From IMG/VR virus record IMGVR_UViG_3300046464_000101, positions 1 to 43,974 of that record: DNA of 43,974 nt, one strand, 5' to 3'. Position 1 is the stretch's first letter; each line of letters starts with the position of its first letter. This DNA comes from a virus. Under the pieces are notes generated by a model that was not told where the DNA came from, ran no database searches, and saw only the letters and a program-made list of their open reading frames with translations. A program made the translations under genes and the position numbers. Of the stretch, positions 1 to 43,974 are shown piece by piece.

Positions 1-54
1 GCATTAGAAGCAGGAAAACAAATTACAAATTTACAAATAGGGGAGTCTAACTAA
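1..54 (+). CDS. 3' end of an upstream structural-type gene (partial)
   Basis: An open frame runs from the window edge to a TAA at 52-54 and encodes a 17-residue tail, ALEAGKQITNLQIGESN. The stop overlaps the ATG of the next gene (TAATG), which is typical of translationally coupled phage genes. It probably belongs to the same fibre or virion gene run, but too little is visible to assign a function. Confidence 0.6.
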   Translation, partial: ALEAGKQITNLQIGESN

Positions 55-1244
55 TGGCAATTAGTGATAATCAAAAAATTGACTACCTATTTAAGAAGAT
101 TGGTTATGGTGCTACTAAAACAGATATTAATGCCAATAAGTTAGCGGCCAACGAAGCAATAGCAAGTCCACTTTTATTACGTGGTGATAAAGTTTGGGCA
201 GAAGCAGGTAGCATACCAGCAGTAAAACCATCAGCAGATACAACACAGGTAAAATTATATAATGCTGTTGAGTGTTCAGAAGATATTACATCAACAGGAA
301 ATAGAACATGGAAAACAAGTATTACAGATTGGATAACTCCAGAATTTGGTAGTACATATCTAGTAAGTGTTTACATACATGATACTAACGATTCAGCAGG
401 TGCTGAAAGTTTAGCTAACAAAGTATTTGTAACAGGTAGTGGTAATAATGACGAATGGTTCTTTGATTATCAATCTGGTGTACTAAACTTTATTGGTGAT
501 AGTTTACCAAATGGTAAATCATTTACAGGTAAAAGTGTATATATAAGTGGAGCAGTATATCAAGGTAGATTTGGTGTAGGTGATGCAACAGTAACGCAAG
601 GCTTACAAGATCAAATTGATAGTATCATTCAAAATACTGATCCAGCGGCACTTGACTCTTTAAGTGAAATTGTTACAGCCTTTCAAGGCGCTGATAGTGC
701 ATTCGCAACAAGCACAGAATTAACTGACTTAGAAGCACTATTAAGAAATGATTTAGCATTCCCATCAACTAGTATAGAGCCAGCACAAACATTTACAGGT
801 GATGGCACAACAACAGAATATCAATTAACAGCTAGTGATTTACCTTCAGTAGAAGCTATTGATGTATACGTAGACGATGTATTACAAAGACCAGATGTAT
901 TCTCAATAGATTCAAATAAAAAACTAGTATTTAATGTTACACCAGATAATGGTGCAGATATATATGTAAAGTATAGATTTCATTTTGCAAGTATTACAGC
1001 ATTTCCTGATAACTGCATAGAAAATAGACATCTAAACTTGATATATAATAGTAGTCAGTATGCTGGCGACAATAGTACAACACAATATACTATTCCAACT
1101 GGTCATACTGTACATAGTATATTAGTAATTGTAGATGGAGCAATACTTCCTCCTACAGATTATAGTATACTAGGAGCTACATTAACTCTTAATAATGCTC
1201 CATCAACTGGAGCGGTTGTAGACTTCAGATTTCTTCCAATTTAA
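54..1244 (+). CDS. tail fibre-like virion protein with beta-sandwich repeats
   Basis: This 396-residue protein is read as a tail-fibre or fibre-associated virion protein. Around residues 195-222 it carries the motif NTDPAALDSLSEIV, which recurs four times in the giant fibre gene downstream and is common in T4-like marine phage fibres. The C-terminal half holds two copies of a beta-rich module (about residues 243-310 and 335-396). Each follows the pattern GDGTTTEYQL, then a V-x-V-D-D/G core, then a closing strand. A third copy sits near the end of the 1393-6123 product. The start overlaps the preceding stop (TAATG) and is preceded by GGGGAG. It is followed by a 148-base gap with a late promoter. 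The exact structural role is not known. Confidence 0.7.
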   Translation: MAISDNQKIDYLFKKIGYGATKTDINANKLAANEAIASPLLLRGDKVWAEAGSIPAVKPSADTTQVKLYNAVECSEDITSTGNRTWKTSITDWITPEFGSTYLVSVYIHDTNDSAGAESLANKVFVTGSGNNDEWFFDYQSGVLNFIGDSLPNGKSFTGKSVYISGAVYQGRFGVGDATVTQGLQDQIDSIIQNTDPAALDSLSEIVTAFQGADSAFATSTELTDLEALLRNDLAFPSTSIEPAQTFTGDGTTTEYQLTASDLPSVEAIDVYVDDVLQRPDVFSIDSNKKLVFNVTPDNGADIYVKYRFHFASITAFPDNCIENRHLNLIYNSSQYAGDNSTTQYTIPTGHTVHSILVIVDGAILPPTDYSILGATLTLNNAPSTGAVVDFRFLPI

Positions 1245-1278
1245 ACAATATCATAATATATAATAAACAGCAATATTG

Positions 1279-1287
1279 AATAAATAC
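1279..1287 (+). promoter_or_regulatory. T4-type late promoter (AATAAATAC)
   Basis: The octamer AATAAATA followed by C matches the T4 late consensus TATAAATA except at the first base. It lies about 105 bases upstream of the giant fibre start. A hairpin at 1313-1342 lies between the two. Confidence 0.65.
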
Positions 1288-1312
1288 ATTGTATGGGTTT
1301 TACGGCCTATGC

Positions 1313-1342
1313 AGAATACTTACTTTATGTACGTATTCTTTT
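1313..1342 (+). terminator. hairpin with short T-run in the giant-fibre leader
   Basis: AGAATAC (1313-1319) pairs with GTATTCT (1333-1339) around a 13-base loop and is followed by TTTT. It could be a weak terminator or attenuator in the leader between the late promoter and the giant fibre gene, or simply leader structure. The stem is only 7 bp, so confidence is low. Confidence 0.35.
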
Positions 1343-1392
1343 GCTTATAAAGATTATAGGCAAATCAAATATATTTGATTGGAGAAATCTCT

Positions 1393-4300
1393 ATGGCTTT
1401 TAGACAAATTAAGAGTCCGGCGTTGGCTAACCAAGCGGTTATCGATACCAAACTTGATGCGAGTTCAGTTTCAGGCCAAACTGCAACTACATCAGCAAAC
1501 AACTTAGATGCTTTCCTTTTACACGACAATGCGACTTCAGCTCTGAAAAGTATTACAGCGGCAAATTTTATTGGTTCATTTACAACTGATGATATTACCG
1601 AAGGTTCAAGTAATGAATACTTTACAGATGCAAAAGCTCAATCAGCAGTAGCGGCAGACATTGCTACAGCAGTGGCGGCAGAAGCAGTGATAGCACGTGC
1701 GGCTGAACTTCAGAACGCAAATGATATCGCGGCTGAAACGTCAAGAGCGACAGCGGCAGAGGGTGTAAATGCGACGGACATCGCAAGTGAAATAAGCAGA
1801 GCTACAGCGGCAGAATCCGCTCTAGATACAGCTTATAAAGCGGCAGATGCTGGATTACAAACTCAAATAACAAACATTATATCAAACGTTGACCCTGCGG
1901 CATTAGACAGTTTATCTGAAATTGTTGCAGAATTTCAATCTCAAGATAGTGCATTGACTGCGGCAATAACAGCTAACTCGACTTTAATTACAAACGAGAC
2001 AGCTAGAGCTCAAACTGCAGAACAAGCAAATGCAACTGCAATTAGTACAGAAGCAACAAGAGCACAAGGCGCTGAAGCAACTAACGCATCTGATATTTCA
2101 ACAGAAGCGGCAACTGCTAGAGCGGCTGAAAATGCACTTGATGCTAGAGTAACTGCTAATGAAGGTGACATTACTACACTAACAACTGGATTGGCGGCGG
2201 AAATATCTGCTACAGACGGTGAAGTTTCACAACTACAAACCGACTTAGCGGCAGAAGTTACACGTGCATCAGGAGCTGAATTAGCAAATGCACAAGACAT
2301 TGCAAACGAAGCGACTGCAAGAGCAAATGCAGATACAGCGGTAAGAACAGACTTTGCAACAGCAGATGCAACAACTTTAGCATCAGCACAAACATACGCA
2401 GATACAGCAGAAGCAGATGCAATCGCTACAGCGGCGGCAGATGCAACTACAAAAGCAGACGCGGCACAAGCGGCGGCTGAAGCACACGCAGATACAGTAT
2501 CAGCGGCAGAGACAGCGGCTATCAATACAGCGGTAGCAGTAGTTGACGCTAAAGTTACTACAAATGCTTCAGATATTAGTGCGTTAGAAACAGTAGTTGG
2601 TGATGTAGCAAATACACCACTTGATACTACAGCAACATCAATTGGTGCGGCTATCAACGAACTTCACGGTGAGATTGATACTAACACTACAGATATTGCA
2701 ACTAACACAGCTGATATCGCAACTAATACAGCTGACATTGCAACTGAAACAGCTAGAATTGATAACATTCTAACTAACACAGACCCAGCGGCACTTGACT
2801 CACTGACTGAAATCGTTACAGCTTTCCAAGCTGGTGATTCAGCGGCAACAGCGGCAATTAACGCAAACGCAACTGCTATTTCGCAGAATGCTTCAGACAT
2901 CACAACTGGTGACGCGGCATTACAAACAAATATCAATGCGGAGTCTACAAGAGCACAAGCGGCTGAAGGTGTTAATGCGGCGGCAATAGCGGCAGAAACA
3001 ACAAACAGACAAGCAGGAGATGCATCAACTTTAGCATCAGCACAAGCATATGCTGATACAGCTGAAGCAGACGCGATTTCAACTGCGGCGGCTGATGCAA
3101 CTACAAAAGCAGATGCGGCAGAAGCAAATGCAATCGCAGACAGTGATGCGGCAGACGTAGCACTAATGGGTGATGCAACACTAGACGGTACAGCAGGTAA
3201 TACTGTAACAGATAGAATTGCAACAGCTAAAGCGGGTGCAGAAGCAACAGCAGAAGCTTATACTGACCAAGAAGTTCTAACTGAAAAGACTAGAGCACTT
3301 GCGGCAGAAGCGGCAAACACACTAGCTATTACAGCTAACACTGGTGATATAGCAACTAACGCGACAGACATTGCAACTAACGCAAGTGACATTGCAACAG
3401 AAACAGCAGACAGAATTGCGGGTGACGCAACTCTAACTACTGCTATTTCAAATGAAGCGTCAACAGCTAGAGCGGCAGAACTTGCTAACGCACAAGCGGT
3501 AACAGCAGAAGAAACAAGAGCACTTGCGGCAGAAGCGGCAAACGCAACAGCAATAGCAAACGAGGTATCTCGTTCAACTACTGCTGATTCAACGCACACA
3601 GCTAACATTGCAACTAACACTAACGATATTGCTACTAACTTAACAAGTATCAATAACGAAGTAGCTAGAGCAACAACAGCTGAAGCGACACTTCAAAGCA
3701 ACATCGACACGGAAACAGCTAGAATTGATTCAATCCTAACTAATACGGATCCGGCGGCGTTAGATTCACTAACTGAAATTGTTTCAGCATTCCAAAGTGC
3801 TGATAGTACAATCAATGGTGCAATCACAAGTCTAAGTAATACTGCTTCAACAGACAGAGCGTTAATTCGTACTGAATTTGCGGCGGCTGACACAGCATTA
3901 GACACACGTCTAACAGCTGAAGAAGGCAAAGTATCTACTTTAGAAACACAAGCAGGTAGTGCGGCACTACAGACAACTGCACAAACGTTATCAGAAGCGA
4001 TCAACGAACTGAACTCAGGTACAGCGGCTGATTTAACTTCTGTTAATAACGCAATTGATGCAGTAGAAACTGGTGCAGGTTTACAAAGTGACGGTTCTTA
4101 CTCAGCACACTCAGGAACACACGCAATTGATTCAGCTTCATCATTACATGATGCAGACTCTAAATTAGATGCGGCAATCCTAGCTGAAAAAACAAGAGCT
4201 GAAGCGGCAGAAGCAACACTAACTACAAATGTTTCAGCAAATGCAACAGCAATCTCTGGTAATACAGCAGACATTGCAACTAATGCAACAGCAATCGCAA

Positions 4301-6123
4301 CTAATGCATCTGACATCTCTACTAACGCGGCAGACATAGCGTCTGAAGCAAGTACAGCTAGAGCGGCAGAATCAGCGAATGCAAACGCAATTACAGCAGA
4401 AGCAACTACAGCAAGAGCGGCTGAACAAGCAAATGCAACAGCTATCGCAAATGAGTCAACAAGAGCTCAAGCGGCAGAAGCGGCAAATGCAACTGATATC
4501 GCAGACAACTTAACTGAAATTACAGCTACACAAGCTGGCGCAGGTTTAGGTGTTGATGGTACATATTCAGCAAATGCAACAGCAGACTACATCTCAACTG
4601 CATCATCATTGAAAGATGCTGATAACAAGTTAGATGCGGCTGTTAAAGCAGAAGAAACTAGAGCTACAGCGGCAGAAGGTGTGTTAACTACAAACCTAGC
4701 AACTGAAGTAACTAGAGCTCAAACTGCAGAACAAGCTAATGCGGCAGATATTGCTACAGAAACAGCTAGAGCAACAGCGGCGGAAGCGGCTAATGCAACG
4801 TCTATTTCAACAGTAGCAACAGACTTGGCAACAGAAGTGACACGTACAGACGCTTTAGTAGTCACAGTTAACGATATTATCAGTAACACGGATCCAGCGG
4901 CGCTAGATTCATTAACTGAAATCGTTACTGCTTTCCAAAATGCAGACAGCACACTAACAGGTACAGTAGCGGCAAACGCAACTGCCATTACTAACCTAAG
5001 TACAGCTTTAACAAGCGAAGTAAATGACAACGACACAGACCACGCGGCGGCGACAACTGACAGGGCGGCTATCCGTACTGAGTTTGCGGCGGCTGATGCG
5101 GCTCAAGACACAGTAATCGCAACTAAACTAGCACTTGCTGGTGGAACAATGAGTGGCGATATTGCTATGGGCGGTCAACTAGTAACAGGTTTAGGAACAG
5201 CGGCCAATCCAGGTGACGCAGTATCTAAAGCAGTACTAGATGCGGCAATTTCAGCACAAGACATCTCTACTAATACTACAGATGACTTAGCTGAAGGTTC
5301 AAACCTATACTACACTGATGCCAGAAGCAGAGCGGCAATTAGTGTTAATGACGTTGCAGGCGCAGGCTTAGTAAGCTACGATAACAGCACAGGTGTTATC
5401 TCGGTTGACACTAACGAATCAGTCCTAGACTTAACAGATGTATCTGATACAGATTACACTAACAAAGACGGATACGTATTAGCAGTTAACTCAAATGAAG
5501 ACGGTATGGAACTGAAAAACCCGTTAAATGTTTTCTCAACACAAGAGAGAATGACAATTAATGGTGATGGATCTGCAACGCAGTATTCATTAACTTTCAC
5601 TACAACACAAGACCAAGCAATGGTTTTTGTTGGTGGTGTTATTCAGGATCCATCAACTCACTACACTATCGATAGTGCGGCGAAAACTATCACGTTTAAC
5701 TCAGCAGTACCAGTTGGTACACAAATTGTTGTGTTATCACCAGGTGCAGGACTTAACCCAGTACTACTTGCTAACTCAGTATCATTCGACAAACTAGCGG
5801 CTGATATTAAAGCATACGTACAAAAAGGTGAAGTATCAGCTTCCGGTTCAACTACAGTTGATTCATTCAACGGTGCGTTGTATCGTTCAGCGAAATACAT
5901 CATGCAGGTTGATGACGGCGCAGGTAACTATGAGACACGTGAAGCTTTAGTAGTACATGATGGTAGTACTGCATACATTACAGAGTACGCAATGGTTTAT
6001 ACTGGTGCAGACTTAATTGGTGATGCAAGTGTTACTATGAACGGAAACCAAGTTGAATTAACTTACACTCCGACAAGTGGTACAGCTACAGTTAAAGTGA
6101 TCGCTACTTACATTGATGTGTAA
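1393..6123 (+). CDS. giant Ala/Thr-rich repetitive tail fibre protein
   Basis: This 1,576-residue protein is probably the shaft of a long tail fibre. I start it at ATG 1393 (MAFRQIKSPALANQ), because GGAGAA at 1381-1386 sits 6 bases upstream. An earlier in-frame TTG at 1375 would bury that ribosome site. The N-terminus resembles those of the genes at 8451 and 10251 (MAFRK, MAFKI). Most of the length is helical repeat of the type ETARATAAEAANATAI, with stretches of TADIATN heptads, as expected of a trimeric coiled coil. Four copies of NTDPAALDSLTEIVTAFQ-like blocks break it up at roughly 1881-1930, 2761-2830, 3721-3800 and 4871-4940. Near the C-terminus is a GDGSATQYSL beta module shared with the 54-1244 product. 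Ala-Ala is written almost only as GCG-GCN. Long open frames on the opposite strand are artefacts of this composition. Confidence 0.85.
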   Translation: MAFRQIKSPALANQAVIDTKLDASSVSGQTATTSANNLDAFLLHDNATSALKSITAANFIGSFTTDDITEGSSNEYFTDAKAQSAVAADIATAVAAEAVIARAAELQNANDIAAETSRATAAEGVNATDIASEISRATAAESALDTAYKAADAGLQTQITNIISNVDPAALDSLSEIVAEFQSQDSALTAAITANSTLITNETARAQTAEQANATAISTEATRAQGAEATNASDISTEAATARAAENALDARVTANEGDITTLTTGLAAEISATDGEVSQLQTDLAAEVTRASGAELANAQDIANEATARANADTAVRTDFATADATTLASAQTYADTAEADAIATAAADATTKADAAQAAAEAHADTVSAAETAAINTAVAVVDAKVTTNASDISALETVVGDVANTPLDTTATSIGAAINELHGEIDTNTTDIATNTADIATNTADIATETARIDNILTNTDPAALDSLTEIVTAFQAGDSAATAAINANATAISQNASDITTGDAALQTNINAESTRAQAAEGVNAAAIAAETTNRQAGDASTLASAQAYADTAEADAISTAAADATTKADAAEANAIADSDAADVALMGDATLDGTAGNTVTDRIATAKAGAEATAEAYTDQEVLTEKTRALAAEAANTLAITANTGDIATNATDIATNASDIATETADRIAGDATLTTAISNEASTARAAELANAQAVTAEETRALAAEAANATAIANEVSRSTTADSTHTANIATNTNDIATNLTSINNEVARATTAEATLQSNIDTETARIDSILTNTDPAALDSLTEIVSAFQSADSTINGAITSLSNTASTDRALIRTEFAAADTALDTRLTAEEGKVSTLETQAGSAALQTTAQTLSEAINELNSGTAADLTSVNNAIDAVETGAGLQSDGSYSAHSGTHAIDSASSLHDADSKLDAAILAEKTRAEAAEATLTTNVSANATAISGNTADIATNATAIATNASDISTNAADIASEASTARAAESANANAITAEATTARAAEQANATAIANESTRAQAAEAANATDIADNLTEITATQAGAGLGVDGTYSANATADYISTASSLKDADNKLDAAVKAEETRATAAEGVLTTNLATEVTRAQTAEQANAADIATETARATAAEAANATSISTVATDLATEVTRTDALVVTVNDIISNTDPAALDSLTEIVTAFQNADSTLTGTVAANATAITNLSTALTSEVNDNDTDHAAATTDRAAIRTEFAAADAAQDTVIATKLALAGGTMSGDIAMGGQLVTGLGTAANPGDAVSKAVLDAAISAQDISTNTTDDLAEGSNLYYTDARSRAAISVNDVAGAGLVSYDNSTGVISVDTNESVLDLTDVSDTDYTNKDGYVLAVNSNEDGMELKNPLNVFSTQERMTINGDGSATQYSLTFTTTQDQAMVFVGGVIQDPSTHYTIDSAAKTITFNSAVPVGTQIVVLSPGAGLNPVLLANSVSFDKLAADIKAYVQKGEVSASGSTTVDSFNGALYRSAKYIMQVDDGAGNYETREALVVHDGSTAYITEYAMVYTGADLIGDASVTMNGNQVELTYTPTSGTATVKVIATYIDV

Positions 6124-6154
6124 GGAGTATATCGCTTCTTAAGTAACCAAACTT

Positions 6155-6189
6155 AAAGGGGCGTAACAAATTAAGGTTACGCCTCTTTT
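6155..6189 (+). terminator. rho-independent terminator after the giant fibre gene
   Basis: A 13-bp stem (AAAGGGGCGTAAC against GTTACGCCTCTTT, with one G-T pair) with an 8-base loop ends in TTTT. It lies 31 bases after the fibre stop. Confidence 0.8.
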
Positions 6190-6199
6190 AAAGTAGCTT

Positions 6200-6219
6200 T
6201 ATTATCAAAGTTGATAATA
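6200..6219 (+). repeat. perfect 9-bp inverted repeat, operator-like
   Basis: TATTATCAA and TTGATAATA flank a 2-base centre. The spacing is too short for a good hairpin but is typical of a dimeric protein-binding site. It sits between the upstream terminator and the late promoter at 6233. Confidence 0.5.
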
Positions 6220-6232
6220 CTGCTAGAAAAAG

Positions 6233-6241
6233 AATAAATAC
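6233..6241 (+). promoter_or_regulatory. T4-type late promoter (AATAAATAC)
   Basis: AATAAATA plus C lies 52 bases upstream of the fibre gene at 6293 and downstream of a strong terminator, so it is the only evident promoter for that gene. Confidence 0.65.
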
Positions 6242-6292
6242 TTTGCTACTCAATGTGGCAATAACTTTTTTGATCAAAAAGGAGTCATAAAA

Positions 6293-8338
6293 ATGGCACA
6301 AAGAAAATTTATAATTGACGGTGGTTTTAAAACTGATGACGCCTCAGAATTACTAGCCAATTTAACGATGGGTGGTTCAATCCTACCTGACGTTGATTCG
6401 GATGGTACAACTGGTTACGACTTGGGTTCTACTACTGCAAAATGGAAAGATTTATACCTTTCTCAAGGATCACTTTACATTAATAACCAAAAAGTAATCC
6501 ATGATGATTCAGGTACAATCGTTCTTAAAGCAGATACGGACCAAGGCTTAACTGTTAAAACTGAGGGCACAGGAGTAATTACCCTGCAATCAACACAAAC
6601 AGTAAATGTCGCTGGTACTTTACAGATGCTAGATGGCAAAAACATCACTTCAAGTGGTGGAACTTCAGTTGGTTTTGGTGACAAAATTGACATGAATTCA
6701 AACAAGATAATAAATGTTCCAAATCCGACAGACGGTGGGGACGTTTCTAACAAAACTTATGTGGACTTACAGATTTCAAACGTAGTCAACGGTGCACCAG
6801 GTGCGTTAGATACATTGAACGAATTAGCAAACGCCTTAGGTGATGACGCTAATTTCTCAACTACAATAACTAATAACATTGCGGCAAACGCAAGTGCTAT
6901 TACTGCTCTACAAACTACAAGTAGCAATAATGGTACTGCAATGACTACAGCTCAAGCAGATATTATTGCTAATACAACAGCTATATCTTCTGAAGCAACT
7001 ACAGCTAGAGCGGCAGAAGCCACTTTAACTACAAACCTAGCGGCAGAAACTACAGCTAGGGTAGCTTTTGAAACATCTGCAACTGCAGACATTGGTTTAA
7101 AAGCGGCGAAGACTTATGTTGATTCACAAGACGCGGCATTAACATCTACACTACAAAGTTATGCAGATACAGCTGAAGCAGATGCTGTTACTTCTGCTAA
7201 CTTATATACAGACGGTAGAGAAACTGCAATTACAACAGCTTATACTAGTGCAATATCAGTACTTACAACTGATGATGTTCCTGAATCAGGATCACCAACT
7301 AATGTATACTTTACTGACGCAAGAGTAGATACTGCATTAGGTACAGTTGGCGCAGACATTCTTCCTGCAACAACTGAAACTTACAACTTAGGTTCAGCAA
7401 CAAATCGTTGGAATAAACTATTCCTAAAAGGTTCAACAATTGACCTAGGTGGTGTAGACATTTCAGCTTCAGGTGGCGGTATGTCAGTTGGTGGTTCAGA
7501 CATGGCTACTCAAGCATATGCAGACCAAGCAGAAGCAGATGCGATTACAACAGCAGTAGCTAATATTAAAGGCAATGCTCTAGACATGGGTGCTAATGAT
7601 ATTACTACAACTGGTAAAGTTAAATTTGCTAACGTTTACGCGACAGACGGCGATCTACCAGCGGCGGGTACATACCACGGTATGTTTGCTCACGTACATG
7701 ATGGTGGAAAAGCTGTTTTTGCTCACGCAGGTAACTGGGTGGAACTAGCTAAACAATCAGATCTTACAACTGCGGTTAACAACCTTGTAGATTCAGCACC
7801 AGGTGCTTTAGATACATTGAATGAACTAGCGGCGGCAATGGGTGATGATGCTAACTTTAGTACAACAATGACTAACAACCTAGCAAGTAAAGCGGCAACA
7901 GGTACTAACATGATAGCTGGTAACGGCTTAACAGGTGGTGGTACACTAGCAAGTGATCGTACATTTAACGTCGGTGGCGGAAATGGTATCACAGTAAGTG
8001 CAGATGGCATAGCTATGTCAGGTTCATATACTGGTGACTTTACAGCAACTGGTGATGTTACAGCATACTCAGATGAGAGCTTAAAAAGAAACATTCAAGT
8101 AATTGATGGTGCTCTAGGAAAAGTAGAGAATATTAGTGGTTACACTTGGAACAGAATTGCAGATGATTCAAGAGCAACAGGTGTTGTTGCCCAAGAATTA
8201 GAAGCAGTACTTCCAGAAGCAGTACACACTGATGCAACTGGTTTAAAATCAGTAGCATATGGTAACATTACAGGTCTACTAATTGAAGCGGTTAAGGAAT
8301 TATCAGCTCAAGTAGCAGAACTTAAAGCTAACAAGTAA
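6293..8338 (+). CDS. tail fibre protein with C-terminal peptidase S74 chaperone
   Basis: This 681-residue fibre protein ends in an intramolecular chaperone (peptidase S74 family, about residues 590-681). Visible marks of the family are YSDESLKRNI, with the Ser and Lys used for self-cleavage in endosialidase-type fibres, then GVVAQELEAVLPEAV and a terminal helix. In known members the domain trimerises the fibre and then cuts itself off. Upstream are two APGALDTLNEL blocks (near residues 165 and 500), a coiled-coil middle, and a segment FANVYATDGDLPAAGTYHG (about 444-484) that recurs in the gene at 10251. ATG 6293 follows AAAGGAG. It is a single-gene unit between a late promoter and a strong terminator. 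Confidence 0.85.
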   Translation: MAQRKFIIDGGFKTDDASELLANLTMGGSILPDVDSDGTTGYDLGSTTAKWKDLYLSQGSLYINNQKVIHDDSGTIVLKADTDQGLTVKTEGTGVITLQSTQTVNVAGTLQMLDGKNITSSGGTSVGFGDKIDMNSNKIINVPNPTDGGDVSNKTYVDLQISNVVNGAPGALDTLNELANALGDDANFSTTITNNIAANASAITALQTTSSNNGTAMTTAQADIIANTTAISSEATTARAAEATLTTNLAAETTARVAFETSATADIGLKAAKTYVDSQDAALTSTLQSYADTAEADAVTSANLYTDGRETAITTAYTSAISVLTTDDVPESGSPTNVYFTDARVDTALGTVGADILPATTETYNLGSATNRWNKLFLKGSTIDLGGVDISASGGGMSVGGSDMATQAYADQAEADAITTAVANIKGNALDMGANDITTTGKVKFANVYATDGDLPAAGTYHGMFAHVHDGGKAVFAHAGNWVELAKQSDLTTAVNNLVDSAPGALDTLNELAAAMGDDANFSTTMTNNLASKAATGTNMIAGNGLTGGGTLASDRTFNVGGGNGITVSADGIAMSGSYTGDFTATGDVTAYSDESLKRNIQVIDGALGKVENISGYTWNRIADDSRATGVVAQELEAVLPEAVHTDATGLKSVAYGNITGLLIEAVKELSAQVAELKANK

Positions 8339-8356
8339 TTATATTACTAATATATT

Positions 8357-8389
8357 AAAGCGAGTGTAAGAAATTACACTCGCTTTTTT
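8357..8389 (+). terminator. rho-independent terminator with GAAA tetraloop
   Basis: A perfect 13-bp stem (AAAGCGAGTGTAA / TTACACTCGCTTT) closes a GAAA loop and is followed by T residues. It lies 18 bases after the S74 fibre stop. Confidence 0.9.
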
Positions 8390-8415
8390 AATGACTATAC
8401 AATACTTTAAAAAGC

Positions 8416-8424
8416 GATAAATAG
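8416..8424 (+). promoter_or_regulatory. T4-type late promoter (GATAAATAG)
   Basis: GATAAATA lies 27 bases upstream of the ATG at 8451 and just downstream of a terminator. Confidence 0.7.
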
Positions 8425-8450
8425 TATTATAATTAGCTGTAGGAGCAAAA

Positions 8451-10229
8451 ATGGCATTTAGAAAGATACAAGTAAGTAATTTACAAAGCACAGAATCTGC
8501 TGTCAAAGACCCTTTACTAATACTTAATCAAGATTCATCAGAAGATGTTGATTCTGGTTTTTTATCAAAGAGAGGTATAAGCACATATTCTGGGCTTGTT
8601 CGTGACTCATCTACAGCAAAGTTCTTTTTAATTGAAGGAATTAATTTAGTATCAAACTCTCTTAATGATATTAGTGCAGTAGATGGTACATTAACAAAAG
8701 GTACACTAGAATTAAATTCTCTAAATGCTACAACAATATATGTAACAAGTCCAAGTGGTGCAATACATACAACAAATTTAGTAACAGAAAATATTGGCTA
8801 TTGGCCAGCAGATCCAACAGATACATCAAAACATATTTTAACAGTTGGTAATGCAAATACACCTGCTGAATACATAGGTAATTCAACAGGTTTGCATACA
8901 GGTACAGTTACACTTACTGGAATGTTTGATGCTACTAATGGAACTACACTAGGTAATTGGAACGGTTCGGTTTACGATATAACTGGTGCAAATAAAATTT
9001 TAGAAAGCGGAACCGGTAATTTAGATTCTGCCCTAACAGTTGATACAGCAACCGCAACAACATTAAATGCAGGTACTACTAATATTAGTGGCATTGCTAC
9101 ATTTACTGGAGGTAGTGTAGATTTTACTGGAACAAGTACATTAGGTAATTGGAACGGTGCAGTTTATGATAGAACTGGTAGCACACTTATCATTGAAGAT
9201 GATGCAACACCAGGACCTATTGTTCATGCAGACTTAGATGGTAATGTTACAGGTACTGTATCAGATATTTCAAATCATGGAATACAAAGTTTATCAGATG
9301 TTGATAGTACAGATACATCTGCTACTGGTGATATGCTATTGTATGATGGATCACAATGGGGACTTGTAAACTATGAAGATGAAATCAATACACGTATTAC
9401 AGCAAACAATAATAGTTTAACTGCAACAAGTTTATCAGATATTGGTTTTACAGGCGACACCGTTGCTAATGGAGACTTTCTTTTATATGACAGTAGCACA
9501 AGTAAATTTGGATATGTAAATTTTGCAAATGAAGTTAACGCATATGCAGATGCTAGAATTGCCTCTACAAATAGTAGCCACGTTTCATTTGGTAGTAGTA
9601 TTAGTGCTACTGCATTTGAAGGTAAACTATATGATACCAATGGCAATGTTATTATGGACAACACCAGTGGCAATGTAGGCATTGGTGGCAAAACAGCATC
9701 TTTTGATGAATTTGACGGTGACTTACATGGTGAAGTAATTCACCCAACTACTGGTGCCAAAGTAATTGATATGCAATACTCAACACCAATTTATACAGGT
9801 AATGTAGTAGGGGTATTACAAGGTGTAATTTATAACTCTAACGGAAACCCTGTACTAGATAACGGTTCAATAAGTGGAACTCCAAACTTTGGCGGAAATG
9901 TATCAGGTGATATAGATTCAAATGGTGCATCAACATTTAGTGGTAGTGTTAATTTCACAGGTGCTACAATAACTGGGTTACCAGCAGATTTATCAACTCG
10001 TACCACAGACGATTTAGCAGAAGGTACTACTAGAAAATATTATACAGATGCTAGAGTAGATGCAAGAATATCAACTAGCTTTGTTTTACCAAAAGGAACT
10101 ACAGCACAAAGACCAGCAAGTCCAGTAGAAGGACAAATGTATTTTAACACAGAAACAAGGATGTTTGAGGGTTGGGATGGACTAGATTGGCAACAACTTG
10201 TACCTTCTCAATTTCAAAGTACACCATAA
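8451..10229 (+). CDS. tail fibre-like virion protein
   Basis: A 592-residue protein starting MAFRKIQVSNLQSTESAV, an N-terminus shared with neighbouring fibre genes and perhaps an attachment segment. The middle is beta-rich with repeated GNWNGSVYD / GNWNGAVYD units (about residues 165 and 230) and LSDVDSTD / LSDIGFTGD units. Near the C-terminus is RTTDDLAEGTTRKYYTDARV, which is close to sequences in the fibre genes at 1393 and 10251. It ends with a short beta module, PVEGQMYFNTETRMFEGWDG, of the kind also seen in the sheath insertion. There is no S74 domain, so this fibre must fold without that chaperone. GGAG at 8442 precedes the start. Confidence 0.75.
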   Translation: MAFRKIQVSNLQSTESAVKDPLLILNQDSSEDVDSGFLSKRGISTYSGLVRDSSTAKFFLIEGINLVSNSLNDISAVDGTLTKGTLELNSLNATTIYVTSPSGAIHTTNLVTENIGYWPADPTDTSKHILTVGNANTPAEYIGNSTGLHTGTVTLTGMFDATNGTTLGNWNGSVYDITGANKILESGTGNLDSALTVDTATATTLNAGTTNISGIATFTGGSVDFTGTSTLGNWNGAVYDRTGSTLIIEDDATPGPIVHADLDGNVTGTVSDISNHGIQSLSDVDSTDTSATGDMLLYDGSQWGLVNYEDEINTRITANNNSLTATSLSDIGFTGDTVANGDFLLYDSSTSKFGYVNFANEVNAYADARIASTNSSHVSFGSSISATAFEGKLYDTNGNVIMDNTSGNVGIGGKTASFDEFDGDLHGEVIHPTTGAKVIDMQYSTPIYTGNVVGVLQGVIYNSNGNPVLDNGSISGTPNFGGNVSGDIDSNGASTFSGSVNFTGATITGLPADLSTRTTDDLAEGTTRKYYTDARVDARISTSFVLPKGTTAQRPASPVEGQMYFNTETRMFEGWDGLDWQQLVPSQFQSTP

Positions 10230-10233
10230 ATAG
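10225..10233 (+). promoter_or_regulatory. T4-type late promoter overlapping a stop codon (CATAAATAG)
   Basis: CATAAATA contains the TAA stop (10227-10229) of the upstream fibre gene and lies 18 bases from the next ATG. The mRNA leader would be very short, so activity is less certain. Confidence 0.5.
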
Positions 10234-10250
10234 TAGTAGAGGATATATAA

Positions 10251-11894
10251 ATGGCATTTAAAATTGGAAACAAAATAGTATTACACGACGCAGATCCTAG
10301 TGCAACATTATTAACAAACAGTAATTTAGATCAGTTACAAATTAATGGAGTAGATGTGTTCACGCATGATGGTACTACAGTTACATTACAGAATGTTGAG
10401 ATACCATCTCAAAATGCAACAAATGCAAGTTTAACAGCAAGTGTTAATACTAATACAGCAAACATTGCTACTAATACAGCAAATATTGCATCTAATGCTA
10501 CAGCGATATCAAATAATACTACAGCAATATCAAATAATGCTACAGCGATATCAAATAATGCTACAGCCATTACAAATAATGCTACAGCGATATCAAATAA
10601 TGCTACAGCTATTATAAACAACGAAACAGCAATTAATAATAATGTTACAGCAATAGCAAACACACTAGTAGATGCAAAAGCATATACAGATACACGTGAA
10701 ACAGCAATTACTACAGCATATACATCAGCTATAGCGTCATCTACATCAAGTGGTAGTACAGCGGCAAACTCATATACAGATACAGAAATTGCTACAGCTA
10801 CAGCAAGTATAACTACAGCATATCAAACTTATACAGATACAGCTGAAGCAGATGCAATTAGTACAGCTAACACTTATACAGATACTAGAGAAGTAGCAAT
10901 AACTACAGCATATGAAACATATACAGATACAGCAATATCAAATTTAGTTGATACAGCTCCAACAACATTAGATACATTAAATGAATTAGCGGCGGCACTT
11001 GGTGACGATGCAAACTTCTCAACAACAATAACAACTTCAATAGCAACAAAATTAGCTACAGCAGATTTTACAAGTACAGCAGATACTTGGTTAGGTACTA
11101 AAGATACAGGAGATTTAGCAGAAGGCTCTAATTTATATTATACAGATGCTAGAGTAGATTCTAGAATAACAGCAAACGCAAGTGGAACAATTACAAATTC
11201 AGATTTAGATATGAACGGTAATAAAGTTTTATTTGCTAACGTCTATGCAACAATAGGTGATCTTCCAAGTGCAAGTACATATCATGGAATGTTTGCTCAT
11301 GTACACGCAACAGGCAAAGGATATTTTGCTCATGCAGGTAACTGGGTAGAACTAGCTAATGCAAGTGAAGTATTTGATGGAAACTATAGCTCTTTATCAG
11401 GTGTTCCTAGTTTTGCAACAGTAGCAACGTCAGGTGATTATAGCGACCTTAGTAATAAACCAACAATTCCAACAGACAATAATCAATTAGCAAATGGTGC
11501 AGGATATGTTACAACTGATACAAACACAACATATACAGCAGGCAATGGATTATCATTAAGTGGAACAGAATTTTTAATGAGTGGTAGTTACACAGGTGAC
11601 TTTACAGCAACTGGTGATGTTACAGCATACTCAGATAAAAGATTAAAAAGAAATATTGAAACTATTACAAATGCAGTAGATACAGTAAGTAAATTACGTG
11701 GTGTACATTTTGAAAAAGATGGTAGAAATAGTACTGGTGTAATAGCACAAGAAGTAGAAGAAATATTGCCTCAAGTAGTACATACAGCTCCAGATGGAAT
11801 GAAATCAGTAGCATATGGTAATATAGTAGGTATTTTAATAGAAGCTATAAAAGAGCAACAAAAAGAGATAGAAGAATTAAAGAAAAGATTATAA
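10251..11894 (+). CDS. tail fibre protein with heptad stalk and S74 chaperone
   Basis: This 547-residue fibre protein has a clear three-part layout. The N-terminus is MAFKIGNKIVLHDADPSAT. A stalk of ten consecutive heptads (residues 66-135) has Ile every seventh residue (NATAISN type), like the stalks of trimeric coiled coils. The C-terminus is a peptidase S74 domain (about 460-547) with YSDKRLKRNI and GVIAQEVEEILPQVV, ending in a charged helix. Residues 326-367 closely match the 6293 gene (FANVYATIGDLPSASTYHG), so the two C-terminal halves are paralogous and may have exchanged sequence. Codon use is more AT-rich than in the 1393 gene. The ribosome site is AGAGGA. Confidence 0.85.
   Translation: MAFKIGNKIVLHDADPSATLLTNSNLDQLQINGVDVFTHDGTTVTLQNVEIPSQNATNASLTASVNTNTANIATNTANIASNATAISNNTTAISNNATAISNNATAITNNATAISNNATAIINNETAINNNVTAIANTLVDAKAYTDTRETAITTAYTSAIASSTSSGSTAANSYTDTEIATATASITTAYQTYTDTAEADAISTANTYTDTREVAITTAYETYTDTAISNLVDTAPTTLDTLNELAAALGDDANFSTTITTSIATKLATADFTSTADTWLGTKDTGDLAEGSNLYYTDARVDSRITANASGTITNSDLDMNGNKVLFANVYATIGDLPSASTYHGMFAHVHATGKGYFAHAGNWVELANASEVFDGNYSSLSGVPSFATVATSGDYSDLSNKPTIPTDNNQLANGAGYVTTDTNTTYTAGNGLSLSGTEFLMSGSYTGDFTATGDVTAYSDKRLKRNIETITNAVDTVSKLRGVHFEKDGRNSTGVIAQEVEEILPQVVHTAPDGMKSVAYGNIVGILIEAIKEQQKEIEELKKRL
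10446..10655 (+). repeat. 21-bp degenerate tandem repeats (ten heptads)
   Basis: Ten 21-base units encode heptads with an invariant Ile. The central units are nearly identical (AATAATGCTACAGCGATATC type). The array codes for the coiled-coil stalk of the fibre. Such arrays can lengthen or shorten by slippage or recombination without breaking frame. Confidence 0.8.
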
Positions 11895-11919
11895 ACTGCT
11901 ATATAACACGAGCTATATA

Positions 11920-11927
11920 GATAAATA
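11920..11927 (+). promoter_or_regulatory. T4-type late promoter (GATAAATA)
   Basis: GATAAATA lies 57 bases upstream of the small gene at 11985. A short CTATATA/TATATAG inverted repeat (11898-11920) runs into it. Confidence 0.6.
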
Positions 11928-11984
11928 ATACTACAAGCAATATGCTTGTAATTAACGTTAATTACAATTTGACAGGAGAATAAT

Positions 11985-12173
11985 ATGTCGACATTACCAG
12001 CAACCGGTTCAACAATTTCAATGTCAACTGTGCGTAACTATTTTGGATTAAGTGGTACAGTATCACTGAGCCAATTAGGTAACACAATATCACCGTCAGT
12101 GACGTCAAATATCAAACTTTCAGCTACCTTTGGTGGTTGGCAGTATCCGTCAGCAACTGGTGGTCACCCATAA
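11985..12173 (+). CDS. small virion-type protein, 62 aa
   Basis: A 62-residue protein beginning MSTLPATGSTISMSTVRNYF and ending in a Gly/Pro tail (GGWQYPSATGGHP). The pattern of a TGSTISMS start followed by a short helix is common in small phage structural proteins encoded beside tail fibres, but I cannot name a family with certainty. CAGGAG at 11974 is a strong ribosome site. The gene stands alone between a late promoter and a strong terminator, so it is expected to be made late and in quantity. Confidence 0.65.
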   Translation: MSTLPATGSTISMSTVRNYFGLSGTVSLSQLGNTISPSVTSNIKLSATFGGWQYPSATGGHP

Positions 12174-12194
12174 GAAATTGTATAAAATAATTTT

Positions 12195-12233
12195 AGTAAG
12201 CACGTTGTTTATACTTGACAACGTGCTTACTTT
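12195..12233 (+). terminator. rho-independent terminator, 14-bp stem
   Basis: AGTAAGCACGTTGT (12195-12208) pairs perfectly with ACAACGTGCTTACT (12218-12231), followed by TTT. It separates the fibre region from the enzyme operon. Confidence 0.8.
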
Positions 12234-12243
12234 AATGTAAAAT
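12215..12243 (+). promoter_or_regulatory. possible sigma-70 promoter embedded in terminator arm
   Basis: TTGACA (12215-12220), 17 bases, then TAAAAT (12238-12243). The -35 lies in the loop and right arm of the terminator hairpin. The match is good, but chance overlap is possible in AT-rich DNA. Confidence 0.35.
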
Positions 12244-12261
12244 AAATACACTATATAAATA
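12241..12261 (+). promoter_or_regulatory. tandem T4-type late promoters
   Basis: AATAAATA (12241-12248) and a perfect TATAAATA (12254-12261) lie in tandem upstream of the enzyme operon. Initiation a few bases downstream would exclude the in-frame ATG at 12264 and supports ATG 12303 as the true start. Confidence 0.8.
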
Positions 12262-12302
12262 CTATGACTAATAGTAGAGTAAACTCAACACAGGAGAAAA
12301 CA

Positions 12303-12722
12303 ATGATTAGAACTCGATACGAGATTGAAACGTTCGTACTTGGAGCACACCCGTCTCCAGCCAGAAAGGCACAAGTACTTACACAAGAGCTAATGAAAGC
12401 TCGTGAAACATCACACCCAGATCTTCCAGTACTAGAAGCAATTTATAAAGATTTTTCTGCAGAACATAATGTAGAAGATCTTACAAAAGATATTGAATCC
12501 ACTGAAGAAGAATATTGGGTACACAGATTAGCAAAACTAGCGGCAATTGATATTCTTACAATTGGTAAGGTACAACCAGAGCATATGGCTTATATGGTTG
12601 CATTGCCAGATGAAGCTTTTAAGGCATCGGTTAAAGAAGCTACAAGTATTGCTAAACAATTAAATTATGAGGTTCAACAAATTGAAGCTGAACTTCAAGC
12701 AGATTTAGCATCTGCAAAATAA
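12303..12722 (+). CDS. conserved hypothetical protein heading the enzyme operon
   Basis: This 139-residue, mostly helical protein starts MIRTRYEIETFVLGAHPSPA. I chose ATG 12303 because CAGGAG lies 7 bases upstream and the late promoter lies at 12254. The in-frame ATG at 12264 would fall at or before the transcript start. No domain is recognised. It is a soluble acidic protein with no membrane segment. It is the first gene of a tightly packed operon that continues with glycosyltransferase-like and oxygenase genes, so it may be a virion or accessory protein of that pathway, but nothing in the sequence proves this. Confidence 0.6.
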   Translation: MIRTRYEIETFVLGAHPSPARKAQVLTQELMKARETSHPDLPVLEAIYKDFSAEHNVEDLTKDIESTEEEYWVHRLAKLAAIDILTIGKVQPEHMAYMVALPDEAFKASVKEATSIAKQLNYEVQQIEAELQADLASAK

Positions 12723-12727
12723 TCTGA

Positions 12728-13378
12728 ATGGTATCAACACCATCATTTTATCATAAAAAAAACAACTCCGCTAATGTAGCTATTTGCGTTCCTGTGCGAG
12801 ATAATGTTACTGCGGTTTTTGCTTACAGTCTTGCTATGCTTCAACGAAAGTGTGGTGAGGCTGGATTAGCAACTTCTCTCCATTTTAATATGGGTAGTGA
12901 AGTTACTATGCAAAGACAACAGTTAGTATCTGAAGCATTGGAAACAAATTGTACTCACATTATGTGGATTGATTCTGATATGAACTTTCCAGTAGATACC
13001 CTAAATATATTATTAGCGGCAGACAAAGATATTGTTGCTGGAAATTATTCAACAAGAGTTCCACCACATAGACCTGTTGCTTTTAGAAGTAAGAACAATT
13101 TAGATGACAGAGTTTTTACTGGTACAGGCGTAGAAAAAGTATGGGCTGTTGGAAGTGGAATGATGTTAGTAAAAAGAGAAGTTTATAAAAAACTATCTTC
13201 GCCTTTTTATAAGATTGAATACTCTGAGGATTATTCAAGTTTAATAGGAGAGGACGTATATTTTTGTACAAGAGCTAATGAGGCAGGATATGAAGTATAT
13301 GTAAGTCACGAACTGAGTGACAAGATAGCACATATAGGAACACGTGCATTTACAGTTAAAGGCGATTGCAATGATTAA
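12728..13378 (+). CDS. GT-A type glycosyltransferase
   Basis: This 216-residue protein is predicted to transfer a sugar from a nucleotide-sugar donor. The opening NVAICVPVRDNVTAVFAYSL is the first strand and loop of a GT-A (family 2-like) fold. IDSDMNFP (Asp82-Ser-Asp84) is the metal-binding DxD motif. VWAVGSGMMLVKREV and IGEDVYFCTRANEAG match the acceptor-side strands and the ED motif of the fold. The gene starts 5 bases after the previous stop without a clear ribosome site, so reinitiation is likely. It overlaps the next gene by 8 bases. The acceptor is unknown; the fibre proteins upstream or the host envelope are the natural candidates. Confidence 0.8.
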   Translation: MVSTPSFYHKKNNSANVAICVPVRDNVTAVFAYSLAMLQRKCGEAGLATSLHFNMGSEVTMQRQQLVSEALETNCTHIMWIDSDMNFPVDTLNILLAADKDIVAGNYSTRVPPHRPVAFRSKNNLDDRVFTGTGVEKVWAVGSGMMLVKREVYKKLSSPFYKIEYSEDYSSLIGEDVYFCTRANEAGYEVYVSHELSDKIAHIGTRAFTVKGDCND

Positions 13379-14462
13379 TATAAAAAATAACCAAAGAGAA
13401 TTTACAGGACAGAACGTTGTCACACCTTGGGATAGACTCAAAAAATTTATGTTTGGAAGTTACCCAATTATTAAAACACCAATAAGATTAAAAGATGAAG
13501 ACGATATTTTAGATTTAGCAAAAAAGTATAAAGATGAAGCAGACATGGCTTGGGTTGTGTTTGATGAAATTGAAGTTAACCCAAAATTTCCTTGGCACTA
13601 TAGGCCAAGTGATTTAGGTAAAAAAGTTATTCACACGTTTCCTAGAGTAGTTAAAAGAACAAACAGACCAGTAAGTTGGGGAGATGTTAGATTAGTTCCT
13701 ACTAACGGAGTTTCTCATGGTGAGGTAGAAAATAAATTGGTAGCAAGTTTTCACGTTGCAGAATTTGATATCTTTATGATTAGTTACCACGAAGCTGAAG
13801 CAGATGAGAATTTTCAAAAGTTAAAAAACAGATTTAAAGATGCACAACACGTAAAGAACGTTGAAGGTATTGGTAATGCTCATAAACGTGTAGGTGAATT
13901 AGCAAAAACTGAAATGGTTTATATTGTTGATGCAGATGCAGACATTATGGGTGACTTTAGTTTTGACTATATTCCACCAATGAGTAAAAGAAAAAATACA
14001 ACATATGTATGGAGTGCTAGAAATCCAGTAAATGGATTAGAGTATGGATATGGTGGTGTTAAATTATTTCCAAAAGTTCAATTATTAGAGCTAGGGCACG
14101 AATTACCAGATTATACAACTGGTGCAAGTTTTTATCAACCTATTGCAGATGTATCAAACATTACAAGATTTAATAAAGATCCATATAGAACATGGCGTAG
14201 TGCATTCCGTGAATGTGTTAAACTAGCAAGTTCAGTTAATCCTAACCAAAAACAAAAAGAAACAGATGAAAGATTAGAAACATGGTGTACCACAGATGTT
14301 GGAGCTCGTTTTGGTCGTTACTGTTTAAAAGGTGCATTAGAAGGCAAGGAATATGGAATAGCAAACAAAGACGATAACGAAGCATTAACTAAAATTAATG
14401 ACTTTGAATGGTTACGTGAACAATTTGTTGCTAGTATGAAAAAGAGGGTCACTGACCAGTAA
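13371..14462 (+). CDS. glycosyltransferase-like protein with DxD motif
   Basis: This 363-residue protein is counted from ATG 13371, which overlaps the previous gene by 8 bases; the earlier in-frame ATG 13344 lies deep inside that gene. MVYIVDADADIMGDF (Asp187-Asp191) looks like the strand-DxD element of a GT-A glycosyltransferase. The region YVWSARNPVNGLEYGYGG is a conserved-looking block typical of a phage family found in T4-like marine phages. The N-terminal third (PWHYRPSDLGKKVIHTFPR) is unassigned. Tight coupling to the preceding DxD enzyme supports a joint role. The fold call is inference from motif and context; the donor and acceptor are unknown. Confidence 0.55.
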   Translation: MINIKNNQREFTGQNVVTPWDRLKKFMFGSYPIIKTPIRLKDEDDILDLAKKYKDEADMAWVVFDEIEVNPKFPWHYRPSDLGKKVIHTFPRVVKRTNRPVSWGDVRLVPTNGVSHGEVENKLVASFHVAEFDIFMISYHEAEADENFQKLKNRFKDAQHVKNVEGIGNAHKRVGELAKTEMVYIVDADADIMGDFSFDYIPPMSKRKNTTYVWSARNPVNGLEYGYGGVKLFPKVQLLELGHELPDYTTGASFYQPIADVSNITRFNKDPYRTWRSAFRECVKLASSVNPNQKQKETDERLETWCTTDVGARFGRYCLKGALEGKEYGIANKDDNEALTKINDFEWLREQFVASMKKRVTDQ

Positions 14463-14756
14463 ATGACACAATGGTTTCGAAATGCAATTCATCATTTAAA
14501 AGTAGAAACAGGTTGGGGCTACTTTTATCACTTGTGGCATAGTATTCAAAATACATGGTCTTTATTAGTAATAGCATTTAAAAGTTTAGTACACGGATTA
14601 TTTCCTTGGATATGGAAGGCAGATGCACCTAAAGGTGTTATTAAAATGTATCATCAAATTATGAGAATAGAACATATTGCTAAAATGGACAAATTAAGAG
14701 AGATACCAAAAAATGAACGATATAAATCCAATAAATCTATTAACCCTACTGAATAG
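14463..14756 (+). CDS. DUF6356-like small membrane-associated protein
   Basis: A 97-residue protein with a hydrophobic stretch at about residues 25-50 (SLLVIAFKSLVHGLFPWIW) followed by a charged tail. A helix with an LVHGLFPW core after a GWGYFYH segment resembles the small DUF6356 family, members of which are often encoded near capsule or glycan genes. The start directly abuts the upstream stop (TAA-ATG). Its last 44 bases overlap the next reading frame. The assignment is by eye; the function is unknown. Confidence 0.55.
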   Translation: MTQWFRNAIHHLKVETGWGYFYHLWHSIQNTWSLLVIAFKSLVHGLFPWIWKADAPKGVIKMYHQIMRIEHIAKMDKLREIPKNERYKSNKSINPTE

Positions 14757-15300
14757 TTATGGCGATATAGTAGAATTAAACCAGAAGTTAGATTCAGATC
14801 AAGTAATAAAAGAACTTGAGAGATTAGAATGGGAAAAAGGACCTAACGGTAAACAAGGTATTAACTTAACAGGTCCAGAAAAAGGACTTGGACTTGAAGA
14901 TAAAAATAAACACGAGCAAGATCAACCAGTAAATGAAAACTTATTAAAATGTACTGCATTATATGATTTTTTTACACAATGGTCAGACCTAGCTAGATGC
15001 AGAGCAGTAAAATTAGAAGCTGGTAGCTTCTTTACTATGCACAGAGACGCATTTAGATTTAATCCACAAATAAGAATTTTTATTCCACTTAATAAAACAG
15101 AAATACATCAATGGAATTTTTTATACGAAGAAAGACGTGTAGAATTTAAACCAGGTGTTCCGTATGTATTAAATACTCGTAAGCAACATGGAAGTTTTGC
15201 AATGGAAGGTGGAATATATCATATATTAATGAGCTTATATTTAACTGAAGCTAACCTTAAAACAATTATAAATTCGTTACCAAACTGTAAGGAAAGATAA
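14713..15300 (+). CDS. aspartyl/asparaginyl beta-hydroxylase-like oxygenase
   Basis: This 195-residue protein is predicted to be a 2-oxoglutarate/Fe(II) dioxygenase of the AspH type. His110-Arg-Asp112 (in GSFFTMHRDAF) and His159 (NTRKQHGSF) can form the iron-binding facial triad. RIFIPLN is the usual central strand. The Arg that normally follows the distal His is absent (GGIYHILMSLYL), a feature shared with the enzyme at 30958, to which it is clearly paralogous. ATG 14713 gives a 44-base overlap with the upstream gene; no better start is visible downstream. Its stop overlaps the next ATG (TAATG). The substrate is unknown. Confidence 0.7.
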   Translation: MNDINPINLLTLLNSYGDIVELNQKLDSDQVIKELERLEWEKGPNGKQGINLTGPEKGLGLEDKNKHEQDQPVNENLLKCTALYDFFTQWSDLARCRAVKLEAGSFFTMHRDAFRFNPQIRIFIPLNKTEIHQWNFLYEERRVEFKPGVPYVLNTRKQHGSFAMEGGIYHILMSLYLTEANLKTIINSLPNCKER

Positions 15301-16253
15301 TGAAAGAAAAAACAGATAAAAATTATTATAGTGGTGAAAAAATTGATGATTTAGTTGATGCAGTTAAAAAAGCAGAACATACAAAACAAGAAGGTGTAAC
15401 GCAACAAGACGAGTCATACGAAAAAGTAATGTATAGTGACGAACAAATGGAAGAACATAAGAAGATGGATAACATCTTTAAAGTAGATGGGGTTCCAAGT
15501 AGATGGGAACATAATAAATTACGTGCTAATTGGCATTTTGATCCATTTGCAGATCCAAACGAAGAAACCTTTGTAATACCTTGTAGATTTGAAGGAGACT
15601 TTGAACCAGCAGTTAGATATGCAGTAGAACATTCAAAAGAAATGACTATAGGAAACTATAGAAATAGAAATTTAAGCAAACAAGACAAAGACTTGCATGA
15701 CGGTGAGATACAAGACGTTCTAAATGCATCTGGTAAAGAAGATGTAAGTAGTATGTATCATGATATGATTGTAAGAAGTAGGTTTAAAGAAGGTGAAGAG
15801 AATTATTATGCTCAACGTAACCCTGCACCAGAGTATGAAATATTATTACGAATGATTGATACATTAGAAGTAGAAGTACATCAGTCAAGAATGCATATAC
15901 AAAAATTAGGACAAGTTACACCTATACATATTGATCAACAAATGAGATATGCAAGACCAGGTTGGCGTAAAGTATGGACTGATGCAGGTGCAGACAAGAA
16001 TCCTTTAAAATTAAGAAGATTCCTAGTTCATTTACAAGATTGGGATTATGGTCATGTATGGCAGTTTGGTAACACTTACCATCAAGGATATAAAGCAGGT
16101 ACTTGTATAACTTACGATTGGTGTAATATGCCACATGGTACAGCCAACTTTGGATTTACTCCAAGAGTAACATTTCAATTTACAGGCTTTGTAAGTGATA
16201 AAGTACAACATATGATTGATAACCCAGATCCTAACAGAATTATAAAAGTATGA
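15300..16253 (+). CDS. 2OG-Fe(II) dioxygenase family protein
   Basis: This 317-residue protein has a charged, apparently flexible N-terminus (about 1-60) and a C-terminal oxygenase core. His210-Ile-Asp212 (TPIHIDQQ), His279 (NMPHGTANFG) and Arg289 (TPRVTFQFTG) form a complete HxD...H...R set in the right order and spacing for a double-stranded beta-helix enzyme. RRFLVHLQDWDYGHVWQFG supplies the central strands. The start overlaps the previous stop by one base with AAGGAAAG upstream, and the end overlaps the next gene as ATGA. Its role is likely oxidation of a protein, sugar or lipid in the same modification pathway. The substrate is not visible. Confidence 0.7.
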   Translation: MKEKTDKNYYSGEKIDDLVDAVKKAEHTKQEGVTQQDESYEKVMYSDEQMEEHKKMDNIFKVDGVPSRWEHNKLRANWHFDPFADPNEETFVIPCRFEGDFEPAVRYAVEHSKEMTIGNYRNRNLSKQDKDLHDGEIQDVLNASGKEDVSSMYHDMIVRSRFKEGEENYYAQRNPAPEYEILLRMIDTLEVEVHQSRMHIQKLGQVTPIHIDQQMRYARPGWRKVWTDAGADKNPLKLRRFLVHLQDWDYGHVWQFGNTYHQGYKAGTCITYDWCNMPHGTANFGFTPRVTFQFTGFVSDKVQHMIDNPDPNRIIKV

Positions 16254-17059
16254 TAGAAAAAGACTTTCCAGATAAACAAGACTCACGATATCACTACAAA
16301 CAAACACTAAGGCCTGAAAAACAAATAAGAGAACCAAATACTAGTACAAAGTATTACGGAAGACATGATACAGGAAACAAGTGTAAAGTAGGTGAAGGTG
16401 GATCAGATCATTTTACACATGGTGCTATACAAGAACTTGATTGGGATAACGATCCAAAATTAGACTTTGAGTATACATGGAACAAATATGGATATAGAGG
16501 ACCAGATGATTTAACCAATATAGGAATACTATTTGCAGGATCAAGTTTACTACTTGGTACAGGATTACCATATGAAAAATCAATACCTTATTTAGTTTCA
16601 AAAGAACTTGGATTAGATCATTTCAATTTAAGTGACTTTGATACTCTTACAGATATGGCAGATAAGTTATTTGACTTGACAAACTTAAATCCAAAGTATA
16701 TTATATTAAATGACTTCTGGGGTATAAATGATACCAATTGGCTTATGCGTTATTGGATACCAAAAGAAAAAGATACAAAAGTAGTAAAAGAAGTAAGAGA
16801 AACTTTTAAAAACAGTAATGGTAAAATATTTAAAATGTTCGAACTAGCATTAAAACAAACATTTCCAAATTCAAAGTATTTTATACTACAACCTAATGAA
16901 AGACGAAAGCATTGGTTTTATGATTACGAGCCAAAAGATATTAAATCAATATATTACACACAAGAAGAAATGATAGACCTGGCTAGAGATCAAACACATC
17001 CTGGTCCAAAAACACACAAATATTTAACAGAGAAAATTATTAATGAATTATCAAGGTGA
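16250..17059 (+). CDS. SGNH/GDSL hydrolase-like protein
   Basis: This 269-residue protein looks like a member of the SGNH esterase superfamily. Seen in order are WNKYGYRGPDD (about 77-87, the N-x-x-G-[YF]-R segment common before block I), LFAGSSLLLGTG (95-105, with Ser98/Ser99 as candidate nucleophile), ILNDFWGIND (block III-like Asn/Gly region) and DQTHPGPKTHKYL near the C-terminus (Asp/His of block V). Members remove or transfer acyl groups on glycans and lipids, which fits an operon of glycosyltransferase-like enzymes. It overlaps its neighbours by 4 and 17 bases. The nucleophile assignment needs structural modelling. Confidence 0.6.
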   Translation: MIEKDFPDKQDSRYHYKQTLRPEKQIREPNTSTKYYGRHDTGNKCKVGEGGSDHFTHGAIQELDWDNDPKLDFEYTWNKYGYRGPDDLTNIGILFAGSSLLLGTGLPYEKSIPYLVSKELGLDHFNLSDFDTLTDMADKLFDLTNLNPKYIILNDFWGINDTNWLMRYWIPKEKDTKVVKEVRETFKNSNGKIFKMFELALKQTFPNSKYFILQPNERRKHWFYDYEPKDIKSIYYTQEEMIDLARDQTHPGPKTHKYLTEKIINELSR

Positions 17060-17756
17060 AGATCTAATTATAGTAACAGGAGCTCCAGGTTCTAGATGGA
17101 GTGGAGTTATACGTTTATTAAGTCTTATATGTAAAGATATTAATATGACTGATAACACACCTAGACGTGTTTATGAAAAAAGAGATGCAGAAGGTAAAGT
17201 AATTGGTTGGCATAGGGGTGCATATTGGGGTCCACATAATCAATATGGACATAAGTTTGATAAACTTAACACACTATCTAAAGAAGAAGTATTAAAAGAA
17301 TTTAAAGAACCGTTTGCTGATTGGGATACAGGAAAGAAGATTATTAAGAGTCATTGGTTTGCATATCACTTACCTCAACTAAGACAAATGTTTCCAAAAG
17401 CTACTATGTGGTCGTTTTATGAAAAAGATAAAGAATGTTTTGAATGGTGGCATCACGTAGGCGGTTGGGATATATACTTTCCAAATTATACGTGGTATGT
17501 TGATGATGATAGAATGATGCAACAAATTGGTATAGAAAATAATAATATAAAAGATTTCTTTGATTTAAAACGTTATGCTGGTTGGAAAGAAGCAGTAACA
17601 CAATTAGGCTTATCCACAGATATAAGAACTATATCAGAAATAATGGAACTTGATCCAGATTTTGATAAAATACACAAAAATGATAATGAAGAAGTTTATA
17701 ATGCTTTCTTAGATGAAATGTTTACTAGAAAAGAAATGGGTATTATAACTTCGTAG
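17043..17756 (+). CDS. P-loop, sulfotransferase-like protein
   Basis: A 237-residue protein. LIIVTGAPGSRWSGVIRLL (residues 8-26) is a P-loop-like nucleotide-binding segment of the kind used for PAPS in sulfotransferases. KSHWFAYHLPQLRQMFP (about 100-116) resembles the 3'-phosphate-binding region that follows. The rest is Trp- and Tyr-rich (WWHHVGGWDIYFPNYTWYV). A small kinase-like activity cannot be excluded. It is the last gene of the operon and converges on the Nudix gene, with 14 bases of 3' overlap. If it is a sulfotransferase, the operon could both glycosylate and sulfate a common acceptor. Confidence 0.5.
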   Translation: MNYQGEDLIIVTGAPGSRWSGVIRLLSLICKDINMTDNTPRRVYEKRDAEGKVIGWHRGAYWGPHNQYGHKFDKLNTLSKEEVLKEFKEPFADWDTGKKIIKSHWFAYHLPQLRQMFPKATMWSFYEKDKECFEWWHHVGGWDIYFPNYTWYVDDDRMMQQIGIENNNIKDFFDLKRYAGWKEAVTQLGLSTDIRTISEIMELDPDFDKIHKNDNEEVYNAFLDEMFTRKEMGIITS

Positions 17757-18174
17757 AGTGTTGCTCGAACACAGTTTTTATTTTCTTTATAAATTGTTTT
17801 GAATTACATTGTATTTTAGCACCAGGGTGTAATGGTCTAGGCCAATTACCTATTTTAACCCAACAATAACCATCACTTTCATTATTCAGTATAGGAATAA
17901 ACTCTTCTTCTACAGTTACAACAAAACTATGGTATATAAATTTTTTGTTAGGACTTGTGAATTTATTGATAGGTATAACTTTTTTAATATCCGGAACTAA
18001 TCCTAGTTCTTCTTCAATTTCTCTATACAACGTATCAATTGGTTTTTCATTATTATCTGATTTTCCTCCAAAGAAGCCCCACGTTCTAGGGTGGTTAACT
18101 TCACCACTACGGTGTTGAAGCATAACTCTTCCTGTATCTGTGCTAAGAAATATACATCCTGCGGCTGTAATCAT
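17743..18174 (-). CDS. Nudix hydrolase
   Basis: This 143-residue Nudix enzyme has a complete Nudix box (about residues 37-59): GGKSDNNEKPIDTLYREIEE followed by ELGL, matching GX5EX7REUXEEXGU. Such enzymes hydrolyse nucleoside diphosphate-X compounds, for example oxidised dNTPs, nucleotide sugars, ADP-ribose or ppGpp-like compounds. I start at ATG 18174 (MITAAGCIF), the usual first strand. A TTG eight codons further upstream has no ribosome site. It is encoded on the minus strand downstream of gp15, and its 3' end overlaps the convergent gene by 14 bases. The substrate cannot be predicted from the box alone. Confidence 0.85.
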   Translation of the reverse strand: MITAAGCIFLSTDTGRVMLQHRSGEVNHPRTWGFFGGKSDNNEKPIDTLYREIEEELGLVPDIKKVIPINKFTSPNKKFIYHSFVVTVEEEFIPILNNESDGYCWVKIGNWPRPLHPGAKIQCNSKQFIKKIKTVFEQHSTKL

Positions 18175-18219
18175 ATTTTTGTTATCCAATGTGAACAATC
18201 GTCGTGTGGGTCATCACAA

Positions 18220-19581
18220 CTATAAGTAAAGTCTCCAGAAACCTGCATTATATACGCCTTCATAACTATTAACCCACTCTGAACCATTCCACTCTAGTTG
18301 GTCGCTACTTGATAAGTTTGTAACGTGTTGGGTATCACTTACACTACTGCTATCAAAACTAACATTCCAAGTTGAACCGTTATATTCAATAACATCATAT
18401 TTATTAGCTACTAACCCACTCCATATTGGTGTAGAAGGAATAGGATTAATTAGTATGTAACGTTGTCCAGTGACAGCACTAGGAACAGTTCCATCGCCTG
18501 GATAATTAATTGATGGATCTAAAATAGCATTTACGGCATTTAGTGTATTAGTAGGTAAAGTTGAAGGATCAATATCTACGATTAGTAAATTAGGATCACT
18601 TGGATGTTCGTCTAATCGTCCTATAATATCTTCATCTTTAGCACCTGGATCTTTTGATTTTCTAAGTCTTAGTTGACTTATTCCAGGTCGTAATACTCCA
18701 AATGGAGTAAGTTCTTTGGCCCATTCTAATACATTACCGTCATCATCTAAATTGCTTCCATTAGCATTTAATAGTTGAAGGTTGTTGTTTTCATATTTTA
18801 CTTTTCTATCTTCATATGTTACAACTGTATATTGTAAAGTTTCGTTATTAAATGGTTGTTCAGCTTTAAATAGATCTAAGTTTTCATCATCTAAGTTATA
18901 AAGTTCACTTATAATCGTATGAATTAGTTTTTGTTGTTTTACCTTTGCAGGAGGATTTATATAAACTGGTATATCAAATGACATTGTAGCTACATCAATA
19001 ATATCGTCAATACTTGATCCAACACTTCTTGTACTCCAGGTAGTATTAGTAAGTTCTACGTGAGATAACGCAGTCCAGTCTAGTGGACTAGCATTTGTTC
19101 TAATATCTAATGTAGGATTAAATAAAACAAGCATTTGTTCTAGTAACTGTAATTTTTGATCTGTATTTGATGACCATACATCTGCGTTCATTTGCATTAT
19201 GTAAGGAACTGGAGCATGACGTTCTACAGTATAGCTATTGCCTTTTTCGTTTTTATATTCTCCAGTAGTTTGGTCATACTTTTTTTCGTATACTTGAACT
19301 TTATCTACATGATCTTGATATGTACGTCTTTCTGGTACTAAATTTAAATTTGTTACATAACAACTTATAAATGGAACAGTATTCATAATGTTTTCACTGT
19401 TCTCTCTTGTTATGTGAGCCGCCATTCTGTTTATATCACCATAACGTACTGGAACTTTATGAAATACTGGAAGACCTGATTCTTCATTTTTACCCATTTG
19501 TACACTGAAGCCACTAAACAATCTTATAAATTGTTGAATGTATCTTCTTATTTGTTTATCATAAAAGTATTGTTGGCTCAT
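18220..19581 (-). CDS. 15: tail completion and sheath stabiliser, gp15-like
   Basis: A 453-residue homologue of T4 gp15, the hexameric terminator ring that caps the tail and holds the sheath. The N-terminal half follows the family: YFYDKQIRRYIQQFIRLFS, then VPVRYGD, NTVPFISCYVTNLN, PVPYIMQMNADVWSSNT, and LEQMLVLFNPTLDI. T4 gp15 has 272 residues. The extra 180 or so at the C-terminus include NGSTWNVSF and WNGSEWVNSYEG, resembling the W-rich beta modules inserted into the sheath protein. The start overlaps the gp14 stop (ATGA). It lies on the minus strand, unlike the other T4-like structural genes here. Confidence 0.8.
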   Translation of the reverse strand: MSQQYFYDKQIRRYIQQFIRLFSGFSVQMGKNEESGLPVFHKVPVRYGDINRMAAHITRENSENIMNTVPFISCYVTNLNLVPERRTYQDHVDKVQVYEKKYDQTTGEYKNEKGNSYTVERHAPVPYIMQMNADVWSSNTDQKLQLLEQMLVLFNPTLDIRTNASPLDWTALSHVELTNTTWSTRSVGSSIDDIIDVATMSFDIPVYINPPAKVKQQKLIHTIISELYNLDDENLDLFKAEQPFNNETLQYTVVTYEDRKVKYENNNLQLLNANGSNLDDDGNVLEWAKELTPFGVLRPGISQLRLRKSKDPGAKDEDIIGRLDEHPSDPNLLIVDIDPSTLPTNTLNAVNAILDPSINYPGDGTVPSAVTGQRYILINPIPSTPIWSGLVANKYDVIEYNGSTWNVSFDSSSVSDTQHVTNLSSSDQLEWNGSEWVNSYEGVYNAGFWRLYL

Positions 19582-20648
19582 TTGTTAAAATCACTTTTTG
19601 GTTTAATAACTTGGGATAGAGGCTGACGTTCTGGAAACTCTTGATCGTCAATAATTGTTGTAGCCTTATTATTAATAAAGCTACTAGCATTGTAAGTTCT
19701 ATCACTCCAAGTTTGTTCAGTAACATTGTCATATAATCTATGCCATTTGCTTCCACGTCTTACAAATAGTCTATTAGGAGTAAAGTCTGTTCTAATAAAA
19801 TATTCTCCATCTTTGGGATTTCCTGGAAACTGGTCACCTTGTTGTAAAGCTTCACCGTGTTTGTATTCGTTATCAACTTCTTCTTGGCCAAATAAATGTT
19901 CAGCAAGTGGCAAACCTAATGGATCAGCTTCTTCAGCACTTTTCACAATAGCATTACTGATATTAAGTTCTGTTTTGTAAGCACTAACTTTATTTTTAAG
20001 GCTTCCTGGATCTTTAGCACTACCAAGTATATCTTTGTATTCTTGTGTATCTGTTAATGGTGCTACTTTAATTCTCCAAATATGTGGATACCAAGTCTGT
20101 GAAAATCCTTCACTACCCCTAGCGGCATCTTGAACTACATAAAATTTATTAATAGCATCTCTGTCGTTGCTTAATAAAAGTTCATCTCTTAAATGAGGCA
20201 ATTCAATAACATCACCTGGCATTAATCTTCTACCTAATTTTTCTACCATATCATTGATATGAAAACTTATAAACAAAGTATCGTTGGTTAAGAATAATCC
20301 AAATTGAGTTAAATCAAAGTCATTGTCACTAACATTATATACTCCACGAAGATCAAAAATATCAGGATCATATTTACGATCTCTATTTTCCATAAACAGT
20401 AAGTCTTGAATATTTGTTTCATCAATTATACCTTCTGGATTTATTTCTTCTCCGGTTGTATTGTCTATTTCTAAACCACTGCCGTAGTTCGGCTCACTAG
20501 GATCATTATTGCCTTGTTGAGGTTGTGGACCCAAATACTTATGGACGTGTATAGCCGTACCGCCTATATCGAACTGTTCTCGTATAGTTCTGTCCATGAA
20601 TTTGTAATCATTACCTTTATAAGGCTTATATAGTGTAAAACGTGGCAT
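19578..20648 (-). CDS. 14: neck protein, gp14-like
   Basis: A 356-residue homologue of the T4-like neck protein gp14, which together with gp13 joins the filled head to the tail. Marks shared with marine T4-like gp14 proteins are MPRFTLYKPYKGNDYKFMDR, GGTAIHVHKYLG, LLFMENRDRKYDPDI and FDLTQFGLFLTNDT. Near the C-terminus, GEYFIRTDFTPNRLFVRRG is a W/beta module like those in the sheath and gp15. AAGGAA precedes the start, and a minus-strand late promoter lies at 20670-20677. It is the first gene of the minus-strand block 14-15-nudix, physically separated from gp13 at 25456. Confidence 0.8.
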   Translation of the reverse strand: MPRFTLYKPYKGNDYKFMDRTIREQFDIGGTAIHVHKYLGPQPQQGNNDPSEPNYGSGLEIDNTTGEEINPEGIIDETNIQDLLFMENRDRKYDPDIFDLRGVYNVSDNDFDLTQFGLFLTNDTLFISFHINDMVEKLGRRLMPGDVIELPHLRDELLLSNDRDAINKFYVVQDAARGSEGFSQTWYPHIWRIKVAPLTDTQEYKDILGSAKDPGSLKNKVSAYKTELNISNAIVKSAEEADPLGLPLAEHLFGQEEVDNEYKHGEALQQGDQFPGNPKDGEYFIRTDFTPNRLFVRRGSKWHRLYDNVTEQTWSDRTYNASSFINNKATTIIDDQEFPERQPLSQVIKPKSDFNK

Positions 20649-20669
20649 ATGGTTTTCCTTGTTATGTTG

Positions 20670-20677
20670 TATTTATG
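20670..20677 (-). promoter_or_regulatory. minus-strand T4-type late promoter (CATAAATA)
   Basis: Read on the minus strand, CATAAATAC lies 21 bases upstream of gp14. It diverges from the plus-strand octamer at 20701. Confidence 0.65.
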
Positions 20678-20700
20678 CCTTTTGAACCCAATGTGATATG

Positions 20701-20708
20701 GATAAATA
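20701..20708 (+). promoter_or_regulatory. T4-type late promoter (GATAAATA) of the transporter cassette
   Basis: GATAAATA lies 31 bases upstream of the SbmA-like gene. Together with the terminator at 23452 it bounds a three-gene unit. Confidence 0.7.
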
Positions 20709-20739
20709 TTATATACCCACATAATATAAGGAAAACAAT

Positions 20740-21708
20740 ATGTTTAGATTTTACACAGAAAGAAAATGGTTACTATGGGCTTGGATAGGTTCAGCAATCA
20801 TTTTATCATCATTATGGGTTCAAGTTAAAATTGATGTCAAAATAAACGAATGGTTTGGCCAATTTTACGATATGATCCAAAAAGCACTAGCTACACCTAA
20901 TGCAATCACTATAGGTGAGTATTGGGCTAGTTTAGGAACTTTTATATATCTAGCAATGATATATGTCGCACTAGCAGTAGTGATAAGTTATTTTACTGCA
21001 CACTTCTTATTTAGATGGAGAACTGCAATGGTAGAGTGGTATCATGCAGTATATGATAAAGCAAGAAAAATTGAAGGAGCGGCACAAAGGGTTCAAGAAG
21101 ATACTATTAAGTTTTCCAGAATAATGGAATCACTTGGTACAAGTTTAATTGAATCAATTATGGTTATGGTACAGTTTGTACCTATATTATTTGGACTATC
21201 AGTAGGTATTCCTATCTTCTTCTTTGGAGATTGGCAGTACGGATTGATTACAGGTGCAATAGTATGGAGTGTTGGAGGCACTTTATTTTTAATAGGACTA
21301 GGATGGCTACTTAGACTCGTGGGTGTAGAATATGATCTACAAAAGAAAGAAGCGGCCTATAGAAAGATACTAGTTATAGCAGAAGATGACGATACTGTTA
21401 GACCAAAAAGAATAGATGAATTATTTGCAGACGTTAGAACAATTCACTTTAAATCATATATAAGATACTTATATTTTAATGTAGGCAGAATTGCTTATTT
21501 ACAAGCTAATGTTTTATCTGCTTATGTATTTTTAGCACCAGCCATTGTTGCAGGTGTAGTAACACTTGGCGTTATGCAACAAATAATAAGAGCATTTGGA
21601 AGAGTAGAAGGGTCGTTGCAATATTTACTTAAAGCATGGCCTACAATTATTGAACTTGCAAGTGTATATAAACGTTTACGTGAATTTGAAAGACAAATCA
21701 CTAAATAA
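20740..21708 (+). CDS. sbmA: SbmA/BacA family peptide transporter homologue
   Basis: This 322-residue inner-membrane protein is a clear SbmA/BacA relative. FRWRTAM (91-97), IEGAAQRVQEDT (111-122), YGLITGAIVWSVGG, EAAYRK (204-209), YFNVGRIAYLQ and YKRLREFE (310-317) follow E. coli SbmA in order, by memory of that sequence. Known members import peptides (microcins B17 and J25, bleomycin, plant NCR peptides) using proton motive force. Hydrophobic segments lie near residues 10-28, 65-90, 138-160, 168-192 and 255-282. SbmA has about 406 residues; this copy lacks roughly the first 85, including the first membrane helix or helices. AAGGAAAA precedes the ATG. It leads a late cassette with RpiB and a halogenase. 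This gene is not a usual T4-like phage gene. Confidence 0.9.
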   Translation: MFRFYTERKWLLWAWIGSAIILSSLWVQVKIDVKINEWFGQFYDMIQKALATPNAITIGEYWASLGTFIYLAMIYVALAVVISYFTAHFLFRWRTAMVEWYHAVYDKARKIEGAAQRVQEDTIKFSRIMESLGTSLIESIMVMVQFVPILFGLSVGIPIFFFGDWQYGLITGAIVWSVGGTLFLIGLGWLLRLVGVEYDLQKKEAAYRKILVIAEDDDTVRPKRIDELFADVRTIHFKSYIRYLYFNVGRIAYLQANVLSAYVFLAPAIVAGVVTLGVMQQIIRAFGRVEGSLQYLLKAWPTIIELASVYKRLREFERQITK

Positions 21709-21724
21709 TCATATAGGAGATTTT

Positions 21725-22219
21725 ATGAAACAAATTAGTCTATCCATAGGATCAGACCATAGAGGAATGAAACTAAAAGATCAAATATCAAAATGGTTAA
21801 TACCAATTGATAGCGATATTGGAACTAGATTTAATATAGATCTATTTCATGATATTGGACCATACGACGATAAAAAGAAAGTTAACTATCCTAGAGTAGT
21901 TGAAACCTTTTTAAAAGATTATGCAACACCAGATAAAATAAAAGCAGGATGGCAAGTATACAATGCAGGTATACTTATATGTGGATCTGGTTTTGGTATG
22001 TCAATAGCAACTAACAGGCATCCGTTAATAAGGTCTGTAGTATGTAGAAGTGCAAAAGAAGCAGAAATGTCTCGTAAACATAATGACGCTAATGTATTAT
22101 GTCTAGGTGCAGATTTTACAAGTTTTGCTCAAGCAAAGAAAATATGCGAAGCATTTTTTACTACTAAATTTGAAGGTGGTAGACATCTGACAAGAATAAA
22201 AAGTATAGGAAATTATTAA
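21725..22219 (+). CDS. rpiB: ribose-5-phosphate isomerase B (RpiB/LacAB family)
   Basis: This 164-residue enzyme interconverts ribose-5-phosphate and ribulose-5-phosphate in the pentose phosphate pathway. Family marks are GSDHRGMKLK (residues 9-18, substrate-binding Asp/His), NYP in place of the usual DYP, GILICGSGFGMSIATNR with Cys86 as the catalytic base, and SRKHNDANVLCLG with His119/Asn120. AGGAGA at 21715 places the start at ATG 21725; the earlier in-frame ATG 21650 lies inside the transporter gene. It is 16 bases after the transporter and 1 base before the halogenase. A role in supplying ribose phosphate for nucleotide synthesis is plausible. Confidence 0.85.
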   Translation: MKQISLSIGSDHRGMKLKDQISKWLIPIDSDIGTRFNIDLFHDIGPYDDKKKVNYPRVVETFLKDYATPDKIKAGWQVYNAGILICGSGFGMSIATNRHPLIRSVVCRSAKEAEMSRKHNDANVLCLGADFTSFAQAKKICEAFFTTKFEGGRHLTRIKSIGNY

Positions 22220-22220
22220 T

Positions 22221-23423
22221 ATGAAGATTTGCATCATAGGAGGCGGAACTACAGGATGGTGGGCCGCTGGTTACATAGAGCATAACTTTCCAGATTATGA
22301 TATAACACTTATTGAAAGTAGTGATATACCAATAGTTGGCGTAGGTGAAAGTACACTTCCTATGATCAAAACTTTTTTTGATAGTTTTGGTATGCAAGAA
22401 GAAACATGGATGTCAAAATGTGATGCTATACACAAACATGGTAATATAAAACAAGGTTGGGATAAACCAGATGGTGATGAATTTAAATTTACATTTTGGT
22501 TTAATGATGATAATGTATTTGAAGATTGGTATAAGAAGTACAAAGCAGGTGAAGTTACAAAACATCAAATCAACGAAGAACTGTATGATGCCAAAGGTTG
22601 GAGAGCAGTAGCATATCATTTACACGCAGAAGAAGCAGGGCGTATAGTAAAAGAAAATTGTAAAAATGTAAAACATATTGTACAAACACTTGATAAAAGA
22701 CCAGAGGGGTATGACTTATATATTGATTGTACAGGTTTCCGTAGACAATTTGTCAACGATAAAACTGAAGTAGAAATACATGAAAAGCATTTAGTTAATA
22801 GTGCTTGGGTTTGTCCATTTGAGCTAGATGAACATATTCCATATACTAGAAGTATAGCACGTGATTATGGTTGGCAATTTAAAATTGGATTAACTTCTCG
22901 TATTGGTACTGGTTATGTTTATAGTGATAAGCATATTAGTAATGAAGATGCACTAGAAGAGTTTAAAGATTATACAAAAGACTTAACACCATTTATGGGT
23001 AAACAACCACGTAATATTAAATGGAATCCTAATTGGTTAAAGAATCCATGGGCAGGCAATACGGTTGCTATAGGGCTTAGTCAAGGCTTTATTGACCCAT
23101 TAGAATCAAATGCATTGTTTATGATACAATATAGTATTACGACGCTTGTAGAGTGCTTAAAACGCGAATATGACGCCAAAACTTACAATAGAATGATCAA
23201 CAGAGTTTGGAAAGAAAACAGTGATTACATATTACATCACTATGCATTATCTAACAGAGACGATACAAGTTTCTGGAAAGAATATACAGATATGGATATG
23301 AGTGAAACTGTATGGGAACACTATAAAAAGACTGGAAACAAATATACTAATCTTTATCCCGATGCTATATGGGCAACACTAGCTCTTTACTACGATAATT
23401 TCAAGCATTTTTCCGGAAAATAA
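22221..23423 (+). CDS. flavin-dependent tryptophan halogenase-like protein
   Basis: A 400-residue homologue of the FADH2-dependent halogenases. In order are the FAD loop IIGGGTTGWWAAG (5-17), VGESTLPMIK (41-50), a lysine in IHKHG (Lys72) at the place of the catalytic Lys that carries the hypohalite in PrnA-type enzymes, YIDCTGFRR, GYVYSDKHIS, and AIGLSQGFIDPLESNAL. The W-x-W-x-I signature reads GWQFKIG (217-223), with Phe for the second Trp. PrnA-type enzymes have more than 500 residues, so this is a compact version. Halogenase-like genes occur in marine cyanophages, and one of them (VirX1) has been reported to be an active halogenase. The substrate here is unknown. A terminator follows. Confidence 0.85.
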   Translation: MKICIIGGGTTGWWAAGYIEHNFPDYDITLIESSDIPIVGVGESTLPMIKTFFDSFGMQEETWMSKCDAIHKHGNIKQGWDKPDGDEFKFTFWFNDDNVFEDWYKKYKAGEVTKHQINEELYDAKGWRAVAYHLHAEEAGRIVKENCKNVKHIVQTLDKRPEGYDLYIDCTGFRRQFVNDKTEVEIHEKHLVNSAWVCPFELDEHIPYTRSIARDYGWQFKIGLTSRIGTGYVYSDKHISNEDALEEFKDYTKDLTPFMGKQPRNIKWNPNWLKNPWAGNTVAIGLSQGFIDPLESNALFMIQYSITTLVECLKREYDAKTYNRMINRVWKENSDYILHHYALSNRDDTSFWKEYTDMDMSETVWEHYKKTGNKYTNLYPDAIWATLALYYDNFKHFSGK

Positions 23424-23451
23424 TCAACAAAAAACAAAAAAAGATGTAAGT

Positions 23452-23474
23452 CCTTGATTTTTAAGGGTTTTTTT
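23452..23474 (+). terminator. rho-independent terminator closing the transporter cassette
   Basis: CCTTGA pairs with TTAAGG (one G-T) around a 3-base loop and is followed after one G by seven T residues. It lies 28 bases after the halogenase stop. Confidence 0.65.
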
Positions 23475-23487
23475 CTGCTGAATAAGG

Positions 23488-23516
23488 TTGACATATAAGA
23501 CGTCTTACTGTAAACT
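23488..23516 (+). promoter_or_regulatory. sigma-70-type promoter with palindromic spacer
   Basis: TTGACA (23488-23493), 17 bases, then TAAACT. The spacer holds the perfect 10-bp palindrome AAGACGTCTT (23497-23506), a possible repressor or activator site. It drives the small genes from 23548. Confidence 0.7.
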
Positions 23517-23547
23517 GTAAGTATAGTTAGAAATAAAGGAGCAATAA

Positions 23548-23898
23548 ATGAAATATAAACTTTTTCAAATTCACGTTACAAAAGCAGAGCATGATAAAAT
23601 TAATGCTGAAGGTCATAATTCTGTAGAAAAGCATAAACTTAAACTTGATATGTCTTTCGCTAGAGATAATACTTCATCAATTGCTAAAGAAGCATTTGAC
23701 AAAGGTTATTATACACACGTTTCAAATATTACAACTGAAAAAGGTCTTGAAGGTGTATTTGAAGTAGGTAATATTGGTCCAGAAGAAAATATTGAAAGAC
23801 TTCACCCTATGTATTCAACTTCAGTAGGTGATATTGTTGTTGATCCTGAAGGTAACAAACACGTTGTTGCTAGTTTAGGTTTCCAAGAGGTAGTATAA
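23548..23898 (+). CDS. conserved hypothetical protein, 116 aa
   Basis: A 116-residue soluble protein starting MKYKLFQIHVTKAEHDKINA and ending in MYSTSVGDIVVDPEGNKHVV plus a short tail. The last third looks like a small beta domain. No family is assigned. AAAGGAG lies 11 bases upstream of the start. A sigma-70-type promoter indicates expression by unmodified host RNA polymerase, so it is likely made early, unlike the late genes upstream. It overlaps the next gene as TAATG. Confidence 0.7.
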   Translation: MKYKLFQIHVTKAEHDKINAEGHNSVEKHKLKLDMSFARDNTSSIAKEAFDKGYYTHVSNITTEKGLEGVFEVGNIGPEENIERLHPMYSTSVGDIVVDPEGNKHVVASLGFQEVV

Positions 23899-24092
23899 TG
23901 AAACTCCAACCTGAAGAAGTAGTTGAAGCTATTGCTCGTTTAGATCACGAAAGCAAACAAGAATTCGCAAACATCTTAGTAACTAAATGGTCCACACTTG
24001 CTGGTCATGTATCATCCATGATTGACCGAGAATTGCAAGATTTAGACGTAAACAACCATTTTTCTGCCAAAGATGATATATACAAAAAATAA
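23898..24092 (+). CDS. small hypothetical protein, 64 aa
   Basis: A 64-residue, acidic, helical protein (MKLQPEEVVEAIARLDHESK start) with no recognised domain. The start overlaps the upstream stop (TAATG) and GAGG lies upstream, so it is co-translated with the 116-residue protein under the 23488 promoter. It ends 16 bases before the next gene. Confidence 0.65.
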   Translation: MKLQPEEVVEAIARLDHESKQEFANILVTKWSTLAGHVSSMIDRELQDLDVNNHFSAKDDIYKK

Positions 24093-24108
24093 CTAAAGGA
24101 GATTTCTG

Positions 24109-25416
24109 ATGGGACTATTAAAGTCCGCGAAAAGAAAGAAGCCAAGAGCTTCAGTATATCGCACACCTAAATCTAAACTACAAGAACCTAAATGGGATGG
24201 TTGGGAAGAATGGTCTGGTGAACAATTTCATCGAGCATCTAGTTCAGCTAATAGCTGGTATTATGAACATTATAAAACTAGTGAACTACAAGAACACATT
24301 TGGCCTTGGATGTTGGCTAATGGATATGATAAGCAACATATTCGTAAAGCTAAAGCAGGTGCAGTTCACCTATCAGCAGTAGTAGGTTATAATTGTAGAC
24401 AGTTGACATTAGGTAAACCGGATTATAATGAAAAAGAAGATCAGTATTGGGATAGTTTACCAGGTACAATGGGTAAAATGCAACCCACATCTGATTTTTT
24501 ACATAAACAAATTAAAAAAGCAATGATAGATGGAGAAGAAAAAGTAGAAGAAGCAGAAAAACAGAAAGCTGAAGAAGAACGTAAACTGGCTATAAAGAAA
24601 CAGCCTAGTATACAAGACCGTCTTCATCATGCTTCTTTAGAAATGACATTGCCTATTGAAGAATTTTTAGATAGTTGGTATACTAATTATGATAAAAAAG
24701 CATTAGACGATTTTGATCCAGCTAAACTGTTTCGTAGACTGGGTGTAAAAACAGCTCATGCTAGAATTATAAGAAATTACTATACTCCTGGGTTGCAAGA
24801 AATGGAAGATTTAAATAGTCCTCCTACAAAAGCTCAACTTGATAAAATGGATGAAAAAGAAAAAGACATTGCAGAACAGTTACAAGAAGGATATGACCAT
24901 TTAGATAGTAAACAAAAAAAATTAGCTCTACAATGTTTTAGAAAAATCGTTGATGCTTGTGATATACTAGAAGCTGAAGGAAAAGCTAATCGTAAAACAC
25001 GTAAAGTTAGATTAAAAAGTCCAGAAGACATTGTTAAAAAACTTAAATTTAAACAAAGCGATACAACACATGGTTTGGCTAGTGTAGAACCTAGTAATAT
25101 ACCTTATACACGTATCTTAGTAGTGTTTAATACAAAGAATCGTAAGCTAGGAGCTTATTATGCTAAAAATGTAGACCCACTTAATGCTAGAAGACCTGGT
25201 ACAGGGTTAAGTGTTAAAGGAACTACAATAACAGGTTATGATGAGACCAAAAGTATACAAATGACACTACGAAAACCAAGTGAATTCTTACCAGAAATCA
25301 AAAAAGCTACTAGACATAAGTTTGAGAAGCAATTTGAGACTCTCAAAACAACTCAAACCAAACTAAACGGTAGAATTAACAACGAGACCATCCTATTAGC
25401 CTGCTACGATAAGTAA
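24109..25416 (+). CDS. conserved hypothetical protein, 435 aa, Lys/Glu-rich
   Basis: A 435-residue basic protein with a Lys/Arg-rich start (GLLKSAKRKKPRASVYRTPK), a highly charged helical middle (about 140-165, EEAEKQKAEEERKLAIKKQ) and a C-terminal domain. In that domain ILVVFNTKNRKLGAYYA suggests beta strands. I do not recognise the family. Genes of this size with similar composition occur beside neck genes in T4-like marine phages. AAAGGAGA precedes ATG 24109. It follows two small early genes, and the next late promoter begins only after it. A nucleic-acid-binding role would suit the charge but is inference. Confidence 0.6.
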   Translation: MGLLKSAKRKKPRASVYRTPKSKLQEPKWDGWEEWSGEQFHRASSSANSWYYEHYKTSELQEHIWPWMLANGYDKQHIRKAKAGAVHLSAVVGYNCRQLTLGKPDYNEKEDQYWDSLPGTMGKMQPTSDFLHKQIKKAMIDGEEKVEEAEKQKAEEERKLAIKKQPSIQDRLHHASLEMTLPIEEFLDSWYTNYDKKALDDFDPAKLFRRLGVKTAHARIIRNYYTPGLQEMEDLNSPPTKAQLDKMDEKEKDIAEQLQEGYDHLDSKQKKLALQCFRKIVDACDILEAEGKANRKTRKVRLKSPEDIVKKLKFKQSDTTHGLASVEPSNIPYTRILVVFNTKNRKLGAYYAKNVDPLNARRPGTGLSVKGTTITGYDETKSIQMTLRKPSEFLPEIKKATRHKFEKQFETLKTTQTKLNGRINNETILLACYDK

Positions 25417-25421
25417 AATCT

Positions 25422-25430
25422 GATAAATAC
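25422..25430 (+). promoter_or_regulatory. T4-type late promoter (GATAAATAC)
   Basis: GATAAATAC lies 26 bases upstream of the gp13-like gene. Confidence 0.7.
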
Positions 25431-25455
25431 AATACGTAGTAGGAGAAACTAACAT

Positions 25456-26196
25456 ATGGCGAATGCATTTAACAAACTTCAAAAAGAAATAGAACTTCGT
25501 ATGGGTGGAGGAATGATTGATGTTGAGCTAGATCCGGAACATTATGAACTAGCAATAAACAAGTCATTACAAAAATACCGTCAACGTGCAGAAAATGCAG
25601 TTGAAGAGAGTCTAATGATTCTTGAAATGATTGAAGGTCAAGCAGAATACACATTACCAGAAGAAGTAATGGAAGTTAAAGACATTTACAGACGTACAAC
25701 AGGCGTAAGCAGTGGTACTGGTAACGATATTGAGCCTTTCCAAGCGGCGTATCTAAATACATACCTATTAGGTAGTACACGTAATGGTGGATTATCAAGT
25801 TTTGATTTTTTACAACAAAATAGAGAAACAATGGGTAGACTTTTTGGTGCAGAATTATTGTTTACTTGGAGACCTCAAGATAAAAAGTTAATCCTACATA
25901 GAAAAATTAAAGCAGATGACAATGCAGTTCTGCATTGTTACAATTACAGACCAACTGAAAGTTTATTAGAAGACACTTATGCAAGTCCTTGGCTAAAAGA
26001 CTATGCCTTTGCTCATGCTAAGATGATTTTATCAGAAGCAAGAGGTAAGTTTACTCAAATAGCAGGTCCACAAGGTGGAACTACAATGAACGCAGATCAA
26101 TTAAGAGCTGATGCACAGGCTGAGATTGATAAACTTGAAACTGAACTAACATTATACAACGATGGTAGTACAGGTTTAGGTTTTGTAATAGGATAA
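25456..26196 (+). CDS. 13: neck protein, gp13-like
   Basis: A 246-residue homologue of T4-like neck protein gp13, which assembles with gp14 on the portal after DNA packaging and forms the tail-docking site. Family-like segments are IELRMGGGMIDVELDPEHYE, INKSLQKYRQRAENAVEES, EYTLPEEVMEVKDIYRR, FTWRPQDKKLILHRKI and SPWLKDYAFAHAKMILSEARG. AGGAGAAAC lies upstream of ATG 25456, with a late promoter immediately before. It is separated from gp14 (minus strand, 5 kb away) by the transporter cassette, whereas T4 has 13-14-15 in a row. Confidence 0.8.
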   Translation: MANAFNKLQKEIELRMGGGMIDVELDPEHYELAINKSLQKYRQRAENAVEESLMILEMIEGQAEYTLPEEVMEVKDIYRRTTGVSSGTGNDIEPFQAAYLNTYLLGSTRNGGLSSFDFLQQNRETMGRLFGAELLFTWRPQDKKLILHRKIKADDNAVLHCYNYRPTESLLEDTYASPWLKDYAFAHAKMILSEARGKFTQIAGPQGGTTMNADQLRADAQAEIDKLETELTLYNDGSTGLGFVIG

Positions 26197-26200
26197 TCAA

Positions 26201-26833
26201 ATGCAATTAGGCAAATACCACTGTACTATAGATGAGATTACGTATGACCGTAATGAGTTATTAGAATTTGTAAATCAACATAGACATAACATAATGCAAT
26301 TTGGTGATTATATGCAATATCTATCTCCAGAAAAAAGAGAATTTAAAGGACGTGATGGTATGAATGCTATTGCAGTTCAAAAAACTGAAGGTAAAGATTT
26401 ACTAGAATATCCTGTAGTGAAAAAATATGTGGATATGTTTAATTTTGCACAACCCATTGCTCCACGTGATATTGATTTACTACATTATGATCCAGGATAC
26501 TCATTTCATCCACATACTGATCATTATATGTGGTGTGGTATAATGTTTCCTATTGAGCCAGAAGATGCAGGTGAGCCAATTAGTTTTTATAGTAGAGAAG
26601 GTCAAGAACCAGAACGTAATGTAAACTATGAAAAAAGAGGTTGGACTGACGAAGACATAGAATACAACCATTACTATAGTAATAAACACCCTACCCTTTT
26701 CAACGGAATGATTGTACATGGTGTTCCAAAGATATCTAGAGAGAGAATATACCTAAGAATTAAAGTCTTAGGAGAAAAGTTTGAAAACGTAGTAGAAAAA
26801 CTAAAAAATAAAAACTTTGTGATTGACAATTAA
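26201..26833 (+). CDS. 2OG-Fe(II) dioxygenase family protein
   Basis: A 210-residue protein with a full 2-oxoglutarate/Fe(II) oxygenase motif set: His105-Thr-Asp107 (SFHPHTDHYMW), distal His173 (FNGMIVHGVPK), and Arg182 or Arg186 (RERIYLRIKV) for the 2OG carboxylate. IDLLHYDPGYSF is the strand leading into the HxD loop. It lies 4 bases after gp13 and shares its late promoter, so it is made with virion proteins. Its 3' end contains the -35 element of the next gene's promoter. The substrate is unknown; a hydroxylated virion or host protein is one possibility. Confidence 0.8.
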   Translation: MQLGKYHCTIDEITYDRNELLEFVNQHRHNIMQFGDYMQYLSPEKREFKGRDGMNAIAVQKTEGKDLLEYPVVKKYVDMFNFAQPIAPRDIDLLHYDPGYSFHPHTDHYMWCGIMFPIEPEDAGEPISFYSREGQEPERNVNYEKRGWTDEDIEYNHYYSNKHPTLFNGMIVHGVPKISRERIYLRIKVLGEKFENVVEKLKNKNFVIDN

Positions 26834-26851
26834 CCCAAAACTCATTATAAT
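26823..26851 (+). promoter_or_regulatory. consensus sigma-70 promoter giving a leaderless transcript
   Basis: TTGACA (26823-26828), 17 bases, TATAAT (26846-26851) is a perfect match to the bacterial housekeeping consensus. A start 7 bases after the -10 falls on the A of ATG 26858, so the dNMP kinase mRNA would have no leader. Confidence 0.8.
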
Positions 26852-26857
26852 AATAGT

Positions 26858-27496
26858 ATGAAAAAAGTAATAGGTATATGTGGCCTTATTGGTCATGGAA
26901 AAGATACAGCCGCAGGATTCCTAATTGAAGAAGGATTTCAAAGAGTAAGTTTTGCTGGAGTATTAAAAGATGCCTGTGCTAATATATTTGGTTGGGATAG
27001 AATACTTCTAGAAGGCAACACCACTGAAAGTAGAGCATTTAGAGAACAAACAGATGAATGGTGGAGTAAACGTTTAGATATACCTAACTTTACACCACGT
27101 TATGCACTTCAGTATGTTGGTACAGATGTATTAAGAACACATTTTCATCCAGACATATGGGTAGCGGCTTGTGAAAGACAAGTACAACAGACAGAAAAAA
27201 ATGTAGTTATAAGTGATTGTAGATTTTTTAATGAACTTGATGCAATTCAAAACATGGGTGGCCGAACTGTAGTAGTATGGAGAGAAGAAAAACCAGAATG
27301 GTGGCACAATGCTTCAGAGCTAAATCATGCTAACTACAAAAAGAAATCAAATATGGTAGATAGTATGAAATCAAATTATCCAGATGTACACAAAAGTGAA
27401 TGGAGCTGGGCAGGTTGGGATTTCGATTTACAATTAGATAATAACTCAACATTAGAATCATTTAAAACACAGACAATCAGTAAAATTATAGAATAA
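26858..27496 (+). CDS. 1: deoxynucleoside monophosphate kinase (T4 gene 1-like)
   Basis: A 212-residue kinase predicted to phosphorylate dNMPs to dNDPs for phage DNA synthesis. The P-loop is GLIGHGKDT (residues 9-17). FAGVLKDACANIFGW, ALQYVGTDVLR, VVISDCRFFNELDAIQNMGG and VVVWRE match the order of segments in T4 gp1 (GKDT loop, LAGPIKDAL, ALGTDL, VPDTRQDHEMD, VIHVVRP). No Shine-Dalgarno sequence precedes ATG 26858, consistent with the leaderless transcript predicted from the promoter at 26823. It is an early-type gene placed between late genes. Its stop codon overlaps the next late promoter. Confidence 0.85.
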   Translation: MKKVIGICGLIGHGKDTAAGFLIEEGFQRVSFAGVLKDACANIFGWDRILLEGNTTESRAFREQTDEWWSKRLDIPNFTPRYALQYVGTDVLRTHFHPDIWVAACERQVQQTEKNVVISDCRFFNELDAIQNMGGRTVVVWREEKPEWWHNASELNHANYKKKSNMVDSMKSNYPDVHKSEWSWAGWDFDLQLDNNSTLESFKTQTISKIIE

Positions 27497-27500
27497 ATAC
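27492..27500 (+). promoter_or_regulatory. T4-type late promoter overlapping the kinase stop (AATAAATAC)
   Basis: AATAAATAC contains the TAA stop of the kinase (27494-27496) and lies 20 bases before the oxygenase ATG at 27521. Confidence 0.6.
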
Positions 27501-27520
27501 TATAAAGAAGGATTTATAGT

Positions 27521-28273
27521 ATGGACAACTTAACTAAAGTTAAAGACTTTATTAACGATTGTAAACAGTATCAACATTATCAATTTTTAAAACCAGTACC
27601 AGATTATTTTGTTGGATGGCAAGAACATCCACGAGTAAAACGTGACTATTGTAAATGGATTATGACTGAATCAAATTGTCCTACATTATTACTTGATATA
27701 GAATTTCCACATAAAGAAGTAGCTAAAGAAGCTGAAGCATTATTAGATAGATATATTAAACATAGAGGAGATATACATCCTGGTTGGGCAAGTATTGCAG
27801 TACATGGACAAGGTTCTCAATATACTGATTCACCAGATGCTTATATAGAACAAGGAGTATTTACAAAAGAAGACAGTCCACCATTTGATTGGACCGATAT
27901 AGCTGATCAATGTCCTGTAACTGTAGAGTGGTTAAAGAAATGGCCATTTGAGAAGTTACACAGATGTAGATTTATGTTGTTAGAACCAAATGGTTATATA
28001 AAACCACACGTAGATTTTAAACAAAGAAAATTAGCCGCATTCAATATAGCAATAACAAACCCAGACGGTGTAGAGTTTGCCATGCAAGACGCAGGACTAG
28101 TTCCGTGGAAACCCGGAGATGTAAGAGGAATAGACGTAGGTAGGCATCATTCAGTCATTAACAATAGTGATAAAAATAGAATACACATGATCGTTCACGG
28201 TCATTGGGGAGAAGGGTTTGAAGATCTAATTTGTCGTAGTTTTGATCGTCTATTAAGCACAATTAAAACATAA
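27521..28273 (+). CDS. aspartyl/asparaginyl beta-hydroxylase domain protein
   Basis: A 250-residue protein with a canonical AspH-type 2OG-Fe(II) core. RCRFMLLEPNGYIKPHVDF gives His163-Val-Asp165. KPGDVRGIDVGRHHSVINNS gives the distal His (209/210). KNRIHMIVHG gives Arg220. Known AspH enzymes hydroxylate Asp or Asn in proteins. The first 130 residues are unassigned (HPRVKRDYCKWIM, GWASIAVHGQGSQYTDS). GAAGGA precedes the start and a late promoter overlaps the upstream stop. Unlike the enzymes at 14713 and 30958 it keeps the Arg, so it is probably a distinct subfamily. Confidence 0.8.
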   Translation: MDNLTKVKDFINDCKQYQHYQFLKPVPDYFVGWQEHPRVKRDYCKWIMTESNCPTLLLDIEFPHKEVAKEAEALLDRYIKHRGDIHPGWASIAVHGQGSQYTDSPDAYIEQGVFTKEDSPPFDWTDIADQCPVTVEWLKKWPFEKLHRCRFMLLEPNGYIKPHVDFKQRKLAAFNIAITNPDGVEFAMQDAGLVPWKPGDVRGIDVGRHHSVINNSDKNRIHMIVHGHWGEGFEDLICRSFDRLLSTIKT

Positions 28274-28308
28274 TTTAACTCTGTAACCGGGGTTTTTACA
28301 CGATTTTA

Positions 28309-28317
28309 AATAAATAC
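28309..28317 (+). promoter_or_regulatory. T4-type late promoter (AATAAATAC) of the tail sheath gene
   Basis: AATAAATAC lies 60 bases upstream of the sheath ATG. A weak G/C patch with T-run at 28285-28300 just before it may be a poor terminator. Confidence 0.65.
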
Positions 28318-28376
28318 TACATATAAGAGATTACTAAACAATTAGAATAATCTAATATTTTAAAAAGGAGCATATC

Positions 28377-30806
28377 ATGGCAAATCTTGTTTCACCTGGC
28401 GTACAGGTAACAGTAACAGACGAATCAGTATACGGCCCAGCAGGCGCTGGTACGGTTCCAATGTTGTTTATTGCCACTGGTCAGGACAAGGTTGATCCAA
28501 CCCTTACTGAGTCAGACGGCATAGCGAAATATACAAAGTCTGCTAATGCAAACAAGCCAATATTAGTTACATCACAGAGAGAATTAACTCAATACTTTGG
28601 TAATGTTGACTTCCGTAAGGTAAGTGGAACAGTACAACAAGGTGATGAAACTAACGAATATGGTTTATTAGCGGCATACTCATTCTTAGGTCAAGCCTCA
28701 GCGGCATACATCTCACGTGCAGATGTTGATTTAAATGAATTAAGACCGGCTTCATCAGAGCCAACAGGAGATCCAGCAAATTTAACATACTGGATTAAAC
28801 CTTCAACTTCATCATTTGGTATTTGGAAGTATAGTACTGCAAATACTGCTTGGGAAGAACAAACTCCAACAGTTGAAATTACATCAAGTGGTGCACCTAC
28901 TGCGTCAGTAGTAACAGGTGGATATCACGTTGTATTAGAAAATGGTTCAGCTGGAACAACAATAAAATATTTTGCGGCTAGTGGCGGAGCATGGGTTGAT
29001 AACTTTGGCCCAACAATGGCACCACACTATTCAGCACCAAGTTCACCATCAGATGGTGACGTTTGGATTAAAACTACAAAACCAGGTGGTGGATTGGACT
29101 TAGACGTTCAATTATTTACAACATCAGCAGGTAACTTTGTTAAACAAAGTGTAGTTTATGTACAAGACACAGCACCGGCAGGTACAACTTCGGATGTATT
29201 TGCAGACGGTACTTCAGCAACTGCAAGAACATTAATTGATGGAGATATCTGGATGGATATTTCTTCAACTGATGCATCATTAATCTTAAACAGATATGAT
29301 AGTATTGGAAATGGTTTTGATCAGGTTGCAACAGATCCATCAGTAGCAACTGGCGGTTATGTAATGGAAGTTAAAACAACAGAACCAGTAGGTGCACCAG
29401 TAAATGGTACACTATGGTTTGACCCAGATGTAAATGAATTAGCAGTTTACGAAGTAGTAAGCGATTCAGGAACACAAAAATGGCAAAGAGCATCAGACGT
29501 ACAATACGTTACAACTGCACCAACAACAGATGGTTCAGGCGGTTCTTTATCAGCAGGTGACTATTGGATAGATACAGATGCTTCAGGGTATCCTGTAATT
29601 TACAGACACAATGGTACTGCTTGGGTAGCAAAAGATAAAGCAGATCAATCAACTGCGGCAGGCGTAGTATTTGGAGATATTACTGCAAATGATACGACAG
29701 CAGGCGCATTTGAAGCAACTCTATTAGCAGGTGCACCAGATCCATTAACACACCCAGTAGGAATTACTGGACTTAATATGTGTAGATCAGGTGGAACAGT
29801 TAGAGAATATAATTCAGCTCTAACTACAACTTGGAAATGGAGAAACAAAGCAGGTAATCAAGCAGATGGCAGTGGTTCATTTGGTAGAATTGCACAAAGA
29901 AAAGTAGTAGTAACAGCTATGCAGGCTTCGGCAGGTGTAAGTGAACTACAACAAGATACAATTCAATTCCGTTTACTTGCGGCACCAGGTTATCCTGAAC
30001 TATATGATGAAATGGTTTCATTGAACAGTAATAGAGATGAAACTGCATTTATCATTGTTGATGCACCATTCCGTTTAAATCCAACAGAAGCAGTATCTTG
30101 GATTCAAGGAACAGGCGCAACTACAAATGGTGAAAACGGCCTAGTAACAAAGAATACTTACTCAGCAGTTTATTATCCACACGCATACACAACTAATCCT
30201 GTAACAGGTGATAACGTTGTAGCACCAGCATCACACATTGCATTATACACTTATGCGTATAGTGACAATGTATCATTTCAATGGTTTGCACCAGCTGGTC
30301 TAACACGTGGTGTTGTACAAAATGCATCAAATGTTGGATACTTAAATAGCGAAGATGAGTTTGTGTCACTAGCAGTAACTCAAGGTCAAAGAGACTCAAT
30401 GTATGATAAAAAATTAAACCCAATAGCTAAATTTCCTGCAGAAGGTGTTGTAGTATTTGGACAAAAATCATTACACGCGAGTGCCTCAGCATTAGACAGA
30501 GTTAATGTTGCTAGATTAACAGCTTACCTAAGAGAACGTTTTGCAGTTATTTCAAGACCGTTCTTGTTTGAGCCAAATGATACTAGTACTAGAGCAAATG
30601 CTAAACAAGTATTTGACGGTTTCCTAGCTAATATTTTACAACAACGTGGAATATATGACTTTGCAGTAGTTTGTGATACAACAAACAATACGCCGGCTAG
30701 AATAGACGCCAATGAATTTTACATTGATGTTGCTATTGAGCCAACTAAAGCGGCAGAGTTTATTTACATTCCAATTAGAATTGTAAACACTGGCGAATTA
30801 AGCTAA
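28377..30806 (+). CDS. 18: contractile tail sheath protein, gp18-like, with inserted modules
   Basis: An 809-residue tail sheath protein, the contractile outer tube. The start MANLVSPGVQVTVTDESVYG and the C-terminal part (RLTAYLRERFAVISRPFLFE, FDGFLANILQQRGIYDF, FIYIPIRIVNTGEL) are the conserved sheath core. T4 gp18 has 659 residues. The excess is an insertion at about residues 135-420 made of five similar beta modules of about 55-60 residues. Each has a G-D-x-W-[IM]-[KD] strand and a following Y/W strand (YWIKPSTSSFGIWKYS, DVWIKTTKP, GDIWMDISS, GTLWFDPDVN, GDYWIDTDAS). These probably decorate the tail surface. AAAAGGAG precedes ATG, and a strong terminator follows. Confidence 0.9.
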   Translation: MANLVSPGVQVTVTDESVYGPAGAGTVPMLFIATGQDKVDPTLTESDGIAKYTKSANANKPILVTSQRELTQYFGNVDFRKVSGTVQQGDETNEYGLLAAYSFLGQASAAYISRADVDLNELRPASSEPTGDPANLTYWIKPSTSSFGIWKYSTANTAWEEQTPTVEITSSGAPTASVVTGGYHVVLENGSAGTTIKYFAASGGAWVDNFGPTMAPHYSAPSSPSDGDVWIKTTKPGGGLDLDVQLFTTSAGNFVKQSVVYVQDTAPAGTTSDVFADGTSATARTLIDGDIWMDISSTDASLILNRYDSIGNGFDQVATDPSVATGGYVMEVKTTEPVGAPVNGTLWFDPDVNELAVYEVVSDSGTQKWQRASDVQYVTTAPTTDGSGGSLSAGDYWIDTDASGYPVIYRHNGTAWVAKDKADQSTAAGVVFGDITANDTTAGAFEATLLAGAPDPLTHPVGITGLNMCRSGGTVREYNSALTTTWKWRNKAGNQADGSGSFGRIAQRKVVVTAMQASAGVSELQQDTIQFRLLAAPGYPELYDEMVSLNSNRDETAFIIVDAPFRLNPTEAVSWIQGTGATTNGENGLVTKNTYSAVYYPHAYTTNPVTGDNVVAPASHIALYTYAYSDNVSFQWFAPAGLTRGVVQNASNVGYLNSEDEFVSLAVTQGQRDSMYDKKLNPIAKFPAEGVVVFGQKSLHASASALDRVNVARLTAYLRERFAVISRPFLFEPNDTSTRANAKQVFDGFLANILQQRGIYDFAVVCDTTNNTPARIDANEFYIDVAIEPTKAAEFIYIPIRIVNTGELS

Positions 30807-30833
30807 TAAGACACTTACAATAATAAATTAAAG

Positions 30834-30862
30834 GGCTACTATTTTTTAATAGTAGCCTTTTT
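30834..30862 (+). terminator. rho-independent terminator after the tail sheath gene
   Basis: A perfect 10-bp stem (GGCTACTATT / AATAGTAGCC) with a TTTT loop is followed by TTTTT. It lies 27 bases after the sheath stop. Confidence 0.9.
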
Positions 30863-30877
30863 CTTTTAGTACTTTCT

Positions 30878-30886
30878 GATAAATAC
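30878..30886 (+). promoter_or_regulatory. T4-type late promoter (GATAAATAC)
   Basis: GATAAATAC lies 71 bases upstream of the ATG at 30958, with a terminator-like hairpin (30907-30935) between. Confidence 0.7.
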
Positions 30887-30906
30887 TAATGCAAATTGCA
30901 ATGCAT

Positions 30907-30935
30907 TGTAGTTCAGATGGACTACAGTTTTTTTT
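30907..30935 (+). terminator. hairpin with T8 run in the leader of the 30958 gene
   Basis: TGTAGTTC (30907-30914) pairs with GGACTACA (30919-30926, one G-T) around AGAT, followed by one G and eight T. It lies downstream of the late promoter and upstream of the gene, so transcription from 30878 could end here and make an RNA of about 45 bases, or be attenuated. Confidence 0.6.
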
Positions 30936-30957
30936 AAAAATTAAAAAGGACAATACC

Positions 30958-31626
30958 ATGGTAAAAATAGAACAAAACAAAATCATCGCTACTCCAGTTT
31001 CTGAAGGATTAACTTTTAATCCAGCGAAGACAACTGATATGGCGTTTGATACAAACTTCCTTTTTGGTTCAGCAGGTGACATCATTGAATTAGATGCGTG
31101 GGTACCTAACAACGCAGTCGAGCAAATTGATGCTATGAATGCTGACCCAGCAAAAATTCTACGTTCTCGTGTAAGTGGCGATTATAATGGTCCTAAAGAA
31201 GGTCATGAATATAGTGTAATTCCAGAAAATTGGGATTTACCAGCACACACAGAATCACTAGGTTGTTTAATTTACAACAAAGGTGATTATCTTGCACCAC
31301 ATAGAGATAAGTGGAGACAAGTAACTCCAGACGGAATAACAGGCGATTCATTTAGAATGATTTGCCATTTAAATCATACTAATTCTGCAGAATTTCATTT
31401 TGTAGTTGACGGTAAAATTTTCAAACCAGAAGCACGTAGATGGTATGCAATTAACACAAGAAAAGTTCATTATGGATTTTCTTTTGTTGATGGTGTATAT
31501 CACTTATCGTGTGCATTAAGTCTCGATGACAATTTACGTGCAAACACAGTAGAATGGTTATTAGACAAATTACCATATGCTCACCCAGCAACAGACCGTA
31601 AGGGTGTTGACTGTGCAAGAAACTAA
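30958..31626 (+). CDS. AspH-like 2OG-Fe(II) oxygenase
   Basis: A 222-residue protein from ATG 30958, chosen because AAAAAGGA lies 7 bases upstream; an in-frame ATG at 30889 would place the leader hairpin in coding sequence. His115-Arg-Asp117 (GDYLAPHRDKW) and His171 (NTRKVHYGFSF) can bind iron. Arg133 begins the central strand (FRMICHLNH). As in the enzyme at 14713, no Arg follows the distal His (DGVYHLSCALSL). The two also share the pattern NTRK-x-H-[GY], so they are paralogues. It is transcribed between sheath and tail tube and must be late. The substrate is unknown. Confidence 0.7.
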   Translation: MVKIEQNKIIATPVSEGLTFNPAKTTDMAFDTNFLFGSAGDIIELDAWVPNNAVEQIDAMNADPAKILRSRVSGDYNGPKEGHEYSVIPENWDLPAHTESLGCLIYNKGDYLAPHRDKWRQVTPDGITGDSFRMICHLNHTNSAEFHFVVDGKIFKPEARRWYAINTRKVHYGFSFVDGVYHLSCALSLDDNLRANTVEWLLDKLPYAHPATDRKGVDCARN

Positions 31627-31637
31627 GGAGAACTAAA

Positions 31638-31952
31638 ATGGCCGATGAATTTAGATTTAGAATCAGAAAAGCCCCAGGTAATCCTCACGCATCAGTTGAC
31701 GCTTTTAAAGCATCTCCTGCATTTACTACAATCACAAATGCAGTAGCAGGAAAACCTGAATCAGTAGGTACTGTATATGTTTCATATAAATTATATGAAG
31801 GATCAGTATGGGTAAGATATGATTTTGACGACGAAGATGCAAGACTAGCATTTAGACAATACATACTAGACGCTGGCATTGATCTTGGCGATACTCCGGG
31901 TAGATTAGGAATGGATCACGAGTCCTTCCCTACATACGGATTTTTAGCATAA
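31638..31952 (+). CDS. conserved hypothetical protein, 104 aa
   Basis: A 104-residue soluble protein, MADEFRFRIRKAPGNPHASV at the start, with two beta-strand-like segments (TVYVSYKLYEGSVWVRYDF) and an acidic C-terminal half. No family is recognised. AAGGAG lies 8 bases upstream. It is 11 bases after the oxygenase and is followed by two tandem hairpins, so the pair forms a late two-gene unit between sheath and tube genes. Confidence 0.65.
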   Translation: MADEFRFRIRKAPGNPHASVDAFKASPAFTTITNAVAGKPESVGTVYVSYKLYEGSVWVRYDFDDEDARLAFRQYILDAGIDLGDTPGRLGMDHESFPTYGFLA

Positions 31953-31963
31953 TATTATTACAC

Positions 31964-31998
31964 AATTTGGCAGGTTACAACTAGTAGCCTGTCAAATT
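31964..31998 (+). repeat. 15-bp hairpin without T-run
   Basis: AATTTGGCAGGTTAC pairs with GTAGCCTGTCAAATT (two G-T pairs) around a 5-base loop. It is followed 8 bases later by a second, terminator-like hairpin. It may stabilise the 3' end of the upstream message. Confidence 0.6.
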
Positions 31999-32006
31999 AC
32001 CTAAAA

Positions 32007-32037
32007 ATAGGCTTCTTTTACTGAAGCCTATCTTTTT
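32007..32037 (+). terminator. rho-independent terminator before the tail tube gene
   Basis: A 9-bp perfect stem (ATAGGCTTC / GAAGCCTAT) with a 7-base loop ends in CTTTTT. Confidence 0.85.
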
Positions 32038-32049
32038 GAACACTGATTT

Positions 32050-32058
32050 GATAAATAC
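32050..32058 (+). promoter_or_regulatory. T4-type late promoter (GATAAATAC) of the tail tube gene
   Basis: GATAAATAC lies 45 bases upstream of the tube ATG and just after a terminator. Confidence 0.7.
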
Positions 32059-32102
32059 AATATAAGATAAACAATACTACAGTAGTATATAGGAGAAATA
32101 AA

Positions 32103-32711
32103 ATGGCTGTAATTACAAATTTTGGAGTACCAACAGACTCTTCAGCAGGAACAACTTTAATGCCTAAATTAAGTTATAGGTTCAGAGTTACCTTTGAAGA
32201 TCTTGGTGGTGCAACATCAACAGATGAAGTAACTCAGAACGTTATTAGTGCAGGCAGACCGTCAATGACACATGAAGAAGTCGTAGTAGATTCTTACAAC
32301 TCAAAAATGTATCTTGCAGGTAAACACGCCTGGGAACCAATTTCAATCGTATTCAGAGATGACATGAAATCAAATGTTATTAAGAAAATTGGTAACCAAT
32401 TAAATAGACAAGTTGACCATGCAGATCAACACAGTTCAATTTCAGGTAATGCATATAAATTTGGTGTAACATTAGAAACACTAGATGGTGCAAATGGTAG
32501 TACATCACCAACTGTATTTGATAAGTGGGAATTGCAAGGTTGTTATATTGCTAACGTTCAGTACGGTGATCTAAACTATGCAGATTCAACAATGATCCAA
32601 GTAACTATCCAATTAAGATATGATAGTGCGGTTCATTCAATCGATGGTAACGACGCATTAAGTGAAAAATCTGCATCTAGCGACTCAGCACAATCTGGCG
32701 CTACTAGATAA
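32103..32711 (+). CDS. 19: tail tube protein, gp19-like
   Basis: A 202-residue tail tube protein forming the inner channel of the contractile tail. Marks are MPKLSYRFRVTFEDLGG at the start, VISAGRPSMTHEEVVVDSYN, MYLAGKHAWEPISIVFRDDM, and WELQGCYIANVQYGDLNYAD. Together they follow the tube fold of a beta sandwich with a long loop. Its size is that of a marine T4-like gp19 with a Ser/Asp-rich C-terminal tail. AGGAGAAA lies upstream, and it is driven by the late promoter at 32050. It is followed 16 bases later by a second tube-like gene. Confidence 0.85.
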   Translation: MAVITNFGVPTDSSAGTTLMPKLSYRFRVTFEDLGGATSTDEVTQNVISAGRPSMTHEEVVVDSYNSKMYLAGKHAWEPISIVFRDDMKSNVIKKIGNQLNRQVDHADQHSSISGNAYKFGVTLETLDGANGSTSPTVFDKWELQGCYIANVQYGDLNYADSTMIQVTIQLRYDSAVHSIDGNDALSEKSASSDSAQSGATR

Positions 32712-32727
32712 CAGATAGGAACCACTG

Positions 32728-33609
32728 ATGGCAATCGGCGACTCAGCATATAAAGTCTATAGTCAAGATCAGCGAAGAGGTGAAATCGACGCAGTACCAA
32801 GAAATAAATATTCTTTTACTGTTTCATTAAATTATATAGACAGCCCAACTCCGTTGAGTCTTGTTAGAATTGCAAACGTGCAGATACCAACCTATGTTTA
32901 TAGGTCGCAAACACTGAATGCATATAACGCAAAGAAAACTGTTCTTACTGGTATTGATTATACTCCTATAACTCTTACCGCATATGATACTAAAGACGCA
33001 GTTTTAGAAAAGTTTTTAAAAGACTATACAGCTCATTATGTTGATGGTCCTTTAAACAACGACGATTATAGTGCATTCTTAACTAATCCAAAAGGAATTA
33101 AAACTCCTGAATCTAGAAACTTTATAAGAAGCATAATTATTACTAGAAAAGATGCAAAAAATCTAGAAAACGTTATTGAAATATATAATCCATACATTAC
33201 AAATATTGATGCTGATACATTAGATTATTCAGATAGTTCTCCAGCAATTTATAGACTTACATTTACATATGAAGGTTTTAAAATTTTAAGTGAAGGTCAA
33301 GCTACAACAGAAGCTGAAATATTACAAGCAGAAGAATTTGCAAATGCGGCTACTGCTGATGATGGATTTGTAGAAGTTGATGACTTTGCAGAGTATGAAG
33401 TTGATAAAAATGATGCTGAAAATATTGAAGACTTAAAAACAACAGGTAAAGTAACTAGTAATCAGAAACAGTTAAAAGAGTTACCGGATGTTAATGAAAC
33501 TTCTAATCCAGACAACCTAAAGAGATTTAAAGGTAAACTCAAGACAGGTGAAGCAATTAGAAACATTAATGGAGTATCATATATAGTACCTGCACCAATT
33601 AAAAGATAA
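32728..33609 (+). CDS. tail tube-like virion protein (gp19 paralogue or gp54-like)
   Basis: A 293-residue protein. Its first 190 residues look like a tail-tube fold: RNKYSFTVSLNYID, LVRIANVQIPTYVYRSQTLN, KKTVLTGIDYTPITLTAYD, and IYRLTFTYEGFKILSEG. The rest is an acidic linker (EVDDFAEYEVDKNDAEN) and a basic end. It could be a minor tube paralogue or the tube initiator at the baseplate (the T4 gp54 role). I cannot decide between them. It follows gp19 by 16 bases with ATAGGAACC upstream and shares its late transcript. Position and fold support a tail role; the specific one is inference. Confidence 0.6.
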   Translation: MAIGDSAYKVYSQDQRRGEIDAVPRNKYSFTVSLNYIDSPTPLSLVRIANVQIPTYVYRSQTLNAYNAKKTVLTGIDYTPITLTAYDTKDAVLEKFLKDYTAHYVDGPLNNDDYSAFLTNPKGIKTPESRNFIRSIIITRKDAKNLENVIEIYNPYITNIDADTLDYSDSSPAIYRLTFTYEGFKILSEGQATTEAEILQAEEFANAATADDGFVEVDDFAEYEVDKNDAENIEDLKTTGKVTSNQKQLKELPDVNETSNPDNLKRFKGKLKTGEAIRNINGVSYIVPAPIKR

Positions 33610-33622
33610 TAAGGTTAGGTAA

Positions 33623-34069
33623 ATGAAAAAATTTCAACAAGGACAATACACACCTAGTAACCCAGCTAAATACTTAGGTAAAAGAGTTCCAAAGTACAGA
33701 AGTGGATGGGAACTTGCAGTTATGCGAATGTGTGATAATCATCCTTCTATATTAGGTTGGGGTAGTGAAACACACAGAATTCCATATAAGAATCCACTTA
33801 CTGGTAAACAGAGTACATATGTGCCAGACTTGCTAATTGTCTATAAAGATAAAAAAGGTACAAACCACGCAGAGTTTGTAGAGATAAAACCAGCAAGTCA
33901 AACATTAGGTGAAGCAAAAACACAGGCACAAAAAGCGGCGGCAGTAGTTAATCACGAAAAGTGGAAAGCGGCTAATGCATACTGCAAAGCTAAAGGCATG
34001 GGTTTTAGAGTAATAACTGAAAAACAAATCTTTAATAAACCGCAGAATTCTAAAAGGAAACGAAAATGA
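33623..34069 (+). CDS. 4: head completion protein, gp4-like
   Basis: A 148-residue homologue of T4 gp4 (gp50/65 in older naming), needed to finish DNA-filled heads before tail joining. Matching segments in order are NPAKYLGKRVPKYRSGWELA (T4: ISKYRGDPKKITYRSNWEK), LGWGSETHRIPYKNP (T4: AWGSETAVIPY), PDLLIVYKD, FVEIKPASQT (T4: FIEIKPKKET), and KWKAANAYCKAKGMGFRVIT (T4: KWKAAQSLAEKRGIKFRILT). The E...D...E-x-K arrangement resembles a TnsA-type nuclease core. The end overlaps the gp16-like gene as ATGA. Confidence 0.85.
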   Translation: MKKFQQGQYTPSNPAKYLGKRVPKYRSGWELAVMRMCDNHPSILGWGSETHRIPYKNPLTGKQSTYVPDLLIVYKDKKGTNHAEFVEIKPASQTLGEAKTQAQKAAAVVNHEKWKAANAYCKAKGMGFRVITEKQIFNKPQNSKRKRK

Positions 34070-34608
34070 CAAAAAAATTAGAGGAAGAATTAAACTTACC
34101 AAGTTTGGAAGAATTACTTCCTGACGATGAACCTGAAAAAGCACCAACTGCTGACGAAATTAAACAAGAAATTGAAAAGTATAAAGGCGACCTAAGTATG
34201 GTTGAAAGAGCAGATGCGGCACTACCAACAGTAGAAGGTTTAGAACAACTAGATAGAGAAATGGATGAATATGCAGGTAAAGCAATGGATACATTTGAAG
34301 ATTTAGTTGATCTTGGTAAAAATGTTGAAGACAGACACGCGGCTCCTATATTTGATAGTGCAAGTAAAATGTTAACTGCGGCACTACAGGCTAAAGAAGC
34401 TAAAATGACTAAAAAGATGAAAATGATAGAATTACAAATGCGTCAAGCTAGACTTATTAAAGATAGCGAAAAAATAGATGCATATGTGCAGGCTAGACGC
34501 AGAGAAGCAGGATTAGATGAAGAAGAAATAGCCGAAGGACGTATTATTGGCGATAGAACTGCAATGTTGGCAGAAATTATGAAAAATCTTCCTGAAAATG
34601 ATAAATAG
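34066..34608 (+). CDS. 16: terminase small subunit, gp16-like
   Basis: A 180-residue, mostly helical acidic protein. The segment VEDRHAAPIFDSASKMLTAA, followed by a long helix of LQAKEAKMTKKMKMIELQMR, parallels the central coiled hairpin of T4 gp16 (the SPRHMEVFATLMGQM region). In the T4 family this subunit forms a ring that recognises DNA and stimulates the gp17 ATPase. The N-terminus starts with a short LEELLPDDEPEK acidic patch. It overlaps gp4 by 4 bases and lies 2 kb before gp17. Similarity is weak, so the call rests partly on position. Confidence 0.65.
   Translation: MTKKLEEELNLPSLEELLPDDEPEKAPTADEIKQEIEKYKGDLSMVERADAALPTVEGLEQLDREMDEYAGKAMDTFEDLVDLGKNVEDRHAAPIFDSASKMLTAALQAKEAKMTKKMKMIELQMRQARLIKDSEKIDAYVQARRREAGLDEEEIAEGRIIGDRTAMLAEIMKNLPENDK
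34600..34608 (+). promoter_or_regulatory. T4-type late promoter overlapping a stop codon (GATAAATAG)
   Basis: GATAAATAG includes the TAG stop of the gp16-like gene and lies 20 bases before the ATG at 34629. Confidence 0.6.
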
Positions 34609-34628
34609 TATTATAGGAGAAATACGTA

Positions 34629-35126
34629 ATGAAGACGTTTAAAGAATATTTAACAGAATCTAAAAAATCATGGAAGTTTAAAATTAAAACTGTACATGAA
34701 CTTACCGACGAACAATGTGATCGTATTGAGAAGCACCTTACAAAGTATGACTCAACAGGACTTGGTGCTGTGAAGAAAACAATACTACAAAGTGCACCAC
34801 GTGATTTCCCTAATCATAAAGGATATGAAGTATTTACATATGAATTTGAAACTGATAGAGTAGCAAGTGGATGGCAAATACAAAATGATATCCGTAATAT
34901 GATGGGAGTATCGCATACAGGCTTTAAAGTAAAAGGCGAACACGAACCGGATGAAGAAATTCCAGCAGGTAAGCAAGAAGAATATAAAGTTAAGTTAGCA
35001 GATGAAAAATATTCAGAACAAGAAAAAGTCGACCATAAAGATCATTATGGTGAAGATCATAAATCGAAATTTATTGAAGAACTTTTAAAGTTACGTAAGA
35101 AAGACCAAAAGGAGAATGGACAATGA
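34629..35126 (+). CDS. hypothetical virion-associated protein with MKTFKEYLTES start
   Basis: A 165-residue charged protein. The N-terminal sequence MKTFKEYLTES resembles the short MKTFxEFLTE leaders found on several T4-like virion or prohead proteins. The middle may be an alpha/beta ferredoxin-like fold (WKFKIKTVHELTDEQCDRIE, YEVFTYEFETDRVASGWQIQ). The C-terminal third is charged and probably disordered. AGGAGAAA precedes the start. It overlaps the next gene as ATGA and shares the late promoter at 34600. No function is assigned. Confidence 0.6.
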   Translation: MKTFKEYLTESKKSWKFKIKTVHELTDEQCDRIEKHLTKYDSTGLGAVKKTILQSAPRDFPNHKGYEVFTYEFETDRVASGWQIQNDIRNMMGVSHTGFKVKGEHEPDEEIPAGKQEEYKVKLADEKYSEQEKVDHKDHYGEDHKSKFIEELLKLRKKDQKENGQ

Positions 35127-36598
35127 GTGATTTAGATAGATTACTAAAGCTGTCTGGAATGAACGCTCAGAACCAGACTCAAGAAACAGATAATAGAGAA
35201 TTCAAAGAAGCCGTAGGTGAGTTTGCAAAACCAATTTATGATTTAATTGATGAATTAGGTGCAGATGCTAATAACCCAGTATTAGATGAATTAATCAGAT
35301 ATATGAGCGGCGATCAAATTAAAGATTTTGTAGCAGATTTTAGACGTCATCATGAAATGAATGATACAGAAGAGTCAGTTGAACCAACTGAACCATCAAC
35401 AGAAGAAGGTAATAAATTTTCAGGCGAATTAGCACAAGCAAAAAAAGATGGCGAAGATGAGTTTGAAGTAGATGGTGAAAAATATAAAGTTAAAAAAGAA
35501 GAATTTATTGATGATTTAGAAGAAGATGATTTAGAAGAAATTACTGATAAACAAAAAACATTACCACCAGCATTACAAAAAGCTATTAAAGACAAAGAAG
35601 AAAAAGAAGCTAAAAAAGATGAATCAGTAGAAGAAATTGAAGAAGCAACTGGTAAATGCGAAGACTGTGGTTGTATTATAGACAACCCTAAACCAGGTTG
35701 CGATTGCCCAAATGATGCACATGACGCAAGTCAAGACAACTGGGTTAAAGAAGCAAACAGATTAAGAGAGCTTTCAGGAATGTCTTCAATTGAAGAAGAA
35801 ACTCCAGTAGAAGAAGTTCCAGTAGAAGAAGTTCCAGCAGAAGAAACTCCAGCAGAAGAAGCACCAGTACAAGAAGCAAATAAATCTATTCCAGTTAATA
35901 AATTAATTCCATTAGCAGGAGATAGTATCTGGGATAAAGAAGGTGAAAACCCAAAACAAGTTAAAGTAGATTCAATTACTATTATGAATCCATATGAAGA
36001 TGGCGGATATATGAACGACGAAGAAGACGATAGTTATAGATCAGTAACCGTTGAACATGATGGACCTTGGGACATCTACACAGACTCAGGTTTTGAAAAA
36101 GCAATTTCTGAACTAGTTGGTTTTGAAGTAGGCTTTACAGAACAAGGTATGCAAGAAGACGGTTTAGCTAGTATGGAAGGTATGATGAATGATAGTATCA
36201 AATCAGAAGCTTTCGCAAACTACAAACCAAACAGATTTAAAGATATGCCAAAAGGCATGAATGAAGAAGATAAAGTAGAAAAAGAAGAAGAAACAATTGA
36301 AGAGGCTCCAACCATGGATACAACACAACTAATTACACTTCTTAAAAATTCAGGTTTAACTGAAGCTGAGATCAAACAAAGAGTTGACGAGTGGGCAAAC
36401 ACACCAGAAGTAGGTGCATCAGAAGACAAAGAAACTAGTCATGGTGAACCATATGAGAATTTTGCACAATCAGTTAATTTAAGTTTGAAAAAATACTTAG
36501 ATGCAGAAGATTTCAAAGTAGGCTTAAAAGAACATAAAGTTGAAGATATCAAAGAAGCATATAAGAAGTCAAAAAAAGATAAAAAAGACAAGAAATAA
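35123..36598 (+). CDS. acidic low-complexity protein with cysteine cluster
   Basis: A 491-residue, very acidic protein, probably virion- or prohead-associated. A helical N-terminus (1-75) contains RLLKLSGM (6-13). That motif returns as RLRELSGM (213-220) and looks like a repeated short peptide element. A cluster CEDCGC...CDC (Cys179, 182, 184, 193, 195) could bind zinc. Pro/Glu repeats of the EETPVEEVPVEE type (about 225-250) form a flexible linker. Small domains follow, then a Lys-rich end (KKSKKDKKDKK). It is co-translated with the upstream gene (ATGA). The composition recalls scaffold or core proteins, but I see no decisive family mark. Confidence 0.6.
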   Translation: MSDLDRLLKLSGMNAQNQTQETDNREFKEAVGEFAKPIYDLIDELGADANNPVLDELIRYMSGDQIKDFVADFRRHHEMNDTEESVEPTEPSTEEGNKFSGELAQAKKDGEDEFEVDGEKYKVKKEEFIDDLEEDDLEEITDKQKTLPPALQKAIKDKEEKEAKKDESVEEIEEATGKCEDCGCIIDNPKPGCDCPNDAHDASQDNWVKEANRLRELSGMSSIEEETPVEEVPVEEVPAEETPAEEAPVQEANKSIPVNKLIPLAGDSIWDKEGENPKQVKVDSITIMNPYEDGGYMNDEEDDSYRSVTVEHDGPWDIYTDSGFEKAISELVGFEVGFTEQGMQEDGLASMEGMMNDSIKSEAFANYKPNRFKDMPKGMNEEDKVEKEEETIEEAPTMDTTQLITLLKNSGLTEAEIKQRVDEWANTPEVGASEDKETSHGEPYENFAQSVNLSLKKYLDAEDFKVGLKEHKVEDIKEAYKKSKKDKKDKK

Positions 36599-36617
36599 CA
36601 TTTTCCCTCCCGAAAAA

Positions 36618-36647
36618 TAACCGTGCGGTGTATTAACTGCACGGTTA
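36618..36647 (+). terminator. 12-bp hairpin between 36598 and the terminase gene
   Basis: TAACCGTGCGGT pairs with ACTGCACGGTTA (one G-T) around a 6-base loop. On the plus strand no T-run follows; on the minus strand it is followed by ATTTTT. It may act as a transcript end or as an RNA-stabilising hairpin. Confidence 0.5.
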
Positions 36648-36652
36648 ATTCA

Positions 36653-36660
36653 TATAAATA
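36653..36660 (+). promoter_or_regulatory. perfect T4 late promoter TATAAATA of the terminase gene
   Basis: An exact TATAAATA followed by C lies 18 bases upstream of the GTG start of gp17, with AGGAGG in between. Confidence 0.8.
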
Positions 36661-36678
36661 CAATGCAGGAGGATTAAC

Positions 36679-38235
36679 GTGGCAGTAGACACAAAATTAA
36701 CCAAAACCCCTTATAGAAAAGAAAAATATACAGAAGCTCAACTTACTGAGTTAGCTAGATGTGCCAATGACCCAAAATATTTTATGAGGGAGCATTGTTA
36801 TATTCAACATCCTACTCAAGGACGTCTAAAATTTGATCTATATAATTTTCAAGACGAGCTAGTAGACGTATATCATAAAAATAGATACAGTATTAGTATG
36901 TTAGCCAGACAAATGGGTAAGAGTACCTGTGCGGCAGGTTACCTGTTATGGTATGCTATGTTTAATCCTGATCAAACAATTTTAGTAGCGGCACACAAAT
37001 ATGCAGGTGCTAGTGAAATTATGCAACGTGTTAGATTTGCATACGAAACACTTCCAGACTTTATACGTGCTGGTGTAACAAGTTACAATAAAGGTAGTTT
37101 AGAGTTTGATAACGGTAGTCGTATTATTGCACAGTCAACAACAGAAAACACAGGTAGAGGTTTATCTATTTCATTAGTATACTTAGACGAGTTTGCATTT
37201 GTTAGACCAAACATAGCTAAAGAGTTTTGGACCTCACTTTCACCTACACTAGCAACAGGTGGTAAATGTATTATTACAAGTACACCAAACATGGATGACG
37301 ATCAGTTTGCACAAATTTGGCGAGACTCATTAAAGAATCAAGATGAATTTGGAAACGAAACTGCTACTGGTATAAATGGATTTGCTCATTATCAAGCAAC
37401 TTGGGAAGCTCACCCAGATAGAGATGAAGATTGGGCTGAAGTTGAATTAGGAAAAATTGGCGAAGAAAGATTTAGACGTGAACATAAATGTGAATTTATT
37501 GCATTTGATGAAACACTAATTGATAGTATTAGACTTGCAAATATGGAAGCAAGGGACCCTTACGCAACAGCAGGTCAAGTTAGGTGGTATGCACCATTAG
37601 CAAAAGGTAAACTTTATATGATAGCATTGGATCCAAGTTTAGGCACAGGAGGAGATAATAGTGCTATACAAGTTTATCAAATGCCAGGAATGAAACAAAT
37701 GGCAGAGTGGATGCACAATAGAACTACTGTACAAGGACAGATTAAAATTTTACGTGAGATTGCACAATACATTGAAAGTGAAACAAATAACGATTGTGAA
37801 ATATATTATAGCATGGAAAATAATACACTTGGTGAAGCGGCTCTGGTTACAGTAGAAGAACAAGGAGAAGAAAACTTTCCTGGTACATTTTTAACTGAAA
37901 CAAGACAGCATGGAAATGCTAGAAGATACAGAAGAGGCTTTACTACAACACATAAATCAAAAATATCAGCTTGTGCTAAACTAAAGCATTGGATTGAAAC
38001 TGATAAGTTAGAGGTAGCAAGTAAGCCTCTATTAAGAGAATTAAAAACATTTATAGCTAGAGGAAATAGCTATTCAGCTAAAGATGGCGAAAATGATGAC
38101 TTGGTAATGTCATTAGTATTAATAGTACGTATGAGTATGGAAGTATCAAAATACGAAGAAAGTGCATTTGAATACCTTAATGACGACTTTGAAGATGATG
38201 ACGGTATGGAACCAATGCCATTTAGCCTACTATAA
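36679..38235 (+). CDS. 17: terminase large subunit, gp17-like
   Basis: A 518-residue DNA packaging motor with both domains. ATPase: Walker A ARQMGKST (76-83), Walker B SLVYLDEF (165-172), coupling motif TST (200-202). Nuclease, RNase H-like: Asp318 (IALDPSLGTGGD), Glu380 (YYSMENN) and Asp473/474 (GENDDLVMSLVL), the positions of the T4 metal-binding triad. It is shorter than T4 gp17 (610). The start is GTG 36679, with a very strong AGGAGG 6 bases upstream; no ATG is nearby. It pumps DNA into the prohead and cuts concatemers. Confidence 0.95.
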   Translation: MAVDTKLTKTPYRKEKYTEAQLTELARCANDPKYFMREHCYIQHPTQGRLKFDLYNFQDELVDVYHKNRYSISMLARQMGKSTCAAGYLLWYAMFNPDQTILVAAHKYAGASEIMQRVRFAYETLPDFIRAGVTSYNKGSLEFDNGSRIIAQSTTENTGRGLSISLVYLDEFAFVRPNIAKEFWTSLSPTLATGGKCIITSTPNMDDDQFAQIWRDSLKNQDEFGNETATGINGFAHYQATWEAHPDRDEDWAEVELGKIGEERFRREHKCEFIAFDETLIDSIRLANMEARDPYATAGQVRWYAPLAKGKLYMIALDPSLGTGGDNSAIQVYQMPGMKQMAEWMHNRTTVQGQIKILREIAQYIESETNNDCEIYYSMENNTLGEAALVTVEEQGEENFPGTFLTETRQHGNARRYRRGFTTTHKSKISACAKLKHWIETDKLEVASKPLLRELKTFIARGNSYSAKDGENDDLVMSLVLIVRMSMEVSKYEESAFEYLNDDFEDDDGMEPMPFSLL

Positions 38236-38245
38236 TGCTTAAAAT

Positions 38246-38254
38246 GATAAATAC
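38246..38254 (+). promoter_or_regulatory. T4-type late promoter (GATAAATAC)
   Basis: GATAAATAC lies 20 bases upstream of the ATG at 38274, just after the terminase gene. Confidence 0.65.
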
Positions 38255-38273
38255 ATTAAAGGATAACTAAACA

Positions 38274-39749
38274 ATGGAATTATCGACAGAAATTTTTAAT
38301 ATACTAAAAGGCGCTAATATCAAATTAAAACTTTTTGATGCAATGGGTGCTAAAACACTAGATCCTGAATCAGCATCTAGATTTTATGCATACGAAGATG
38401 ACTTTTTAGTAACAAAAAGAATTGAAAATGAAGATACTGAAATTGTAGTTCAAGCAGGTGCAGACTTTAGTTTTGATAAAAACAAAGCCATGCTTGACAG
38501 TATAAAGAAAGCAGGACATAACGCCATGGCAGAATATAACGTAAGAAAATTTGATAAAAACATAGTTCCAAAAGACTTTGTAGCTGAAGGCTATGAAAAA
38601 ACTTGTTTAAATACTATTAAAGATGCAGGACTAGATGGTTTCTTTAATAATGGAACATTATACATTGAAGGTGGTAAAGCTGATGTACAATCAGCTAGAG
38701 AAGCTATACAAGCTGAACCAGATATTTACAAAGCACCACCTATTGCTAAAGATACAGACTATTATGGAATGAATGATTTTACTGAAACAGTAAATGAAGC
38801 ATATAGAAAAGCAACAGGTACATTAAAATCAAGTTATGTTATGTTTCCAGAATCAACAAGATTAGTTATCAGACACAATAAAGCAGTAGATGAAGAAGTA
38901 CGTGGTAGTAGATCACGTAACATCAAAGGCTTGTTTATTGAAAATTCAACAGGTGAAAGATTTAAATTCCCATACAAATATTTAAATGGTGCAAAAGCTA
39001 TGGCCAACCATGTAAGTCATGGTGGTACACCATATGATGCAATTGGTGAATCAATTTTACAACTTTGTGAAGAAATAGCTCAAGTGAATACATTTGTTAA
39101 ACACGTTCGTTCAAACAAATTAGTTAACGAAACTAACGAAAAAATTGTAGAAACTTGTAAGAGCAAATTAAAAGGTTTAAAACATACTATAGAAAGTTTA
39201 CAAACATCAAAAGGTTACAGTAATTTTGAAGCTAAAACTCCAATCGTTGAAAATTCAGATAAACCGGTTGACATTGCGGATAAATTCATGTACAATACGT
39301 TTAAGAATGCAGATATGAATGCAGTTCTTGAAACAATAGCTCGTATAGTAAAGGAAGCAGATTCTATGGATGATATGGTTAATGACGCAATTATGAAGTT
39401 ATACGGAATGATCAAAGATAAAGTTGATTTTAAACTTAATATTGATCCAGCAGATCCGGATCATCCAGATAACGAAGATCCTATTAAATACTCAGGTGGA
39501 ATGGGTGCTCAAGCAAAATTAAGTAGTTTACTATCTTACCTTGCTATGAACAGTAAGAATGATGAAGCATTTAACCATTTAAGTTTAATTGGTAGCGAAT
39601 TACATCGTTTACCACAACAAAAACTTAGTCTGGTAAACAAAATGGCTATATTCTTAGACAAGCATTATAAAGCACCGTCTAAAGAACAAGCACCAGCTGA
39701 AAGCATAGTAGAATCATCGGTAAAAAGTTTACGTAGAAAAGTTGCGTAA
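38274..39749 (+). CDS. conserved hypothetical protein, 491 aa
   Basis: A 491-residue soluble protein starting MELSTEIFNILKGANIKLKL. The first 150 residues contain YAYEDDFLVTKRIENEDTEI and GLDGFFNNGTLYIEGGKADV, which may be two small alpha/beta units. The C-terminal half is helical (YLAMNSKNDEAFNHLSLIGS). No known domain is recognised. Its N-terminus lacks an export signal, and there are no membrane segments. AAAGGATAAC precedes the start, and a late promoter immediately upstream suggests a virion protein made with the terminase. Its position between gp17 and gp32 is the only other clue. Confidence 0.65.
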   Translation: MELSTEIFNILKGANIKLKLFDAMGAKTLDPESASRFYAYEDDFLVTKRIENEDTEIVVQAGADFSFDKNKAMLDSIKKAGHNAMAEYNVRKFDKNIVPKDFVAEGYEKTCLNTIKDAGLDGFFNNGTLYIEGGKADVQSAREAIQAEPDIYKAPPIAKDTDYYGMNDFTETVNEAYRKATGTLKSSYVMFPESTRLVIRHNKAVDEEVRGSRSRNIKGLFIENSTGERFKFPYKYLNGAKAMANHVSHGGTPYDAIGESILQLCEEIAQVNTFVKHVRSNKLVNETNEKIVETCKSKLKGLKHTIESLQTSKGYSNFEAKTPIVENSDKPVDIADKFMYNTFKNADMNAVLETIARIVKEADSMDDMVNDAIMKLYGMIKDKVDFKLNIDPADPDHPDNEDPIKYSGGMGAQAKLSSLLSYLAMNSKNDEAFNHLSLIGSELHRLPQQKLSLVNKMAIFLDKHYKAPSKEQAPAESIVESSVKSLRRKVA

Positions 39750-39751
39750 AA

Positions 39752-39771
39752 AGTACTTGACAGTAAGTACT
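39752..39771 (+). repeat. 7-bp inverted repeat over the gp32 promoter -35
   Basis: AGTACTT and AAGTACT flank GACAGT, so the repeat brackets the TTGACA hexamer (39757-39762). It is a candidate operator for control of gp32. Confidence 0.45.
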
Positions 39772-39785
39772 ATAAACTGTATACT
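39757..39785 (+). promoter_or_regulatory. sigma-70-type promoter of gp32
   Basis: TTGACA, 17 bases, TATACT (39780-39785). The predicted leader to ATG 39881 is about 90 bases and contains two hairpins. Confidence 0.8.
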
Positions 39786-39807
39786 GTACAGGCTAACAAA
39801 GGCAAAC

Positions 39808-39850
39808 GTAATCAATAGATTACACTAAAAAGTTAACACAGAGTTAACTT
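39808..39850 (+). promoter_or_regulatory. two tandem hairpins in the gp32 leader
   Basis: GTAATC-AATA-GATTAC (39808-39823) and AAGTTAAC-ACAGA-GTTAACTT (39830-39850) are perfect stems just upstream of the AAAGGAGA ribosome site. T4 gp32 represses its own translation by binding structured leader RNA, so an analogous role is plausible. Confidence 0.5.
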
Positions 39851-39880
39851 ACTATTATAGGCTAATAAAGGAGATACATT

Positions 39881-40897
39881 ATGGCATCTTTAGCAGATAT
39901 CCGTGCTAAATTACAGGCACAAGAAACAAAGAGCACAAGCTCTAACATGGCGTCAGATAACGCCATCTTCGCTCACTGGAACATACCAGAGGGCACATCA
40001 GCAACACTTAGATTCTTACCAGACGCAGACGAGAACAATACTTTCTTTTGGAAAGAAAGACAAATGATTCGTTTGAGTTTTCCTGGTGTAAAGGGTCAAG
40101 ACGAAACTAAACCAGTAACAGTACAGGTTCCGTGTGTGGAAATGTGGGGAGAACAATGCCCAGTTCATGCAGAAATCCGTCCTTGGTTTAAAGATACGAC
40201 TATGGAAGATATGGGTCGTAAATATTGGAAAAAACGTTCATACATTTTCCAAGGTTTTGTAACTGCAAGTGATATGCAGGAAGACAGTCTTCCAGAAAAT
40301 CCAATCAGACGATTTGTTATTTCACCTCAGATTTATAAAATTATCAGCTCAGCATTAATGGATCCTGAATTTCAGGAGATACCAACTGATTACGAAGCAG
40401 GTACTGATTTCACAGTTAAGAAATCTACCAAAGGTCAGTATGCTGATTATTCAACATCTAATTGGGCTCGTAGAGAACGTAGTCTAGATCAAGCAGAACG
40501 TGATGCTATTGCAAAACACGGTTTGTTTAATCTAAATGACTTCCTTCCTAAGAAGCCAGATGCAGAATCGCTAAATGCAATTTTTGAAATGTTTGAAGCG
40601 AGTGTAGATGGACAACTATATGATCCAGAACGTTTTGGTTCTTATTATCGTCCATATGGTGTAGATGCACCAAGTGGTAGTTCACCTAAGCCAGAAGCTA
40701 AGGTAGTTGAAACTACTGCTAGTACACCGCAACCAGCACCGCAACCGGCGCCAGTAGCACCCGTTGCTCCAACGCCAGCACCAGCGGCACCAGTAGTTAA
40801 CAAGGAACCAGAAATGGCAACTGCTACTGCGGCACCAGCAGGTGATGCACCGAGTGCTCAAGACATTTTAGCGGCTATTAGAAATAGAAAGCAGTAA
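39881..40897 (+). CDS. 32: single-stranded DNA-binding protein, gp32-like
   Basis: A 338-residue helix-destabilising protein that coats ssDNA in replication and recombination. The N-terminal MASLADIRAKLQAQE resembles the cooperative self-binding segment. The core contains IFAHWNIPEGTSATLRFLPD, FFWKERQMIRL and a Cys/His set, Cys85, Cys93 and His96 (VPCVEMWGEQCPVH), that could hold the structural zinc. A Pro/Ala-rich linker (about 255-320) leads to a short tail, DAPSAQDILAAIRNRKQ. This tail is basic at the end, unlike the acidic tail of T4 gp32, perhaps altering partner binding. It has its own promoter, leader hairpins and terminator. Confidence 0.9.
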   Translation: MASLADIRAKLQAQETKSTSSNMASDNAIFAHWNIPEGTSATLRFLPDADENNTFFWKERQMIRLSFPGVKGQDETKPVTVQVPCVEMWGEQCPVHAEIRPWFKDTTMEDMGRKYWKKRSYIFQGFVTASDMQEDSLPENPIRRFVISPQIYKIISSALMDPEFQEIPTDYEAGTDFTVKKSTKGQYADYSTSNWARRERSLDQAERDAIAKHGLFNLNDFLPKKPDAESLNAIFEMFEASVDGQLYDPERFGSYYRPYGVDAPSGSSPKPEAKVVETTASTPQPAPQPAPVAPVAPTPAPAAPVVNKEPEMATATAAPAGDAPSAQDILAAIRNRKQ

Positions 40898-40905
40898 TTA
40901 AATCT

Positions 40906-40932
40906 AGAGTGTAGCTTCGGCTACACTCTTTT
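40906..40932 (+). terminator. rho-independent terminator with UUCG tetraloop
   Basis: A perfect 10-bp stem (AGAGTGTAGC / GCTACACTCT) closed by a C(TTCG)G loop is followed by TTTT. It lies between gp32 and uvsX and probably sets the excess of gp32 over UvsX. Confidence 0.9.
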
Positions 40933-40950
40933 AACAAGGAGAAAAAACAT

Positions 40951-42042
40951 ATGGCAAAACCATTTGACGTAAGTAAATTCCGTAAGAGTATTACAAAGTC
41001 AGTTCCAGGTCTTTCAGTAGGCTTTAATGATCCTGACACTTGGATATCTACAGGAAATTATACATTAAATAAACTTATCAGTGATGACTTTCATAAAGGT
41101 ATTCCACTTGGTAAGGTAACAGTACTTGCAGGAGAATCAGGTGCTGGTAAATCATTTATTGCGGCAGGAAATGTTGTAAAAAATGCACAAGACCAAGGCA
41201 TATTTGTTATTCTAATTGATAGTGAGAATGCACTAGATGAGAAATGGCTACACGCCTTGGACGTAAATACAGATCCAGATAAACTACTAAAACTAAACAT
41301 GAGTATGATTGATGATGTTGCTAAAACAGTTAGTGACTTTATGAGAGATTACAAAGCAGAATATGCTGAAAAAGAAAAAGAAGAAAGACCTAAGGTGTTG
41401 TTTGTTGTAGATAGTTTGGGTATGTTGTTAACACCAACAGATGTTGATCAGTTTCAAAAAGGTGATATGAAAGGTGACATGGGTCGTAAGCCTAAAGCAC
41501 TAACATCACTTGTTAGAAATACTGTTAATATGTTTGGTGAATATAATGTTGGTATGTTGTGTACTAACCATACATATGCATCGCAAGATATGTTTGATCC
41601 AGATGATAAAATATCAGGTGGACAAGGCTTTATCTATGCAAGTAGTATTGTTATTGCAATGCGTAAACTCAAATTAAAAGTTGATGCAGACGGTAATAAG
41701 ACCAGTGAAGTACATGGTATTAGAGCGGCCTGTAAAGTAATGAAAACAAGATATAGTAAACCATTTGAAAGTGTACAAGTTGAAATTCCTTATGAAACAG
41801 GAATGAGTCCACACAGTGGTTTAGTAGACTTCTTTGAAGGTAAAGGTGCCCTCAAAAAAACTGGAAACAGATTAGAATATACTAGTCCTGTTACAGGAGA
41901 AGTAGTAACAAAGTTCCGTAAGGCTTGGGCAAGTAATGAAGCAGATCACTTGGATCTAGTTATGTCGGAATGGGATAAGCAACCTCAAGATGTGCAAGAT
42001 GCACTTCCAGAACAAGAAGCACCTGAAGTAACAGAGGAGTAA
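40951..42042 (+). CDS. uvsX: UvsX recombinase (RecA family)
   Basis: A 363-residue strand-exchange protein for recombination-dependent replication and repair. Walker A is GESGAGKS (61-68), Walker B is VLFVVDSLGML (149-159), and MLCTNHTYASQDMFDPDD followed by SGGQGFIYASS is the L2-region signature of UvsX. No promoter is seen between the gp32 terminator and this gene, so it relies on read-through or an unseen promoter. AAGGAG precedes the start. It works with UvsY, encoded 283 bases downstream, and with gp32. Confidence 0.95.
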   Translation: MAKPFDVSKFRKSITKSVPGLSVGFNDPDTWISTGNYTLNKLISDDFHKGIPLGKVTVLAGESGAGKSFIAAGNVVKNAQDQGIFVILIDSENALDEKWLHALDVNTDPDKLLKLNMSMIDDVAKTVSDFMRDYKAEYAEKEKEERPKVLFVVDSLGMLLTPTDVDQFQKGDMKGDMGRKPKALTSLVRNTVNMFGEYNVGMLCTNHTYASQDMFDPDDKISGGQGFIYASSIVIAMRKLKLKVDADGNKTSEVHGIRAACKVMKTRYSKPFESVQVEIPYETGMSPHSGLVDFFEGKGALKKTGNRLEYTSPVTGEVVTKFRKAWASNEADHLDLVMSEWDKQPQDVQDALPEQEAPEVTEE

Positions 42043-42044
42043 AG

Positions 42045-42323
42045 ATGAATATAACAGATGGAGACTTTGAATTATTGTTTAATCTGTATGATGAAGCTAA
42101 AGAATTTATTAGTGAAAAGGATAAACCTGAATTTGCTAATAAATTCGTTTATCATCTAGCTGACTATGGTTTTGAAATTAAAACTGCGGCAAAAGAAATA
42201 GCTGATCATTGTGATTACCTTGCAGATGCAATGGACGAATATATAGAAAACAACGATGATGATGAAGATCCGTATGATGACTATAGTGAAGGCTATAGTG
42301 ATGATGACGATGAGCAATATTAA
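42045..42323 (+). CDS. small acidic protein between uvsX and uvsY
   Basis: A 92-residue, strongly acidic protein. A helical first part (DGDFELLFNLYDEAKEFISE) ends in a run of Asp/Glu/Tyr (residues 69-92, YIENNDDDEDPYDDYSEGY). It starts 2 bases after uvsX with GAGGAG inside the uvsX end and precedes uvsY by 2 bases, so the three are translated together. The acidic tail could mimic DNA and regulate UvsX or gp32, but this is inference. No family is recognised. Confidence 0.65.
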   Translation: MNITDGDFELLFNLYDEAKEFISEKDKPEFANKFVYHLADYGFEIKTAAKEIADHCDYLADAMDEYIENNDDDEDPYDDYSEGYSDDDDEQY

Positions 42324-42325
42324 TT

Positions 42326-42784
42326 ATGAGTGTATGGTATCGTAAAGTAACTGCAAATTTAAGCGAGATAGTTGAAACTATTTCTCATTTTGAGAAAGAA
42401 ATTGATCAAGCTCGTTTTGAATGTGGAATGAAAGGCAATCTCGAAAAGCATAGTAGAGAGATGCCTGGTGTTGTGGAGCATAGATTTAATCAGTTACAGG
42501 AAGTAGAAGCAATACTAGAGTTTCTCAATACTGAAATGAGAAAACTACGTGCTAAAACGTTCAGAAAATACTTGGAAAATTATAATAAAGCATTAAGCAG
42601 TAGAGATGCAGAAAAGTATGTGGATGGAGAACAAGAAGTGGTTGATTTGCAGTACCTAATCAATGATTTTAGTTTAGTACGTAATCGATACATAGGAATT
42701 ATTAAGGCTTTAGAAGCTAAAGGATTTCAAATAAACAACATAGTTAAGCTAAGAGCGGCTGGTTTAGAAGATATTTCGTTATAA
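42326..42784 (+). CDS. uvsY: UvsY recombination mediator
   Basis: A 152-residue recombination mediator that loads UvsX onto gp32-coated ssDNA. Family marks of marine T4-like UvsY are VWYRKVTANLSEIVETI at the start, KGNLEKHSREMPGVVEHRFN, AILEFLNTEMRKLR, YNKALSSRDAEKYVDGEQEV and KLRAAGLEDISL at the end. Only two bases separate it from the upstream acidic gene and no ribosome site is obvious, so coupling is likely. It is close in length to T4 UvsY (137). Confidence 0.9.
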   Translation: MSVWYRKVTANLSEIVETISHFEKEIDQARFECGMKGNLEKHSREMPGVVEHRFNQLQEVEAILEFLNTEMRKLRAKTFRKYLENYNKALSSRDAEKYVDGEQEVVDLQYLINDFSLVRNRYIGIIKALEAKGFQINNIVKLRAAGLEDISL

Positions 42785-42798
42785 CGCCATATTATTGG

Positions 42799-42827
42799 TT
42801 GACAAAAATTTTTTTAAGCCGTATAAT
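42799..42827 (+). promoter_or_regulatory. perfect consensus sigma-70 promoter
   Basis: TTGACA (42799-42804), 17 bases, TATAAT (42822-42827). The leader to ATG 42884 is about 50 bases and carries CAGGAGC. Confidence 0.85.
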
Positions 42828-42883
42828 TAACGTATAGATTGTAAAAACCAACAGGGCGGACATCCCAAACACAGGAGCAAACT

Positions 42884-43597
42884 ATGCCAAAAAATTTATT
42901 TAATAATATCACTACATTAGATGTGATGTGTGCTTCTGTTGAAGTATACAAGTCACAAGGATTCATTAAAAGTGGACATGGTTATACAGATACTGATCAT
43001 GCGAGTGGTGAACCAGTAAAAATAGATGATAATAAAACTATGATGTTATCTCTATTAAAAGCAAAAGATGCTGGTAAAACAAATTTCACAACAGAAACTG
43101 TAGAAGAAGCTAATAATCTAATTAATAGTATTAATGGTAAATTAATGCTAAAAAAGATGACAAATACTCTTAACAATTTTGAGAGCAATGTTGTTAAAGC
43201 ATTATCAGAAGCTGACGTGAATAAGTTTTCAATAAGCATTATTGCAAGTTTACCACATAGTGTTAGTATTGACAAAAAACGTGAAGTTATTGCAGATCGT
43301 ATGTCAGGTCTAAAACACAGTAGCCAATATTTTGGTGAAAAAGGTAAACGTTTTGATATTGATGTAGAAGTACTTGATGTTAAATTTATTCAAACTAGTA
43401 ATGTCTATATGATTTCTACTTGTTATGCAGAAAAAGATATTGTTAAGTTTTGGTGGAGAGATCAACCAGATATTAGTGATATTATTGCTAACAAAACTAT
43501 TAAGATTCGTGCTACAGTTAACAAGCATGAACTATCTAAATATACAGGTGCTAAAGAAACTATGGTAAACCGTGTTAAAATTTTAAGTATTGCATAA
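42884..43597 (+). CDS. hypothetical protein with C-terminal OB-fold-like segment
   Basis: A 237-residue protein. The C-terminal 90 residues (FDIDVEVLDVKFIQTSNVYM, KFWWRDQPDIS, TIKIRATVNKHELSKYTGAK, VNRVKIL) show the strand order and the ATV-x-KH...Y-x-G-x-K-x-T-x-x-x-RV pattern seen in small OB-fold segments of phage and plasmid nucleic-acid-binding proteins. The first half is helical and Lys/Asn-rich. An early promoter and a place after UvsY support a role in DNA replication or recombination. The fold call is by eye. It overlaps the next gene as TAATG. Confidence 0.55.
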   Translation: MPKNLFNNITTLDVMCASVEVYKSQGFIKSGHGYTDTDHASGEPVKIDDNKTMMLSLLKAKDAGKTNFTTETVEEANNLINSINGKLMLKKMTNTLNNFESNVVKALSEADVNKFSISIIASLPHSVSIDKKREVIADRMSGLKHSSQYFGEKGKRFDIDVEVLDVKFIQTSNVYMISTCYAEKDIVKFWWRDQPDISDIIANKTIKIRATVNKHELSKYTGAKETMVNRVKILSIA

Positions 43598-43923
43598 TGG
43601 TTGATATACTTATAAAATCTGTTGTAGGTGGATTACTAATTGGTATAGTAAGTACATTAGCACAAAAGAATCCAACAGCCGGTGCATTTATAATGGGAAT
43701 ACCATTGGTAAGTTTTATTACATTGGTAATTATGCATTATAGTGGAGTAGATTTTCAAACTTTAAAAACATTTAGTTATCAAACCGTATACTTTGTATTG
43801 GTAAGCCTAGTTTTCTTTCCTTTATTCATTTGGTTTTATCCAGGTGGATTTTGGGTAGCACTTATTTCTAGTGCAACAGGTGTTGGTATAATGATGGCAA
43901 TCCTAGCAAAAATAATTGCTTGA
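43597..43923 (+). CDS. DUF3147-like small integral membrane protein
   Basis: A 108-residue inner-membrane protein with about four hydrophobic segments (near 5-22, 28-50, 62-80 and 85-107). MVDILIKSVVGGLLIGIVST, then GAFIMGIPLVSFITLVIM and VLVSLVFFPLFIW, agree with the DUF3147 family, whose function is unknown. The start overlaps the preceding stop (TAATG). Co-transcription with a recombination gene under a consensus early promoter means the protein is made early, when membrane changes or superinfection exclusion would be useful, but that is speculation. Confidence 0.7.
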   Translation: MVDILIKSVVGGLLIGIVSTLAQKNPTAGAFIMGIPLVSFITLVIMHYSGVDFQTLKTFSYQTVYFVLVSLVFFPLFIWFYPGGFWVALISSATGVGIMMAILAKIIA

Positions 43924-43948
43924 CATATTTCGCATTTTATTATATAGT
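43920..43948 (+). promoter_or_regulatory. sigma-70-type promoter reading out of the window
   Basis: TTGACA (43920-43925, overlapping the TGA stop of the membrane protein gene), 17 bases, TATAGT (43943-43948). It should drive the next gene beyond the window. Confidence 0.7.
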
Positions 43949-43974
43949 AATAGTTAATTTAATTATTAAATTAA

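Follow-up and report, generated by a model that had tools for sequence, protein, structure and literature searches.

Elimination of recognition sites is a known anti-restriction strategy, and GCWGC is the word recognized by the TseI/ApeKI and BbvI restriction enzymes. The same word is described in PMC8936443 as the recognition sequence of M.BatI. According to the survey of Rusinov 2018 (PMC6286503), whose main text makes no mention of marine phages, pelagiphages, or cyanophages, sites of Type I and Type IIG systems show no avoidance and those of Type III systems very little. Pelagiphages, particularly podoviruses, are portrayed in PMC9516812 as depleted of GANTC, a word that their hosts methylate; GCWGC does not occur in the main text of that paper. 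For the SAR11 hosts themselves, just one of more than 100 genomes is stated in PMC7029224 to encode a restriction-modification system. A complete loss of a short word is seen in Staphylococcus phage K, where GATCN stands at 0/411 (observed/expected) in the first 100 kb.

The window analyzed here is a stretch of viral DNA of 43,974 bp with a G+C content of 35.5%. A word count over all of its bases gave zero GCAGC and zero GCTGC, so that the absence read from the letters in a preliminary description of this DNA was borne out, as were the abundance of GCGGC (115 copies) and the presence of GCCGC (4 copies). No other 5-mer in this DNA was as under-represented as GCWGC, for which the Markov-3 expectation is 75.7 (z = −8.7), and a codon shuffle, which holds proteins and codon usage fixed, predicted 102.7 ± 4.5 sites in the coding part, where none was found. 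Neither of these nulls, both proposed as checks at the outset, is near zero, and the initial random expectation of about 24 sites was an underestimate. On the coding strand, GCAGC was at 0/66.9 and GCTGC at 0/35.8 under the codon shuffle; as both forms are gone, the loss is strand-symmetric. Since the two are mutual reverse complements and mark the same sites, their absence does not separate GCWGC from an asymmetric GCAGC. GCSGC was over-represented rather than depleted, and in the long Ala-rich ORF adjoining the tail-fiber genes Ala-Ala is written without GCA-GCN or GCT-GCN, as first described. The window, whose features are listed in Table 1, is part of the genome of a large marine myovirus; positions 20000 to 43974 gave no DNA match to named phages.

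Table 1. Features of the window and the family matches on which their names are based
Feature	Position	Strand	Remarks
Whole window	1..43974	.	Zero GCWGC (both strands), RCATGY, RCASTGY, RCAATTGY, GCWWGC
Tail-fiber-related protein	54..1244	+	Best match phrog_9417 (function unknown); weaker matches to tail fiber families
Long Ala-rich ORF adjoining tail-fiber genes	1375..6123	+	Function inferred from position; single weak match (E 1e-4), to a PHROG without assigned function
Tail fiber protein	6293..8338	+	phrog_1197 and others
Long tail fiber distal subunit-like protein	10251..11894	+	Family match
Tail sheath stabilizer/completion protein	18220..19581	-	phrog_11196 (E 4e-95); phrog_227
Virion structural protein	19578..20648	-	phrog_11591 (E 2.6e-93)
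Tryptophan-halogenase-like protein	22221..23423	+	phrog_2928 (E 7.8e-87)

The tail sheath stabilizer/completion protein served as the marker for fetching relatives and for splitting purged (≥92% identity) from unpurged (≤81%) loci. Among the best 80 of 179 relatives, GCWGC was missing from all 12 loci at ≥92% identity and occurred at least once in all 68 at ≤81%, which answers the comparison with close relatives that had been suggested earlier. The clade relatives have a G+C content of 33 to 36%. One of the 12, the 221,643-bp contig G001, has GCWGC at 0/264 ± 7.5 in its coding sequence, and a 124,177-bp relative has it at 0/182; the whole contigs of both, non-coding DNA included, contain none. 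The sisters have a mild deficit, at 0.49 to 0.67 of the codon-shuffle expectation, and part of the GCWGC bias is therefore not clade-specific. A further relative, G010, is partly depleted.

The fate of individual sites was followed in an alignment of G001 with the sister G005 (73.6% nucleotide identity). None of the 113 aligned GCWGC sites of the sister survives in G001, compared with 14 to 66% of sites kept for 13 control words. The changes that removed them were largely synonymous (65/113), and all 65 changes to GCSGC within genes were of this kind; the commonest, GCTGC to GCCGC (55/113), replaces T by C on the strand examined. A comparable loss was found for RCATGGR between strains at 87.8% identity, where 0/24 sites survive and control words keep 43 to 83%; this loss is restricted to one sub-lineage of the clade.

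GCWGC is not the only word to have been lost. The preliminary description was right that the GCWGC purge is real and left unreported RCATGY (0/24.8 in the window), RCASTGY (0/12.2), GCWWGC (0/16.5), and AGCGTD (2/30.3). The coding sequence of G001 is likewise without RCATGY and RCASTGY, and also lacks RCTWAGY, RCAATTGY, and RCATGGR, with GCWWGC and AGCGTD nearly gone; three sister phages keep these further words. AGCGTD and RCATGGR are asymmetric; GCWGC, like the majority of the lost words, is palindromic, and several share the form RC-core-GY. WGCGCW is purged in the sisters too and is not clade-specific. A search of G001 for gapped Type I-like words (3+3, 3+4, and 4+3, gaps of 1 to 10) identified none that was purged, using a cut-off of below 30% of expectation at log10 p < −7. 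To our knowledge, no restriction enzyme recognizes RCASTGY, RCTWAGY, RCAATTGY, or GCWWGC, and these words had no occurrence in the paper texts searched. The word counts and G010 suggest a single flexible enzyme for GCW(1-2)GC, although the wider list of fixed-core words makes several specificities more likely.

Some of these words are also purged in unrelated phages of SAR11, the most common bacteria of the ocean. In HTVC019P-type SAR11 podoviruses, GCWGC was at or below 10% of expectation in 78 of 79 testable loci, and GANTC was low in 64 of 78. Of the nine clade words, eight were purged in one or more of five cultured SAR11 phages; 2.9 were expected (P ~4e-4, with background words that are not independent). 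Cultured SAR11 phages show 4 to 14 purged words. The overlap looks decisive at first sight but is weakened by its control, in which 12 to 47% of same-shaped words count as purged in one SAR11 phage or another. GCWGC was normal in HTVC008M, Mosig, and HTVC010P, other phages of SAR11 strain HTCC1062, and in T4, T7, lambda, P-SSM2, and P-SSP7. It is low in Staphylococcus phage K (1/7.5), and P-SSM2 is without WGCGCW (0/11.5), so one shared word means little.

The best reading of these data, to which we give a probability of roughly 0.8, is elimination of recognition sites under host Type II restriction, with several specificities acting at once. Hosts within range would cut unmethylated GCWGC with a TseI/ApeKI- or BbvI-like Type II enzyme, and the lineage would have dropped every site in the DNA seen; other Type II-like specificities would account for the loss of RCATGY, RCASTGY, RCAATTGY, RCTWAGY, GCWWGC, and AGCGTD, and of RCATGGR in one sub-lineage. 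We infer that restriction enzymes are the cause and that they are host encoded, and the hosts may be SAR11 or similar marine alphaproteobacteria whose restriction systems form a changing pool. For site avoidance, ≤10% of expectation under a coding-preserving null was sought, and the values for the window and G001 are zero; the effect goes beyond codon-usage bias, as both strand forms are at zero with non-coding DNA included, and the words purged in G001 are short and contiguous, as for Type II, and not gapped, as for Type I. Searches for two methyltransferase families in 13 phage records, which may be incomplete, detected no protecting enzyme of the phage's own, with no C5 DNA methyltransferase (PF00145) in any and PF01555 only below cut-off, in the sister G005. 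Escape from host restriction was also the first candidate of the preliminary description, and the nulls, the sister loci, the 113 lost sites, the SAR11 podoviruses, and the co-purged words support it without proving it.

The other candidate named there, a phage-encoded nuclease with GCWGC specificity, fared less well. A phage that degraded host DNA, for example, with such an enzyme could protect itself by lacking sites instead of by methylation, and total absence over 221 kb would fit, as would the endonuclease VII/HNH gene present in G001 and G003. This gene has no match in G002, however, which is equally GCWGC-free, and T4 EndoVII is structure-specific and not sequence-specific. At least five further words are at zero in the G001 coding sequence, so several nucleases would be needed. 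No nuclease gene tracking the purge was identified by comparison of G001 gene content with relatives, a motif scan, or family-library searches, which took in selected proteins of the 278 predicted in G001. One gene, G001_134, is common to G001, G002, G003, and the partly depleted G010, with no match in G005, G008, or G009; it has no Pfam or PHROG match. With no C5 methyltransferase in the 13 phage records either, self-protection from an own nuclease lacks positive support and is considered very unlikely.

The purge could also stem from a different host defense directed at short motifs that lack modification, such as a BREX-like, DISARM-like, Type III, or Type IIG system, and the asymmetry of AGCGTD and RCATGGR would suit it. 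Against it, the palindromic form of GCWGC and most other words is that of orthodox Type II sites, G001 has purged no gapped word, and the avoidance pattern outlined by Rusinov 2018 (PMC6286503) for Types I, IIG, and III points the same way; we consider this very unlikely. That composition, codon-pair bias, or mutation such as m5C deamination at GCWGC cleared the sites without restriction is extremely improbable. The sisters' mild deficit does indicate some codon-context effect, but 0 against 264 on both strands far exceeds it, SAR11 host DNA is normal for GCWGC (354/308), and GCSGC is enriched. Deamination would produce C to T, the opposite of the commonest change.

Evidence on the host behind the proposed restriction is mixed. 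G001 encodes an alphaproteobacterial-type tmRNA (RF01849, E 4.9e-27). This and the clade's G+C of 33 to 36% would be expected of a SAR11 phage, for which a value near 33% was sought; other alphaproteobacteria have the same traits. A DNA search with the tmRNA returned matches of 33 to 41 bases alone, none diagnostic. For one G001 tRNA pair, the best match in 147 SAR11-order genomes scored 86 bits (85%) and the best in 372 genomes of the class 103 bits (88%), so the closest tRNA genes were not those of SAR11; these matches would weakly favor alphaproteobacteria outside the SAR11 order, and the five best lie on contigs of 39 to 49% G+C. C5 methyltransferases were present in 56 of 297 SAR11-order genomes; 50 such ORFs formed 23 clusters at 50% identity, and 6 of 12 tested neighboring ORFs were nuclease-like. 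None of these methyltransferases was assigned to GCWGC, and neither a methyltransferase nor an endonuclease specific for this word was identified in a host; no gene for a GCWGC-recognizing enzyme was identified in the window or its relatives.

The loss of several words from more than 200 kb, with a 74%-identity sister that keeps them, amounts to an unusually clean natural experiment. There is about an even chance that phages of SAR11-like ocean bacteria document, across their genomes, a pool of Type II systems that is large, shifting, and population-level, in hosts described as almost restriction-free. Many of these systems would have specificities not yet described, RCASTGY, RCTWAGY, RCAATTGY, and GCWWGC among them. 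If so, the words that a phage has purged could serve as a fingerprint of its host range and as concrete predictions of undiscovered enzymes, their specificities, and who infects whom. The number of purged words per cultured SAR11 phage contradicts the nearly restriction-free SAR11 of PMC7029224, at least as that work is summarized above, and the contradiction is testable.

Compared with described systems, the virulent dsDNA phages covered by Rusinov 2018 (PMC6286503) are alike in losing short, mostly palindromic words and no gapped Type I-like ones; unlike those cases, a single large phage has here lost several words at once, and for some of these no restriction enzyme is known to us. The depletion reported for pelagiphages in PMC9516812 concerns GANTC, whereas the word of the window clade is GCWGC. 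Staphylococcus phage K, without GATC, likewise has a complete loss of a short word, but phage group and host group both differ, and in the window clade the loss is of GCWGC along with further words. For TseI/ApeKI, BbvI, and M.BatI, the recognition word is the very word purged in the window clade.

A direct count over the 43,974 bases of the window returned no GCAGC and no GCTGC, as the preliminary description had reported, whereas a third-order Markov model predicts 75.7 GCWGC sites and a codon shuffle preserving proteins and codon usage predicts 102.7 ± 4.5 in the coding sequence. GCGGC, described there as abundant, was present in 115 copies, and GCCGC in 4. GCAGC and GCTGC are reverse complements of each other, so what is avoided is a single site in double-stranded DNA; from the absence alone, palindromic GCWGC recognition and asymmetric GCAGC recognition are indistinguishable. 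The window spans an entire virus record and carries myovirus tail genes. By the tail sheath stabiliser, its closest named relatives were large phages (best, Sinorhizobium phage Phosso; 37% identity), and megablast of positions 20000 to 43974 found no named-phage DNA match.

Features located in the window and in related phage contigs
Feature	Source	Position	Strand	Remark
Tail sheath stabiliser	window	18220-19581	minus	myovirus tail gene
Fibre genes	window			myovirus tail genes
Tryptophan-halogenase-like gene	window	22221-23423		
Halogenase-like gene	G001	contig 85811-87031		
Endonuclease VII/HNH gene	G001	L087:11074-11508		
tmRNA	G001	L090:2280-2645		permuted type
SPPY-motif protein	G005	contig 55696-56808 (L103:15696-16805)	minus	weak DNA-methyltransferase PHROG match (E 4e-6)

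The absence extended to close relatives. Among the best 80 of 179 tail sheath stabiliser relatives in the viral collection, GCWGC was missing from all 12 loci at ≥92% identity (L002 to L013), although these loci represent fewer than 12 independent lineages (six match the window at 100% identity, and L009 is nearly the same as L010), and was found at least once in 68 of 68 loci at ≤81% identity. Four longer contigs of the clade also had no sites, against expectations of 264.1 ± 7.5 in G001 (221,643 bp), 182 in G002 (124,177 bp), 74 in G003, and 113 in G004. The deficit was mild in the sister phages (observed/expected, 164/334 in G005, 129/228 in G008, and 134/199 in G009), strong in the more distant relative G010 (38/207), and total in the clade.

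GCWGC is one of several words purged in the clade; the absence first described is real and part of a larger phenomenon. Purged words were identified by k-mer comparison against the codon-shuffle null. In the coding sequence of G001 (open reading frames of ≥240 bases), RCATGY, RCASTGY, RCTWAGY, and RCAATTGY were absent (107, 46, 71, and 27 expected, respectively), as was RCATGGR (82 expected; one copy elsewhere in the contig), and GCWWGC and AGCGTD were reduced to 4 (65 expected) and 6 (124 expected). G002, which is of the same type as the window, contained no GCWGC, RCATGY, or RCASTGY and had low counts of RCAATTGY (1/16), GCWWGC (2/39), and AGCGTD (6/69); RCTWAGY was reduced in part only (5/39), and RCATGGR was unpurged (26/45). 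GCWGC deficit aside, none of these words was low in the three sisters. In G010, GCWGC and GCWWGC (4/46) were the only strongly low words among them, a pattern that would fit one activity, or two linked ones, acting on both. At the threshold set, a scan of G001 for gapped words (3+3, 3+4, and 4+3; gaps to 10) yielded ungapped words only. Six of the words purged in the G001 and G002 contigs (GCWGC, RCATGY, RCASTGY, RCTWAGY, RCAATTGY, and GCWWGC) share the outline RC-core-GY. WGCGCW was absent from the G001, G005, G008, and G009 contigs alike, an older purge common to clade and sisters.

The loss of sites was followed in a 124.7-kb alignment of G005 to G001 (73.6% identity). No G005 site survived in G001 for GCWGC (0/113), RCATGY (0/109), RCASTGY (0/19), RCTWAGY (0/61), RCAATTGY (0/25), GCWWGC (0/55), or RCATGGR (0/71), and 2 of 64 AGCGTD sites did, while 13 control words kept 14 to 66% of theirs. 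Of the changes at the 113 lost GCWGC sites, 65 were synonymous, 45 were not, and 3 lay outside predicted genes; the changes from GCWGC to GCSGC inside genes numbered 65, all synonymous. The most frequent change on the strand read, GCTGC to GCCGC (55 of 113), runs opposite to deamination. Between G002 and G001 (87.8% identity), 0 of 24 RCATGGR sites were kept versus 43 to 83% for control words; thus, closely related strains differ in whether this word has been purged.

Avoidance of restriction is the best reading of the purge, with a probability of about 0.8. Restriction enzymes of the TseI and ApeKI type and, as GCAGC, of the BbvI type recognize GCWGC; NspI is a further named enzyme. The preliminary description had also offered protection from a phage-encoded nuclease, for which an endonuclease VII/HNH gene in G001 and G003 is a candidate; it has no match in G002, G005, G008, G009, or G010 and, having none in the purged G002, does not follow the distribution of the purge. 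Searches of 13 phage records, which may be incomplete, gave no C5 methyltransferase (PF00145), and a subthreshold N6/N4 methyltransferase match occurred in the sister G005 only. The SPPY-motif protein of G005 had no match in the purged contigs compared. Of the contigs compared with G001, just G002, G003, and G010 had a match to G001_134, which itself had no Pfam or PHROG match. A codon-pair preference in SAR11 cells does not explain the purge, since GCWGC is normal in SAR11 DNA (354 observed/308 expected; 120 contig pieces).

Concerning the host, the G001 tmRNA is alphaproteobacterial (RF01849; E value, 4.9e-27), with the tag AEDNFAIAA, compared with ANDNYSPEMALAA in G005 and GEDNFALAA in Pelagibacter phage Mosig. 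The one G001 tRNA pair tested scored at best 86 bits (85%) among 147 SAR11-order genomes and 103 bits (88%) among 372 genomes of the class, scores that would count against a SAR11 host; contigs around the five best class-wide matches had a G+C content of 39 to 49%. The halogenase-like gene of G001 shared ∼90% DNA identity with the G008 copy (genome average, ∼74%) and its protein only 57% with that of the window, which suggests recent exchange.

Cultured SAR11 phages are also heavily purged. HTVC019P lacked GCWGC (0/39.9), HTVC010P lacked RCATGY (0/11) and RCTWAGY (0/7), HTVC008M lacked RCASTGY (0/25), and GCWWGC was absent from HTVC011P (0/10) and HTVC019P (0/9); a second count repeated these results. 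GCWGC was normal in HTVC008M, Mosig, and HTVC010P; its expectation in HTVC011P is too low to judge. Among the best 80 of 559 HTVC019P-capsid relatives, HTVC019P included, counts were ≤10% of expectation for GCWGC in 78 of 79 testable loci, GATC in 79/79, GANTC in 64/78, CTNAG in 33/78, TCGA in 13/52, RCATGY in 0/24, and ACGT in 0/73. GANTC is depleted in about half of 33 pelagiphages, according to a section of PMC9516812. Many words were absent from the cultured SAR11 and OM43 phages (L139 to L149: HTVC008M, Mosig, Melnitz, HTVC011P, HTVC010P, and HTVC019P), GATC from several; with palindromes extended by N counted in both directions, Mosig had ACGTN at 0/489, and HTVC008M had NTCGA at 4/414 and TCWWGA at 0/154. 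Greedy enumeration, in which counts vary with the length supplied and some words overlap, gave at least 14 purged words in HTVC008M and in OM43 phage Melnitz and 11 in Mosig; three SAR11 podoviruses had 6, 6, and 4. Among other phages, T7 had 5, P-SSP7 had 2, and lambda had none, and stretches of 100 kb yielded 9 for P-SSM2, 1 (a homopolymer) for T4, and 4 for Staphylococcus phage K, the positive control (GATCN, 0/411). In the window's own group, the enumeration found 8 for G001, 4 for G002, and 2 for the window, compared with 1 to 3 for the sisters. At a threshold of ≤20% of expectation, eight of nine clade words were purged in one or more of the five SAR11 phages compared, with 2.9 expected from random same-shaped words (P about 4e-4, or 1e-3 without WGCGCW, also missing in the sisters; these values are indicative because random words are not independent). 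In six control phages, 2 clade words were low versus 1.8 expected. RCASTGY, RCAATTGY, RCTWAGY, and GCWWGC did not occur in the paper texts searched, and no report of multiword purging in SAR11 phages was seen in the literature searched.

A part of PMC7029224 states that only one of >100 SAR11 genomes encodes restriction-modification. PF00145 scored above the cutoff in 56 of 297 SAR11-order genomes, a few by fragments only, and in 6 of 43 of a first set that shares some genomes with it. The 52 surrounding loci held 50 methyltransferase-like open reading frames, several as tandem pairs, forming 23 clusters at 50% identity and 16 at 40%; none could be assigned to GCWGC. Of 12 neighboring open reading frames, for each of which one to three libraries were searched, six matched nuclease families (three HNH and three PD-(D/E)XK type, one of the latter just below the Pfam cutoff), one a methylase-associated domain, and one glutamyl-tRNA ligase, and four had no match. 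We hypothesize a population pool of rare, diverse restriction systems, which would explain how a phage can have many purged words when each cell has few systems. In portions of a survey of site elimination (Rusinov 2018, PMC6286503), elimination is described as stronger in nontemperate phages, as affecting for the most part sites of orthodox Type II systems, and as complete or near-complete in about one-tenth of viral genomes.
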